A DNA stretch of 37,067 bases from positions 1 through 37,067 of the forward strand of contig JAGCVH010000007.1 of assembly GCA_017962495.1 (NCBI GenBank), read 5' to 3'. The position numbers were made by a program, and so were the translations under genes. The notes beneath the pieces are model-generated. The model saw only the letters and a list, made by a program, of their open reading frames with translations, ran no database searches and was not told the origin of the DNA. The DNA is from Bacteroidaceae bacterium. GTDB lineage: Bacteria > Bacteroidota > Bacteroidia > Bacteroidales > Bacteroidaceae. The first letter of the stretch is position 1. The number at the start of each line of letters is the position of its first letter. This document shows, piece after piece, positions 1-37,067 of this stretch.

Positions 1-693
1 GGCAGACTCATTAATGGTTACATAATCATTAAACACCATCTCCGTAGCAGTAGGGCAGATTAGGTTTGCCGAAAAAGTAACATCTTTGTTGAACACAACA
101 CTTGTACATCTCGTGGCGGCAAAGTTTCCTTTAAACTCTACATTTGCATTAACCGTCAGTTTGGTGACGTTGGTAGCAGTAACACTTACAGGAGTCTTGG
201 TATAACCATAATATTTACAAGTAGTTGTTTGATTGCTTCCACCTATTATTCCACTCACCCAATATGTAGTATCTTTCTCTACAATCGTTTGTTCGGTGTG
301 CAGACCGACATATTTCACGGGATACGTTACACCTCCGTTGGTGATGCTATCCGAGATTGTGATTGCCCCCGACCCTGTTATGCCAACCACAGAAGCATAA
401 TACTCGTCATCTGGCATAGTTAGTTGATTATTTATGTATAGAAGGTACCAATCATCATCAGTTATATATCTTTCCTTATAACCATCCGCTAAAAAACTTT
501 GATCAACATAGCCTACCTTCCAATATACATGACAAACTTCATAGGTAACCCCACCTGCGGTTACATTCACCACATCGGCATGTTTATTGAGCCATTTACG
601 AATGCTGACATAGTCCGCCTGTGCACTCTGCACTCCTGCCACGATGAGGCCGAACAAAAGTAAAAGTTTTTTAAGGTGTTTGATCTGTTTCAT
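1..693 (-). CDS. Secreted BspA-like (leucine-rich-repeat type) surface protein, N-terminal part
   Basis: The frame is open from an ATG at 693 to the window edge (231 codons, no stop), so only the N-terminus is present. Residues 1-26 form a clear signal peptide: a Lys-rich start, a Leu-rich core (KKLLLLFGLIVAG) and an AQA cleavage site before DYVSI. The mature part alternates short hydrophobic strands with turns, such as GGVTYPVKYVG, VTKLTVNANVEFKGNF and CTSVVFNKDVTFSANL. These resemble the irregular repeats of the BspA/LRR_5 family, whose members are surface-exposed and often bind host or substrate. The family call rests on repeat style only. The gene has its own probable promoter at 951-982 and a leader of about 250 nt. 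A secreted Bacteroidota protein with another beta-solenoid fold is the main alternative. Confidence 0.6.
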   Translation of the reverse strand, partial: MKQIKHLKKLLLLFGLIVAGVQSAQADYVSIRKWLNKHADVVNVTAGGVTYEVCHVYWKVGYVDQSFLADGYKERYITDDDWYLLYINNQLTMPDDEYYASVVGITGSGAITISDSITNGGVTYPVKYVGLHTEQTIVEKDTTYWVSGIIGGSNQTTTCKYYGYTKTPVSVTATNVTKLTVNANVEFKGNFAATRCTSVVFNKDVTFSANLICPTATEMVFNDYVTINESA

Positions 694-944
694 TGTTGTA
701 TAATTTTAAGTTGGTATTAGAGCTTGTTTATTGTTTTTCTCCCTCTACTTGGGAAAGGTTATAAGCGCAACATGCTGCTTACTTCCACGAGGGAAACAAG
801 CGGCACGTCGTTGCGTAATACGCTGATATTGAATTTGTATAGGGGGGATATGCATGGAGTGATGGAGTGACGGGTTGCGTCTTGAAGTACTCTGCTATCA
901 TGCGAGTCATTGCTTGCGTGCTCATAGGCAAATAAATCGTTATC
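694..944 (-). other. Long 5' leader of the BspA-like gene
   Basis: About 250 nt lie between the predicted transcription start and the ATG. Two overlapping 60-64 codon frames run through it (759-953 and 779-961, minus). They have no signal peptide, domain or convincing start, so I do not call them genes. The leader carries short inverted elements such as TTGCGTAATACGCTG. Nothing here matches a riboswitch that I recognise. Confidence 0.35.
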
Positions 945-950
945 CGCAGG

Positions 951-982
951 CAAATATACAAATTGTCAAAGAATTATCCAAA
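951..982 (-). promoter_or_regulatory. Bacteroidota-type promoter for the BspA-like gene
   Basis: On the minus strand TTTG (979-982) is followed after 20 nt by TATATTTG (951-958), matching the Bacteroidota consensus TTTG-N19-21-TAnnTTTG. The predicted start near 945 leaves an untranslated leader of about 250 nt before the ATG at 693. Confidence 0.6.
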
Positions 983-1148
983 TTCTTATGTCAAAACTTG
1001 CATTATAAATTCATCGGTCGTAGATTGCCCGAGCATACTGTCAAGGTTGTACAATCCTGAGGCGATGATTGCCCAACCTTAAGCACATGTAATATTATAT
1101 CATCACCTGTAAGACTATATTCTTCTTTCGGAACCCTTATGCCTTATC

Positions 1149-1259
1149 GCGGAAGACCTAAGGCCTTCCGTCCGAAGACCTGAGGTGTAAATGCAGAAGA
1201 CCTAAGGCCTTCCGACTGAAGACCTAAGGTGTAAACGCAGAAGACCTAAGGCTTCTTTG
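1149..1259. repeat. 44-bp tandem repeat, about 2.5 copies
   Basis: Unit 1 is 1149-1192, unit 2 is 1193-1236, and a partial third copy runs 1237-1259. Each full unit carries GAAGACCTAAGG twice, once followed by CCTTCC to give an imperfect hairpin (GGAAG...CTTCC). The two full units differ at only a few positions. The array lies just downstream of the ABC transporter stop codon (1276, minus). Confidence 0.85.
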
Positions 1260-1275
1260 AAAGGGGAGGGGGACT

Positions 1276-3006
1276 TTAATCAATAATCTTCTCAAGACGG
1301 AGCACCTGGGTGCAATGCTCGATGACTGCATGACGGTGGGTTACGAAGAGGAGAGTCTGGTGAGGACGCATCCATTGGGTAAGGTTCTTGAGGAGGCGCG
1401 ACTCGGTGTCGGTGTCCAATGCCGACGTAGCTTCGTCGAGGAGTAGTATGTTGCCGTCGTGCAACAAGGCTCGGGCTATGCTGATGCGCTGGGCCTGACC
1501 TTGAGAGAGTCCCGTACCATTTTCACCACATAGGCTATTGAGGCCTTGAGGCAGGGTGAACACGAACTCGGCACAGGCAGTGTGCAGGGCATCCTTCATC
1601 TGTTCTTCGCTTGCCTCAGGGTTGCCTAAGAGCAAGTTGTCGCGTATGGTTCCAGAGAAGAGCGTATTGTCCTGCGGCACATAGACGAGGTTGCAACGCG
1701 TAAGAGGACTTACGATTTGACGATTTATAGTTTGTTCGTTATTCGAATCGTTCAACTGTCCACTATCGTTATCGCAGTACATCTCCACCTTGCCTTCAGT
1801 CGGCTTTAGCAGGGCAAGGATGAGGCGTATGAGGGTTGTCTTTCCAGCTCCCGTCTCGCCCAGTATCGCAGTACTGCTGCCTTGCGGGAAATCGAATGAG
1901 AAATGGCGTAGGATGTATCGGCTCTCGTCGTCATAACGGAAGGAGACATCGGTCAGTTGCAGGCCTGCTCCGTTGACGAACTTTATGGGTTCGCCTTCTT
2001 CTTCAAGCGGGGTTTCCTCCAGTTCCATGAGGCGTTCGCCTGCCGTGAAGGCACTAATGATGACAGGCACAAACTTCGTCATATCGCGGAAGGGACCTTG
2101 TATCTGACCCACAAGCTGTATGAAGGCTATCATCATGCCGTAGGTGATGGTGCCCTGATGCATACCGCGAACTCCCCAGAGGAAGGCGAGCAGATAGCCC
2201 GATGCGAAGCCGATGTTGATGATGGCGCCTGAAGTGGAGGAGAAGAGAGTGCGATGGCGCACTTGCTGGCGAAGGCGCTGTTGGGTGTAATCGAGTTTCT
2301 GCGTCATCGTGCCAATGCGCTCGAGTGTCTTCAGCAGTATGCGGTGCTGAATGCTCTCTTGCATGATACTCTGTATGTCGCTGTCCGTATCACGTATTTC
2401 TCGAGTAATCTTGCGCATCTTCCTGATGTACAGGCGACTTATGATGATGAAGAAAGGTACGATGATGATGATGAGCGTAGCCAGCGTGGGCTCCATCGAA
2501 TAGAGGAAGATGAAAGCTCCCACAAAGCGTGTGACGACACTAAGTGCGGAAGGCAGGGTCTCGGTTATGACGCCAGTCACGTCGCCAGCATCACGTTCGA
2601 GGCGGTTCAATACATCGCCAGAGTGACGTTTCTCCCTACCATTCCATTCACTGGCCAGCAGACGACGGAAGAGACCCAACTGCATCTGGTTCTGCGCCTT
2701 CACGCCTAAGAGGGCAGATATCCATCGGCGTGAGAAGCTGATGATGACCTGTGTCGCCATGATGGCTATGAGCAATGCAGCGGCAAAGCGCAGGTTGTGT
2801 TGCGGAAGGTCGGGGCTGATGTTCGATAGGTGACCAGCCAATCGGGGCTGACCCGTAGCAATGTCGATACATAGCTTGGTAGCCCATATAAAAGCAAAGT
2901 CAAGGGCAACCGTAAGGATGCCGATGGTTGAGTTCAGGATGGTCTGTAGGCGAAGGTTCTTCGATACATCCCAGAACCACTTAATAATACTCCAGCTGTT
3001 CTTCAA
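1276..3006 (-). CDS. ABC transporter, fused permease and ATPase (MsbA-like half-transporter)
   Basis: This 576-residue half-transporter has an N-terminal exporter-type membrane domain (about residues 15-320, several hydrophobic helices) and a C-terminal ATPase. The ATPase has Walker A GETGAGKTT near residue 385, the signature LSQGQAQRISIARAL near 500 and Walker B ILLLDEATSAL near 521. The family works as a homo- or heterodimer in the inner membrane, exporting lipids, peptides or drugs; the substrate cannot be read here. No in-frame ATG precedes the membrane domain. An in-frame TAG lies eight codons upstream and the only plausible initiator is TTG at 3006, so the start is unusual. It follows nadK by about 30 bp in an AT-rich spacer and is probably co-transcribed with it. 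Confidence 0.85.
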   Translation of the reverse strand: MKNSWSIIKWFWDVSKNLRLQTILNSTIGILTVALDFAFIWATKLCIDIATGQPRLAGHLSNISPDLPQHNLRFAAALLIAIMATQVIISFSRRWISALLGVKAQNQMQLGLFRRLLASEWNGREKRHSGDVLNRLERDAGDVTGVITETLPSALSVVTRFVGAFIFLYSMEPTLATLIIIIVPFFIIISRLYIRKMRKITREIRDTDSDIQSIMQESIQHRILLKTLERIGTMTQKLDYTQQRLRQQVRHRTLFSSTSGAIINIGFASGYLLAFLWGVRGMHQGTITYGMMIAFIQLVGQIQGPFRDMTKFVPVIISAFTAGERLMELEETPLEEEGEPIKFVNGAGLQLTDVSFRYDDESRYILRHFSFDFPQGSSTAILGETGAGKTTLIRLILALLKPTEGKVEMYCDNDSGQLNDSNNEQTINRQIVSPLTRCNLVYVPQDNTLFSGTIRDNLLLGNPEASEEQMKDALHTACAEFVFTLPQGLNSLCGENGTGLSQGQAQRISIARALLHDGNILLLDEATSALDTDTESRLLKNLTQWMRPHQTLLFVTHRHAVIEHCTQVLRLEKIID

Positions 3007-3037
3007 TCGCTTATTAGTATTTCTCTATTCTTAATCC

Positions 3038-3922
3038 TTAATTCTCTATGCGTACGTCATTGCCCCACATAAGCTTGGTGCGTAGCGTGCGGAAGAAAGA
3101 ACTCTCAGGTCGCTTCACTACCTTTATATTATAAGGGGCTCGACAGATGGTAAGCCGAACGCCTTCGGTGCAGGCATCGCTTCGTCCGTCAATAGCGACT
3201 AAGAAGTTATGGTTACGGCTTTCCACCGACAAGGTCACCTTAGCCTGATCGGGTAGGGTGATGGGTCGCATGTTAAGGCTATGGGGTGCAACGGGCGTGA
3301 TACCTATTGACTGCGATTCGGGCGACATGATGGGGCCTCCCACGCTTAGGGCATAACCCGTGGAGCCGGTTGGCGTGTTAATGATGAGTCCGTCGGCCTG
3401 ATAGGTGGTAAGGTATTCGTCATTAATGTCCACGCGTATGCTTATCATCGACGAATTGTCGCGCTTCAGCACGGCCACCTCATTAAGGGCATAGGGGAAG
3501 ATGCTCAAGGCATCGGTGCTCTCAACCTTAAGCACACTGCGCTCTTCTATGCGGCACGAGCCTTCAAAGATAAGTTCTATGGCTTGGTCTATCTCGTCTG
3601 CTCCCACATCAGCAAGGAAACCCATGCGTCCCATGTTTATACCGATGATGGGTATGCCCTTATCGCGTACGCGGCTTGCCGTCTGCAGGAAGGTTCCGTC
3701 TCCTCCCATCGATACGGCGTAATCGGCCTCGAAGTGGTCGTCATCGATTAGGGCTTTCGGGCTGATGTCGAGTAGCAATTGCTGGGTAAGATAGTCATAG
3801 AAGGGGCGATCGATGTATATCTCTGCTCCCCTTTCCTCGAGAGAGCATAATAACTTCTTTACCAAGGTCGATTTCTTGGCTTGATAGATGTTGCCGAAGA
3901 TAGCAAATCGAAGTTTGCGCAT
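3038..3922 (-). CDS. nadK: NAD kinase
   Basis: NAD kinase phosphorylates NAD to NADP in the cytoplasm. From the ATG at 3922 the protein is 294 residues, normal for the family. It has FAIFGN near the N-terminus, the catalytic GGDGT at residues 73-77, and a glycine-rich second half (DGLIINTPTGSTGYALSVGGP) that forms the substrate-binding beta-sandwich. A TTG 24 bp upstream (3946) is in frame, but it lies inside the -7 box TAACTTTG (3944-3951, minus), so the ATG is chosen. The last residues (IEN then stop) are written by the spacer repeat AATTAAGGATTAAGAATAG. It is divergent from pdxJ and followed by the ABC exporter. Confidence 0.95.
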   Translation of the reverse strand: MRKLRFAIFGNIYQAKKSTLVKKLLCSLEERGAEIYIDRPFYDYLTQQLLLDISPKALIDDDHFEADYAVSMGGDGTFLQTASRVRDKGIPIIGINMGRMGFLADVGADEIDQAIELIFEGSCRIEERSVLKVESTDALSIFPYALNEVAVLKRDNSSMISIRVDINDEYLTTYQADGLIINTPTGSTGYALSVGGPIMSPESQSIGITPVAPHSLNMRPITLPDQAKVTLSVESRNHNFLVAIDGRSDACTEGVRLTICRAPYNIKVVKRPESSFFRTLRTKLMWGNDVRIEN

Positions 3923-3943
3923 AGTTATTTCGATAATTCGACA

Positions 3944-3951
3944 CAAAGTTA
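3944..3951 (-). promoter_or_regulatory. -7 box of the nadK promoter
   Basis: TAACTTTG on the minus strand matches TAnnTTTG. It places transcription start near 3940, about 18 nt before the ATG at 3922. A -33 TTG is not obvious. Confidence 0.5.
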
Positions 3952-3996
3952 AGAAATATTTCTTATTCCCTACTCCTTAATCTCTAATCTTTTTTA

Positions 3997-4004
3997 TATC
4001 TTTG
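3997..4004 (+). promoter_or_regulatory. -7 box of the pdxJ promoter
   Basis: TATCTTTG matches TAnnTTTG and gives a leader of about 25 nt before the pdxJ ATG at 4034. No good -33 TTTG is seen at the right distance. Confidence 0.5.
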
Positions 4005-4033
4005 CCTTGAAATTAGTTCATTGACGACTGAAT

Positions 4034-4759
4034 ATGACGAATCTAAGTGTAAACATCAATAAGATTGCCACCTTACGCAATGCGCGTGGAGGCGACAACC
4101 CCAATGTCTTGCAGGTGGCATTGGACTGCGAACGCTTCGGCGCGCAGGGAATCACCGTGCACCCGCGTCCCGACGAACGACACATACGTCGCAAGGATGT
4201 GTTCGACCTGCGCCCGAGGTTGACGACTGAATTCAATATCGAAGGCTATCCAAGTCCTGAGTTCATCGAGCTTGTAACCCAGGTGGTGCCCAACCAAGTT
4301 ACCCTTGTTCCCGACGACCCCTTGCAGATTACGAGCAATCATGGTTGGGACACCAAGGCGCATACTTCCTTCCTTACCGAGGTCACAGGACGCTTCCATG
4401 AGAAGGGCATCCGCGTAAGCATTTTCACCGATCCCAGTGAGGAAATGGTGGAATATGCCTCACAAACGGGAGCAGATAGGGTAGAGCTTTACACCGAACC
4501 CTATGCCTCGCTTTATTCCAAGGATAGGGCATTGGCCATCGAACCCTTTGTGCGTGCTGGCGAGAGGGCTAAGGCTTTGGGTCTCGGCCTTAATATGGGG
4601 CACGATCTAAGTCTTGAGAATCTGCGTTACATGCATGAGCGTATGCCTTATGTCGATGAGTGCAGCATCGGCCATGCTTTAGTATGTGACGCGCTTTACT
4701 TAGGACTTGAGGAGACGATACATCGGTATTTAGCGTGCCTCAACGACCCCACCCCCTAA
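4034..4759 (+). CDS. pdxJ: Pyridoxine 5'-phosphate synthase
   Basis: PdxJ condenses 1-deoxy-D-xylulose 5-phosphate with 3-amino-2-oxopropyl phosphate to pyridoxine 5'-phosphate, the last step of the DXP-dependent vitamin B6 route. The 241-residue protein has the family's TIM-barrel landmarks: [17 protein letters not shown] at the start, [13 protein letters not shown] (residues 40-52, with the conserved His), [10 protein letters not shown] and [11 protein letters not shown]. The length is typical. The final residues DPTP and the stop codon fall inside a palindromic repeat (4745-4782), so the tail is repeat-derived. It heads a run with DJ-1, ispD and recG. IspD in the same run uses a pathway that also starts from DXP. 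Confidence 0.95.
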
Positions 4760-4782
4760 CCCCCTCCCGAGGGCGAGGAGGG
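4745..4782 (+). repeat. GC-rich palindromic element, copy 1
   Basis: Forward orientation: GACCCC arm, then the imperfect palindrome CCCTCCCGAGGGCGAGG. It supplies the last four codons and the stop codon of pdxJ. Confidence 0.75.
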
Positions 4783-4831
4783 ATTACCGACCAGACAATC
4801 AAACTATATATTAATTAAGATAATAACGAAT

Positions 4832-5458
4832 ATGAGTAGCAACAGCAATTATGCCTCCCCCTCAGGGGAGGACAGGAGAGGGGTCATTTACGTCTTTCTT
4901 GCAGAGGGCTTCGAGGACATCGAAGCGTTGGCACCGGTCGATATCATGCGCCGTGCAGGCTTAGAGGTAGAGACAGTGAGCATTACCGACGAGATTGTGG
5001 TGACGAGTGCCCATGGGGTAGGCGTCGTTGCCGATAAGACTTTGCCCGAGATAGATTTCGAGGATGCCGACGTCATGTTCCTGCCAGGTGGTATGCCTGG
5101 TGCAGCGAATCTCGACGCATGTCAGGAACTTTGCGAGGGCCTTGTCCAGCATGTTGAGGCCGGACGCCTTATAGCAGCCATCTGTGCTGCCCCGATGGTG
5201 CTGGGTCATCTTGGTATCGTTGCGGGCAAGAAGGCCACTTGTTACCCCGGCTTCGAAGGGGAGTTGAAGGGCGCTGACTATACCGCTGCGCTCGTAGAGC
5301 AAGATGGTCAGGTCATCACAGGCAAGGGTCCTGGTGCCGCAATGGAATTAGGTTACACCCTTGTCGAGCGGTTGGTAAGCCGCGAAGTCGCAGACCAGTT
5401 GCGTGAAGGGATGATGTATAGACCCCACCCCCTTACCCCTCCCGAGGGAGGAGCGTGA
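4832..5458 (+). CDS. DJ-1/PfpI family protein (YajL/ThiJ-like)
   Basis: This 208-residue member of the DJ-1/PfpI flavodoxin-like superfamily has the nucleophile-elbow Cys at residue 118 (AAICAAPMVL) and the partner Glu near residue 25 (LAEGFEDIE), as in YajL and human DJ-1. Such proteins act in the cytoplasm in glyoxal detoxification, chaperone or oxidative-stress roles; the activity here is not determined. The domain really begins near residue 17 (GVIYVFLAEGFED). Residues 9-16 (SPSGEDRR) and the C-terminal RPHPLTPPEGGA are translated from palindromic elements at 4854-4885 and 5421-5452, so both ends are repeat-derived. It lies between pdxJ and ispD. Confidence 0.9.
   Translation: MSSNSNYASPSGEDRRGVIYVFLAEGFEDIEALAPVDIMRRAGLEVETVSITDEIVVTSAHGVGVVADKTLPEIDFEDADVMFLPGGMPGAANLDACQELCEGLVQHVEAGRLIAAICAAPMVLGHLGIVAGKKATCYPGFEGELKGADYTAALVEQDGQVITGKGPGAAMELGYTLVERLVSREVADQLREGMMYRPHPLTPPEGGA
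4854..4885 (-). repeat. GC-rich palindromic element, copy 2
   Basis: Reverse orientation: palindrome CCTCCCCCTCAGGGGAGG, then GAGAGGGGTC. It is translated in the N-terminal extension of the DJ-1 protein. Confidence 0.75.
5421..5452 (+). repeat. GC-rich palindromic element, copy 3
   Basis: Forward orientation: GACCCCACCCCC, then CCCTCCCGAGGGAGG. It encodes the last dozen residues of the DJ-1 protein and almost reaches its stop codon. Confidence 0.75.
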
Positions 5459-5482
5459 TAACTATAGAGAGTTGTCATCATA

Positions 5483-6223
5483 ATGAATATTGTGAATAAT
5501 AAGGGGAATAATCACCACTCCCTCCCCTCGGGGAGGGTGAGGGGTAGGGGTCATTACGTCATCATCGTCGCAGGCGGTAAGGGCCTGAGGATGGGGGGAG
5601 AGGTGCCCAAACAATACCTCCCCATCGGTGGCGTGCCTATACTGATGCGCACGCTGCAAGCCTTTCATGAGGCCGATGAGGATATGGGCATCATCCTTGT
5701 TCTCCCTAAGGATCAGCAGGAATATTGGGAACGCCTGTGTGCCGAGCACCAGTTCTCGGTGCCCCATCGTCTGGCCGTTGGCGGCGAGACGCGCTTTCAT
5801 TCCGTTCAGAACGGCTTGGACCTGGTGCCTGATGATGCAGAGGGTGTGGTCGGAGTGCACGATGGTGTGCGGCCCTTCGTCTCGAAGGAAGTGATTCATC
5901 GATGTTACGATGCCGCACGGGAGCATGGGGCAGTGGTGCCCGTAATCCCTATCGTTGAGACGGTAAGGCAATTACTTCCCGAGGGCGACAGCCTGACCGT
6001 GGACCGTGACCTCTATCGCCTTGTGCAGACACCGCAAGTGTTTCACGTCTCCTTGCTTAAGGAGGCGTATCGCCAACCTTACCGCCCTGAGTTCACCGAC
6101 GACGCATCGGTGGTGGAGGAACTTGGTCACCATGTCGCCTTGGTGTTAGGGAATCGGGAGAATATCAAGATAACGACACCGTCCGATATTAAGTACGCAG
6201 AGTTTTTAATTCTTAATCCTTAA
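5483..6223 (+). CDS. ispD: 2-C-methyl-D-erythritol 4-phosphate cytidylyltransferase
   Basis: IspD couples CTP to methylerythritol phosphate in the non-mevalonate isoprenoid pathway. The catalytic fold starts at [16 protein letters not shown] (from residue 24) with the nucleotide-binding glycine-rich loop, followed by PKQYLPIGG and the family signature VHDGVRPF (125-132). The ATG at 5483 gives 246 residues, about 23 more than the core needs. This extension is translated from a palindromic element (5520-5552). No start between it and the core is visible, so the extension is probably real, or initiation uses a weak codon. The last residues FLILNP come from the spacer repeat TTAATTCTTAATCC. The recG start is 28 bp downstream. 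Confidence 0.93.
5520..5552 (-). repeat. GC-rich palindromic element, copy 4
   Basis: Reverse orientation: perfect CCCTCCCCTCGGGGAGGG, then TGAGGGGTAGGGGTC. It is translated as [11 protein letters not shown] in the IspD N-terminal extension. Confidence 0.8.
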
Positions 6224-6243
6224 CTCTTAATTCTTAATCTTTA
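6205..6243. repeat. AT-rich 7-8 bp spacer repeat between ispD and recG
   Basis: Imperfect tandem copies of TTAATTC / TTAATCC / TTAACTC cover the ispD stop codon and most of the gap before recG. Similar spacers lie at 3017-3048, 12876-12972, 21969-22015 and 28799-28857. Confidence 0.6.
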
Positions 6244-6251
6244 TTTGGTCC

Positions 6252-8351
6252 ATGCCCACGAACATCCTTGACTATCCCGTTACTTATCTGCCCAACGTCG
6301 GTACGACGAGGGCGAAGCAACTTCACGACGGTATGGGCATATCGACCTATGGCGACCTCATTCAATATTACCCCTCTAAGCACATAGACCGCAGTCGTTT
6401 CTACTACACCCATGAGCTGACGACTGACATGCCTTACGTGCAACTCAAGGGGCAAATCCTTAGCTTTGAGGAGGAAGGGCAAGGGCGAAAGCGCCGCATC
6501 GTCGGGCACTTCTCGGACGGACATGGTATCATCGACCTCGTATGGTTCAATGGTTTGCAGTACGTGGAGCGGACCTATAAGCTGCTTACTGACTATGTTG
6601 TCTTCGGTAAGCCTACGATGTTCCGCGACCGTTTTAATATCACTCACCCCGAAATCGAGTCATTTGAGCGCTTCAACCGTACGGGAACGGGGCTTCGTCC
6701 CTATTACTCTGTGCCCGAAAAGATACAGAAGCGAGGCATCAACACCCGCATGATGGAGCAGTGGGTGGCTACCGTATTCCGCTGCATCCACGAGGCCTTG
6801 CCCGAGACACTCCCCGACTATCTCATACACGAGCTTAGGCTCATGCCGCGCGACGAGGCTATCCGTGCCATGCACTATCCGCAGTCGGCAGAGCACCTTA
6901 GTCGGGCCTCTTACCGCCTGAAGTTCGAGGAATTGTTCTTCATCCAGCTAAATATATTAAGGTATAGCCGTGAACGTAGCCGCCGATATGCCGGACATGT
7001 CTTCGCCAGAGTCGGGACCTTGTTCCACGAATTCTATGACCATCACCTGCCTTTCGCCCTAACGGAGGCACAAAAGCGTGTAATACGTGAGATACGCGAG
7101 GATATGCGCCATGGTAGGCAGATGAACCGCCTCCTTCAGGGCGATGTCGGTAGCGGCAAGACGCTGGTGGCCTTGATGTCGCAACTCATCGCCCTCGACA
7201 ATGGCTTCCAAGCTTGTATCATGGCCCCCACGGAGATACTGGCCGAGCAGCACCTCGATACTTACCTTCGCTTCTTAGGGGACATGCCTGTGCGCGTCGA
7301 GCTCCTGACCTCGAGTGTCAAAGGCAAGCGCCGTCAGGCCATATTGTCTGGACTTCAGAGTGGCGAGGTGCATATCCTCATCGGCACACATGCTATCATT
7401 GAGGACAATGTGCTATTTCGTAACCTCGGCATGGTGGTAATCGACGAGCAGCATCGCTTTGGCGTTGCCCAGCGTGCCAAGCTATGGTCGAAGAACCAAA
7501 CCCCGCCCCATGTGCTCGTAATGACTGCGACTCCCATCCCCAGGACCTTGGCGATGACGGTGTATGGTGACCTCGATGTGAGCGTAATCGACGAGCTTCC
7601 GCCCGGTAGGAAGCCCATCATGACCATCCATCATTACGAGAATCGGCGTCAAGAGTTATACAGTGGGCTTCGCCAGCAGATATCCTTGGGGCGGCAAGCC
7701 TATATCGTTTACCCGCTAATCAAGGAAAGTGAGAAGATGGATCTCCAGAACTTGGAGGAGGGTTATCGGGAGTTTTGCGAGGCGTTCCCCGACCTTCGCA
7801 TCAGCATGGTGCATGGCAAGATGAAGCAAGTCGATAAGGATCGGGAGATGAGTCTCTTTGTTTCGGGCGTGACCCATATAATGATGGCGACCACAGTCAT
7901 AGAGGTTGGCGTCAACGTTCCAAATGCTTCGGTCATGGCCATTATGAATGCCGAGCGCTTTGGTTTAGCACAGTTGCACCAGCTACGTGGTAGGGTTGGG
8001 CGCGGAGCGGACCAGAGCTACTGCATCCTTGTCACCAGCTTTAAGCTTTCACAGGACACTCGTCGGCGCATACAGATTATGACGGAGACGAACGATGGCT
8101 TCGAGATTGCTGAGGAAGACATGAAGCTTCGCGGCCCCGGCGACCTGGAGGGAACGCAGCAGAGCGGTATCCCCTTCGACCTGCACATAGCGAACTTGGC
8201 GCGCGATGGCCAGGTCGTTCAGATGGCACGCGACGTAGCCCGGCGCGTCCTCGACAGCGACCCGAAGTACGACCGTCCCGAACATCAGGCCATGTGGCAA
8301 GCGCTATCCGACCTCAATCGCCATAGCGTTGACTGGTCAGCGATAAGCTGA
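6252..8351 (+). CDS. recG: ATP-dependent DNA helicase RecG
   Basis: RecG is a branch-specific DNA translocase that remodels stalled forks, Holliday junctions and R-loops. The 699-residue protein is full length. The N-terminal wedge/OB domain (about 1-260) includes PYVQLKGQILSFEEEGQGRK and the lead-in YLPNVGTTRAKQL. The superfamily 2 helicase core has Walker A GDVGSGKT (297-304), the DEQH box (398-401, VIDEQHRFGVAQ), motif III MTATPIPRTLAMT and motif VI QLHQLRGRVGRG near 594. The start is the ATG after an AT-rich repeat spacer. It ends the pdxJ-DJ1-ispD-recG run. Confidence 0.97.
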   Translation: MPTNILDYPVTYLPNVGTTRAKQLHDGMGISTYGDLIQYYPSKHIDRSRFYYTHELTTDMPYVQLKGQILSFEEEGQGRKRRIVGHFSDGHGIIDLVWFNGLQYVERTYKLLTDYVVFGKPTMFRDRFNITHPEIESFERFNRTGTGLRPYYSVPEKIQKRGINTRMMEQWVATVFRCIHEALPETLPDYLIHELRLMPRDEAIRAMHYPQSAEHLSRASYRLKFEELFFIQLNILRYSRERSRRYAGHVFARVGTLFHEFYDHHLPFALTEAQKRVIREIREDMRHGRQMNRLLQGDVGSGKTLVALMSQLIALDNGFQACIMAPTEILAEQHLDTYLRFLGDMPVRVELLTSSVKGKRRQAILSGLQSGEVHILIGTHAIIEDNVLFRNLGMVVIDEQHRFGVAQRAKLWSKNQTPPHVLVMTATPIPRTLAMTVYGDLDVSVIDELPPGRKPIMTIHHYENRRQELYSGLRQQISLGRQAYIVYPLIKESEKMDLQNLEEGYREFCEAFPDLRISMVHGKMKQVDKDREMSLFVSGVTHIMMATTVIEVGVNVPNASVMAIMNAERFGLAQLHQLRGRVGRGADQSYCILVTSFKLSQDTRRRIQIMTETNDGFEIAEEDMKLRGPGDLEGTQQSGIPFDLHIANLARDGQVVQMARDVARRVLDSDPKYDRPEHQAMWQALSDLNRHSVDWSAIS

Positions 8352-8502
8352 TGACGCCAACGCCTTGCAGCCTTTTCCATAACGGGAATAGTATTCTGCT
8401 TAAGCAACATATTACTTTACTTAGTATTTTAATTATAGGCAAGGTGCAATATTTGCCTGACCTTGGCGTTATATATTTATATTTATAACGCTGAATCTTT
8501 CT

Positions 8503-11500
8503 GTGAATAAACTGTTCGCGATATTTGTTTGTGCCCTGATGCTTATAGCCAGGGTGGAGGCAAGGAATGTGCCTTCGCTCGCCAAGTCGGATACCACGAA
8601 GGCTAAAGCGCTACGCCTTAACCTCGGTATGCGCGTAGGTGATCACATCTCACATAATGGAATTGATAGCTTAAGGGCCGTACTCTTGTGGGCCAAGGAT
8701 AGCACGATGGCCGACACAGTCCATACCGAAACGTATTCATACGGCGATACTCGCGAGTCCTTCCTTTCCTTTAGTATCTCTCAAGCGGGCCATTATTTGG
8801 TTCGCATCGATGCGGACGGATACTACCGTCGATATATCGATGTTGACATACCTCGCTTGTATCGGCGTGAGACGTACCGCGAGTTGAAGACCGTTTACCT
8901 GCAACGTCGTCGGCCGATGACTGGAGATGAGACGGTGGAGATGCAGGAGGTGCTTGTTCGGCCTACTAAGCTAAAGTTCTACATGGATGGGGACACGCTG
9001 ACTTACGATGCGGATGCTTTCGCTATGGCCGAAGGGTCTATGCTCGATGCCCTTATAAAGAAGCTGCCTGGAGTTGAGATGAAAAGCGGCGGAGAGATAT
9101 GGGTCAATGGGCGAAAGGTGGATGCCTTGCTCCTGAATGGTAAGGACTTCTTCGACAAAGACCGCGAACTCTTGCTCGAGAACATGCCAGCCTACATGGT
9201 GCAGAGCATACAGAACTATGAGCGCACGCCCGAGGACGTGAAGGGCACCCTTCGTGAACAAACCACCCCTAAGGAGTTGGTGATGAACGTACGCCTCAAG
9301 CACGATTACAACCAATCGTGGTTGGCTAGCGTCGATGGCGGCATGGGCATGCGTTTCCATGGTCATGGCGATTTCAAGTCAGGCGCCGAGGCACCGCCCT
9401 TCTTGGCCCGTGCCTATGCCATGCGATATAGCAACCGTTCGCGCCTCGTCCTTTTTGCCAATGTCAATAATCTGACCGACTATCGACACCCTGGCCAGCA
9501 GGGAGATTGGTCGCCACTCAGCCAGCAACAAGGCCTGATGACTACATACATGGTGTCTGGAAACGGTATGATTGAGAAGGGAGAGGCCTTACGATACGAA
9601 GGCAGTGCTACGGGAAGGTTGTCCGATAGCAATAACGCTCAGCATGCTGCCTCCGAGACCTTTCTCAGCGGTGGTAATACCTTTGGCCGTTCATTCTCAC
9701 AACAACGTAGCCACAACCTTGATGTATCGTCGAACCATAGTCTGCGCTATCGCCGTTCAGAGACCTTGTGGAACACCCTGAAGGGTATGACCTTCGAGCT
9801 CTCTCCCTATGTCCAATACACACGATGGCGCAGTCGTTCCGAGTCGGCCTCTGCAACCTTGGCTCAGGACGTCGCAGAGGGTTGGGGCAAAGCATGGATG
9901 GATAGCCTGGCCTCTCCCATGGCAGGTGACCTCTTACTCCGCCATGCCTTGAACCGCACCGTCTCGCGCATGAGGGGCAAAGGCCATTACAATGGTTGGG
10001 GTAGCAACCTGCACTTCAGCACCTCTCCTGCCCACAACGACATGATATCCTTCTCACTTCGGGGCAACTATGACCAGAGGTTGCGCCACGAGGATTCTTA
10101 CGAGCACTACCTACTCGAATATCCTCAAACCGGCAACGTCGACCGTCGTAACCGCTATCGCCCTGTCGATGAGCATTCAAGTGAATTGCAACTACGGCCT
10201 AATATTACATTCTCACTTAACCATAATCATAACCATCAATTATCCATCTCACATGATTACGACCGTCAGGATAATAAGGATGACAAGCTACTCTACTTGC
10301 TCAACCAGCTGAAGGACTGGTCGGCGTTCGACCATCATCCACTCGGCACGCTGCCGTCGACCCAGGAATACCTCTCTACGCTCGACTCGGAGAACAGCTA
10401 TCGCCAGCACAATACCACCACCGTCAATAGGCCGGATCTGAACTATTTGTATGTGAATTACAACGATTCCACCGATAAGCTTCTCCTCCTAAGCGGTGTA
10501 CTCTCCTTGCCCATGCGCAAGGAGACGATGGACTATTGGCAGGGCGCTCAGGCCGACACGATACTGCATCGCCACACTGTCGACCTGTCGGCAACCGTCG
10601 ATGTCTACCACTCTTACGACCGAGTCGGCCGATCATTAAACGCCTCCTATACGACTTCGGTCAGCCATCCCCCTTTACGTAACCTGCTGAACATATACAA
10701 CAACAGCAACCCTCTCTATGTCTCTTGCGGCAACACGTCATTGCGGCCCTCGCGCGACCATTCGATATATGGGCGCTTTAGTCAGAAGCTTCGTCGCACG
10801 CTGTTCAATGTGTCCGGCAGCATGGACCTAACGCAGAATGCTTTGGCTACTGCGGTGCTCTACGACAAGGCCACGGGCGTGCAGACCGTTCGCCCAGAGA
10901 ACATCAACGGAAACTGGGGGACAAACCTTAGCCTTGGTATCAACGTTCCTCTCGTACGTTCCGAGAAGCTGCGCCTAAACCACCAGACCTCGCACGACTA
11001 TCAGCATAGCGTCGATCTCATAGGCATAGCGGGACAGAGCCTGCCTCAAAGGTCTGTTGTGGCCTCACACAGTATCAATGACGAGCTGTCCCTCTCATGG
11101 CGACCCTCCGACAAGATGGACTTTGGCGCTAAAGCTGATGTCCATTACCAGCGAAGTACCAGTGAACGGGCCGATTTCACTACGTTGAACGTCTTTGACT
11201 TCGACTATGGTGTGACGGCACAGATAGAGCTACCGTGGAAGTTGCAACTATCCACGGACCTCACGATGTACAGTCGTCGTGGTTACAGCGAGCAGACGAT
11301 GAACACCAACGAACTCGTCTGGAACGCCCGACTCACCCGACGTTTCCTCAAGGGCAACCTGCTCTTGGCCGTCGATGCCTTCGACCTTCTGGGCCAACTC
11401 TCTAATGTTCGTCGCACCATCAATGCGCAGGGGCGTACCGAAACTTACTACAATGTCATACCATCCTACGGACTTCTGCACCTCACATGGCGCATGAACA

Positions 11501-11517
11501 AGAAGCCGAAGCATTAG
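8503..11517 (+). CDS. Outer-membrane beta-barrel protein (OMP_b-brl_3 / TonB-receptor-like)
   Basis: This 1004-residue outer-membrane protein starts with a signal peptide (residues 1-20, cleavage after VEA). A beta-rich N-terminal domain (about 30-140) resembles the carboxypeptidase-regulatory-like domains of Bacteroidota receptors. The plug-like region is about 160-240 (VQEVLV-like VEMQEVLVRPTKLKFY, LIKKLPGVEMKSGGEIWVNGRKVD). The rest is a long stretch of alternating aromatic beta-strands (TonB-receptor-style barrel). Such proteins import or bind nutrients or assemble surface material; the ligand cannot be told and no SusD partner is adjacent. The initiator is GTG at 8503. The next in-frame ATG lies inside the signal peptide, so GTG is preferred. 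It stands alone before the ECF sigma operon, which could regulate it. Confidence 0.8.
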   Translation: MNKLFAIFVCALMLIARVEARNVPSLAKSDTTKAKALRLNLGMRVGDHISHNGIDSLRAVLLWAKDSTMADTVHTETYSYGDTRESFLSFSISQAGHYLVRIDADGYYRRYIDVDIPRLYRRETYRELKTVYLQRRRPMTGDETVEMQEVLVRPTKLKFYMDGDTLTYDADAFAMAEGSMLDALIKKLPGVEMKSGGEIWVNGRKVDALLLNGKDFFDKDRELLLENMPAYMVQSIQNYERTPEDVKGTLREQTTPKELVMNVRLKHDYNQSWLASVDGGMGMRFHGHGDFKSGAEAPPFLARAYAMRYSNRSRLVLFANVNNLTDYRHPGQQGDWSPLSQQQGLMTTYMVSGNGMIEKGEALRYEGSATGRLSDSNNAQHAASETFLSGGNTFGRSFSQQRSHNLDVSSNHSLRYRRSETLWNTLKGMTFELSPYVQYTRWRSRSESASATLAQDVAEGWGKAWMDSLASPMAGDLLLRHALNRTVSRMRGKGHYNGWGSNLHFSTSPAHNDMISFSLRGNYDQRLRHEDSYEHYLLEYPQTGNVDRRNRYRPVDEHSSELQLRPNITFSLNHNHNHQLSISHDYDRQDNKDDKLLYLLNQLKDWSAFDHHPLGTLPSTQEYLSTLDSENSYRQHNTTTVNRPDLNYLYVNYNDSTDKLLLLSGVLSLPMRKETMDYWQGAQADTILHRHTVDLSATVDVYHSYDRVGRSLNASYTTSVSHPPLRNLLNIYNNSNPLYVSCGNTSLRPSRDHSIYGRFSQKLRRTLFNVSGSMDLTQNALATAVLYDKATGVQTVRPENINGNWGTNLSLGINVPLVRSEKLRLNHQTSHDYQHSVDLIGIAGQSLPQRSVVASHSINDELSLSWRPSDKMDFGAKADVHYQRSTSERADFTTLNVFDFDYGVTAQIELPWKLQLSTDLTMYSRRGYSEQTMNTNELVWNARLTRRFLKGNLLLAVDAFDLLGQLSNVRRTINAQGRTETYYNVIPSYGLLHLTWRMNKKPKH

Positions 11518-11648
11518 GACTTACCGTACGAAGTATGGCACATTTCACTTTTTTCTTTATTTTTTTTGCCTTTTTACCGACATATTCTTCCGTGGGGTGT
11601 GTATATAAGGGTAGAGGAGCATCCTTATAACTTTGATTCGCCATCCCT

Positions 11649-12176
11649 ATGGACAACCTTGAACAACGAATGATAGATGCCGCCCGAAGGGGCGAGCCCG
11701 AGGGCTACAGCTACCTGATGACGAGGTACAGCCGTCGGGTGCTTCTGCTCGTAACGCAAGTGGTTTCCGACGCGAGGGATGCGGAGGAGGTGGCGCAGGA
11801 TGTCTTTGTCCGGGCCTTCGACAGGCTGGACATGTTCGACCAGGGTCGGGGCTCTTTCGGGGTATGGATAGGGCGCATAGCCTGGAACCTCGCATTGAAC
11901 GCGACACGCAGCCATAAACTAGAGGACCTAGAGATACTAGACAACCTAGACATTCATGAGGAACTAGACGACTCAGCCTCCGAGGCACAGCGCATCACGC
12001 TCCTGGACAAGGCCATCGAGCGTCTGCGGCCTGAGGAGCGAACGCTACTGCACTTGCACTACTACGACGGGCATTCGCTCCAGGAAATCGCAGAGATTAT
12101 GGACGTAGGTGCTGGGCCTTTGGCCAGCAGACTGCAGAGGATAAGACAGAAACTCACTAAACTTATAAGCAAATGA
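11649..12176 (+). CDS. ECF-type RNA polymerase sigma factor
   Basis: This 175-residue protein has the two-domain ECF layout. Region 2 is about 25-90 (SDARDAEEVAQDVFVRAFDRLDMF, GSFGVWIGRIAWNLALNATRS). The region 4 helix-turn-helix is about 120-170 (LRPEERTLLHLHYYDGHSLQEIAEIMDVGAGPLASRLQRIR). ECF factors direct transcription of envelope or stress regulons and are held by a membrane anti-sigma factor. The stop overlaps the next start in ATGA (12173-12176), which implies translational coupling. That next gene encodes a single-pass membrane protein, fitting the sigma/anti-sigma pattern. No typical TAnnTTTG box is seen upstream, so it may use its own promoter class. The target regulon is unknown. 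Confidence 0.9.
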   Translation: MDNLEQRMIDAARRGEPEGYSYLMTRYSRRVLLLVTQVVSDARDAEEVAQDVFVRAFDRLDMFDQGRGSFGVWIGRIAWNLALNATRSHKLEDLEILDNLDIHEELDDSASEAQRITLLDKAIERLRPEERTLLHLHYYDGHSLQEIAEIMDVGAGPLASRLQRIRQKLTKLISK

Positions 12177-12802
12177 ACAAGACGATGAACAACGAACAAG
12201 ATAAGCTTCTGCGCGAAGCCCTACGGCGGCGGGCGGACAGAGTCCCGACCTTGTCGGACGATTTCCAGGATGCCGTGCTACATAGAATGCAGAGGACCCA
12301 CCCTGTCCCTCCCTTAAAGGGAGGGGATGGCCTGCGGCATGGCAGCCTAAAGATATGGGCTTGGGTCGCCAGCATTGCAGCGATACTAGTCATTGGGTTC
12401 TTTGTGTTCCAGAGAGAGACCCCCTCCCCAATCCCTCCCCGAGGGGAGGGCATAGTACCCAAAGTTCCATCGATGGTGGCAGAGACCTCCCAATCTTCTC
12501 CCTCCCTTCAAGGGAGGGCAGGGGGTGGGTCCTCTAGTGGACAGGCGTCTGGGTCCTCCGTATCTTCATCCCCCTCCCCTCGGGGAGGGCAGGGGAAGGG
12601 GCCTAGGGCTAATGGTGCCTCCTCTATAGCTATATCTCCCTCCCCTCGGGGAGGGCAAGGGGTAGGGGTCTCATCCACTGCCCCCACACTTGCCGACCTC
12701 TACGCCGCCATCGACCAGATGACGAACGAGGCCATAGAGGAGGCTGACCGCCTGATGGCTGAGGCCTTGGTGCGCGAATATACTGATGATGAACCGTCCT
12801 AA
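12173..12802 (+). CDS. Probable anti-sigma factor, single-pass membrane protein packed with palindromic repeats
   Basis: The 209-residue protein starts by 4-bp overlap with the ECF sigma gene. Residues 1-40 are charged and helical, as expected of a cytoplasmic sigma-binding segment. Residues 61-79 (IWAWVASIAAILVIGFFVF) form one membrane helix, followed by a long low-complexity outer part and an acidic C-terminal helix (172-205, LADLYAAIDQMTNEAIEEAD). Five palindromic elements are translated in frame: residues 42-53, 83-93, 109-119, 133-144 and 155-166, giving the motif SPSPRGGQG twice. About a quarter of the protein is therefore repeat-derived, mostly in the extracytoplasmic linker. The anti-sigma role is inferred from position and topology; no zinc-binding anti-sigma motif is seen. 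Confidence 0.65.
   Translation: MNKTMNNEQDKLLREALRRRADRVPTLSDDFQDAVLHRMQRTHPVPPLKGGDGLRHGSLKIWAWVASIAAILVIGFFVFQRETPSPIPPRGEGIVPKVPSMVAETSQSSPSLQGRAGGGSSSGQASGSSVSSSPSPRGGQGKGPRANGASSIAISPSPRGGQGVGVSSTAPTLADLYAAIDQMTNEAIEEADRLMAEALVREYTDDEPS
12295..12326 (+). repeat. GC-rich palindromic element, copy 5
   Basis: Forward orientation: GACCCACCCTGT, then CCCTCCCTTAAAGGGAGGG. It is read as THPVPPLKGGDG just before the membrane helix of the probable anti-sigma factor. Confidence 0.75.
12418..12450 (+). repeat. GC-rich palindromic element, copy 6
   Basis: Forward orientation: GACCCCCTCCCCAAT, then CCCTCCCCGAGGGGAGGG. It is read as TPSPIPPRGEG just outside the membrane helix. Confidence 0.8.
12500..12531 (-). 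repeat. GC-rich palindromic element, copy 7
   Basis: Reverse orientation: CCCTCCCTTCAAGGGAGGG, then CAGGGGGTGGGTC. It is read as SPSLQGRAGGGS. Confidence 0.8.
12572..12603 (-). repeat. GC-rich palindromic element, copy 8
   Basis: Reverse orientation: CCCTCCCCTCGGGGAGGG, then CAGGGGAAGGGGCC. It is read as SPSPRGGQGKGP. It is nearly identical to copy 9 and in the same frame. Confidence 0.85.
12638..12670 (-). repeat. GC-rich palindromic element, copy 9
   Basis: Reverse orientation: CCCTCCCCTCGGGGAGGG, then CAAGGGGTAGGGGTC. It is read as SPSPRGGQGVGV. Confidence 0.85.
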
Positions 12803-12805
12803 TTA

Positions 12806-12839
12806 GGCCCCTCTCCATCTCCCCCCTCAAGGGGGAGGG
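12806..12839 (+). repeat. GC-rich palindromic element, copy 10 (non-coding)
   Basis: Forward orientation: GGCCCCTCTCCAT, then TCCCCCCTCAAGGGGGAGGG. It begins 4 bp after the stop codon of the probable anti-sigma gene. As RNA it would fold into a stable hairpin and could protect or end the sigma/anti-sigma transcript. Confidence 0.8.
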
Positions 12840-12875
12840 CTTTAGAACCGATATATGTTAATGTCAAATCCCACT

Positions 12876-12972
12876 AATCGTAACTTGTAATTCCTAACTC
12901 GTATTTGTGCGAAGCCCTAAATCGTAATTTGTAATTCCTAACTCGTAACTAAATAAATTCTTAACTCAATAA
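12876..12972. repeat. AT-rich spacer repeat before the 706-residue protein gene
   Basis: Two copies of a longer unit (TCGTAA-TTGTAATTCCTAACTCGTA) are separated by TTTGTGCGAAGCCCTAAA, then TAAATAAATTCTTAACTC. No promoter box is seen in this spacer. Confidence 0.55.
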
Positions 12973-12975
12973 TGT

Positions 12976-15096
12976 ATGAAACGCCTAATCATTCTTCTTT
13001 TAATCCTTACCCTTCAACTCTCAACTTTCAACTTTCAACTCTCAACTTTCAACTCGTTGAGGGCCCAGCCCCACGTCGAGGCAGCTTTCAAGGCACTGGT
13101 GTTGGAGGCCAACGAAGGGCAGATGCCCGAGGAACGACTGATGGAAGGTGGCTCAGATTCCCGCTTTACGCTCACGATGCACCAGTCCTTCACGCTCCCT
13201 GTCGAGAAGTATAGGCTGATAACGGACATGTATAAGGCCATGGACGACGATAGCTCGATGCGCACACAATACCGCCTCCACGACGCATTCTCGGCGCGTG
13301 AGTGGCGCTTGGATATAGAGACGCCGCACTTCGTCCTGCACGAACAGTCCGAGGAGTCAGTAAATAACCTGATGGGAGGCTTCTTCGTTCCCGAGAGGAG
13401 CCCCCGACCACTCCTCCACGGCACCCAGCCCACCGACACCACATCCGTCCGACTTTATCGCTACTACGTCCTGTCGTATCAGGAAGACATGGAGGGCTAT
13501 CTGACGGGATCGGTAGAGCGCATCACCTTCGACGCCGATACGCAGGAGCCTTACATCCAGCAACCTTCGACCCCGAAGTACCAGGCCCTGATAGACGCCA
13601 TCAATGCCTTCGGTGCCGATGACAAGGTATTCATGCGCCGCAACCTCAGCGAACGTCGCGCCGCAGCCTCGGGTCAGTGGACCCACATCTACAACACCAT
13701 CGGCTTCAACATGCCCCTCGACGACGAGGTGCGCCTGCTGGGACCGCTCTGGAAGGCCTTCCTCAACGAGCAGAAACACGCTTACCGTTCGCTCAACAAG
13801 CCTGCGGGACAAGTGGCCAGCGACGTGCAGGTGGTCTACGACGAGCAGGGCCATACGCTCGGACTGGGCTTACAACAAGACTGGAACATCACGTACGTGT
13901 ACTTCAATGACGAGGACTTTCCGCAGAACAGGTACGTCTATGCCCTTTGGTATAAGGCAGACGTTCCGCGTCAAAGGATAGTGGGTGAGCTCATCAAGAT
14001 TAACACCCTGCGCCCCGAAGGCGGTACGGTTGACCATCCCTTCGTGCAGCGGACGGTACCTACATACCTGTGGAAGGCCCCCCTATATCCCGCGGCAATG
14101 GGCGACATCGTCCCGAATCCCGATGGTGATGGATATAAGGCTTCGCTTTATCCCTTATATGCCTCGTCGCCCAACTTCGCCCAGATGCAACGCATCGTGG
14201 CTGACCTTCCCGGCCTTGACATGCAGCCCCTGCGCTTCATGCTCGACACCCTGCTGACGCGTCGCAATATGGAACGTGCCGCCCTCGATACGGAGTTGAG
14301 GGACATTGAAGAGCACTATCGCGAGTCGCTCCAAGGACTGTCGTGCATGCTAAAGCTTAACATCAAGGCCGAAGACTTCCAACGCATGACCCCTCAGGAA
14401 CGTGTGGATTTCAACGAACAGGCTCGCAAGGCGTACCAGGAAGAACTGGACCGAGTGAACACCATGTATAAGGAGTATCTGGCCAACATCTCCCGTCGTC
14501 ACCCCATCGAAGACCTGAACATCTTCCGTCGTGACTCCGTGCCCAGCGACGTGTTCCGTGCCACTTTCGGTGCGCTGACTATGGCCTACCGGGGCGATGC
14601 CTCCGAACGCGACGCCCAGGTGGCTGAACGCCTGCGCCAGATGGCCGAGATGGCCGCCGACGAAGCCTCGCGCCCCGAGCGCCTGAGGATGTACCAACGG
14701 CTGGACAGCATCATTAACCTGCCCCACCCAAACCTGCCCCGTAACATGCTAAGCGTATCGCGTCAGGCCCTCGCCGAGGCAGTGATGGCCCTCGATGTCC
14801 AGCCCGATAAACCGCAGACGACACAGCCTTCATCAGGCAATGCTCCGAATAATCCGAATAATCCGAATACTCGGATATCCACCAAAGTCAAGAGCCTTTC
14901 CCCCGACCATGTCACGCTGACGCTTCCCAATGGAAACACCATCACCGCCGGCAAGATTCGGGTGAACCCCTTCAAGGGTAGCGTTCTTGGCATCCCTGGC
15001 GCTAAGATGACCGTCCGACAGGGCAAGCGCATGGTGCGCCGAGCCGAGCGACGATTCCGCCGCGTGGAGCGCAAGCTTGACCGCCGACTGCGCTGA
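12976..15096 (+). CDS. Large secreted protein of unknown function
   Basis: I do not recognise this 706-residue protein. A signal peptide spans about residues 1-31 (Leu/Ile-rich core, cleavage near LRAQ). Its second half is encoded by six tandem 7-bp units (CAACTTT/CAACTCT, 13015-13056). The mature part is mixed alpha/beta with no metal-binding or catalytic motif that I can name. About residues 430-600 are helical and charged (RNMERAALDTELRDIEEHYRE). A Pro/Asn linker near 624-634 comes from three 9-bp CCGAATAAT units. The C-terminus is very Arg-rich (MVRRAERRFRRVERKLDRR). It follows the ECF sigma/anti-sigma pair by 173 bp and may belong to that regulon. It is probably periplasmic or envelope-attached. 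Confidence 0.7.
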   Translation: MKRLIILLLILTLQLSTFNFQLSTFNSLRAQPHVEAAFKALVLEANEGQMPEERLMEGGSDSRFTLTMHQSFTLPVEKYRLITDMYKAMDDDSSMRTQYRLHDAFSAREWRLDIETPHFVLHEQSEESVNNLMGGFFVPERSPRPLLHGTQPTDTTSVRLYRYYVLSYQEDMEGYLTGSVERITFDADTQEPYIQQPSTPKYQALIDAINAFGADDKVFMRRNLSERRAAASGQWTHIYNTIGFNMPLDDEVRLLGPLWKAFLNEQKHAYRSLNKPAGQVASDVQVVYDEQGHTLGLGLQQDWNITYVYFNDEDFPQNRYVYALWYKADVPRQRIVGELIKINTLRPEGGTVDHPFVQRTVPTYLWKAPLYPAAMGDIVPNPDGDGYKASLYPLYASSPNFAQMQRIVADLPGLDMQPLRFMLDTLLTRRNMERAALDTELRDIEEHYRESLQGLSCMLKLNIKAEDFQRMTPQERVDFNEQARKAYQEELDRVNTMYKEYLANISRRHPIEDLNIFRRDSVPSDVFRATFGALTMAYRGDASERDAQVAERLRQMAEMAADEASRPERLRMYQRLDSIINLPHPNLPRNMLSVSRQALAEAVMALDVQPDKPQTTQPSSGNAPNNPNNPNTRISTKVKSLSPDHVTLTLPNGNTITAGKIRVNPFKGSVLGIPGAKMTVRQGKRMVRRAERRFRRVERKLDRRLR
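13015..13056 (+). repeat. 7-bp tandem repeat encoding part of a signal peptide
   Basis: Six consecutive units (CAACTCT, CAACTTT, CAACTTT, CAACTCT, CAACTTT, CAACTCG) encode residues QLSTFNFQLSTFNS. Because 7 is not a multiple of 3, gain or loss of one unit would shift the frame of the 706-residue protein. Confidence 0.85.
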
Positions 15097-15214
15097 CGGA
15101 GCCCCCCCATGGTCATAAGGTCACCCGTCGGGCCTCCTAAGATACACATTTCACGGCTTAGACGAACGTCTTCATACAGTTAGTATTAAGTTAGTAAAAG
15201 GTAAGCTCGAGCCA

Positions 15215-15254
15215 GCCCCATGTTGCCCGTGACGGGTCGCATGGGGCCTGTCTT
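15215..15254 (+). terminator. Hairpin, possible terminator after the 706-residue protein gene
   Basis: GCCCCATG (15215-15222) pairs perfectly with CATGGGGC (15240-15247). An inner CCCG/CGGG stem and a TGA loop are separated from the outer stem by a symmetric 3x3 internal loop. It is followed by CTGTCTTT, only a weak U-tract. The rest of the 15097-15351 gap shows nothing else. Confidence 0.5.
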
Positions 15255-15351
15255 TACCCCCCCCGATTTCACTATTTTTAAGAATCGAGGCTCCCGATTT
15301 TCACACATTTTTTTTAATGAACTTTAATTACTCTTAAGGTAAGTTAAAGGA

Positions 15352-15384
15352 TTTGGTCGTTACGAAGCTTTTGCCCTAACTTTG
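15352..15384 (+). promoter_or_regulatory. Bacteroidota-type promoter for the HU-like gene
   Basis: TTTG (15352-15355), 21 nt, then TAACTTTG (15377-15384). The predicted start near 15390 gives a leader of about 235 nt that contains the palindrome array. Confidence 0.6.
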
Positions 15385-15487
15385 TCGGCGTGAGAGTTAA
15401 TCTCAATTATGTTTAACGCAAAAGATAATGGCTATGATGACCAATCTTTCTAACCATGACGAACCACCAAGCAGGACATGCCTTTGA

Positions 15488-15579
15488 AGGTATATTATAC
15501 TTAAGGGCTCAAGTATACTATACTTAAGGGCTCAAGTATACTATACTTAAAGGCTCAAGTATATTATACCTTAATTTCC
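15488..15579. repeat. 23-bp palindrome array, four units, in the HU leader
   Basis: Four contiguous 23-bp units at 15488, 15511, 15534 and 15557. The middle two contain the perfect palindrome AAGTATACTATACTT followed by AAGGGCTC or AAAGGCTC. The outer units carry single changes (AGGTATATTATACTT, AAGTATATTATACCT). The spacing is about 2.2 helical turns, suited to repeated protein binding on nearly one face. In RNA each unit could also form a small hairpin. Confidence 0.9.
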
Positions 15580-15624
15580 ATTTACCTAAACTTAAGTCAT
15601 TAACCTTATAAATATAATACTACT

Positions 15625-16161
15625 ATGGCCATAAATTATAGTTTAGCAGCACATAGTGTCAACCCCAGTGAGAAGGATAGCAGTAAGAAGGTATTTCCTT
15701 ATGCTCAGTACAACGAACTTATGGACATGAACGACTTTGCTCGGCACATTCAGGCCCATGGCTCCCCGTTCACGAGGGACGTAATCATAGGCGTCTTGAC
15801 CGCCGCCGTCGATTGCTTGCGCGAGCAACTCGTGGCAGGCAAGAAGGTAAACTTTGGCGACCTCGGCTCCTTCTACATATCTTTGCGAGCCGAAGGGGTG
15901 GAGGAGGCCGAGGACTTCGACCCGAACGTGCACGTCAAGAGCATCTACGTTCACTGGGAACGCTCCAAGTTCTTCGCCGACCTCAAGGGAGACCCCGACA
16001 TCAAATGGGAATATACCCTCACCCACAAGGCTATGGCCGAGGCGAAGAAACAATCTAAGGCCGACGCCACATCGGCAGCAGGAGGCTCCCCCTCAGGCTC
16101 AGGCTCCGGCGGCTCAGGCGGTGGCAGTGGGTCCGGCGACGCGGGCGACGTGACGCCGTAA
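15625..16161 (+). CDS. HU-family DNA-binding protein (HU-HIG type) with Gly/Ser tail
   Basis: This 178-residue Bacteroidota HU-homologous protein has an N-terminal strand-rich segment (INYSLAAHSVNPSEKDSSKKVFPYAQYN) and an HU-like helical core (MDMNDFARHIQAHGSPFTRDVIIGVLTAAVDCLREQLVAGKKVNFGDLGSFYISL, about 33-87). A beta arm region reaches about residue 130 and a Gly/Ser/Pro-rich tail covers the last 28 residues. Such proteins bind DNA and act in nucleoid structure or local regulation. It has its own promoter and an unusual leader with four 23-bp palindromes, which could be its own binding sites (autoregulation); this is inference. The hairpin at 16271-16298 follows. Confidence 0.85.
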   Translation: MAINYSLAAHSVNPSEKDSSKKVFPYAQYNELMDMNDFARHIQAHGSPFTRDVIIGVLTAAVDCLREQLVAGKKVNFGDLGSFYISLRAEGVEEAEDFDPNVHVKSIYVHWERSKFFADLKGDPDIKWEYTLTHKAMAEAKKQSKADATSAAGGSPSGSGSGGSGGGSGSGDAGDVTP

Positions 16162-16270
16162 GGCCTAGGACCCCTCCCTGCCTCCCTTATACTCTTGAAG
16201 TTATGAAGCGATGAAGTGATGAAATGATTCCCAAGAGGGAAGTGGATGAGCCTTAGAGACTTGATACAGC

Positions 16271-16298
16271 AGCGCCCCGACCATCCGGCCGGGGCGCT
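16271..16298 (+). terminator. Strong GC hairpin after the HU-like gene
   Basis: AGCGCCCCG (16271-16279) pairs perfectly with CGGGGCGCT (16290-16298) around a 10-nt loop. No U-tract follows, so it may be a processing or stability hairpin rather than an intrinsic terminator. The remainder of the 16162-16418 gap holds a possible half palindromic element (16167-16187) and imperfect ATGAAGTG repeats (16202-16225). Confidence 0.5.
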
Positions 16299-16418
16299 AT
16301 GTTGTTGGGGCACCATTTCCTAAACCTCAACCCATAAGCGAAGCGACCTTAATCCTTCAACCTTTAGACCTTCCTTATCGAAAATCAATGTTAAATTATC
16401 GAAAAACAATAAAGATTA

Positions 16419-16450
16419 TTTGTTAATCACTAAACTTTGTCGTACCTTTG
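16419..16450 (+). promoter_or_regulatory. Bacteroidota-type promoter for the DUF2975/HTH pair
   Basis: TTTG (16419-16422), 20 nt, TACCTTTG (16443-16450), a near-perfect consensus match. The leader to the ATG at 16527 is about 70 nt. Confidence 0.7.
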
Positions 16451-16526
16451 TCGTGCCAATAACAAGGAAGCGCGCCCTCGTTAGCGGCAAAACAACGTAA
16501 AGTTTAACAATTAACAATGTATCGTT

Positions 16527-17018
16527 ATGACATCAAACACTAAAGTGAAACGCATCCGATGGATGGCAGCTTTGACGCTCGTCCTCCTGTTCTTGAGCCT
16601 CCTGACTCCGTTCTTTCTGCGCCTGTTGCCACCGACGCTGCCCGGTGCCATGCCTATGTTTGAAACGCTATCTACCAAATGGCAGGGGGCCATCGACCTC
16701 ATCTTTTTGCTCCTTGTCTGCCTCTTCAATGCCTGCTTCTTCGTGTTCTTCGTCCGCCTGTTCCGTGGACTTGGCCGGGGAAAGATATTTGTCCCGGGCA
16801 ATGCCCGCTGGCTCTATGCCGGGGCATGGGTACCGATTGTCACGCTCATCTACAGGCTCGTCTATATGTGTTTCGTTAATGGATGCTCCGGCTTGGCCAT
16901 GGCCGTGCTCTGGTCACAGTCGTGGCATAACCTCACCATGTTCTCGGCCATCACGCTCATGGCCCTGCTCTATGACGTGGCCACCGACGTAAGCGAAGAA
17001 AACCAACTGACCGTATGA
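16527..17018 (+). CDS. DUF2975 family membrane protein
   Basis: This 163-residue protein has four predicted membrane segments, at about 9-28 (WMAALTLVLLFLSLLTPFFL), 51-75 (DLIFLLLVCLFNACFFVFFVRLF), 92-116 and 130-152. That matches the DUF2975 family, whose members are commonly paired with a small HTH regulator. Its stop overlaps the HTH start in ATGA (17015-17018), so the two are translationally coupled. The molecular function is unknown. The pairing suggests that the membrane protein senses a signal or modulates the regulator. Confidence 0.75.
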   Translation: MTSNTKVKRIRWMAALTLVLLFLSLLTPFFLRLLPPTLPGAMPMFETLSTKWQGAIDLIFLLLVCLFNACFFVFFVRLFRGLGRGKIFVPGNARWLYAGAWVPIVTLIYRLVYMCFVNGCSGLAMAVLWSQSWHNLTMFSAITLMALLYDVATDVSEENQLTV

Positions 17019-17227
17019 TACGCCTGAACCTCGATGTGATGATGGCCCGTCGTAAGATATCTCTTACCGAACTGGCCGAACGTGTGGGCATCACCCTTGC
17101 CAACCTTTCCGTCCTGAAGACTGGGAAGGCCCGCGCCATCCGCTTCACCACGCTGGATGCACTGTGCCAAGCCCTCGAATGCCAGCCGGGCGACTTGCTG
17201 GAGCACGTCCCCGACGATGAAGCCTGA
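17015..17227 (+). CDS. Small Cro/C1-type HTH regulator (YozG-like)
   Basis: The 70-residue protein is essentially one helix-turn-helix domain. ISLTELAERVGITLANLSVLKTGKARAIRFTTLDALCQALECQPGDLLE (residues 15-63) matches the XRE/Cro-C1 fold with a recognition helix near 30-40. Its length is typical of the small regulators encoded beside DUF2975 proteins. It begins by overlap with the upstream stop. It converges on the cytochrome bd operon across a shared hairpin region. Confidence 0.9.
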   Translation: MIRLNLDVMMARRKISLTELAERVGITLANLSVLKTGKARAIRFTTLDALCQALECQPGDLLEHVPDDEA

Positions 17228-17251
17228 AGGCTATAGCCTTACTGATAGAAA

Positions 17252-17284
17252 ATCCCCTGCCTTCCACACCGGAGGGCAGGGGAT
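17252..17284 (-). terminator. Intrinsic terminator of the cytochrome bd operon
   Basis: ATCCCCTGCC and GGCAGGGGAT form a 10-bp perfect stem, with a further TCC/GGA pairing in the loop. On the minus strand it is followed by TTTTC. It sits between convergent genes and may also stop the HTH transcript. Confidence 0.75.
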
Positions 17285-17305
17285 GACGCATTATGTTCGG
17301 AGGAT

Positions 17306-18448
17306 TTAGTACGCGTGGTCGTGATTTATCTCGTCCATCGTTATCTCCTTCTTGTCGATGGCTGCCCAGGCATAGACGATGTAGGCTAGGACGAAGGGGA
17401 TGAGCAGGCTGACCCAGAACATCGTACGCAGGGTGAATTCGCTCGACGAGGAGTTAGCCATCGTGAGCGAACTCTGTAAGTCTGCCGTCGAAGGGTAATA
17501 GGCTGTGTTGTTCCATGCCGTGAGCAATAGCAGTACGGTGACCGTAACCACGGTGCCGAATCCTACTACCCAGAAGCCCCGCTTCCACTGCTTGTTCCAC
17601 ATGCTATAACCTATGCCCCACAGCACGAAGACTATGCCGATGAGGAGCATAACCAATAGCGGCCACATCTCAAGGAGGTTATGTAGGTACTTGTAGGGTT
17701 CCATGAATACGACCCCCGTCTCTGGGTCAACGGCATAGCCTTCGCCCAGGAGTACGTGCCCCAGGAATGCAAGGAACAGGCCCAGGAAGAGCCAAGTGCT
17801 GCGCCAGAGGGGCTGGATGATGCGGTCGTGATTGTCGAGAAGCTGGTCATCGACCTGCTTATGGATGTAGAGGCATCCCAATATCCTTGCCAGGAAAAAG
17901 ATTGCCAGACCGAGGATGATGTTCCATGGATTCAATAGGGCATCGAGCCCATGTGAGGCGTTTGCCCATCGGCTGATGATGCCCGAACCTATGATGTTCT
18001 CGCGCTCAACGATAAAGTTCGAGCCCGTGAAGAACGTAGCCACGGCACCGCCAAGGAGCAGGGGACCCAGTATGCCATTCAGTACCAATAGGCACTGGAA
18101 CGTCTTAGCCCCGAGCAGGTTACCTAACTTGCTTTGAAATTCATAGCTAACGGCTTGCAGGACGAAGGAGAAGAGGATGATCATCCAAAGCCAGTAGGCT
18201 CCGCCGAAACTGGTAGAGTAGAAGAGGGGGTAAGAGGCGAAGAATGCCCCGCCAAAGGTTACGAGCGTTGTGAACGTAAATTCCCACTTGCGCCCCGTGG
18301 CGTTTATAAGGAGTCGACGCTCATCGGCCGTGCGACCAAGCGTGAAGATTAGGGAGTTGGCACCCTGAACAAACATGAGGAAGACCAGCAGTGCCGCAAG
18401 CAGTGCCACTACAAAGCACCAGTAATGTTGAAGAAAGATATAACTCAT
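17306..18448 (-). CDS. cydB: Cytochrome bd quinol oxidase subunit II
   Basis: CydB is the structural partner of CydA in the inner-membrane bd oxidase, which reduces O2 to water with quinol electrons at very low oxygen. The 380-residue length matches the family. The N-terminus (FLQHYWCFVVALLAALLVFLMFVQGANSL) and the following FTTLVTFGGAFFASYPLFYSTSFGGAYWLW match the family's Gly- and aromatic-rich first helices. About nine hydrophobic segments follow. It is the last gene of DUF4492-cydA-cydB, 130 bp after cydA, a gap that holds a 15-bp inverted repeat. In anaerobes such as Bacteroides this enzyme permits nanaerobic respiration and oxygen scavenging. Confidence 0.97.
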   Translation of the reverse strand: MSYIFLQHYWCFVVALLAALLVFLMFVQGANSLIFTLGRTADERRLLINATGRKWEFTFTTLVTFGGAFFASYPLFYSTSFGGAYWLWMIILFSFVLQAVSYEFQSKLGNLLGAKTFQCLLVLNGILGPLLLGGAVATFFTGSNFIVERENIIGSGIISRWANASHGLDALLNPWNIILGLAIFFLARILGCLYIHKQVDDQLLDNHDRIIQPLWRSTWLFLGLFLAFLGHVLLGEGYAVDPETGVVFMEPYKYLHNLLEMWPLLVMLLIGIVFVLWGIGYSMWNKQWKRGFWVVGFGTVVTVTVLLLLTAWNNTAYYPSTADLQSSLTMANSSSSEFTLRTMFWVSLLIPFVLAYIVYAWAAIDKKEITMDEINHDHAY

Positions 18449-18512
18449 AGTTCTTTATTTTTAGTAGTTAAAGGGAATGGAAGGGGAGTTATCGGCCTTT
18501 CAGGCCTTGGGA

Positions 18513-18572
18513 GTTAAAGGGACGATACTTATGCTAACTGTTTTTCATCCTCTAGTCTATCGTCCCTTTAAC
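18513..18572 (-). promoter_or_regulatory. 15-bp inverted repeat between cydA and cydB
   Basis: GTTAAAGGGACGATA (18513-18527) and its exact complement TATCGTCCCTTTAAC (18558-18572) are separated by 30 nt; pairing nearly continues for four more bases. In the operon RNA it would form a hairpin just after the cydA stop. It may be an mRNA processing or stability element that sets the CydA:CydB ratio, or a by-product of the GGGAGTTAAA repeats there. Confidence 0.6.
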
Positions 18573-18598
18573 TTCCCTTTAACTCCCTTTTAACTCCT
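18561..18598 (-). repeat. 10-bp tandem repeat over the cydA stop codon
   Basis: On the minus strand three consecutive units, GAGTTAAAAG, GGAGTTAAAG and GGAAGTTAAAG, span the cydA end. They encode its last residues ELKGS and supply the stop codon. Confidence 0.65.
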
Positions 18599-20153
18599 TA
18601 TCAATGCCTTTCGGTCCTGCCTTGATGGCACGACACATGATACTAATCTCCACGGCCAGAAGGGTAGTGAAGAGGACGAGGAAGAGGAAGAACGTGGTCA
18701 TCACAGCCCCCGAGCTCAGGTCGCTGACGCCTACCCATGTGGGCAGCATGTCCTGGATGGTCCACGGTTGACGACCGAACTCTGCCACCAGCCATCCTGC
18801 CTCGCTGACGATGTAGGCTATAGGGATGCACAGGAGAGCTATCCACAATAGCCAGCGTGCCTCGGTAATGTCCTTCTTATATATATAGAAGAGAGAGAGA
18901 AGAAAGAGCAGGACAAAGAGGCATCCTCCCCCGACCATCACGCGGAATGCATAGAAGCATACGGGGATGTAGGGCACGACCTGACTGCGGTCCTTGATAT
19001 AGCCGTAGCCGAAGAAGGGCATATTCTCCTTGATCTCCGTGCTAAGCGTTGCGAGGAAATCCTCTGGGGCTCCGTCCTTCTTCGCCTTGCGGTATTCCTG
19101 CAAAGCCGTTATGGCACACTGCCCACGCTCTATCTTCTCGTCGAGCGAGAGTTCGCGCGTTCCGTCCTCCTTGGTATAGCCATCCAGTATGTCACGTATG
19201 CCCGGTACATAGCCATGCACGTCGTTTGTGGCCAGGAACGATAGGGCGTAGGGTACAGCAAGCTTAAGAGGAGGCTCGTCGGTGGCCTCGAAGTCGGGCT
19301 GCGAGAATGGGTTGATGCCCGCAATGATGGTTAGGGGCTGGTCGGTGCCGCCCTTATAGAGAGCCTCCATTGCAGCCAGTTTCATGGGCTGCGTTTGCGC
19401 TACCGTATAGGCCGAATGGTGCCCGGATAGCATGATCAGAGCCGAGGAGATGAGGCCAAAGATGGCACCAATCTTCAGGCTCTTGGTGGCAAACTCCACG
19501 TGGCGATGCTTCAGGAGATACCAGCTCGATACGCCGACCACAAAGACAGCTCCCAATACCCATGCCGAGAGAACGGTATGGACAAACTTGTCCACCGCTA
19601 CGGGCGAGAAGGCTACATCTAGGAAACTTGTCATCTCATTCCTTACGGTCTCGGGGTTGAACTCCTGACCCACGGGGTGCTGCATCCACGAGTTTGCGAC
19701 CAGAATCCACCAAGCAGAGATGGTTGCCCCTAAGCCCGTGAGCCACGTAGATGCTAAGTGAAAGCCCTTAGAGACCTTGTTCCAGCCAAAGAACATTACG
19801 GCCACGAAGGTCGATTCCATGAAGAATGCGACGATGCCTTCCACAGCAAGAGGCGCTCCGAATATGTCGCCGACGAGGTAAGAATAGTTGCTCCAGTTCG
19901 TACCGAACTCGAACTCAAGGATGATGCCTGTAGCCACGCCCATGGCAAAGTTAATGCCAAAGAGGCGCTGCCAATACTTCGCTGTCTCCTTCCAGAACTG
20001 CTTTCCAGTCCTGAAGTACAGGGTCTCCATGATGCCCATCACTACGGCTAAGCCCAGTGTCAATGGGACGAACAGCCAGTGATATATGGCCGTTAAGGCG
20101 AACTGTGCCCTGGCCCAGTCCACCATCGTCATGTCGATGCTTAACAGATTCAT
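18579..20153 (-). CDS. cydA: Cytochrome bd quinol oxidase subunit I
   Basis: CydA carries hemes b558, b595 and d and the quinol site. At 524 residues it is family length. ARAQFALTAIYHWLFVPLTLGLAVVMG (residues 14-40) holds the conserved heme-ligand His, and the GWLVAEFGRQPWTIQDMLPT segment carries the conserved GRQPW motif. Many hydrophobic helices span the protein, with a central polar loop between (about 270-380). The C-terminal ELKGS and stop are written by a 10-bp tandem repeat. DUF4492 lies upstream across a 65-bp AT-rich spacer, and cydB is downstream. The operon probably runs from the promoter in front of DUF4492. Confidence 0.97.
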   Translation of the reverse strand: MNLLSIDMTMVDWARAQFALTAIYHWLFVPLTLGLAVVMGIMETLYFRTGKQFWKETAKYWQRLFGINFAMGVATGIILEFEFGTNWSNYSYLVGDIFGAPLAVEGIVAFFMESTFVAVMFFGWNKVSKGFHLASTWLTGLGATISAWWILVANSWMQHPVGQEFNPETVRNEMTSFLDVAFSPVAVDKFVHTVLSAWVLGAVFVVGVSSWYLLKHRHVEFATKSLKIGAIFGLISSALIMLSGHHSAYTVAQTQPMKLAAMEALYKGGTDQPLTIIAGINPFSQPDFEATDEPPLKLAVPYALSFLATNDVHGYVPGIRDILDGYTKEDGTRELSLDEKIERGQCAITALQEYRKAKKDGAPEDFLATLSTEIKENMPFFGYGYIKDRSQVVPYIPVCFYAFRVMVGGGCLFVLLFLLSLFYIYKKDITEARWLLWIALLCIPIAYIVSEAGWLVAEFGRQPWTIQDMLPTWVGVSDLSSGAVMTTFFLFLVLFTTLLAVEISIMCRAIKAGPKGIDKELKGS

Positions 20154-20218
20154 AGGTTTTTAGGTTATAAGGTTTAGAATTTACAGGTTAAAGGTTATAA
20201 TGTTCAGGCAGCAAGGTG

Positions 20219-20419
20219 CTAAGGTTGCAGCTCTGTCGCTACGAACTCGGCCTCGTTGCCCTTGGCATGTTGCTTCAGATAGTTAGGGAAGAAGAACACC
20301 TTAAGCACTAAGAATATGACGACTAACTTTATAAGGATGACCGTCCAAAGCGTGCGCCCTAACGTCATGCTGCGGAAGCCATCGTAGTACAAATCCCATA
20401 TCCTTTTGAGCGTATTCAT
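20219..20419 (-). CDS. DUF4492 small membrane protein of the cyd operon
   Basis: This 66-residue protein has WDLYYDGFRSMTLGRTLW followed by one membrane helix (about 27-46, VILIKLVVIFLVLKVFFFP). This matches DUF4492, which is regularly encoded ahead of cydA in Bacteroidota. By analogy with CydX-type subunits it may help assemble or stabilise the bd oxidase; that role is inference. The -7 box TATCTTTG ends only 5 nt before its ATG, so the transcript may be almost leaderless. Confidence 0.88.
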   Translation of the reverse strand: MNTLKRIWDLYYDGFRSMTLGRTLWTVILIKLVVIFLVLKVFFFPNYLKQHAKGNEAEFVATELQP

Positions 20420-20424
20420 CGGGA

Positions 20425-20432
20425 CAAAGATA
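20425..20432 (-). promoter_or_regulatory. -7 box of the DUF4492-cydAB promoter
   Basis: TATCTTTG on the minus strand, 5 nt from the DUF4492 ATG (20419). No TTG is visible at -33. The usual spacing would leave a leader of zero to two nucleotides. Confidence 0.45.
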
Positions 20433-20475
20433 GCTAATTTTTTTAATATTATTTCTTTATTCTATATATTTTGTG

Positions 20476-20483
20476 TACCTTTG
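20476..20483 (+). promoter_or_regulatory. -7 box of the tolC-like operon promoter
   Basis: TACCTTTG matches TAnnTTTG. The predicted leader to the ATG at 20508 is about 20 nt. The -33 region has only TTTC. Confidence 0.5.
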
Positions 20484-20507
20484 CACTGATTTTCGCAATG
20501 ATATTCT

Positions 20508-21971
20508 ATGAAGAGATATTTGTTATTGATACTATGCCTTGCAGGGGTCACGTCTATGGCCCACGCCCAGCGAAAGCTTAGCCTTGACAGCTGTCGCGCT
20601 ATGGCCTTGCAGGGGAACAAGCAATTGACTTTGGCCCGTCTCAGTCAGGACGTAGCTCGCGATGTTAAGAAGGCTGCGCGCACACAGTACTTGCCTAAGG
20701 TCGATGCCTTAGGGGGATACTCCTACATGAGTAAGGAGTTTTCAATCCTCAACGACAAGCAGAAGTCGGCCTTAAGCAATATCGGTACCAATGGCGTCAA
20801 TAGTATGTCGACGTCGAGCATCGGGGCACAATTGGCCCAGATACTTGCAGGTATGGGGATGGATCCCGCACAGGTGTTGCCAGCAGCGGCTACGTCGTTG
20901 AATCAGGTAGGGCAGGGCGTTGTCGATGCCTTCCGTACGGACACTCGTAGCATGTGGGCTGGTACCATCCAGTTGCGACAGCCTTTATATTTGGGCGGTG
21001 CCATTAGGGCTGCCAACCGCATGGCTGATATCGGTGAGAACGTTGCCGATATACGCATCGAACAGCAGATGCAAGAGACTATCTATGACGTTGATAAGGT
21101 CTATTGGCTGGTCATCTCCTTAAGGCATAAGCAGCGCTTGGCCGAGAGTTTCCGTGACCTGGTCTCCCACCTCGATGAGGATGTGCATAAGATGATAGAT
21201 GAGGGAGTCGCTACACGTGCCGACGGATTGAAGGTGGATGTGCGCGTCAATGAAGCAGAGATGAAGATCACAGAGGTAGAGAATGGCCTGTCCCTGTCTC
21301 GTATGCTTCTGTGCCAGTTGTGCGGACTTCCGCTCGACACCGACTTTATCTTGGAGGATGAAGATAAGGACCTTCAAGTCCCAACATTAGAGACACAGCC
21401 CGATGGCGATATTAACCTTCGTCCCGAACTCCGCTTATTAGAGTCGGCGGTAGAGCTTAGCCGTCAGGGCGAAAAGCTAGCATTAGCACCCTATCTACCT
21501 CATGTCGGTGTAATAGCAGGCTATACCTTCTCTAACCCCAATGTCTTTAACGGTTTCGAGCAAAAGGTAGGAGGTTTCTGGAACGTGGGCGTAATGATTC
21601 ACGTCCCAGTCTGGAACTGGATGGAGGGCAAGTTTAAGGTTAGAGCCGCCAAGACTTCTACCGTTATGGCCCAAACGACATTAGACGAGGCCCGTGAAAA
21701 GATAGACCTTCAGCTGGCTCAGAGCAGGTTTAAGGTGACTGAGGCCCATAAGAAGCTGGAGCGTGCCAATAAGGATATCGAGAGTGCAGAAGAGAACTTG
21801 CGTTGCGCAAATGCAGGCTTCCACGAGGGAGTGATAGATGCAACGACGGTGATGGCTGCCCAGACTGCATGGCAACAGGCCGAGAGCCAGCGCATCGATG
21901 CTGAGATCGATGTGAAGATGGCTGAAACGACTTTGCGCAAGACCTTGGGAACGTTGTCTATTGATAGATAA
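20508..21971 (+). CDS. TolC-family outer-membrane efflux protein
   Basis: The 487-residue protein has a signal peptide (1-20, cleavage after AHA) and the duplicated long-helix plan of TolC-type channels. First-half helices start at LDSCRAMALQGNKQLTLARLSQ. The second half repeats the pattern (INLRPELRLLESAVELSRQGEKLALAPYLPHVGVIAGY, then IDLQLAQSRFKVTEAHKKLERANKDIESAEENL). It forms the outer-membrane exit duct and works with the HlyD-type adaptor and the two ABC-2 permeases that follow in the same operon. The substrate is unknown. Confidence 0.93.
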   Translation: MKRYLLLILCLAGVTSMAHAQRKLSLDSCRAMALQGNKQLTLARLSQDVARDVKKAARTQYLPKVDALGGYSYMSKEFSILNDKQKSALSNIGTNGVNSMSTSSIGAQLAQILAGMGMDPAQVLPAAATSLNQVGQGVVDAFRTDTRSMWAGTIQLRQPLYLGGAIRAANRMADIGENVADIRIEQQMQETIYDVDKVYWLVISLRHKQRLAESFRDLVSHLDEDVHKMIDEGVATRADGLKVDVRVNEAEMKITEVENGLSLSRMLLCQLCGLPLDTDFILEDEDKDLQVPTLETQPDGDINLRPELRLLESAVELSRQGEKLALAPYLPHVGVIAGYTFSNPNVFNGFEQKVGGFWNVGVMIHVPVWNWMEGKFKVRAAKTSTVMAQTTLDEAREKIDLQLAQSRFKVTEAHKKLERANKDIESAEENLRCANAGFHEGVIDATTVMAAQTAWQQAESQRIDAEIDVKMAETTLRKTLGTLSIDR

Positions 21972-22016
21972 TTCAATAAATCGTAAATTGTAAATCGTTA
22001 AATCGTAAATAATATT

Positions 22017-23000
22017 ATGAGCGAGAAATCACAACATACCAATGTGCTGCTGGCAATACTATGTTTTGCCGTAGTAGTTGGAGCAGTTGCTCTCATTGGT
22101 TTCTTCACCTTAGGCAACGAGCCCGAGGTGATACAGGGTCAGATGGACGTGACCGAATATCGTGTGTCGAGCAAAGTGCCAGGCCGCATCCTGGAAATCA
22201 GAGTGCAAGAAGGCGATTATGTGCATGTGGGTGACACTCTTGCCATATTGGACGCTCCTGAGGTGAATGCCAAGAAGGAACAAGCCAATGCCGTTGAGGA
22301 AGCTGCCTCTGCTATGAGCGAGATGGCTAAGAAGGGCGCACGCCAGGAGCAGATTCAAGGCGCTTATCAGGTATGGCAACAAGCCAAAGCTGCCCTGGAG
22401 ATACACGAGAAATCATATCAACGTGTGCAGAAACTCTTCGATGAAGGCGTGTTGAGTGAACAGAAACGTGATGAGGCTTATGCCCAGTACACAGCGGCTC
22501 AAGCTCAGGCCAAGGCTGCCGAAAGCCAGTATAATATGGCTGTCAATGGTGCTCGCCGTGAGGAGAAGATGGCTGCTGCTGCCAAGGTGCAACAGGCTAG
22601 AGGTGTTGTAGCCGAAGTTAGCTCTTACATCGGTGAGACAGTGCAGATAGCTCAGATGGAGGGTGAGGTTACGGACATATATCCTCATGTCGGTGAACTC
22701 GTAGGTACGGGCTCGCCCATCATGAGTGTCGCTATCATGCAAGACATGTGGGCTTCGTTCAACATTCGTGAGGACCAGCTTAGCGGCATGAAGATTGGGG
22801 ATGAAGTGGAAACGTATGTTCCAGCCTTCGACCGTACGCTTAAGATGAAGGTCTATTACATGAAGGACCAAGGCTCGTATGCAGTATGGAAAGCAACCAA
22901 AGCCAATGGGCGCTATGACCTGAAAACCTTTGAAGTTAAGGCTCGTCCTGTAGAGAAGATAGAAGGGCTTCGTCCTGGAATGTCAGTAATTATTAAATGA
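22017..23000 (+). CDS. HlyD/EmrA-type periplasmic adaptor protein
   Basis: This 327-residue membrane fusion protein has one N-terminal membrane anchor (about 10-32, LLAILCFAVVVGAVALIGFF). Lipoyl-like halves flank a coiled coil: VTEYRVSSKVPGRILEIRVQEGDYVHVGDTLAILDAPE, an Ala/Gln-rich hairpin (about 85-195), then MEGEVTDIYPHVGELVGTGSPIMSV. It links the inner-membrane permeases to the TolC-type duct. An AT-rich TAAATCG-type repeat spacer separates it from the upstream gene. Confidence 0.93.
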   Translation: MSEKSQHTNVLLAILCFAVVVGAVALIGFFTLGNEPEVIQGQMDVTEYRVSSKVPGRILEIRVQEGDYVHVGDTLAILDAPEVNAKKEQANAVEEAASAMSEMAKKGARQEQIQGAYQVWQQAKAALEIHEKSYQRVQKLFDEGVLSEQKRDEAYAQYTAAQAQAKAAESQYNMAVNGARREEKMAAAAKVQQARGVVAEVSSYIGETVQIAQMEGEVTDIYPHVGELVGTGSPIMSVAIMQDMWASFNIREDQLSGMKIGDEVETYVPAFDRTLKMKVYYMKDQGSYAVWKATKANGRYDLKTFEVKARPVEKIEGLRPGMSVIIK

Positions 23001-23019
23001 TTGGTAATCAGTCAGTAGA

Positions 23020-24189
23020 ATGACTGTATTTAAACGAATACTTAATATCTCGTTGCGCGAGGTTAGAAACCTTGTGACCAACCCCATGTACTTCTTGTTC
23101 ATGGTATCTGCTCCCATCATTGTGGTACTATTCTTCACCACATTCTTGAGGGACGGTCAACCAATTGATATGCCTGTGGGTGTGGTCGATCAAGACAATA
23201 CTACTACCACTCGTCGCTTGGTACGCATGCTGGATGCTTTCCAGACTTCCAAGGTGGTGGGGCAGTATGCTACCGTGGCTGACGCTCGTCGTGCCATACA
23301 GCGCAATGAGATATATGCATTCTTTTACGTTCCAGCTGGTACGACAAGCAAGCTGTTAGCATCACGCAAGCCGAAGGTGTCGTTCTACTACTCAATGACC
23401 ACGCTTACGTCCGGTTCTTTGCTTTATCGCGACTTGAAAACAATTGCCTCGTTGGGCAATGCTGGAGTGATACAAGGCAGCTTGAAGGCTCGAGGGGCTA
23501 CGGATAAGCAGATTATGACCTATCTGCAACCCCTACAGATTGACCTGCACCAGATAGCGAACCCAGCAACGGACTATAATGTGGTCCTGACAACAACACT
23601 TGTACCAGCCGTACTAACCTTGTTTATGTTCCTATTGGCCGCATATTCGTTGGGTACTGAACTTAAGTTCGAGACTGGTCCTAACCTTATGCTTCGTGCT
23701 GGCGACAATATATGGATTGCCCTCGTAGGGAAGATGTTGCCCATGTTCTTCATCTTTCTCAACATATTCTTCATCTACGAGTTGTATGTTTATTACTTCT
23801 TAGGCTTCCCTCATTTGGGTGGTCCCTGGCCAATTGCGCTTTTGGGAGTGCTTACGGTAACGGCTTCTCTTGGCTTTGGCATCTTTATGTTTGGTTTAGT
23901 GCCTCAGTTGCGCATGTCCATGAGCATTTGTTCCCTGTGGGCTGTGCTCAGTTTCTCGCTTGCGGGTGCTCTCTTCCCCTTGGCAAGTATGGATACACCT
24001 ATTCAGTCTGTTGCCAACCTGTTCCCCATGCGACACTACTTCCTCATTTATCAGGCTACGGTGTTTAATGGCTATCCTGTTTCTGCGGTATGGGTCAATG
24101 TGGTGGCTTTGGTGGCATTCTCCCTATTGCCTTTGCTGGTATTCCCTCGCATAAAGAAGGCCTTGAAGTATTATGTTTATATTCCATAA
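23020..24189 (+). CDS. ABC-2 type transporter permease (first of two)
   Basis: This 389-residue ABC-2 permease has an N-terminal helix (YFLFMVSAPIIVVLFFTTFL, about 23-42), a large outer domain (about 45-180) and five C-terminal helices (from about 190). That is the YhhJ/YbhR layout. It starts 19 bp after the adaptor stop and the second permease begins 3 bp after its own stop. No ATP-binding subunit is encoded in this operon, so the ATPase must come from elsewhere or the pair moves substrate differently. Confidence 0.9.
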   Translation: MTVFKRILNISLREVRNLVTNPMYFLFMVSAPIIVVLFFTTFLRDGQPIDMPVGVVDQDNTTTTRRLVRMLDAFQTSKVVGQYATVADARRAIQRNEIYAFFYVPAGTTSKLLASRKPKVSFYYSMTTLTSGSLLYRDLKTIASLGNAGVIQGSLKARGATDKQIMTYLQPLQIDLHQIANPATDYNVVLTTTLVPAVLTLFMFLLAAYSLGTELKFETGPNLMLRAGDNIWIALVGKMLPMFFIFLNIFFIYELYVYYFLGFPHLGGPWPIALLGVLTVTASLGFGIFMFGLVPQLRMSMSICSLWAVLSFSLAGALFPLASMDTPIQSVANLFPMRHYFLIYQATVFNGYPVSAVWVNVVALVAFSLLPLLVFPRIKKALKYYVYIP

Positions 24190-24192
24190 GCC

Positions 24193-25371
24193 ATGAGCAA
24201 GCTGTATCAGGAAATATGTGACATCTGTTTGGTGTGGCGCGATGAGATGAAGAACTTCGTTCAAGACGAAGGCATCTTGTTGTTCTGCCTTCTCCTTCCT
24301 TTTGCCTACCCGTTGCTCTATGCTTGGATATACAATAACGAGGTCGTCCGCGAAGTCCCCGTTGTGGTAGTTGATGATTCGCATTCGGCTTTTAGCCGTG
24401 AATTCATTCAAAGTGTCGATGCTTCGCCGGATGTTCGTGTAGCCTATCGTGCTGGTTCGCTTGAAGAGGCACGCCGAATGGTTGAGCAGCAAAAAGTTCG
24501 TGGAATCTATTATTTGCCGCCCGAACTGGAGACCAATGTCCTCAGGGGACAGCCGTCGCATATAAGCGTCTATACCGATATGGCTATAACGCTCTATTAC
24601 AAAGCTATTTTCCAGACGGCTACAGCCGTTGTGGGTGAGATGAATAAGGACATCCGCATTAGCAGTATGACGGCTCTTACCACGCAACGCGATGAGGAGA
24701 TTTCAGCTGCTCCATTAAGCTTCGATGAAGTTCCCATCTTCAATCCTGCACAGGGATATGGCAGTTTTGTCTTGCCTGCTGTGCTTATTCTCATCATTCA
24801 ACAGACGTTGATGTTGGGTATAGGACTTTCAGAGGGAACGCGCCACGAACGTCATAAGTTCTTGCCACAGGGCATTCGCACGGGGCGTACTATGGGTCTC
24901 CACCTCGCTTTGGGTAAGGGTATGGCTTATTTTATGGTCTATGTTGTCTGGACGGCCTATCTCACCTTGGTTGTACCTCGATGGTTTAGCTTTGTCATGA
25001 TAGCCCGACCCGCCGACCTCATATTGTTCTTCTTCCCGTATTTGTTGGCATGCATCTCCTTCGGTTTGATGCTGTCGTGGTTGGTTCGATATCGCGAGAA
25101 TGTACTTTTGCTCGTGGTCTTCACCTCCATACCCTTCTTGTTCCTTTCCGGCATCTCATGGCCTCAGAGTGCCATACCACCGTTCTGGCGCACGGTTGGT
25201 TCGATTCTTCCTTCCACCTATGCCATTCGCGGTTTTGTCCGTATGGCTTCGATGGGGGCCACTTTGGCTGATGTTTTGGCCGAATTCCGTGCCTTATGGA
25301 TTCAGGCAGGCATCTATCTTGTTTTCGCCAGCTTCGTCATGCGTCGGAAGGGAAATCCTAAAAAATCTTAA
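24193..25371 (+). CDS. ABC-2 type transporter permease (second of two)
   Basis: This 392-residue permease has the same layout as its neighbour: a first helix (about 31-49, LLFCLLLPFAYPLLYAWIY), an outer domain with VPVVVVDDSHSAFSREFI, then five helices from about 200 (FVLPAVLILIIQQTLMLGIG onward). The two permeases probably form a heterodimer. It ends the tolC-hlyD-permease-permease operon, and ndk follows with its own promoter. Confidence 0.9.
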   Translation: MSKLYQEICDICLVWRDEMKNFVQDEGILLFCLLLPFAYPLLYAWIYNNEVVREVPVVVVDDSHSAFSREFIQSVDASPDVRVAYRAGSLEEARRMVEQQKVRGIYYLPPELETNVLRGQPSHISVYTDMAITLYYKAIFQTATAVVGEMNKDIRISSMTALTTQRDEEISAAPLSFDEVPIFNPAQGYGSFVLPAVLILIIQQTLMLGIGLSEGTRHERHKFLPQGIRTGRTMGLHLALGKGMAYFMVYVVWTAYLTLVVPRWFSFVMIARPADLILFFFPYLLACISFGLMLSWLVRYRENVLLLVVFTSIPFLFLSGISWPQSAIPPFWRTVGSILPSTYAIRGFVRMASMGATLADVLAEFRALWIQAGIYLVFASFVMRRKGNPKKS

Positions 25372-25374
25372 AAA

Positions 25375-25406
25375 TTTGTTTGTTCGGGAAGTTTTTCGTA
25401 CCTTTG
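25375..25406 (+). promoter_or_regulatory. Bacteroidota-type promoter for ndk
   Basis: TTTG (25375-25378), 20 nt, TACCTTTG (25399-25406), a full consensus match. The leader to the ATG at 25466 is about 55 nt. Confidence 0.7.
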
Positions 25407-25465
25407 CACACGAAAAATCTGAGTTTATGCGTTCCTTTATATAAAGGAAGCACGATAATTACTAT

Positions 25466-25933
25466 ATGGAGAGAACTTTAGTATTACTGAAACCCTCAGT
25501 TATCAAGCGCATGCTAATGGGCGAAATCATTAGTCGCTTCGAGCGCAAGGGTCTCAGAATCATAGGCATGAAAATGCTTTATATGACCGATGAACTCCTC
25601 GAGGAGCATTATAGCCATCTTAAAGACAAACCATTCTTCCCTCTCTTGAAGAAGTCGATGCAGGCCACTCCTGTGGTTGCTATGTGTCTGGAAGGTGTCG
25701 AGGTTGTTCGTGTGGTTCGTGCTATGGCAGGTGTGACCAATGGTCGCAATGCCGCCATCGGTACTATTCGCGGTGACTATTCGATGTCGAATCAGCAGAA
25801 TATCGTTCACGCAAGTGACGGTGTGCATGTTGCCAATATCGAGATAGCCCGTTTCTTCAAGCCTCAGGAATTGTTCGACTTCGGCGACCTGAACTTTAAT
25901 GCTCTCTATGCAGTTGACGAAGTTGATATGTAA
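25466..25933 (+). CDS. ndk: Nucleoside diphosphate kinase
   Basis: Ndk equilibrates nucleoside di- and triphosphates through a phospho-His intermediate. The 155-residue protein has the N-terminal RTLVLLKPSVIKR, the ATP-binding GRNAAIGTIRGDY (93-105) and the active-site His115 in NIVHASD. The length is normal. It has its own promoter and is followed by the M23 peptidase gene after 18 bp. Confidence 0.96.
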   Translation: MERTLVLLKPSVIKRMLMGEIISRFERKGLRIIGMKMLYMTDELLEEHYSHLKDKPFFPLLKKSMQATPVVAMCLEGVEVVRVVRAMAGVTNGRNAAIGTIRGDYSMSNQQNIVHASDGVHVANIEIARFFKPQELFDFGDLNFNALYAVDEVDM

Positions 25934-25951
25934 TACACTCAAAAACGACAT

Positions 25952-26896
25952 ATGAAAACAATCAAAATATTTACTTTCGGAATCGTCCTCGCCACGATGT
26001 TGATGAGCGCTACGGAGGTTCAGGCACAAGACCTGATGGCTCGCCAGGCACCTATCGACACTCGTTTGCGTGCAGTCGATTCAGTAGCAATCAAGCGCCT
26101 TTTAAAGGTAGAATCAATGGAGAATCCCTCGGGTGACCTGTATCAGTCATGGGCCAACGAGTTTGTAAACTACAATCAATCACTTCCTGCAGAGTATCGT
26201 ATCGACCTTCGTGACTTCCACATGCCTTGTGAGAGCCGAGTTGTCAATTCCCATTATGGCTATCGCCGTCAGTTTGGCCGCAACCATTATGGTACAGACA
26301 TCAAGGTTTATGTAGGCGACACCATTCGCGCAGCCTTCAGCGGCAAGGTGCGTGTGGTTCAGGACCAGGGTCGTCGCAAGGGATATGGTAAGTACATCAT
26401 TATTCGTCACGCCAACGGATTGGAGACCACCTATGGTCACCTCTCGAAGCAATTGGTTCGTGAGAATCAGGTAGTGAAGGCTGGCGATGTCATCGGTTTG
26501 GGTGGCAATACAGGTTTCTCCACAGGTCCTCACCTCCACTTCGAAACCCGTCTGCTGGGCGAGAAGATTAATCCTGAGAAGTTGTTCAGTTTCGAGGCTG
26601 GCGACGTTCGTGGCGACTATTATGTATGGCGTCGCAATGGTCGTTCTCAGTTGATGGCCGCTCACGATGTTAGCAATATGCCTGCTGTTGAGGAGAAGGC
26701 TGAGGAGTCTCGCGAGTTCCAGCAGCAGAAGATGGCTGAGCGCAGCAGTCGTGCTCGTGTCTATAAGGTTCGTTCTGGCGATACTTTGAGTAAGATTGCA
26801 AAGAAGTATGGACTTACGGTCGACCGTCTTTGCCGTCTCAACAACATCTCCAAGAACAAGGCTTTGAAGCCCGGTCAGATTCTCAAGTGCTCATAA
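25952..26896 (+). CDS. Secreted M23 metallopeptidase with LysM domain
   Basis: This 314-residue envelope protein has a signal peptide (1-26, cleavage after VQA). An M23 (lysostaphin/LytM) fold is at about 95-210, with zinc ligands His112 and Asp116 (NHYGTD) and His196 in GPHLHFE, plus His163 in TYGHL. A C-terminal LysM peptidoglycan-binding domain is at 270-313 (YKVRSGDTLSKIAKKYGLTV). All catalytic residues are present, so it is probably an active peptidoglycan endopeptidase in growth or division. It is co-oriented with ndk and closed by an intrinsic terminator. Confidence 0.93.
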   Translation: MKTIKIFTFGIVLATMLMSATEVQAQDLMARQAPIDTRLRAVDSVAIKRLLKVESMENPSGDLYQSWANEFVNYNQSLPAEYRIDLRDFHMPCESRVVNSHYGYRRQFGRNHYGTDIKVYVGDTIRAAFSGKVRVVQDQGRRKGYGKYIIIRHANGLETTYGHLSKQLVRENQVVKAGDVIGLGGNTGFSTGPHLHFETRLLGEKINPEKLFSFEAGDVRGDYYVWRRNGRSQLMAAHDVSNMPAVEEKAEESREFQQQKMAERSSRARVYKVRSGDTLSKIAKKYGLTVDRLCRLNNISKNKALKPGQILKCS

Positions 26897-26914
26897 AAAC
26901 AAAGAAAATAGCAG

Positions 26915-26952
26915 AAAAAAGGCTCGATGTGATAATACATCGGGCTTTTTTT
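26915..26952 (+). terminator. Intrinsic terminator after the M23 peptidase gene
   Basis: GCTCGATGT (26922-26930) pairs with ACATCGGGC (26937-26945) over 9 bp with one G-U pair and a GATAAT loop. It is preceded by an A-tract and followed by seven T. Confidence 0.9.
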
Positions 26953-26954
26953 AT

Positions 26955-26962
26955 TATCTTTG
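26955..26962 (+). promoter_or_regulatory. -7 box of the DUF1599 operon promoter
   Basis: TATCTTTG directly follows the terminator T-tract, so the -33 region falls inside the hairpin and is not recognisable. The leader to the ATG at 26985 is about 20 nt. Confidence 0.45.
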
Positions 26963-26984
26963 CCCACGTTATTATATAAAAGAG

Positions 26985-27548
26985 ATGAATACTGAACAGC
27001 AATTCCGTCAGGTAATGGCAGAGTGCCGTACGCTTTTTGCCAAGAAACTCCACGACTACGGAGCTGCTTGGCGCATTATGCGACCTTCATCCATTACCGA
27101 CCAAATCTATATCAAGGCCAACCGCATCCGTTCCATCGAGACCAAGGGCGTGGCGTTGGTTGACGAAGGCATCAGACCCGAGTTCGTGGGTATTGTCAAC
27201 TATGCCATCATCGGACTCATTCAACTCGAATTGGGTTTTTCGGAAGTAGTTGATGATATGTCTGCTGACGAGGCACTTGCTGCTTACGACCGTTGGGCAG
27301 ACACTTCACTTAACTTGATGCTACGCAAGAATCACGACTACGATGAGGCCTGGCGAGGTATGCGTGTGAGCAGTTACACCGACCTCATCCTGATGAAGAT
27401 ATTCCGTACGAAACAGATAGAATCGCTCAGCGGAGCGACGTTGGTGTCTGAGGGCATCGATGCAAACTATATGGACATGATGAACTATGCCGTCTTCGGA
27501 CTCATAAAACTGACCTTTGGCGATGACGAAGAGAGCCAAGCAAGTTAG
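26985..27548 (+). CDS. DUF1599 protein with internal duplication
   Basis: The 187-residue protein consists of two related halves. Half one has KKLHDYGAAWRIMRPSSITDQI ... VNYAIIGLIQLELGF and half two has RKNHDYDEAWRGMRVSSYTDLI ... MNYAVFGLIKLTFG, so it is a tandem DUF1599 repeat. This domain has been discussed as a nucleotide-modification-associated domain; its activity is not established. It heads the run DUF1599, DoxX-like, tpiA, SPOR and folE, a Bacteroidales gene order that I recall from Bacteroides. Its 3' end overlaps the next gene by 26 bp. Confidence 0.85.
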   Translation: MNTEQQFRQVMAECRTLFAKKLHDYGAAWRIMRPSSITDQIYIKANRIRSIETKGVALVDEGIRPEFVGIVNYAIIGLIQLELGFSEVVDDMSADEALAAYDRWADTSLNLMLRKNHDYDEAWRGMRVSSYTDLILMKIFRTKQIESLSGATLVSEGIDANYMDMMNYAVFGLIKLTFGDDEESQAS

Positions 27549-28728
27549 ATGGCTGGTTGTAAACCTTTGTCGGTTACTGCTGTCATTCACCTTCCTCTTC
27601 TCAGGACTGGTGAAGCTGATAGACCCGCGAGGAACGCAGTACAAGATTGAGGACTATGTGATAGGCTTCGGACTTCCCATGTTCGACACGCCGCTCACGC
27701 CCTTAGCCCTCGCAGTCATCTTGGCGCTGGTGGAGTTCTACATCGGTTTCAACCTCTTCTTTGGTATTCGAAGGCGTACGACGTCTCGGTTGGCCTTGTG
27801 CCTCCTGTTGGTGATGACACCCGTCACTTTCTACCTCGCCCTGTCTAATGCCATTTCCGATTGCGGTTGCTTTGGCGATGCTCTGCGCCTTACTCATTGG
27901 CAGACGTTTGGCAAGAATGTGGTCTTGCTTGTGGCAGCTATCGTGGTGGTGATATACTATCGCAAGCTCACACGCTTCATCACCGAGCGCAATCAATGGC
28001 TCCTGTCGCTCTACGCGCTGGTGTTTGCCCTCTTTCTGGCCATTTTCAACATCCGTCACCTGCCCGTTATCGACTTCCGACCCTATTATGTAGGAGTTGA
28101 CCTTCCTCGCGCCATTGAGGCAGAGTGGGAGAGGGGAGACGGCGAGATGCAATATCTCGACTTTGGTTTCCAAACCCTTGAGGGCGAGGACATCACCTTC
28201 GAGTGGATAGGTCAGAAGGGCTACAAGTTTATGCTTGTGACACCTTGGCTCGAACAAGCCGATGATGGTCCTATGGACAGGATAAACGCCCTCTATGACT
28301 ATTGCAAGGAACACGGCTATCCCTTCCTGGCTTTGACATCGAGTCTGCAGGAGAGCATCGACCGTTGGAAGGACCTTACAGGAGCTGAGTACGATTTCGC
28401 GCTTGCCGACGGAACCCTGCTGAAGACCATTATCCGCTCCAATCCCGGACTGCTACTCATGCACGATGGCGTCATCTATCAGAAATGGGCAGCCTCAGAC
28501 ATACCCAATGTCGAAGACCTCACCACACCTCTCGAAGAGAGTCGTCTTGGGCAGATGCAGGTTCATAGTCGCACGCAGACCATCTGGAAGCTGTTCCTAT
28601 GGTTCTTCCTTCCCTTGCTCCTGTGGACACTTATCGACCGCATCTGGGTAGGCCATACGTTCTATGAGAGAAGAAAAATACACAAACGTACGCCCTCTCC
28701 AGGCGGCCTTCGGCCTAATGAAAAATGA
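27523..28728 (+). CDS. BT_3928-family DoxX-like membrane protein with thioredoxin-like C-terminus
   Basis: From the ATG at 27523 the protein has 401 residues; a TTG 6 bp upstream is less likely. About residues 10-180 hold the membrane domain with DoxX/MauE character, including FSGLVKLIDPRGTQYKIEDY and the paired-Cys motif SDCGCFGDAL. Residues of about 205-345 look like a thioredoxin fold without CxxC (LTSSLQESIDRWKDL, PGLLLMHDGVIYQKWA). One more membrane helix follows near 365-385. The final TPSPGGLRPNEK is translated from repeat-like sequence (28690-28730). A redox or electron-transfer role is possible but unproven. It overlaps the DUF1599 gene. Confidence 0.82.
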   Translation: MTKRAKQVRWLVVNLCRLLLSFTFLFSGLVKLIDPRGTQYKIEDYVIGFGLPMFDTPLTPLALAVILALVEFYIGFNLFFGIRRRTTSRLALCLLLVMTPVTFYLALSNAISDCGCFGDALRLTHWQTFGKNVVLLVAAIVVVIYYRKLTRFITERNQWLLSLYALVFALFLAIFNIRHLPVIDFRPYYVGVDLPRAIEAEWERGDGEMQYLDFGFQTLEGEDITFEWIGQKGYKFMLVTPWLEQADDGPMDRINALYDYCKEHGYPFLALTSSLQESIDRWKDLTGAEYDFALADGTLLKTIIRSNPGLLLMHDGVIYQKWAASDIPNVEDLTTPLEESRLGQMQVHSRTQTIWKLFLWFFLPLLLWTLIDRIWVGHTFYERRKIHKRTPSPGGLRPNEK

Positions 28729-28744
28729 AAAAGTGATGAAGTGA

Positions 28745-28774
28745 GAGCCCCTTCTGACTCCCCCAAGGGGGAGG
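28745..28774 (+). repeat. GC-rich palindromic element, copy 11 (non-coding)
   Basis: Forward orientation: GAGCCCCTTCTGA, then CTCCCCCAAGGGGGAG. It lies in the gap before tpiA, followed by AT-rich AAATAGTC/TAAATCG repeats (28785-28857). Confidence 0.7.
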
Positions 28775-28857
28775 AGTATAAAATTGCTAAATGATAAAAT
28801 AGTCAAATAAATAGTCAAATAAATCGTAAATCGTAAATAGTAAATCGTAAATTAATT

Positions 28858-29616
28858 ATGCGTAAGAAAATTGTAGCAGGCAACTGGAAAATGAACCTGA
28901 ACCTGCAGGAAGGTGTAGCATTGGCTACTGAGTTGAAAGCTGCTTTGGCAGCTGACAAACCCAATTGTGATGTTGTTATCTGCACTCCTTTCATCCATCT
29001 GGCTACGGTAGCTGGTGTGGTAGAAGGAACTGTTATCGGTCTGGGTGCCGAGAACTGTGCCGACAAGGAAAAGGGCGCTTATACTGGCGAAGTTAGTGCC
29101 GCTCAAGTGAAGAGCACTGGCGCGCAGTACGTCATCCTTGGTCACTCCGAGCGTCGTGCCTATTATGGCGAGACCGCCGAGATCCTGAAGGAGAAAGTTA
29201 ACTTGGCTCTGGCCAACGGCCTGAAGGTCATCTTCTGCATTGGCGAAGTGCTCGAGGAGCGCGAGGCAGGCAAGCAGAACGAAGTAGTTGGTGCTCAGTT
29301 GGCAGGCAGTCTCTATGACCTCACAGCCGAGCAGATGGGCAGCATCGTCCTCGCTTACGAACCCGTTTGGGCCATCGGTACGGGCAAGACCGCTACCAGC
29401 GACCAGGCACAGGACATGCACGCTTTCATCCGTGGTGAGATCTGCAAGCAGTTCGGTGCTGAAGTGGCAGAGAACCTGAGCATTCTCTATGGCGGTTCTT
29501 GCAAGCCCTCCAATGCTAAGGACATATTCTCGAAGCCCGATGTTGATGGTGGCCTCATTGGTGGTGCCGCCCTCAAGTGCGAGGACTTCAAGGGTATCAT
29601 CGACGCTTGGAAGTAA
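28858..29616 (+). CDS. tpiA: Triosephosphate isomerase
   Basis: TpiA interconverts dihydroxyacetone phosphate and glyceraldehyde 3-phosphate in glycolysis. The 252-residue barrel has all catalytic residues: Asn9 and Lys11 (GNWKMN), His96 (ILGHSERR) and Glu168 ([11 protein letters not shown]), with the phosphate-gripping loop after it and [10 protein letters not shown] near the end. The start follows a spacer of TAAATCG-type repeats. Confidence 0.98.
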
Positions 29617-29698
29617 CTATGGCATTGAGACATTGAGAAGTGAGATATTGAGCGCGCAAATGAGTAAGTCCATAAAGATTAAATCGAAGGAACACAAT

Positions 29699-30292
29699 AT
29701 GAAAATTATGAGGAAAAAACGTATAACTTTATCCGGAAGGCATCTTCTGTTGCTTTCTCATTTTCTCATTTTCTCATTTTCTCAGTCGCTATTTGCCCAG
29801 ACGCAACCCTTCACCGAGCGCCTGCAAAAGGCAGTGTCCGGACAAGGAACGGTCCGACTGCACCAGGATGCCGACATCGTGGCGCTGGTCAACGGAACTG
29901 CGCGTCGTACCATCACAACCACGCGTAGCGCACTCCTTACCTCCACCGACTCCCTGCTCTCAGCCAACGACTCGCTCCTCATGGGAACGGGGCGCAAAGT
30001 CCGCATGAACGGCTATCGTGTGCAAGTCTATGCAGGAGGCAACTCCCGCGATGCCAAGCGCCGTGCCTATCAGGTCGATGCACTCGTCAGGAAACTCTTC
30101 CCCGAGCAACCCGTCTACACGCGTTTCATTTCTCCCCGATGGATATGCCACGTAGGCGATTTCAAGACACGAAACGAGGCCCTGCGCCTGCTCAAGGACC
30201 TGCGTCGCACAGGCAAGTTCTCTGAAGCCATCACCGTACGTTGCAAAATCAATGCCTATGTCTATGAACAACCAACAGTTGACGAATATTGA
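29699..30292 (+). CDS. Secreted SPOR-domain protein
   Basis: SPOR domains bind denuded peptidoglycan at division sites. The frame is open from before 29660, but the signal peptide fits an ATG at 29699 (MKIMRKKR, then a Leu/Ser/Phe core, cleavage near LFAQ), giving 197 residues. Starts at 29660 and 29708 are alternatives. The SPOR-like domain covers about residues 105-185 ([41 protein letters not shown]). The hydrophobic core of the signal peptide is encoded by four copies of an 8-bp repeat. The 3' end overlaps folE by 41 bp. Confidence 0.8.
29754..29785 (+). repeat. 8-bp tandem repeat encoding a signal-peptide core
   Basis: Four units of TTTCTCAT (the last TTTCTCAG) encode the residues [11 protein letters not shown] in the SPOR protein. 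The unit length is not a multiple of 3, so a change in copy number would shift the frame. Confidence 0.9.
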
Positions 30293-30833
30293 GCAGCGGG
30301 TGCGTGAGTTGCTCACCCTCATCGGTGAAGACCCTCAGCGCGAAGGACTGCAGAAGACACCCATCCGTGTGGCAAAAGCTATGGCCGACCTCACACGAGG
30401 CTACGACGAAGACCCCATCGAGATACTCAATCAGGCCAAGTTCAAGGAAGACTACAGCCAGATGGTCATCGTCAAGGACATCAACTTCTACTCCCTCTGC
30501 GAGCACCACATGATACCCTTCTACGGCAAAGCCCATGTGGCTTACATCCCCAACGGCTACATCACAGGCCTCTCCAAGATAGCCCGCGTGGTCGACTGCT
30601 ACAGCCATCGCCTGCAAGTGCAGGAACGCATGACGCTGCAGATACGCGAAGCCATACAGAAAGCCCTTCAGCCCCTGGGAGTGATGGTCGTAGTCGAGGC
30701 CCAGCACATGTGCATGCAGATGCGCGGTGTCGAGAAGCAAGGTTCCATCACCACCACCAGCGACTTCACTGGCGCCTTCAACCAAGCCAAGACACGCGAC
30801 GAGTTCCTCAAGCTCATCAGTCACAAATCGTAA
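30252..30833 (+). CDS. folE: GTP cyclohydrolase I
   Basis: FolE converts GTP to 7,8-dihydroneopterin triphosphate, the first step of folate (and queuosine) synthesis. The 193-residue protein has the zinc ligands Cys83, His86 (SLCEHHMIP) and Cys154 ([11 protein letters not shown]), plus YCSLxxHH-adjacent substrate residues, [21 protein letters not shown] and the C-terminal TRDEFL. In-frame ATGs at 30252, 30258 and 30264 are all possible starts. It overlaps the SPOR gene and ends the operon before a strong hairpin. Confidence 0.96.
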
Positions 30834-30862
30834 GCCCTCGGGCAGACATACAACCAAGAAAC

Positions 30863-30897
30863 AAGAATCGAGAGCCTTTTTGGGGTTCTCGATTCTT
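30863..30897 (+). terminator. Bidirectional hairpin terminator between folE and the P5-like gene
   Basis: AAGAATCGAGA (30863-30873) pairs perfectly with TCTCGATTCTT (30887-30897) over 11 bp. The downstream side is T-rich (TTTTCCTTTTTCC). It lies between convergent genes. Confidence 0.75.
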
Positions 30898-30922
30898 TGG
30901 TTTACTTTTCCTTTTTCCTTTT

Positions 30923-31411
30923 TCATTTATGCCACTCCGGCGTTAAATGCGGGTCGCCCAGACCTGAAAGAATCACTCCCGTATTCACAGCCGCCACAGG
31001 CACGGCATCGGGCGGACAGCCCGTCTCCACGCAGGTCATTGCCGCTACCAGGAGCGCCAGTTGCAACCGTCCGGGTTTGGTGTGGGGCGGAGCCAGACGT
31101 GTCTGACCCCTGTCGCGCCCCATCAGTTCCAGCACGCGGCGGATGTACGCCTCCGTGTTGTTCTCACTTGCCGGCGCCCACCGACCGATGATGTTCTCCA
31201 CGTCCCACGCCCTGCCCTGCTGACAGAACAGCTGGTAGTAACTCCTCAGGCATCGGGCGGCAGCGCGGTAGCCCCAAGTCATGTTCAGGAACTGGCAGAA
31301 CTGCCCGTCCGTACGTTTCTCTTTTGCCACGAGGCCCTGCCACTCCTCGCCTCGTCTGATATTCAGCGGGTTATTGTTTCGCCACCCGCGGCTTTGTTCA
31401 TATTTCTTCAT
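30923..31411 (-). CDS. Phage structural protein P5-like / lysozyme-related protein
   Basis: From the ATG at 31411 the protein has 162 residues (MKKYEQSRGWRNNNPLNIRR...). This start is preferred over the ATG at 31450, because the added 13 residues come from a GCGCATT repeat. It resembles Bacteroidota proteins annotated as structural protein P5, with RNNNPLNIRRGEEWQGL, FCQFLNMTWGYRAAARCLRSYY and NIIGRWAPASENNTEAYI. This pattern suggests a small cell-wall-active or phage-tail-associated protein. A hydrophobic segment with two Cys lies near 125-145. Such genes often sit near VirE/DUF3987 genes. The function is inferred from memory of the family only. Confidence 0.6.
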   Translation of the reverse strand: MKKYEQSRGWRNNNPLNIRRGEEWQGLVAKEKRTDGQFCQFLNMTWGYRAAARCLRSYYQLFCQQGRAWDVENIIGRWAPASENNTEAYIRRVLELMGRDRGQTRLAPPHTKPGRLQLALLVAAMTCVETGCPPDAVPVAAVNTGVILSGLGDPHLTPEWHK

Positions 31412-31427
31412 AGTTGAAAAATTTTTT

Positions 31428-31457
31428 GTGCGCTTATGCGCAATGCGCAATGCGCTA
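31428..31457. repeat. Left 30-bp inverted repeat of the accessory module
   Basis: The sequence contains TGCGCAATGCGCAATGCGC. Its reverse complement matches 36997-37026 with two single-base-level indels (TAGCGCATT...GCGCAC in both). It lies 8 bp beyond the stop codon of the VirE/DUF3987 gene. Confidence 0.75.
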
Positions 31458-31464
31458 TTTGGTT

Positions 31465-34008
31465 TTAAATTATCGTCACTCCTGTCTTACGATACAGTGC
31501 AGGCGTGTTACGCTTCTCTTCTCTCACTTTTTTAATCTGATGATCGCGCAGTAGAAAGCTTATCCTCGTTCGAGCAGAGCCGTCGCTTCTCAGGTTGAAG
31601 CATCGCATCACGTCGGCCGTGGTGAATTCTTCTGGCAGTCGCTCGAAGGCTTCGCGTGTCTTCTGATGGCGCTTCACGTTGGCGTTGGCTTCCTGCGTTT
31701 GGGCTGTGAAGTACTTCTCCGCCATGCTTCCGAAGTAGTGACGCTGACAGGCGTACTGGATGTTGCAGAGCAGTTCCGTCAGTCGCCAGTCCACCTCGTC
31801 CGTCTCGAAGTGTACGGTCCACATGTTGCCGTCCTGTTCCATCTCCTGCCAGTGGCGCATGACGATGAAAGGCGTGGCAAAGTTCAGTCCGTGGTAGGCA
31901 CAGCGCTTCAGCAACATTTCATCGGCCCTGGAGTCGTTCTCCCCAGCGTCGGCCATGCGGCGTGACGTCCAGTCGTACAGCTCATCCACAATCTTGTCCA
32001 GCGGTAGTAGGCCCTTCGTCTTGTCCAGTTTGCGGGCCCACAGCTCCAGTCGTTTGTCGCTCTCGAAGTCGATGTCGCGCCCACGCTCCATCATCTCGAA
32101 GTTTGTGGCAGGCAGGGGTATGCAAGTCAGGCGTGTTGCCAGTCCCGAACCAAAGTTCTGTTCGTTCACCTTCCTCTTCAGCGCCAGCGGCGTGCCTGTG
32201 TATATGAAGTTCCAGGTGACATTGAAGTCCTGCAGGATGCTGTCGACATTGGAGTAGGCCTGTCCGTCCTCCTCGTTGTGGAACGCCTTCAGTTCCAGAC
32301 TCTGCTTGTCAATCCACGACCCACCTCGCTGTATGGAAAGCGTGTTGTCCAGCTCCGTGTCGAAGGTGAGCATGTGCAGTTGCATCTTCTCTCCGTCCAC
32401 CTCCTCCACAGCGTTCACCATATCCTGAATGAACTGTGCGTTCGAGGTTCGTGCAGGATGTATGCGCACCACCACTTTGGGCTTCGCAGGTTTCTCCTTG
32501 TTGGCACCCTTCGTCTTCATCAGTTCGCGATAGGCATTTATGGCGTCCTTGCCCTCCTTGTCGGCCTCCACGATGGGCCTTGCCAACAATTTGTAGAGAC
32601 GTGTTGCAAACGATTTTCCGCTGGCAGGGTCGCCGATAATGAAGGTCGAGTTGTTGAGTCGGCGCAGATCCTCAGGTCTGTGGTAGAAGCGATAGGTGCA
32701 GCGCGTCATCAGCGTCATCATCAGTCCGCCACCCACGAACAGCGCGGCAGGGTATTGGCTCGGCTTCAGTCCCTTGCACACATCCTTTAGGGTAGGATAG
32801 TCGTCGAACAACTCCCCGATTTCCCGTCCCCACGTGTCCAGTTGCTTTTCCAAATTTGTCAGCGGGGCTTCCACCTCTACCTTCAAGCTGGTGGCGTTGG
32901 TGGGGTTCACGATGTCCTGATACGACTTTCCTGCGACCTCACAAATAGCCTCTTGCATGGCTTTGCTGGGCAGTTGCATGAGATATTTCTTCTCTCTCTC
33001 CGCCATGCGCTGGGCAGCGCTTTCCACCGTTTGGTCCACTCGCTCGTTGCGCTCTTCAATGATTTCCTTCACCCAGGGTTGTCGGCAGAGCACCTCCAAC
33101 ACCCGTTGCTTGTCGCCGTCGAAGAGCACCAGCAGGTCGCTGGCCAGTCGCAGGCTCTCGTTGTGGCGGTTCGAGTCGGCAGCACAAGGCAGTTTCTCAG
33201 CGAAACGCTTGTCGATTATCGACTGCACGTCATAGCCTCGCCAAAGAATGTTCTCTCCTGTTCCCTGCCCATTTTCTCCCTCTCCCATTCGAGGGAGAGG
33301 GTTGGGGTGAGAGGGACAGGTGGGCCCACTCTGCCCTTTCTGATATGCCTCGTTGTACTTCGCGGCAAACTCGGGGTTCTGGTAGGTGAAGAGTTCTGTA
33401 CGATGGATGTACAGGATGTCCTCCTCGCGACACACGAACGACATGCGGCTGGCGTCCTTGCACGATTCGTCCACCTTCACGCCCAACAACTCGGCCATAC
33501 GATGCTGGTTGTCGATGAGGTTTCCCCATTCGGGTCGTGCCTTGAAGACAATCTTCAGTCCTTTTCCTGAGGGGGTTATGTACACCAAAACGATACCCAG
33601 GCCCCTCTCTGACTCCCCCGAGGGGGAGGAAGAAGATACTTCTGTTGAATCATCTTCAATTTTGCGCTCGGCACTTGTGACGCTTGATTCATTCAAGAAT
33701 TTTGAATTTTGAATTTCCGACCACAACTTGTTGGGGTCGGGGATGTGGTCGACATCGATGACAACAAGGCCTGTCAACTTAGCAGCCGACTGCTTGCGCC
33801 AATTGCCCTTCTTGCCTGACTTTGAGAGCGATTCGTCGAAGGTGGCTTGGAACATGAAGGCAGGGAGTTTGCGCTTCAGCTTCGCGTCGCCCGTCTGGCG
33901 GTAGCCCTCGATGAGTTGCTTCGTCATCGGACTTCTCACGATTTGCCAAAACACGTCAGGCGTAACACCCTCGGCTGGCATACTCAGATTTCGTTGTAAG
34001 CTAAACAT
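31465..34008 (-). CDS. VirE N-domain (BT4734-like) / DUF3987 primase-helicase-like protein with repeat insertions
   Basis: This 847-residue protein has an N-terminal BT4734/VirE-N-like domain with LVVIDVDHI (81-89) and YITPSGKGLKIVF (143-155), resembling the catalytic motifs of primase-polymerase enzymes. The DUF3987 ATPase part has Walker A GDPASGKS (459-466). Two stretches look foreign. Residues about 99-135 (copy 13 plus an AATTTTGAATTTTG-type repeat) fall between the two N-domain motifs. Residues about 229-250 (copy 12, PSHPNPLPRMGEGENGQGTG) lie after that domain. Both keep the frame. It follows a small gene by 18 bp. A role in replication of an integrated element is plausible; no partner integrase is seen. 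Confidence 0.8.
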   Translation of the reverse strand: MFSLQRNLSMPAEGVTPDVFWQIVRSPMTKQLIEGYRQTGDAKLKRKLPAFMFQATFDESLSKSGKKGNWRKQSAAKLTGLVVIDVDHIPDPNKLWSEIQNSKFLNESSVTSAERKIEDDSTEVSSSSPSGESERGLGIVLVYITPSGKGLKIVFKARPEWGNLIDNQHRMAELLGVKVDESCKDASRMSFVCREEDILYIHRTELFTYQNPEFAAKYNEAYQKGQSGPTCPSHPNPLPRMGEGENGQGTGENILWRGYDVQSIIDKRFAEKLPCAADSNRHNESLRLASDLLVLFDGDKQRVLEVLCRQPWVKEIIEERNERVDQTVESAAQRMAEREKKYLMQLPSKAMQEAICEVAGKSYQDIVNPTNATSLKVEVEAPLTNLEKQLDTWGREIGELFDDYPTLKDVCKGLKPSQYPAALFVGGGLMMTLMTRCTYRFYHRPEDLRRLNNSTFIIGDPASGKSFATRLYKLLARPIVEADKEGKDAINAYRELMKTKGANKEKPAKPKVVVRIHPARTSNAQFIQDMVNAVEEVDGEKMQLHMLTFDTELDNTLSIQRGGSWIDKQSLELKAFHNEEDGQAYSNVDSILQDFNVTWNFIYTGTPLALKRKVNEQNFGSGLATRLTCIPLPATNFEMMERGRDIDFESDKRLELWARKLDKTKGLLPLDKIVDELYDWTSRRMADAGENDSRADEMLLKRCAYHGLNFATPFIVMRHWQEMEQDGNMWTVHFETDEVDWRLTELLCNIQYACQRHYFGSMAEKYFTAQTQEANANVKRHQKTREAFERLPEEFTTADVMRCFNLRSDGSARTRISFLLRDHQIKKVREEKRNTPALYRKTGVTII
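33278..33317 (-). repeat. GC-rich palindromic element, copy 12
   Basis: CCCTCTCCCATTCGAGGGAGAGGG, split as a palindrome around ATTCG, then TTGGGGTGAGAGGGAC. It is translated on the minus strand as SHPNPLPRMGEG. It is a diverged relative of the other copies. Confidence 0.65.
33600..33630 (+). repeat. GC-rich palindromic element, copy 13
   Basis: GGCCCCTCTCTGA, then CTCCCCCGAGGGGGAGG. It is translated on the minus strand as SSSPSGESERG, inside the VirE N-domain. Confidence 0.75.
33691..33719. repeat. AT-rich repeat inside the VirE/DUF3987 gene
   Basis: Tandem GAATTTT-type units (ATTCAAGAATTTTGAATTTTGAATTTCC) of the kind usual in spacers. They are read on the minus strand as EIQNSKFLN, immediately before the segment that leads to copy 13. 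Confidence 0.65.
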
Positions 34009-34026
34009 GATACTTCCTCCTCCTTT

Positions 34027-34377
34027 TTAATTCTTCTTTTCCAGAATGGCAATTTCAGCCAGCATCGTTTCTCTCTCCAGCGTCTTGCACACACGCAGCG
34101 CCCCAATCTTCTTGGGTATCGACTCGTACACCTTGATGCGTTCTGCCGACTCCTTCACCCAACCGTGCTCCAGCGTCTCTATCAGGCGGTCGCGATAGTG
34201 GCGACGAGGCTTGCGGTTGTAGGCCTTGAATGTTACGTTACCTGTCCACTGGTCGATGCGCAGCGAACCTTCCACACACTTTCCGTTCATGAGGTATTCC
34301 ATTACCTCGAAGGGAATTTCAATAGTTCTTTTCATTTTGAGTTGTTTTGCGAGAAGAAGGTCGGATTCTTTGGCCAT
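34027..34377 (-). CDS. Small conserved-looking protein upstream of VirE/DUF3987
   Basis: I do not recognise this family. From the ATG at 34377 it has 116 residues. An internal ATG at 34335 (MKRTIEIPFEVMEYLMNG) is a credible alternative. The body (GSLRIDQWTGNVTFKAYNRKPRRHYRDRLIETLEHGWVKESAERIKVYESIPKKIG) is basic, with a beta-rich first half and helical second half. That could suit nucleic-acid binding. It lies 18 bp before the VirE/DUF3987 start, so the two probably form one operon. A -7 box lies at 34471-34478. Confidence 0.65.
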   Translation of the reverse strand: MAKESDLLLAKQLKMKRTIEIPFEVMEYLMNGKCVEGSLRIDQWTGNVTFKAYNRKPRRHYRDRLIETLEHGWVKESAERIKVYESIPKKIGALRVCKTLERETMLAEIAILEKKN

Positions 34378-34470
34378 TTACTCGAGAACATCCTCCTCAC
34401 TCCAACTCAGGTTAATAATTAAATAAGGTATAATTTCTCTTGTCTCAGGCTCTCTTGCCTTTCGACGATA

Positions 34471-34478
34471 CAAAGGTA
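34471..34478 (-). promoter_or_regulatory. -7 box of the small gene / VirE operon
   Basis: TACCTTTG on the minus strand matches TAnnTTTG, about 90 nt before the ATG at 34377. The -33 region is not convincing. Confidence 0.45.
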
Positions 34479-34510
34479 TGATGCGATTATGCGACTGGAA
34501 ATTATTTTTT

Positions 34511-34636
34511 CAATCGCATTTTCAATCGCAAAAGGAAATACCCTTACAGCGCCGATAAATAAAGGGAAAGATAAAAAATAAAAAAAAATGCGACTAGACT
34601 TCTGTGTTTTGTCCAATCGCATTCGCCAATCGCATT
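34511..34636. repeat. Iteron-like CAATCGCATT repeats
   Basis: Direct copies at 34511-34520, 34523-34532 (CAATCGCAAA), 34614-34623 and 34627-34636, in two pairs 12-13 bp apart. Inverted partial copies (GCGATT, TGCGACT) lie at 34482-34496 and 34589-34597. An A-rich stretch (34568-34588) lies between the pairs. The 34378-34662 gap holds no gene. Confidence 0.65.
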
Positions 34637-34662
34637 TTAGTCGTTTTCCGACCTCCTGCGAG

Positions 34663-35910
34663 CTATTCTTTGATGTAGTTCAGCACCCATTCGGCATAGG
34701 GTTCCTGAACACTCTGACCCATATATTTGCTGAATGTTCGGTAGTTTTCGCACACTCCTGTGCTGCGGGCTATGCTGTCCATACTTCCCTTCAGCACGCC
34801 CCCCTCCTTCAACAAGCCCACAATGCAACCTCGCAGGAAATCCCGCTTCTTCTTGTTGCTCCACTCTATGGCTATTTCTCTCCCGTGTGGCGAGGCCATA
34901 AGGCGGTCGATGAACTGCTCCGTCCAAGCTTTGTCGAAGCGTTTGTCTGTGCTATGAATCCCAAACCACTCTTCTCCAAGCATCACCTTCAACTGCTTTG
35001 CAGGAGCAAACATGTTCAGCCCTTCAGCCTTCTCTGCGCCCTCTGCGGTGCGAAGCACATTCAATCTTCCATTTTCCATTTTCAATCCTTCATAAAGCTC
35101 TTGCGCCATCGATATCTTGTGCATGTACTTCAGGAAGTTTGTGCGATGAGCCTTTGCGTTCGCTTCCTTGCGACTGGCGAAGAAATGCTGACCCACGTGC
35201 ACGGGGTCAACCACCAACATACCGTCCTTGAAGACCACCAATCTGCGCAGGGCGGCGTAGTGGTGGTAAGGTGTTTTCGTAATCTTGTGATTCTCGTCCA
35301 CTTGGTCGAAGTCCAACTCGTCTGGAAAACGCCTGGCGCGCTGCATGTGCTTCACACGGTCATCGAACACACCCTTCTCGAACATGTGAATCAACTTCTC
35401 CAGGCGATAATCCTCCATATCCTCAAGCGAAGGATTTCCGCAGTTCATGTTCTCCTTCCACTCGTCGAAATCCCGTTTCGTGCGTTTCGACGTGCCTGAG
35501 TTCATATACCTCCGTTTCTCCGTCTCATAGAGCCTTGCATACTCCTCCTCCTTGTGGTGGCGCGACAGTTGCTCGTCAATCTCTGACAGCACACTGCTCA
35601 GCATCCCCAAGCCCTCGTTCACCAGACGTGTCTGTTCGTGAATCTCTTCGCCGCAATCCGTCCTTTCCTCCAGTTCCATCGTCAACACCTGTTCCGACAG
35701 ATCGGCATAATCCACATCCTCGTCAGCGTCCAGCACCACCTCCTGTCTCAGCCTCTGCAACGCCTCGTTCAACTGCTCTGATAACTCTGTCACATCGGCT
35801 ACAATCGCCGCCAGCCGAAACTTGCTTCCGGCCGTCATTTTCTCTGCCCTGAACCCCTCGATATGACTGAACAAGGCACTTATCTTCTCTTTACAATTCA
35901 TCGTCATCAT
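34663..35910 (-). CDS. Hypothetical helical protein of the accessory module
   Basis: I do not recognise this protein. The frame is open from a GTG at 35982, but the ATG at 35910 (MMTMNCKEKI) gives a better start and 415 residues. ATGs at 35907 and 35901 are alternatives. The first half is strongly helical and acidic (about 15-150, ELSEQLNEALQRLRQE, LSEIDEQLSRHHKEEEYARL), suggesting coiled coil. The second half has KITKTPYHHYAALRRLVVF and DRLMASPHGREIAIEWSNKKKRDFLRG. A stretch near residues 275-295 (MENGRLNVLRTAEGAEKAEG) is translated from spacer-type repeat sequence (35029-35088). A consensus promoter lies at 35999-36030. Confidence 0.65.
   Translation of the reverse strand: MMTMNCKEKISALFSHIEGFRAEKMTAGSKFRLAAIVADVTELSEQLNEALQRLRQEVVLDADEDVDYADLSEQVLTMELEERTDCGEEIHEQTRLVNEGLGMLSSVLSEIDEQLSRHHKEEEYARLYETEKRRYMNSGTSKRTKRDFDEWKENMNCGNPSLEDMEDYRLEKLIHMFEKGVFDDRVKHMQRARRFPDELDFDQVDENHKITKTPYHHYAALRRLVVFKDGMLVVDPVHVGQHFFASRKEANAKAHRTNFLKYMHKISMAQELYEGLKMENGRLNVLRTAEGAEKAEGLNMFAPAKQLKVMLGEEWFGIHSTDKRFDKAWTEQFIDRLMASPHGREIAIEWSNKKKRDFLRGCIVGLLKEGGVLKGSMDSIARSTGVCENYRTFSKYMGQSVQEPYAEWVLNYIKE
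35029..35088. repeat. Spacer-type repeat inside the hypothetical protein gene
   Basis: CTTCTCTGCGCCCTCTGCGG, followed by tandem TCCATTTTCCATTTTCAAT, sequence typical of gaps between genes. It is translated in frame on the minus strand. Confidence 0.55.
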
Positions 35911-35998
35911 GGTACTTCGTATTACAATCTTTTTACCTAAATAATTCTTAACTTTGATGATTCGACGGCAATCTTGCGACACACCTCAATCACGACTA

Positions 35999-36030
35999 CA
36001 AAAGTACGAAAATCGTATGCAAGTCGCAAA
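35999..36030 (-). promoter_or_regulatory. Bacteroidota-type promoter for the hypothetical protein gene
   Basis: On the minus strand TTTG (36027-36030), 20 nt, then TACTTTTG (35999-36006). The leader to the ATG at 35910 is about 85 nt. With the terminator at 36065-36100 and the remnant at 36128-36213, this accounts for the 35911-36213 gap. Confidence 0.6.
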
Positions 36031-36064
36031 CAAAAACACAACTATTTTTCATGTTATTTTCACA

Positions 36065-36100
36065 TAAAAAAAGACCCCGAAAACATGAGTTTCGGAGTCT
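36065..36100 (-). terminator. Intrinsic terminator after the four-helix-bundle gene
   Basis: On the minus strand AGACTCCGAAA pairs with TTTCGGGGTCT (11 bp, one mismatch) around a short loop and is followed by a run of T (36066-36071 on the plus strand as A). Confidence 0.8.
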
Positions 36101-36127
36101 CAATTAGTTATGCGTTTTTTGTTAAAG

Positions 36128-36213
36128 GAGATGATTAATCATCGCTTTTTTCCAATTTCTTTTTGGCCATCTCAGCCTTATAGTGACCTTCGGCCTACAT
36201 CTGCAGCATATCG
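36128..36213 (-). pseudogene. Possible coding remnant downstream of the four-helix-bundle gene
   Basis: In a frame shifted from the upstream gene the minus strand reads GSDMLQM, TAG, then AEGHYKAEMAKKKLEKSDD and a stop. The Lys/Glu-rich second part looks like a real protein tail. It could be the old C-terminus of the four-helix protein after a frameshift, or debris of another gene. Confidence 0.3.
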
Positions 36214-36825
36214 CTACCGATTATTCTGGTCGCTACGGAACTTCACCCTGTTCTGGCTCATCAGTTCCCTGACTCCGCCTTCCCTTACAAATCGGTCCTG
36301 CATGGTCTCCAGCAATTTATGCAGCATATACACCGCCTGATGGATGAGCGTGATACAGAGGTTGGAAATCTCTTCGTCGTTCATCTTCTCCACCTGCTCC
36401 GCATATTCCGCCTTGATTTTCTCACTCGATGCATATTCCCTCATCTTCGCAAATCTGGGATGCAGTTTGCCCCACTGATCCAAGTTGCGCACGCGCAGAT
36501 AGTCCTCGTAGTCAACCAGCAACTCCTCCAGACTGGCTTTTGCCACATTGGTAAGCTTGATTTCTGTCTCACTCGATGTAGCGGCGGCCCGATTGCCCTC
36601 GGCTATGTTCTGCTTACCCGAGCGTGCCGCTTGCACCATTTGGTCAACCGTGCGGTCCCCCTTGTTCAAATAGTGCTGAGTGAAATAGTAGGTGATGTCG
36701 TATATCATCTCTGTCACCTGATACACGCGCAGGTGCTTGTAGTGCCCGTGATCTGGCAGAAAAGTAATCTTCTTAGCGCCCTGAGTGGGCTGGCTACTCT
36801 GGGGCTTCCGATTATTCTGATTCAT
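36214..36825 (-). CDS. Four-helix-bundle suffix-domain protein (S23-like)
   Basis: The 203-residue protein matches the four-helix-bundle family related to the 23S rRNA intervening-sequence protein: YQVTEMIYDITYYFTQHYLNKGDRTVDQMVQAARSGKQNIAEGNRAAATSSETEIKLTNVAKASLEELLVDYEDYLRVR (about 35-110). A helical suffix region follows to about 185 (ISNLCITLIHQAVYMLHKLLETM). The cellular role of the family is not known. Both ends carry the same repeat-derived residues: MNQNNR at the start and SDQNNR before the stop, each from CAGAATAATCGG. It has its own promoter and terminator. Confidence 0.8.
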   Translation of the reverse strand: MNQNNRKPQSSQPTQGAKKITFLPDHGHYKHLRVYQVTEMIYDITYYFTQHYLNKGDRTVDQMVQAARSGKQNIAEGNRAAATSSETEIKLTNVAKASLEELLVDYEDYLRVRNLDQWGKLHPRFAKMREYASSEKIKAEYAEQVEKMNDEEISNLCITLIHQAVYMLHKLLETMQDRFVREGGVRELMSQNRVKFRSDQNNR

Positions 36826-36898
36826 TCTGGTTATTTCTGATAATTCTGATTATTCCGACTCCTCCGATTTTCTCCGATTTCTCCGATTATTTCCGATT
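36826..36898. repeat. CCGATT-type repeat before the four-helix-bundle gene
   Basis: Imperfect units of GATTATTCCGATT / CTCCGATTT run from within the gene start (36810-36825) to 36898. The relative CCGAATAAT occurs three times at 14845-14871 inside another gene, and CAGAATAATCGG recurs at the end of this gene. Confidence 0.6.
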
Positions 36899-36940
36899 AA
36901 ATGATGCCATCGACTTTTGTCTTTCACGTTTATTCGCTGA

Positions 36941-36970
36941 CAAAGATACAAAGAAATCTGCACCACACAA
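36941..36970 (-). promoter_or_regulatory. Bacteroidota-type promoter for the four-helix-bundle gene
   Basis: On the minus strand TTG (36968-36970), 19 nt, then TATCTTTG (36941-36948), an exact match to TTG-N19-TAnnTTTG. The leader is about 110 nt. Confidence 0.65.
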
Positions 36971-36996
36971 TAGGGCACCAGACAAATTTTGCAGAA

Positions 36997-37026
36997 TAGC
37001 GCATTTGCGCATTGCGCATTGCGCAC
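36997..37026. repeat. Right 30-bp inverted repeat of the accessory module
   Basis: The sequence contains TTGCGCATTGCGCATTGCGC and is the inverted partner of 31428-31457. It lies just upstream of the promoter of the four-helix-bundle gene. Nothing further is seen to the window end. Confidence 0.75.
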
Positions 37027-37067
37027 AATTTTCTGCACGACGTTTTATGCGCACAATATGATTACAA

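Follow-up and report, generated by a model that had tools for sequence, protein, structure and literature searches.

The E. coli BoxC/PIT/TM(ECO) repeat is an intrastrand-triplex motif (Holder et al. 2015, PMC4666352), and the same motif was treated by Hoyne et al. 2000, in so far as PMC4666352 cites that work. It has been shown to fold into a triplex in vitro by CD and NMR, while in vivo DMS probing left the guanines unprotected and only a polymerase stop was seen in primer extension (Holder et al., PMC4666352). Its copies are reported to be always intergenic and highly alike, and no association with mobile elements has been reported for them (PMC4666352). With a 34-nt BoxC consensus as query, matches occur in 5,359 of 5,426 E. 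coli genomes, at a median of 18 places (E limit 10). The question at stake is whether bacterial "triplex" repeats form triplexes in cells; the in vivo probing in E. coli was not decisive, and the E. coli copies are probably so alike that comparing their sequences tells little. Other short repeats also lie at or within genes. REPs too sit near gene ends (PMC12306157), RPE-4/6 of Rickettsia have been classed among CGTC repeats (PMC3733652), and seven stem-loop families span coding/non-coding borders, Cod-2 being translated in different frames (PMC2267715). Here we describe repeats through which repetitive DNA, the ends of genes and novel stretches of protein are connected, in a genus that can serve as a test bed, because its families differ in sequence but should share the fold.

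Copies in the window, the genome and the genus

The analysed stretch of 37,067 nucleotides (hereafter the window) had been described in a sequence-only reading as carrying a dispersed GC-rich palindromic element, and its 13 copies of about 30-40 bp, spanning positions 4745-33630, were found again (Table 1). The core CCCTCCCCTCGGGGAGGG gave eight matches at up to three mismatches, which are four places each matched on either strand, whereas 100 shuffles led us to expect 0.03. The series was recovered by a profile built from nine oriented copies, with the lowest scores for the copies at 33276 (5.7 bits), 28748 (8.8 bits) and 33603 (copy 13, 11.6 bits). Eleven copies overlap coding sequence, as claimed, only that the pdxJ copy is translated in part; copies 10 and 11 are intergenic. 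The arm, said to end in GGGGTC, ends more exactly in GTC or GGC/GCC. Copy 12 is similar to the BoxC form, CCCTCTCCC..GGGAGAGGG..TTGGGGTGAG, and copies 1 and 2, 3 and 4, and 6 and 7 form outward pairs.

Table 1. Element copies and their host genes in the window. Genes were called with a simple codon model, except gene 12173-12802, which was added by hand; the end of copy 8 was placed by hand at GGGGCC, where the automatic parser extended to 12609.
Feature	Position	Strand	Remarks
pdxJ	4034..4759	+	PF03740; hosts copy 1
Copy 1	4745..4778	-	arm and hairpin at pdxJ 3' end; pdxJ stop TAA in arm
DJ-1/PfpI family gene	4832..5458	+	PF01965; hosts copies 2 and 3
Copy 2	4854..4885	+	N-terminus of DJ-1/PfpI (yajL-like) gene, translated; GGGGTC end abuts ATTTAC
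Copy 3	5421..5453	-	C-terminus of DJ-1/PfpI gene, translated
ispD	5483..6223	+	PF01128; hosts copy 4
Copy 4	5520..5552	+	ispD N-terminus, translated
Five-copy host gene	12173..12802	+	immediately 3' of ECF sigma factor gene
Copy 5	12295..12325	-	inside gene 12173-12802, RTHPVPPLKGG, precedes hydrophobic segment
Copy 6	12418..12450	-	inside gene 12173-12802, ETPSPIPPRGEG
Copy 7	12500..12531	+	inside gene 12173-12802, PSLQGRAGGGS
Copy 8	12572..12603	+	inside gene 12173-12802, PSPRGGQGKGP
Copy 9	12638..12670	+	inside gene 12173-12802, PSPRGGQGVGV
Copy 10	12807..12837	-	intergenic; arm tip 5 nt off gene end 12802
Copy 11	28748..28775	-	intergenic, degenerate, 8.8 bits
BT4734-like_N gene	31465..34008	-	PF08800; hosts copies 12 and 13
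Copy 12	33276..33319	+	BoxC-like variant, translated antisense in gene 31465-34008 (SHPNPLPRMGEG)
Copy 13	33600..33630	-	translated in gene 31465-34008, SSPSGESERG

The five-copy host gene has no Pfam match. In gene 31465-34008 the PF08800 match covers residues 140-200 (profile positions 58-134) and copy 13 corresponds to about residues 127-137, just ahead of the matched part, so this copy probably lies within the BT4734-like_N domain; that the domain is catalytic is the wording of the sequence-only reading.

A search of the whole genome, which that reading had proposed, returned many further copies outside the window. With model R1 there are at least 33 matches at E<=0.001 and, among the 150 of 1,010 candidates that were scored, at least 128 at E<=1, some of the 128 being one palindrome counted on both strands; as no more than 150 candidates were scored per genome, all R1 copy numbers are lower bounds. 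The 3' end of the model is blurred and MAFFT left hairpins of 18/19 nt ungapped (alignment A3). Matches at E<=0.001 were present in 20 of 25 genomes of the genus (own included) versus one of 16 other genomes. For the analyses below, 115 hits of at least 8 bits gave 112 parsed copies, from which 101 entered the mirror test, 102 the quadruplex count and 79 the census of placement. Searches of the open-access literature (PMC) listed no description of triplex repeats being translated in Bacteroidales.

The copies could be REP/REPIN elements of the ordinary kind, moved by a RAYT (Y1 HUH transposase), with the G-rich arm as a mere tag or linker. The hairpin with a one-sided tag, the outward inverted pairs and the closeness to gene ends all fit such elements, and TnpAREP subclasses 2.4 and 2.6 are found in Bacteroidetes, structures of the latter being atypical. 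However, there is no PF01797 match in the own genome (85% complete), and among 12 genus genomes with at least nine element matches 11 are without a match spanning the Y1 profile (partial matches occur in three of these, G003, G010 and G017), G013 being the only one with it. Outside the genus Y1 matches occur in 13 of 16 genomes, yet the element is found only in G026. Neither of the two full-length Y1 genes in the genus (G013, G022) has a copy of the element closer than about 2 kb, although another Y1 match in G022, of lower score (44.8 bits), lies 1.6 kb from element copies; none of ten Y1 loci examined, only one of them from the genus, carried the element. Element ends read GAC/GTC or GCC/GGC, no GTAG or CGTC tag of REPs was found at them, and the arm mirrors the stem. 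RAYT as the main driver was rejected on the own genome, the relatives and the Y1 loci, and we regard this explanation as improbable. What remains of the REP comparison made in the sequence-only reading is dispersal, neighbours mostly in outward pairs like those of REPINs, and gain in frame.

The arm as a mirror of the hairpin

The element is more than a palindrome with an arm, since across stem variants the G-rich arm mirrors the purine half of the hairpin, in the order pyrimidine-purine-purine (Y-R-R). This layout is that expected of an intrastrand purine-motif DNA triplex of the BoxC/PIT/TM kind; like the placement relative to gene ends and the resemblance to BoxC/PIT, it had been missed before. 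In 101 of the 112 parsed copies the mirror score was 7.03 against 6.05 (sd 0.12) for shuffled arms, and 0 of 20,000 shuffles were as good. Reading the arm as a direct repeat, which would make an alternative Watson-Crick hairpin, was rejected, as it gave no excess (6.17 against 6.12 shuffled; 7,427 of 20,000). Among 40 distinct asymmetric stems, for example those of the family CTTCCCC-TTGA-GGGGGAAG-TC-GGAAGGGGGC, the mirror was better in 25, the direct repeat in 5 and 10 were tied (p=3e-4); copies share ancestry, so these covariation statistics are inflated. The arm letter facing a stem G is G in 509 of 551 cases, and facing a stem A (n=154) there are 78 A, 46 T, 26 G and 4 C. Letters opposite stem A and G match purine-motif triads and were counted for the triplex reading; the 5 of 40 stems which fit better as direct repeats and the 26 of 154 G opposite A count against it. 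With A or T mostly opposite A, and the arm tracking the stem across families, the pattern amounts to natural covariation evidence for a putative third strand.

This first set had been collected with a profile containing the arm. With hairpin-only patterns in 61 genus genomes, where flanks were retained if they had at least 7 G in 14 and the set is thus filtered for G-rich flanks, the 52 unique arms fit better as mirror in 33 cases and as direct repeat in 4, with 15 ties. For the stem GGGAGAG alone this second test was weak (5 mirror, 2 direct, 8 ties; n=15). An arm-blind scan of 80 relative loci returned 20 Y-R hairpins (40 rows, each on both strands); by inspection, with no formal count, L027, L044, L051, L057 and L069 are among those favouring the mirror and others tie.

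The same purine side could be conserved as a G-quadruplex instead of a triplex, as many members have four G-runs (e.g. GGGAGGGCTGGGGTGGG), but of 102 copies no more than 29 show the pattern G3+N1-7 four times on the purine side. The mirror is also kept in families without four runs of three G, such as GGGGGAAG..GGAAGGGGGC and GGGAGAG..GAGAGGG, and for the E. coli motif a quadruplex was ruled out by NMR (Holder et al., PMC4666352), which makes this explanation quite improbable.

Placement at gene ends and gain within genes

Among 18 pairs of neighbouring copies 13 were outward inverted, one inward and four tandem; no ancestral intergenic sequence was recognised by eye within the pair spacers. 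Of 32 intergenic copies, 18 have the arm tip no more than 15 nt from a gene, where 4.2 (sd 1.8) would be expected; 13 of these tips are at stops and 5 at starts. A bias towards coding sequence, suggested by the window, is not borne out genome-wide: in the census of 79 copies (at least 11 bits, located and deduplicated) 42 overlap called CDS and 37 are intergenic, and since the sampled DNA is 85% coding, gene interiors are avoided. Outside the window 36 of 69 sampled copies are intergenic.

Every copy that is read keeps the frame, as had been claimed, but two consensus forms of the element are each stop-free in four of six frames. Because most frames of the repeat are free of stops and its peptides are rich in Pro/Gly/Ser, in-frame survivors would be tolerated at protein ends, linkers and loops. 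A fixed reading phase was rejected, as copies inside genes are found in each of the three codon phases in both orientations. Proteins do take up these repeats in frame: in one gene the gain can be polarised, and in a second gene one loop has been hit more than once. For the GT2 gene, matched in 58 of 61 genomes, six of nine fetched orthologues have the plain site, while an element pair is present in the own genome and L277; the insert, which encodes DPPQPSLEGREHSSPLRGGQEGS, is kept open in two species (L275, L277). In QueA element-like sequence was seen by eye at the same loop in the own genome and four of 11 fetched orthologues, and in a nearby loop in two more, which suggests that one loop was hit repeatedly. 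At the yajL N-terminus the element is present in the own genome and L013 and absent in L015 and L016. UvrA was rejected as a clean insertion, since the loop of the copy is equally long without it in L299 and L300. In the L124 gene, presumably Fmt, the linker length varies among nine fetched relatives and it can only be stated that the element is present. Inserts in the GT2 enzyme, QueA and a radical SAM protein (PF08497) are within the span of the Pfam domain.

Selected use of the peptides as linkers, by which the element would spread through its use in proteins, was already considered in the sequence-only reading. The GT2 insert open in two species speaks for it, as does gene 12173-12802, where four of the five copies form much of the Pro/Gly/Ser-rich C-terminal stretch. 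We nevertheless hold it to be very improbable, because the peptides differ, every codon phase and either orientation being used, the element on the whole avoids the inside of genes, and covariation of stem and arm is a feature of DNA in a set which includes intergenic copies. Least probable of all is a role in RNA, as terminators or mRNA-stabilising hairpins at gene ends: 13 flush copies do lie at stop codons, but arms point to the gene at stops and starts alike, so that transcripts see opposite strands, the window has no Rfam 15 match at gathering score, and RNA does not form triplexes of the purine motif (Holder et al., PMC4666352).

The preferred reading and known systems

From these results we consider it fairly probable that the element is a repeat of BoxC type maintained for the structure of its DNA, with translation tolerated, and that it is mobile or formerly mobile and has diversified in this Prevotellaceae/Bacteroidales lineage. 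A single strand would consist of the pyrimidine half of the stem, its purine complement and then a purine arm mirroring the purine half; such a strand could fold to a hairpin against which the arm turns back to give a purine-motif triplex. Single units, or outward-facing inverted pairs ending GAC...GTC, would settle largely at gene junctions, where many would directly adjoin a stop or start codon next to A-rich sequence, and sometimes inside genes. What is conserved would be the DNA structure, presumably by selection at the DNA level, and translation would be a by-product. A more far-reaching proposal is a new class of mobile DNA with the intrastrand triplex as substrate, in which a putative enzyme other than RAYT would recognise units by their Y-R-R fold and place them, singly or as outward pairs, directly against stop and start codons. 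If the fold is the substrate, changes in the stem must take the arm along to stay mobile, which would result in the covariation of arm and stem; we think this possible but doubtful.

As for described systems, the element and REPIN/RAYT share outward inverted pairs of hairpin units, whereas here no RAYT association and no GTAG tag were found. TnpAREP subclass 2.6 is likewise found in Bacteroidetes and has atypical structures with copies elsewhere in the genome (PMC6006769), but the own genome yielded no Y1 gene, and the element does not flank the full-length ones of G013 and G022. Rickettsia palindromic elements and in-frame REPs are also short palindromic repeats in frame in unrelated genes, including uvrA and uvrB (PMC3733652); in-frame insertion with empty orthologue sites is clear for GT2 and not for UvrA, and, set beside RPE by description, the element differs in its GAC/GTC ends and mirror arm. 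The stem-loop families have no mirror arm described in the portion of PMC2267715 at hand, a comparison likewise made by description. The likeness to BoxC/PIT/TM covers the Y-R-R class II purine motif of about 37 nt, with the third block mirroring the second in all but the few stems which fit a direct repeat better, as well as dispersal in many copies with some inverted pairs, and the genus variant CCCTCTCC..GGAGAGGG..GTTAGGGGTGAGG is close to the E. coli BoxC form. Unlike E. coli BoxC, whose reported restriction to intergenic DNA lies outside the structural definition and does not hold here, stems in this genus vary widely and arms covary with them, the arm tip of many copies directly adjoins a stop or start codon, and translated copies are numerous.

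Architecture of the unit and its mirrored arm

Each unit consists, in this order, of a pyrimidine stem half, a loop of 3-6 nt, a purine stem half, a few nucleotides, a purine arm and a terminal GTC or GGC/GCC, with stems of the families GGGAGGG, GGGGAGG, GGGAAGG, GGGAGAG, GAGAGGG and GGGGAAG. The arm tends to mirror the stem, for example in GGGGGAAG-TC-GGAAGGGGG, AGGGAGAG-TCA-GAGAGGG, GGGGAGG-TCA-GGAGGGG and GGAGAGGG-TT-GGGGAGAGG. Over 101 of the 112 parsed copies the mirror score was 7.03, compared with 6.05 (sd 0.12) for shuffled arms, and none of 20,000 shuffles reached it; the direct-repeat score of the same copies was without excess (6.17 vs 6.12 shuffled). When the 40 asymmetric stems were each counted once, 25 followed the mirror, 5 the direct repeat and 10 were ties (p=3e-4); the probabilities of the mirror tests, this one included, are too small because the copies share descent, and the number of distinct stems obeying the rule is the better measure. 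With the register set on G positions only, G stands opposite a stem G in 509 of 551 cases, while opposite a stem A there are 78 A, 46 T, 26 G and 4 C. In a second test, three patterns naming only the hairpin were run over 61 genus genomes and gave 108, 408 and 21 forward matches, against 7, 9 and 3 for the patterns read backwards. Arms were taken from 25, 30 and 17 of the matches listed, and flanks were retained if they had at least 7 G in 14. Among the matches listed, mirror, direct and tie counts were 5, 2 and 8 for stem GGGAGAG (n=15), 22, 2 and 5 for GAGAGGG (n=29) and 6, 0 and 2 for GGGGAAG (n=8).

A mirror repeat lies beyond Watson-Crick pairing; a purine-motif triplex, where A or T is permitted opposite A, can account for it. 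A G-quadruplex was rejected, as no more than 29 copies out of 102 carry its motif.

CCCTCTC..GAGAGGG hairpins number 25-58 in each of seven species (surveyed genomes G013, G018, G020, G063, G067, G069 and G071) and are absent from 19 of 61 genus genomes; this unevenness suggests lineage-specific bursts.

Copies in the window and gains in orthologues

The window is one contig of a 2.95 Mb genome (104 contigs, 85% complete) whose nearest named relatives by the DJ-1/PfpI protein (loci L013-L018) are MAGs labelled Bacteroidales or Prevotellaceae; many of the next-nearest come from rumen and gut samples. The series of copies claimed by the sequence-only reading was borne out: it is recovered by a profile made with nine oriented copies, and the quoted core occurs at four places in the window with zero mismatches, far over chance. 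The claimed coding contact also holds there, 11 of the 13 copies touching coding sequence. Their host proteins are PdxJ, a DJ-1/PfpI protein, IspD, a BT4734-like protein and a protein encoded at 12173-12802 without a Pfam match. The last gene, which immediately follows that of an ECF sigma factor, carries five copies: one precedes a stretch judged by eye to be hydrophobic, and the other four lie in the Ser/Pro/Gly-rich region behind that stretch; from the gene's place, its product is possibly an anti-sigma factor.

Entry into genes is visible when orthologues are compared. In the GT2 glycosyltransferase (58 of 61 genomes matched) a 68-nt pair of units stands directly ahead of YYLLLNSDVEV; six of the nine orthologues fetched are plain, L277 shares the pair, L276 carries a unit that is degenerate and shorter, and in L278 there are ten additional residues that show no clear likeness. 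The DJ-1/PfpI gene reads GTC/ATTTAC in the window and GTC/GTTTTT in L013, against ATG/ATTTAC in L015 and ATG/ATATAC in L016, and in L014 a pair sits in the intergenic region instead. For QueA (57 of 61 genomes matched, eleven orthologues fetched besides our own), comparison by eye found element-like sequence, different each time, in one common loop of our genome and L286, L287, L288 and L289, found it in a nearby loop of L291 and L292, and found none in the other five (L290 and L293-L296). The common loop is a possible hotspot of in-frame insertion. In three proteins, pairs fall within the stretch matched by Pfam: QueA (PF02547), GT2 (PF00535) and a protein of the radical SAM type (PF08497). 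The UvrA copy should be taken as a plain gain only with caution, since the loop that it occupies is just as long in the relatives L299 and L300. Their loop is encoded by AT-rich sequence resembling the AT-rich repeats of the window, two families with several members at gene junctions; our genome has the GC-rich element there.

Other repeats and features in the window
Feature	Positions
AT-rich repeats, TTAATTCTTAATC type	3027-3054, 6209-6236
AT-rich repeats, AATCGTAAATCGTAAAT type	12876-12947, 21964-22001, 28807-28849
Short tandem array, units with GAAGACCTAAGGCCTTCC	1149-1258
Short tandem array, 23-bp units GTATACTATACTTAAGGGCTCAA	15490-15569
Inverted pair of GCGCATTGCGCATTGCGCA-like sequence flanking stretch with BT4734-like gene	31434-31455, 37007-37028
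Sub-threshold match to 23S_rRNA_IVP (PF05635), 28.6 bits vs cut-off 33.8	36214-36825

Position relative to genes

A census covered 61 stretches, which with the window counted in total 305 kb and are 85% coding according to our codon-model gene calls. Of the 79 copies in them, 37 are intergenic, 24 are internal to genes, 11 are N-terminal and 4 C-terminal, and 3 overlap a 3' end. Outside the window the 69 copies were 36, 19, 9, 3 and 2, respectively. With 37 of 79 copies intergenic in DNA that is 85% coding, gene interiors are therefore avoided; the coding bias proposed from the window is not general, and its 11 of 13 is atypical. Neighbouring pairs at most 150 bp apart had arms outward in 13 cases, inward in 1 and in tandem in 4 (n=18).

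Among the 32 intergenic copies whose arm end is clear, 18 have the arm tip no more than 15 nt from a gene, compared with 4.2 expected (sd 1.8, maximum 12 in 5,000 runs) on random relocation in the same gaps. Thirteen of these tips are at stop codons and five at starts, with A-rich outer flanks; an A-rich target preference or selective loss of the intervening DNA would both fit. In the 11 N-terminal copies the called start is 22-41 nt upstream of the hairpin, and four of these N-termini look to us like signal peptides.

Search for a mobiliser, and known repeats

Mobilisation by a RAYT, a Y1 transposase (PF01797), as put forward by the sequence-only reading, was not supported: our genome (85% complete) gave no Y1 match, and the element occurs at E<=0.001 in 20 of 25 genus genomes, of which 12 have at least nine matches and only one of these 12 (G013) a match spanning the Y1 profile. 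Partial matches were present in three others of the 12 (G003, G010 and G017). Eleven misses are unlikely by chance, although MAGs are incomplete. Another genus genome, G022, combines a full-length Y1 gene with three element matches; neither that gene nor its full-length counterpart in G013 has an element copy within about 2 kb, and a weaker Y1 match of G022 has copies 1.6 kb away. The element was absent at the ten Y1 loci inspected, nine of them from outside the genus, where Y1 matches occur in 13 of 16 genomes and the element in only one, G026 (six Y1 matches).

TnpAREP subclasses of Bacteroidetes are described in a part of PMC6006769, a position of REPs near gene ends in one of PMC12306157, and repeat families spanning coding/non-coding borders in one of PMC2267715. 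Passages of Holder et al. (PMC4666352) present the E. coli TM motif, earlier named BoxC and PIT, as folding into a class II triplex according to CD and NMR, with no protection seen by DMS in vivo; there it is always intergenic, at times in inverted pairs, without a transposon link and associated with instability. According to passages of PMC3733652, REPs and Rickettsia elements occur inside genes, including uvrA and uvrB. The behaviour of our element in genes resembles that of the Rickettsia elements. By layout it matches the BoxC kind, and on this basis we file it as a putative BoxC variant.
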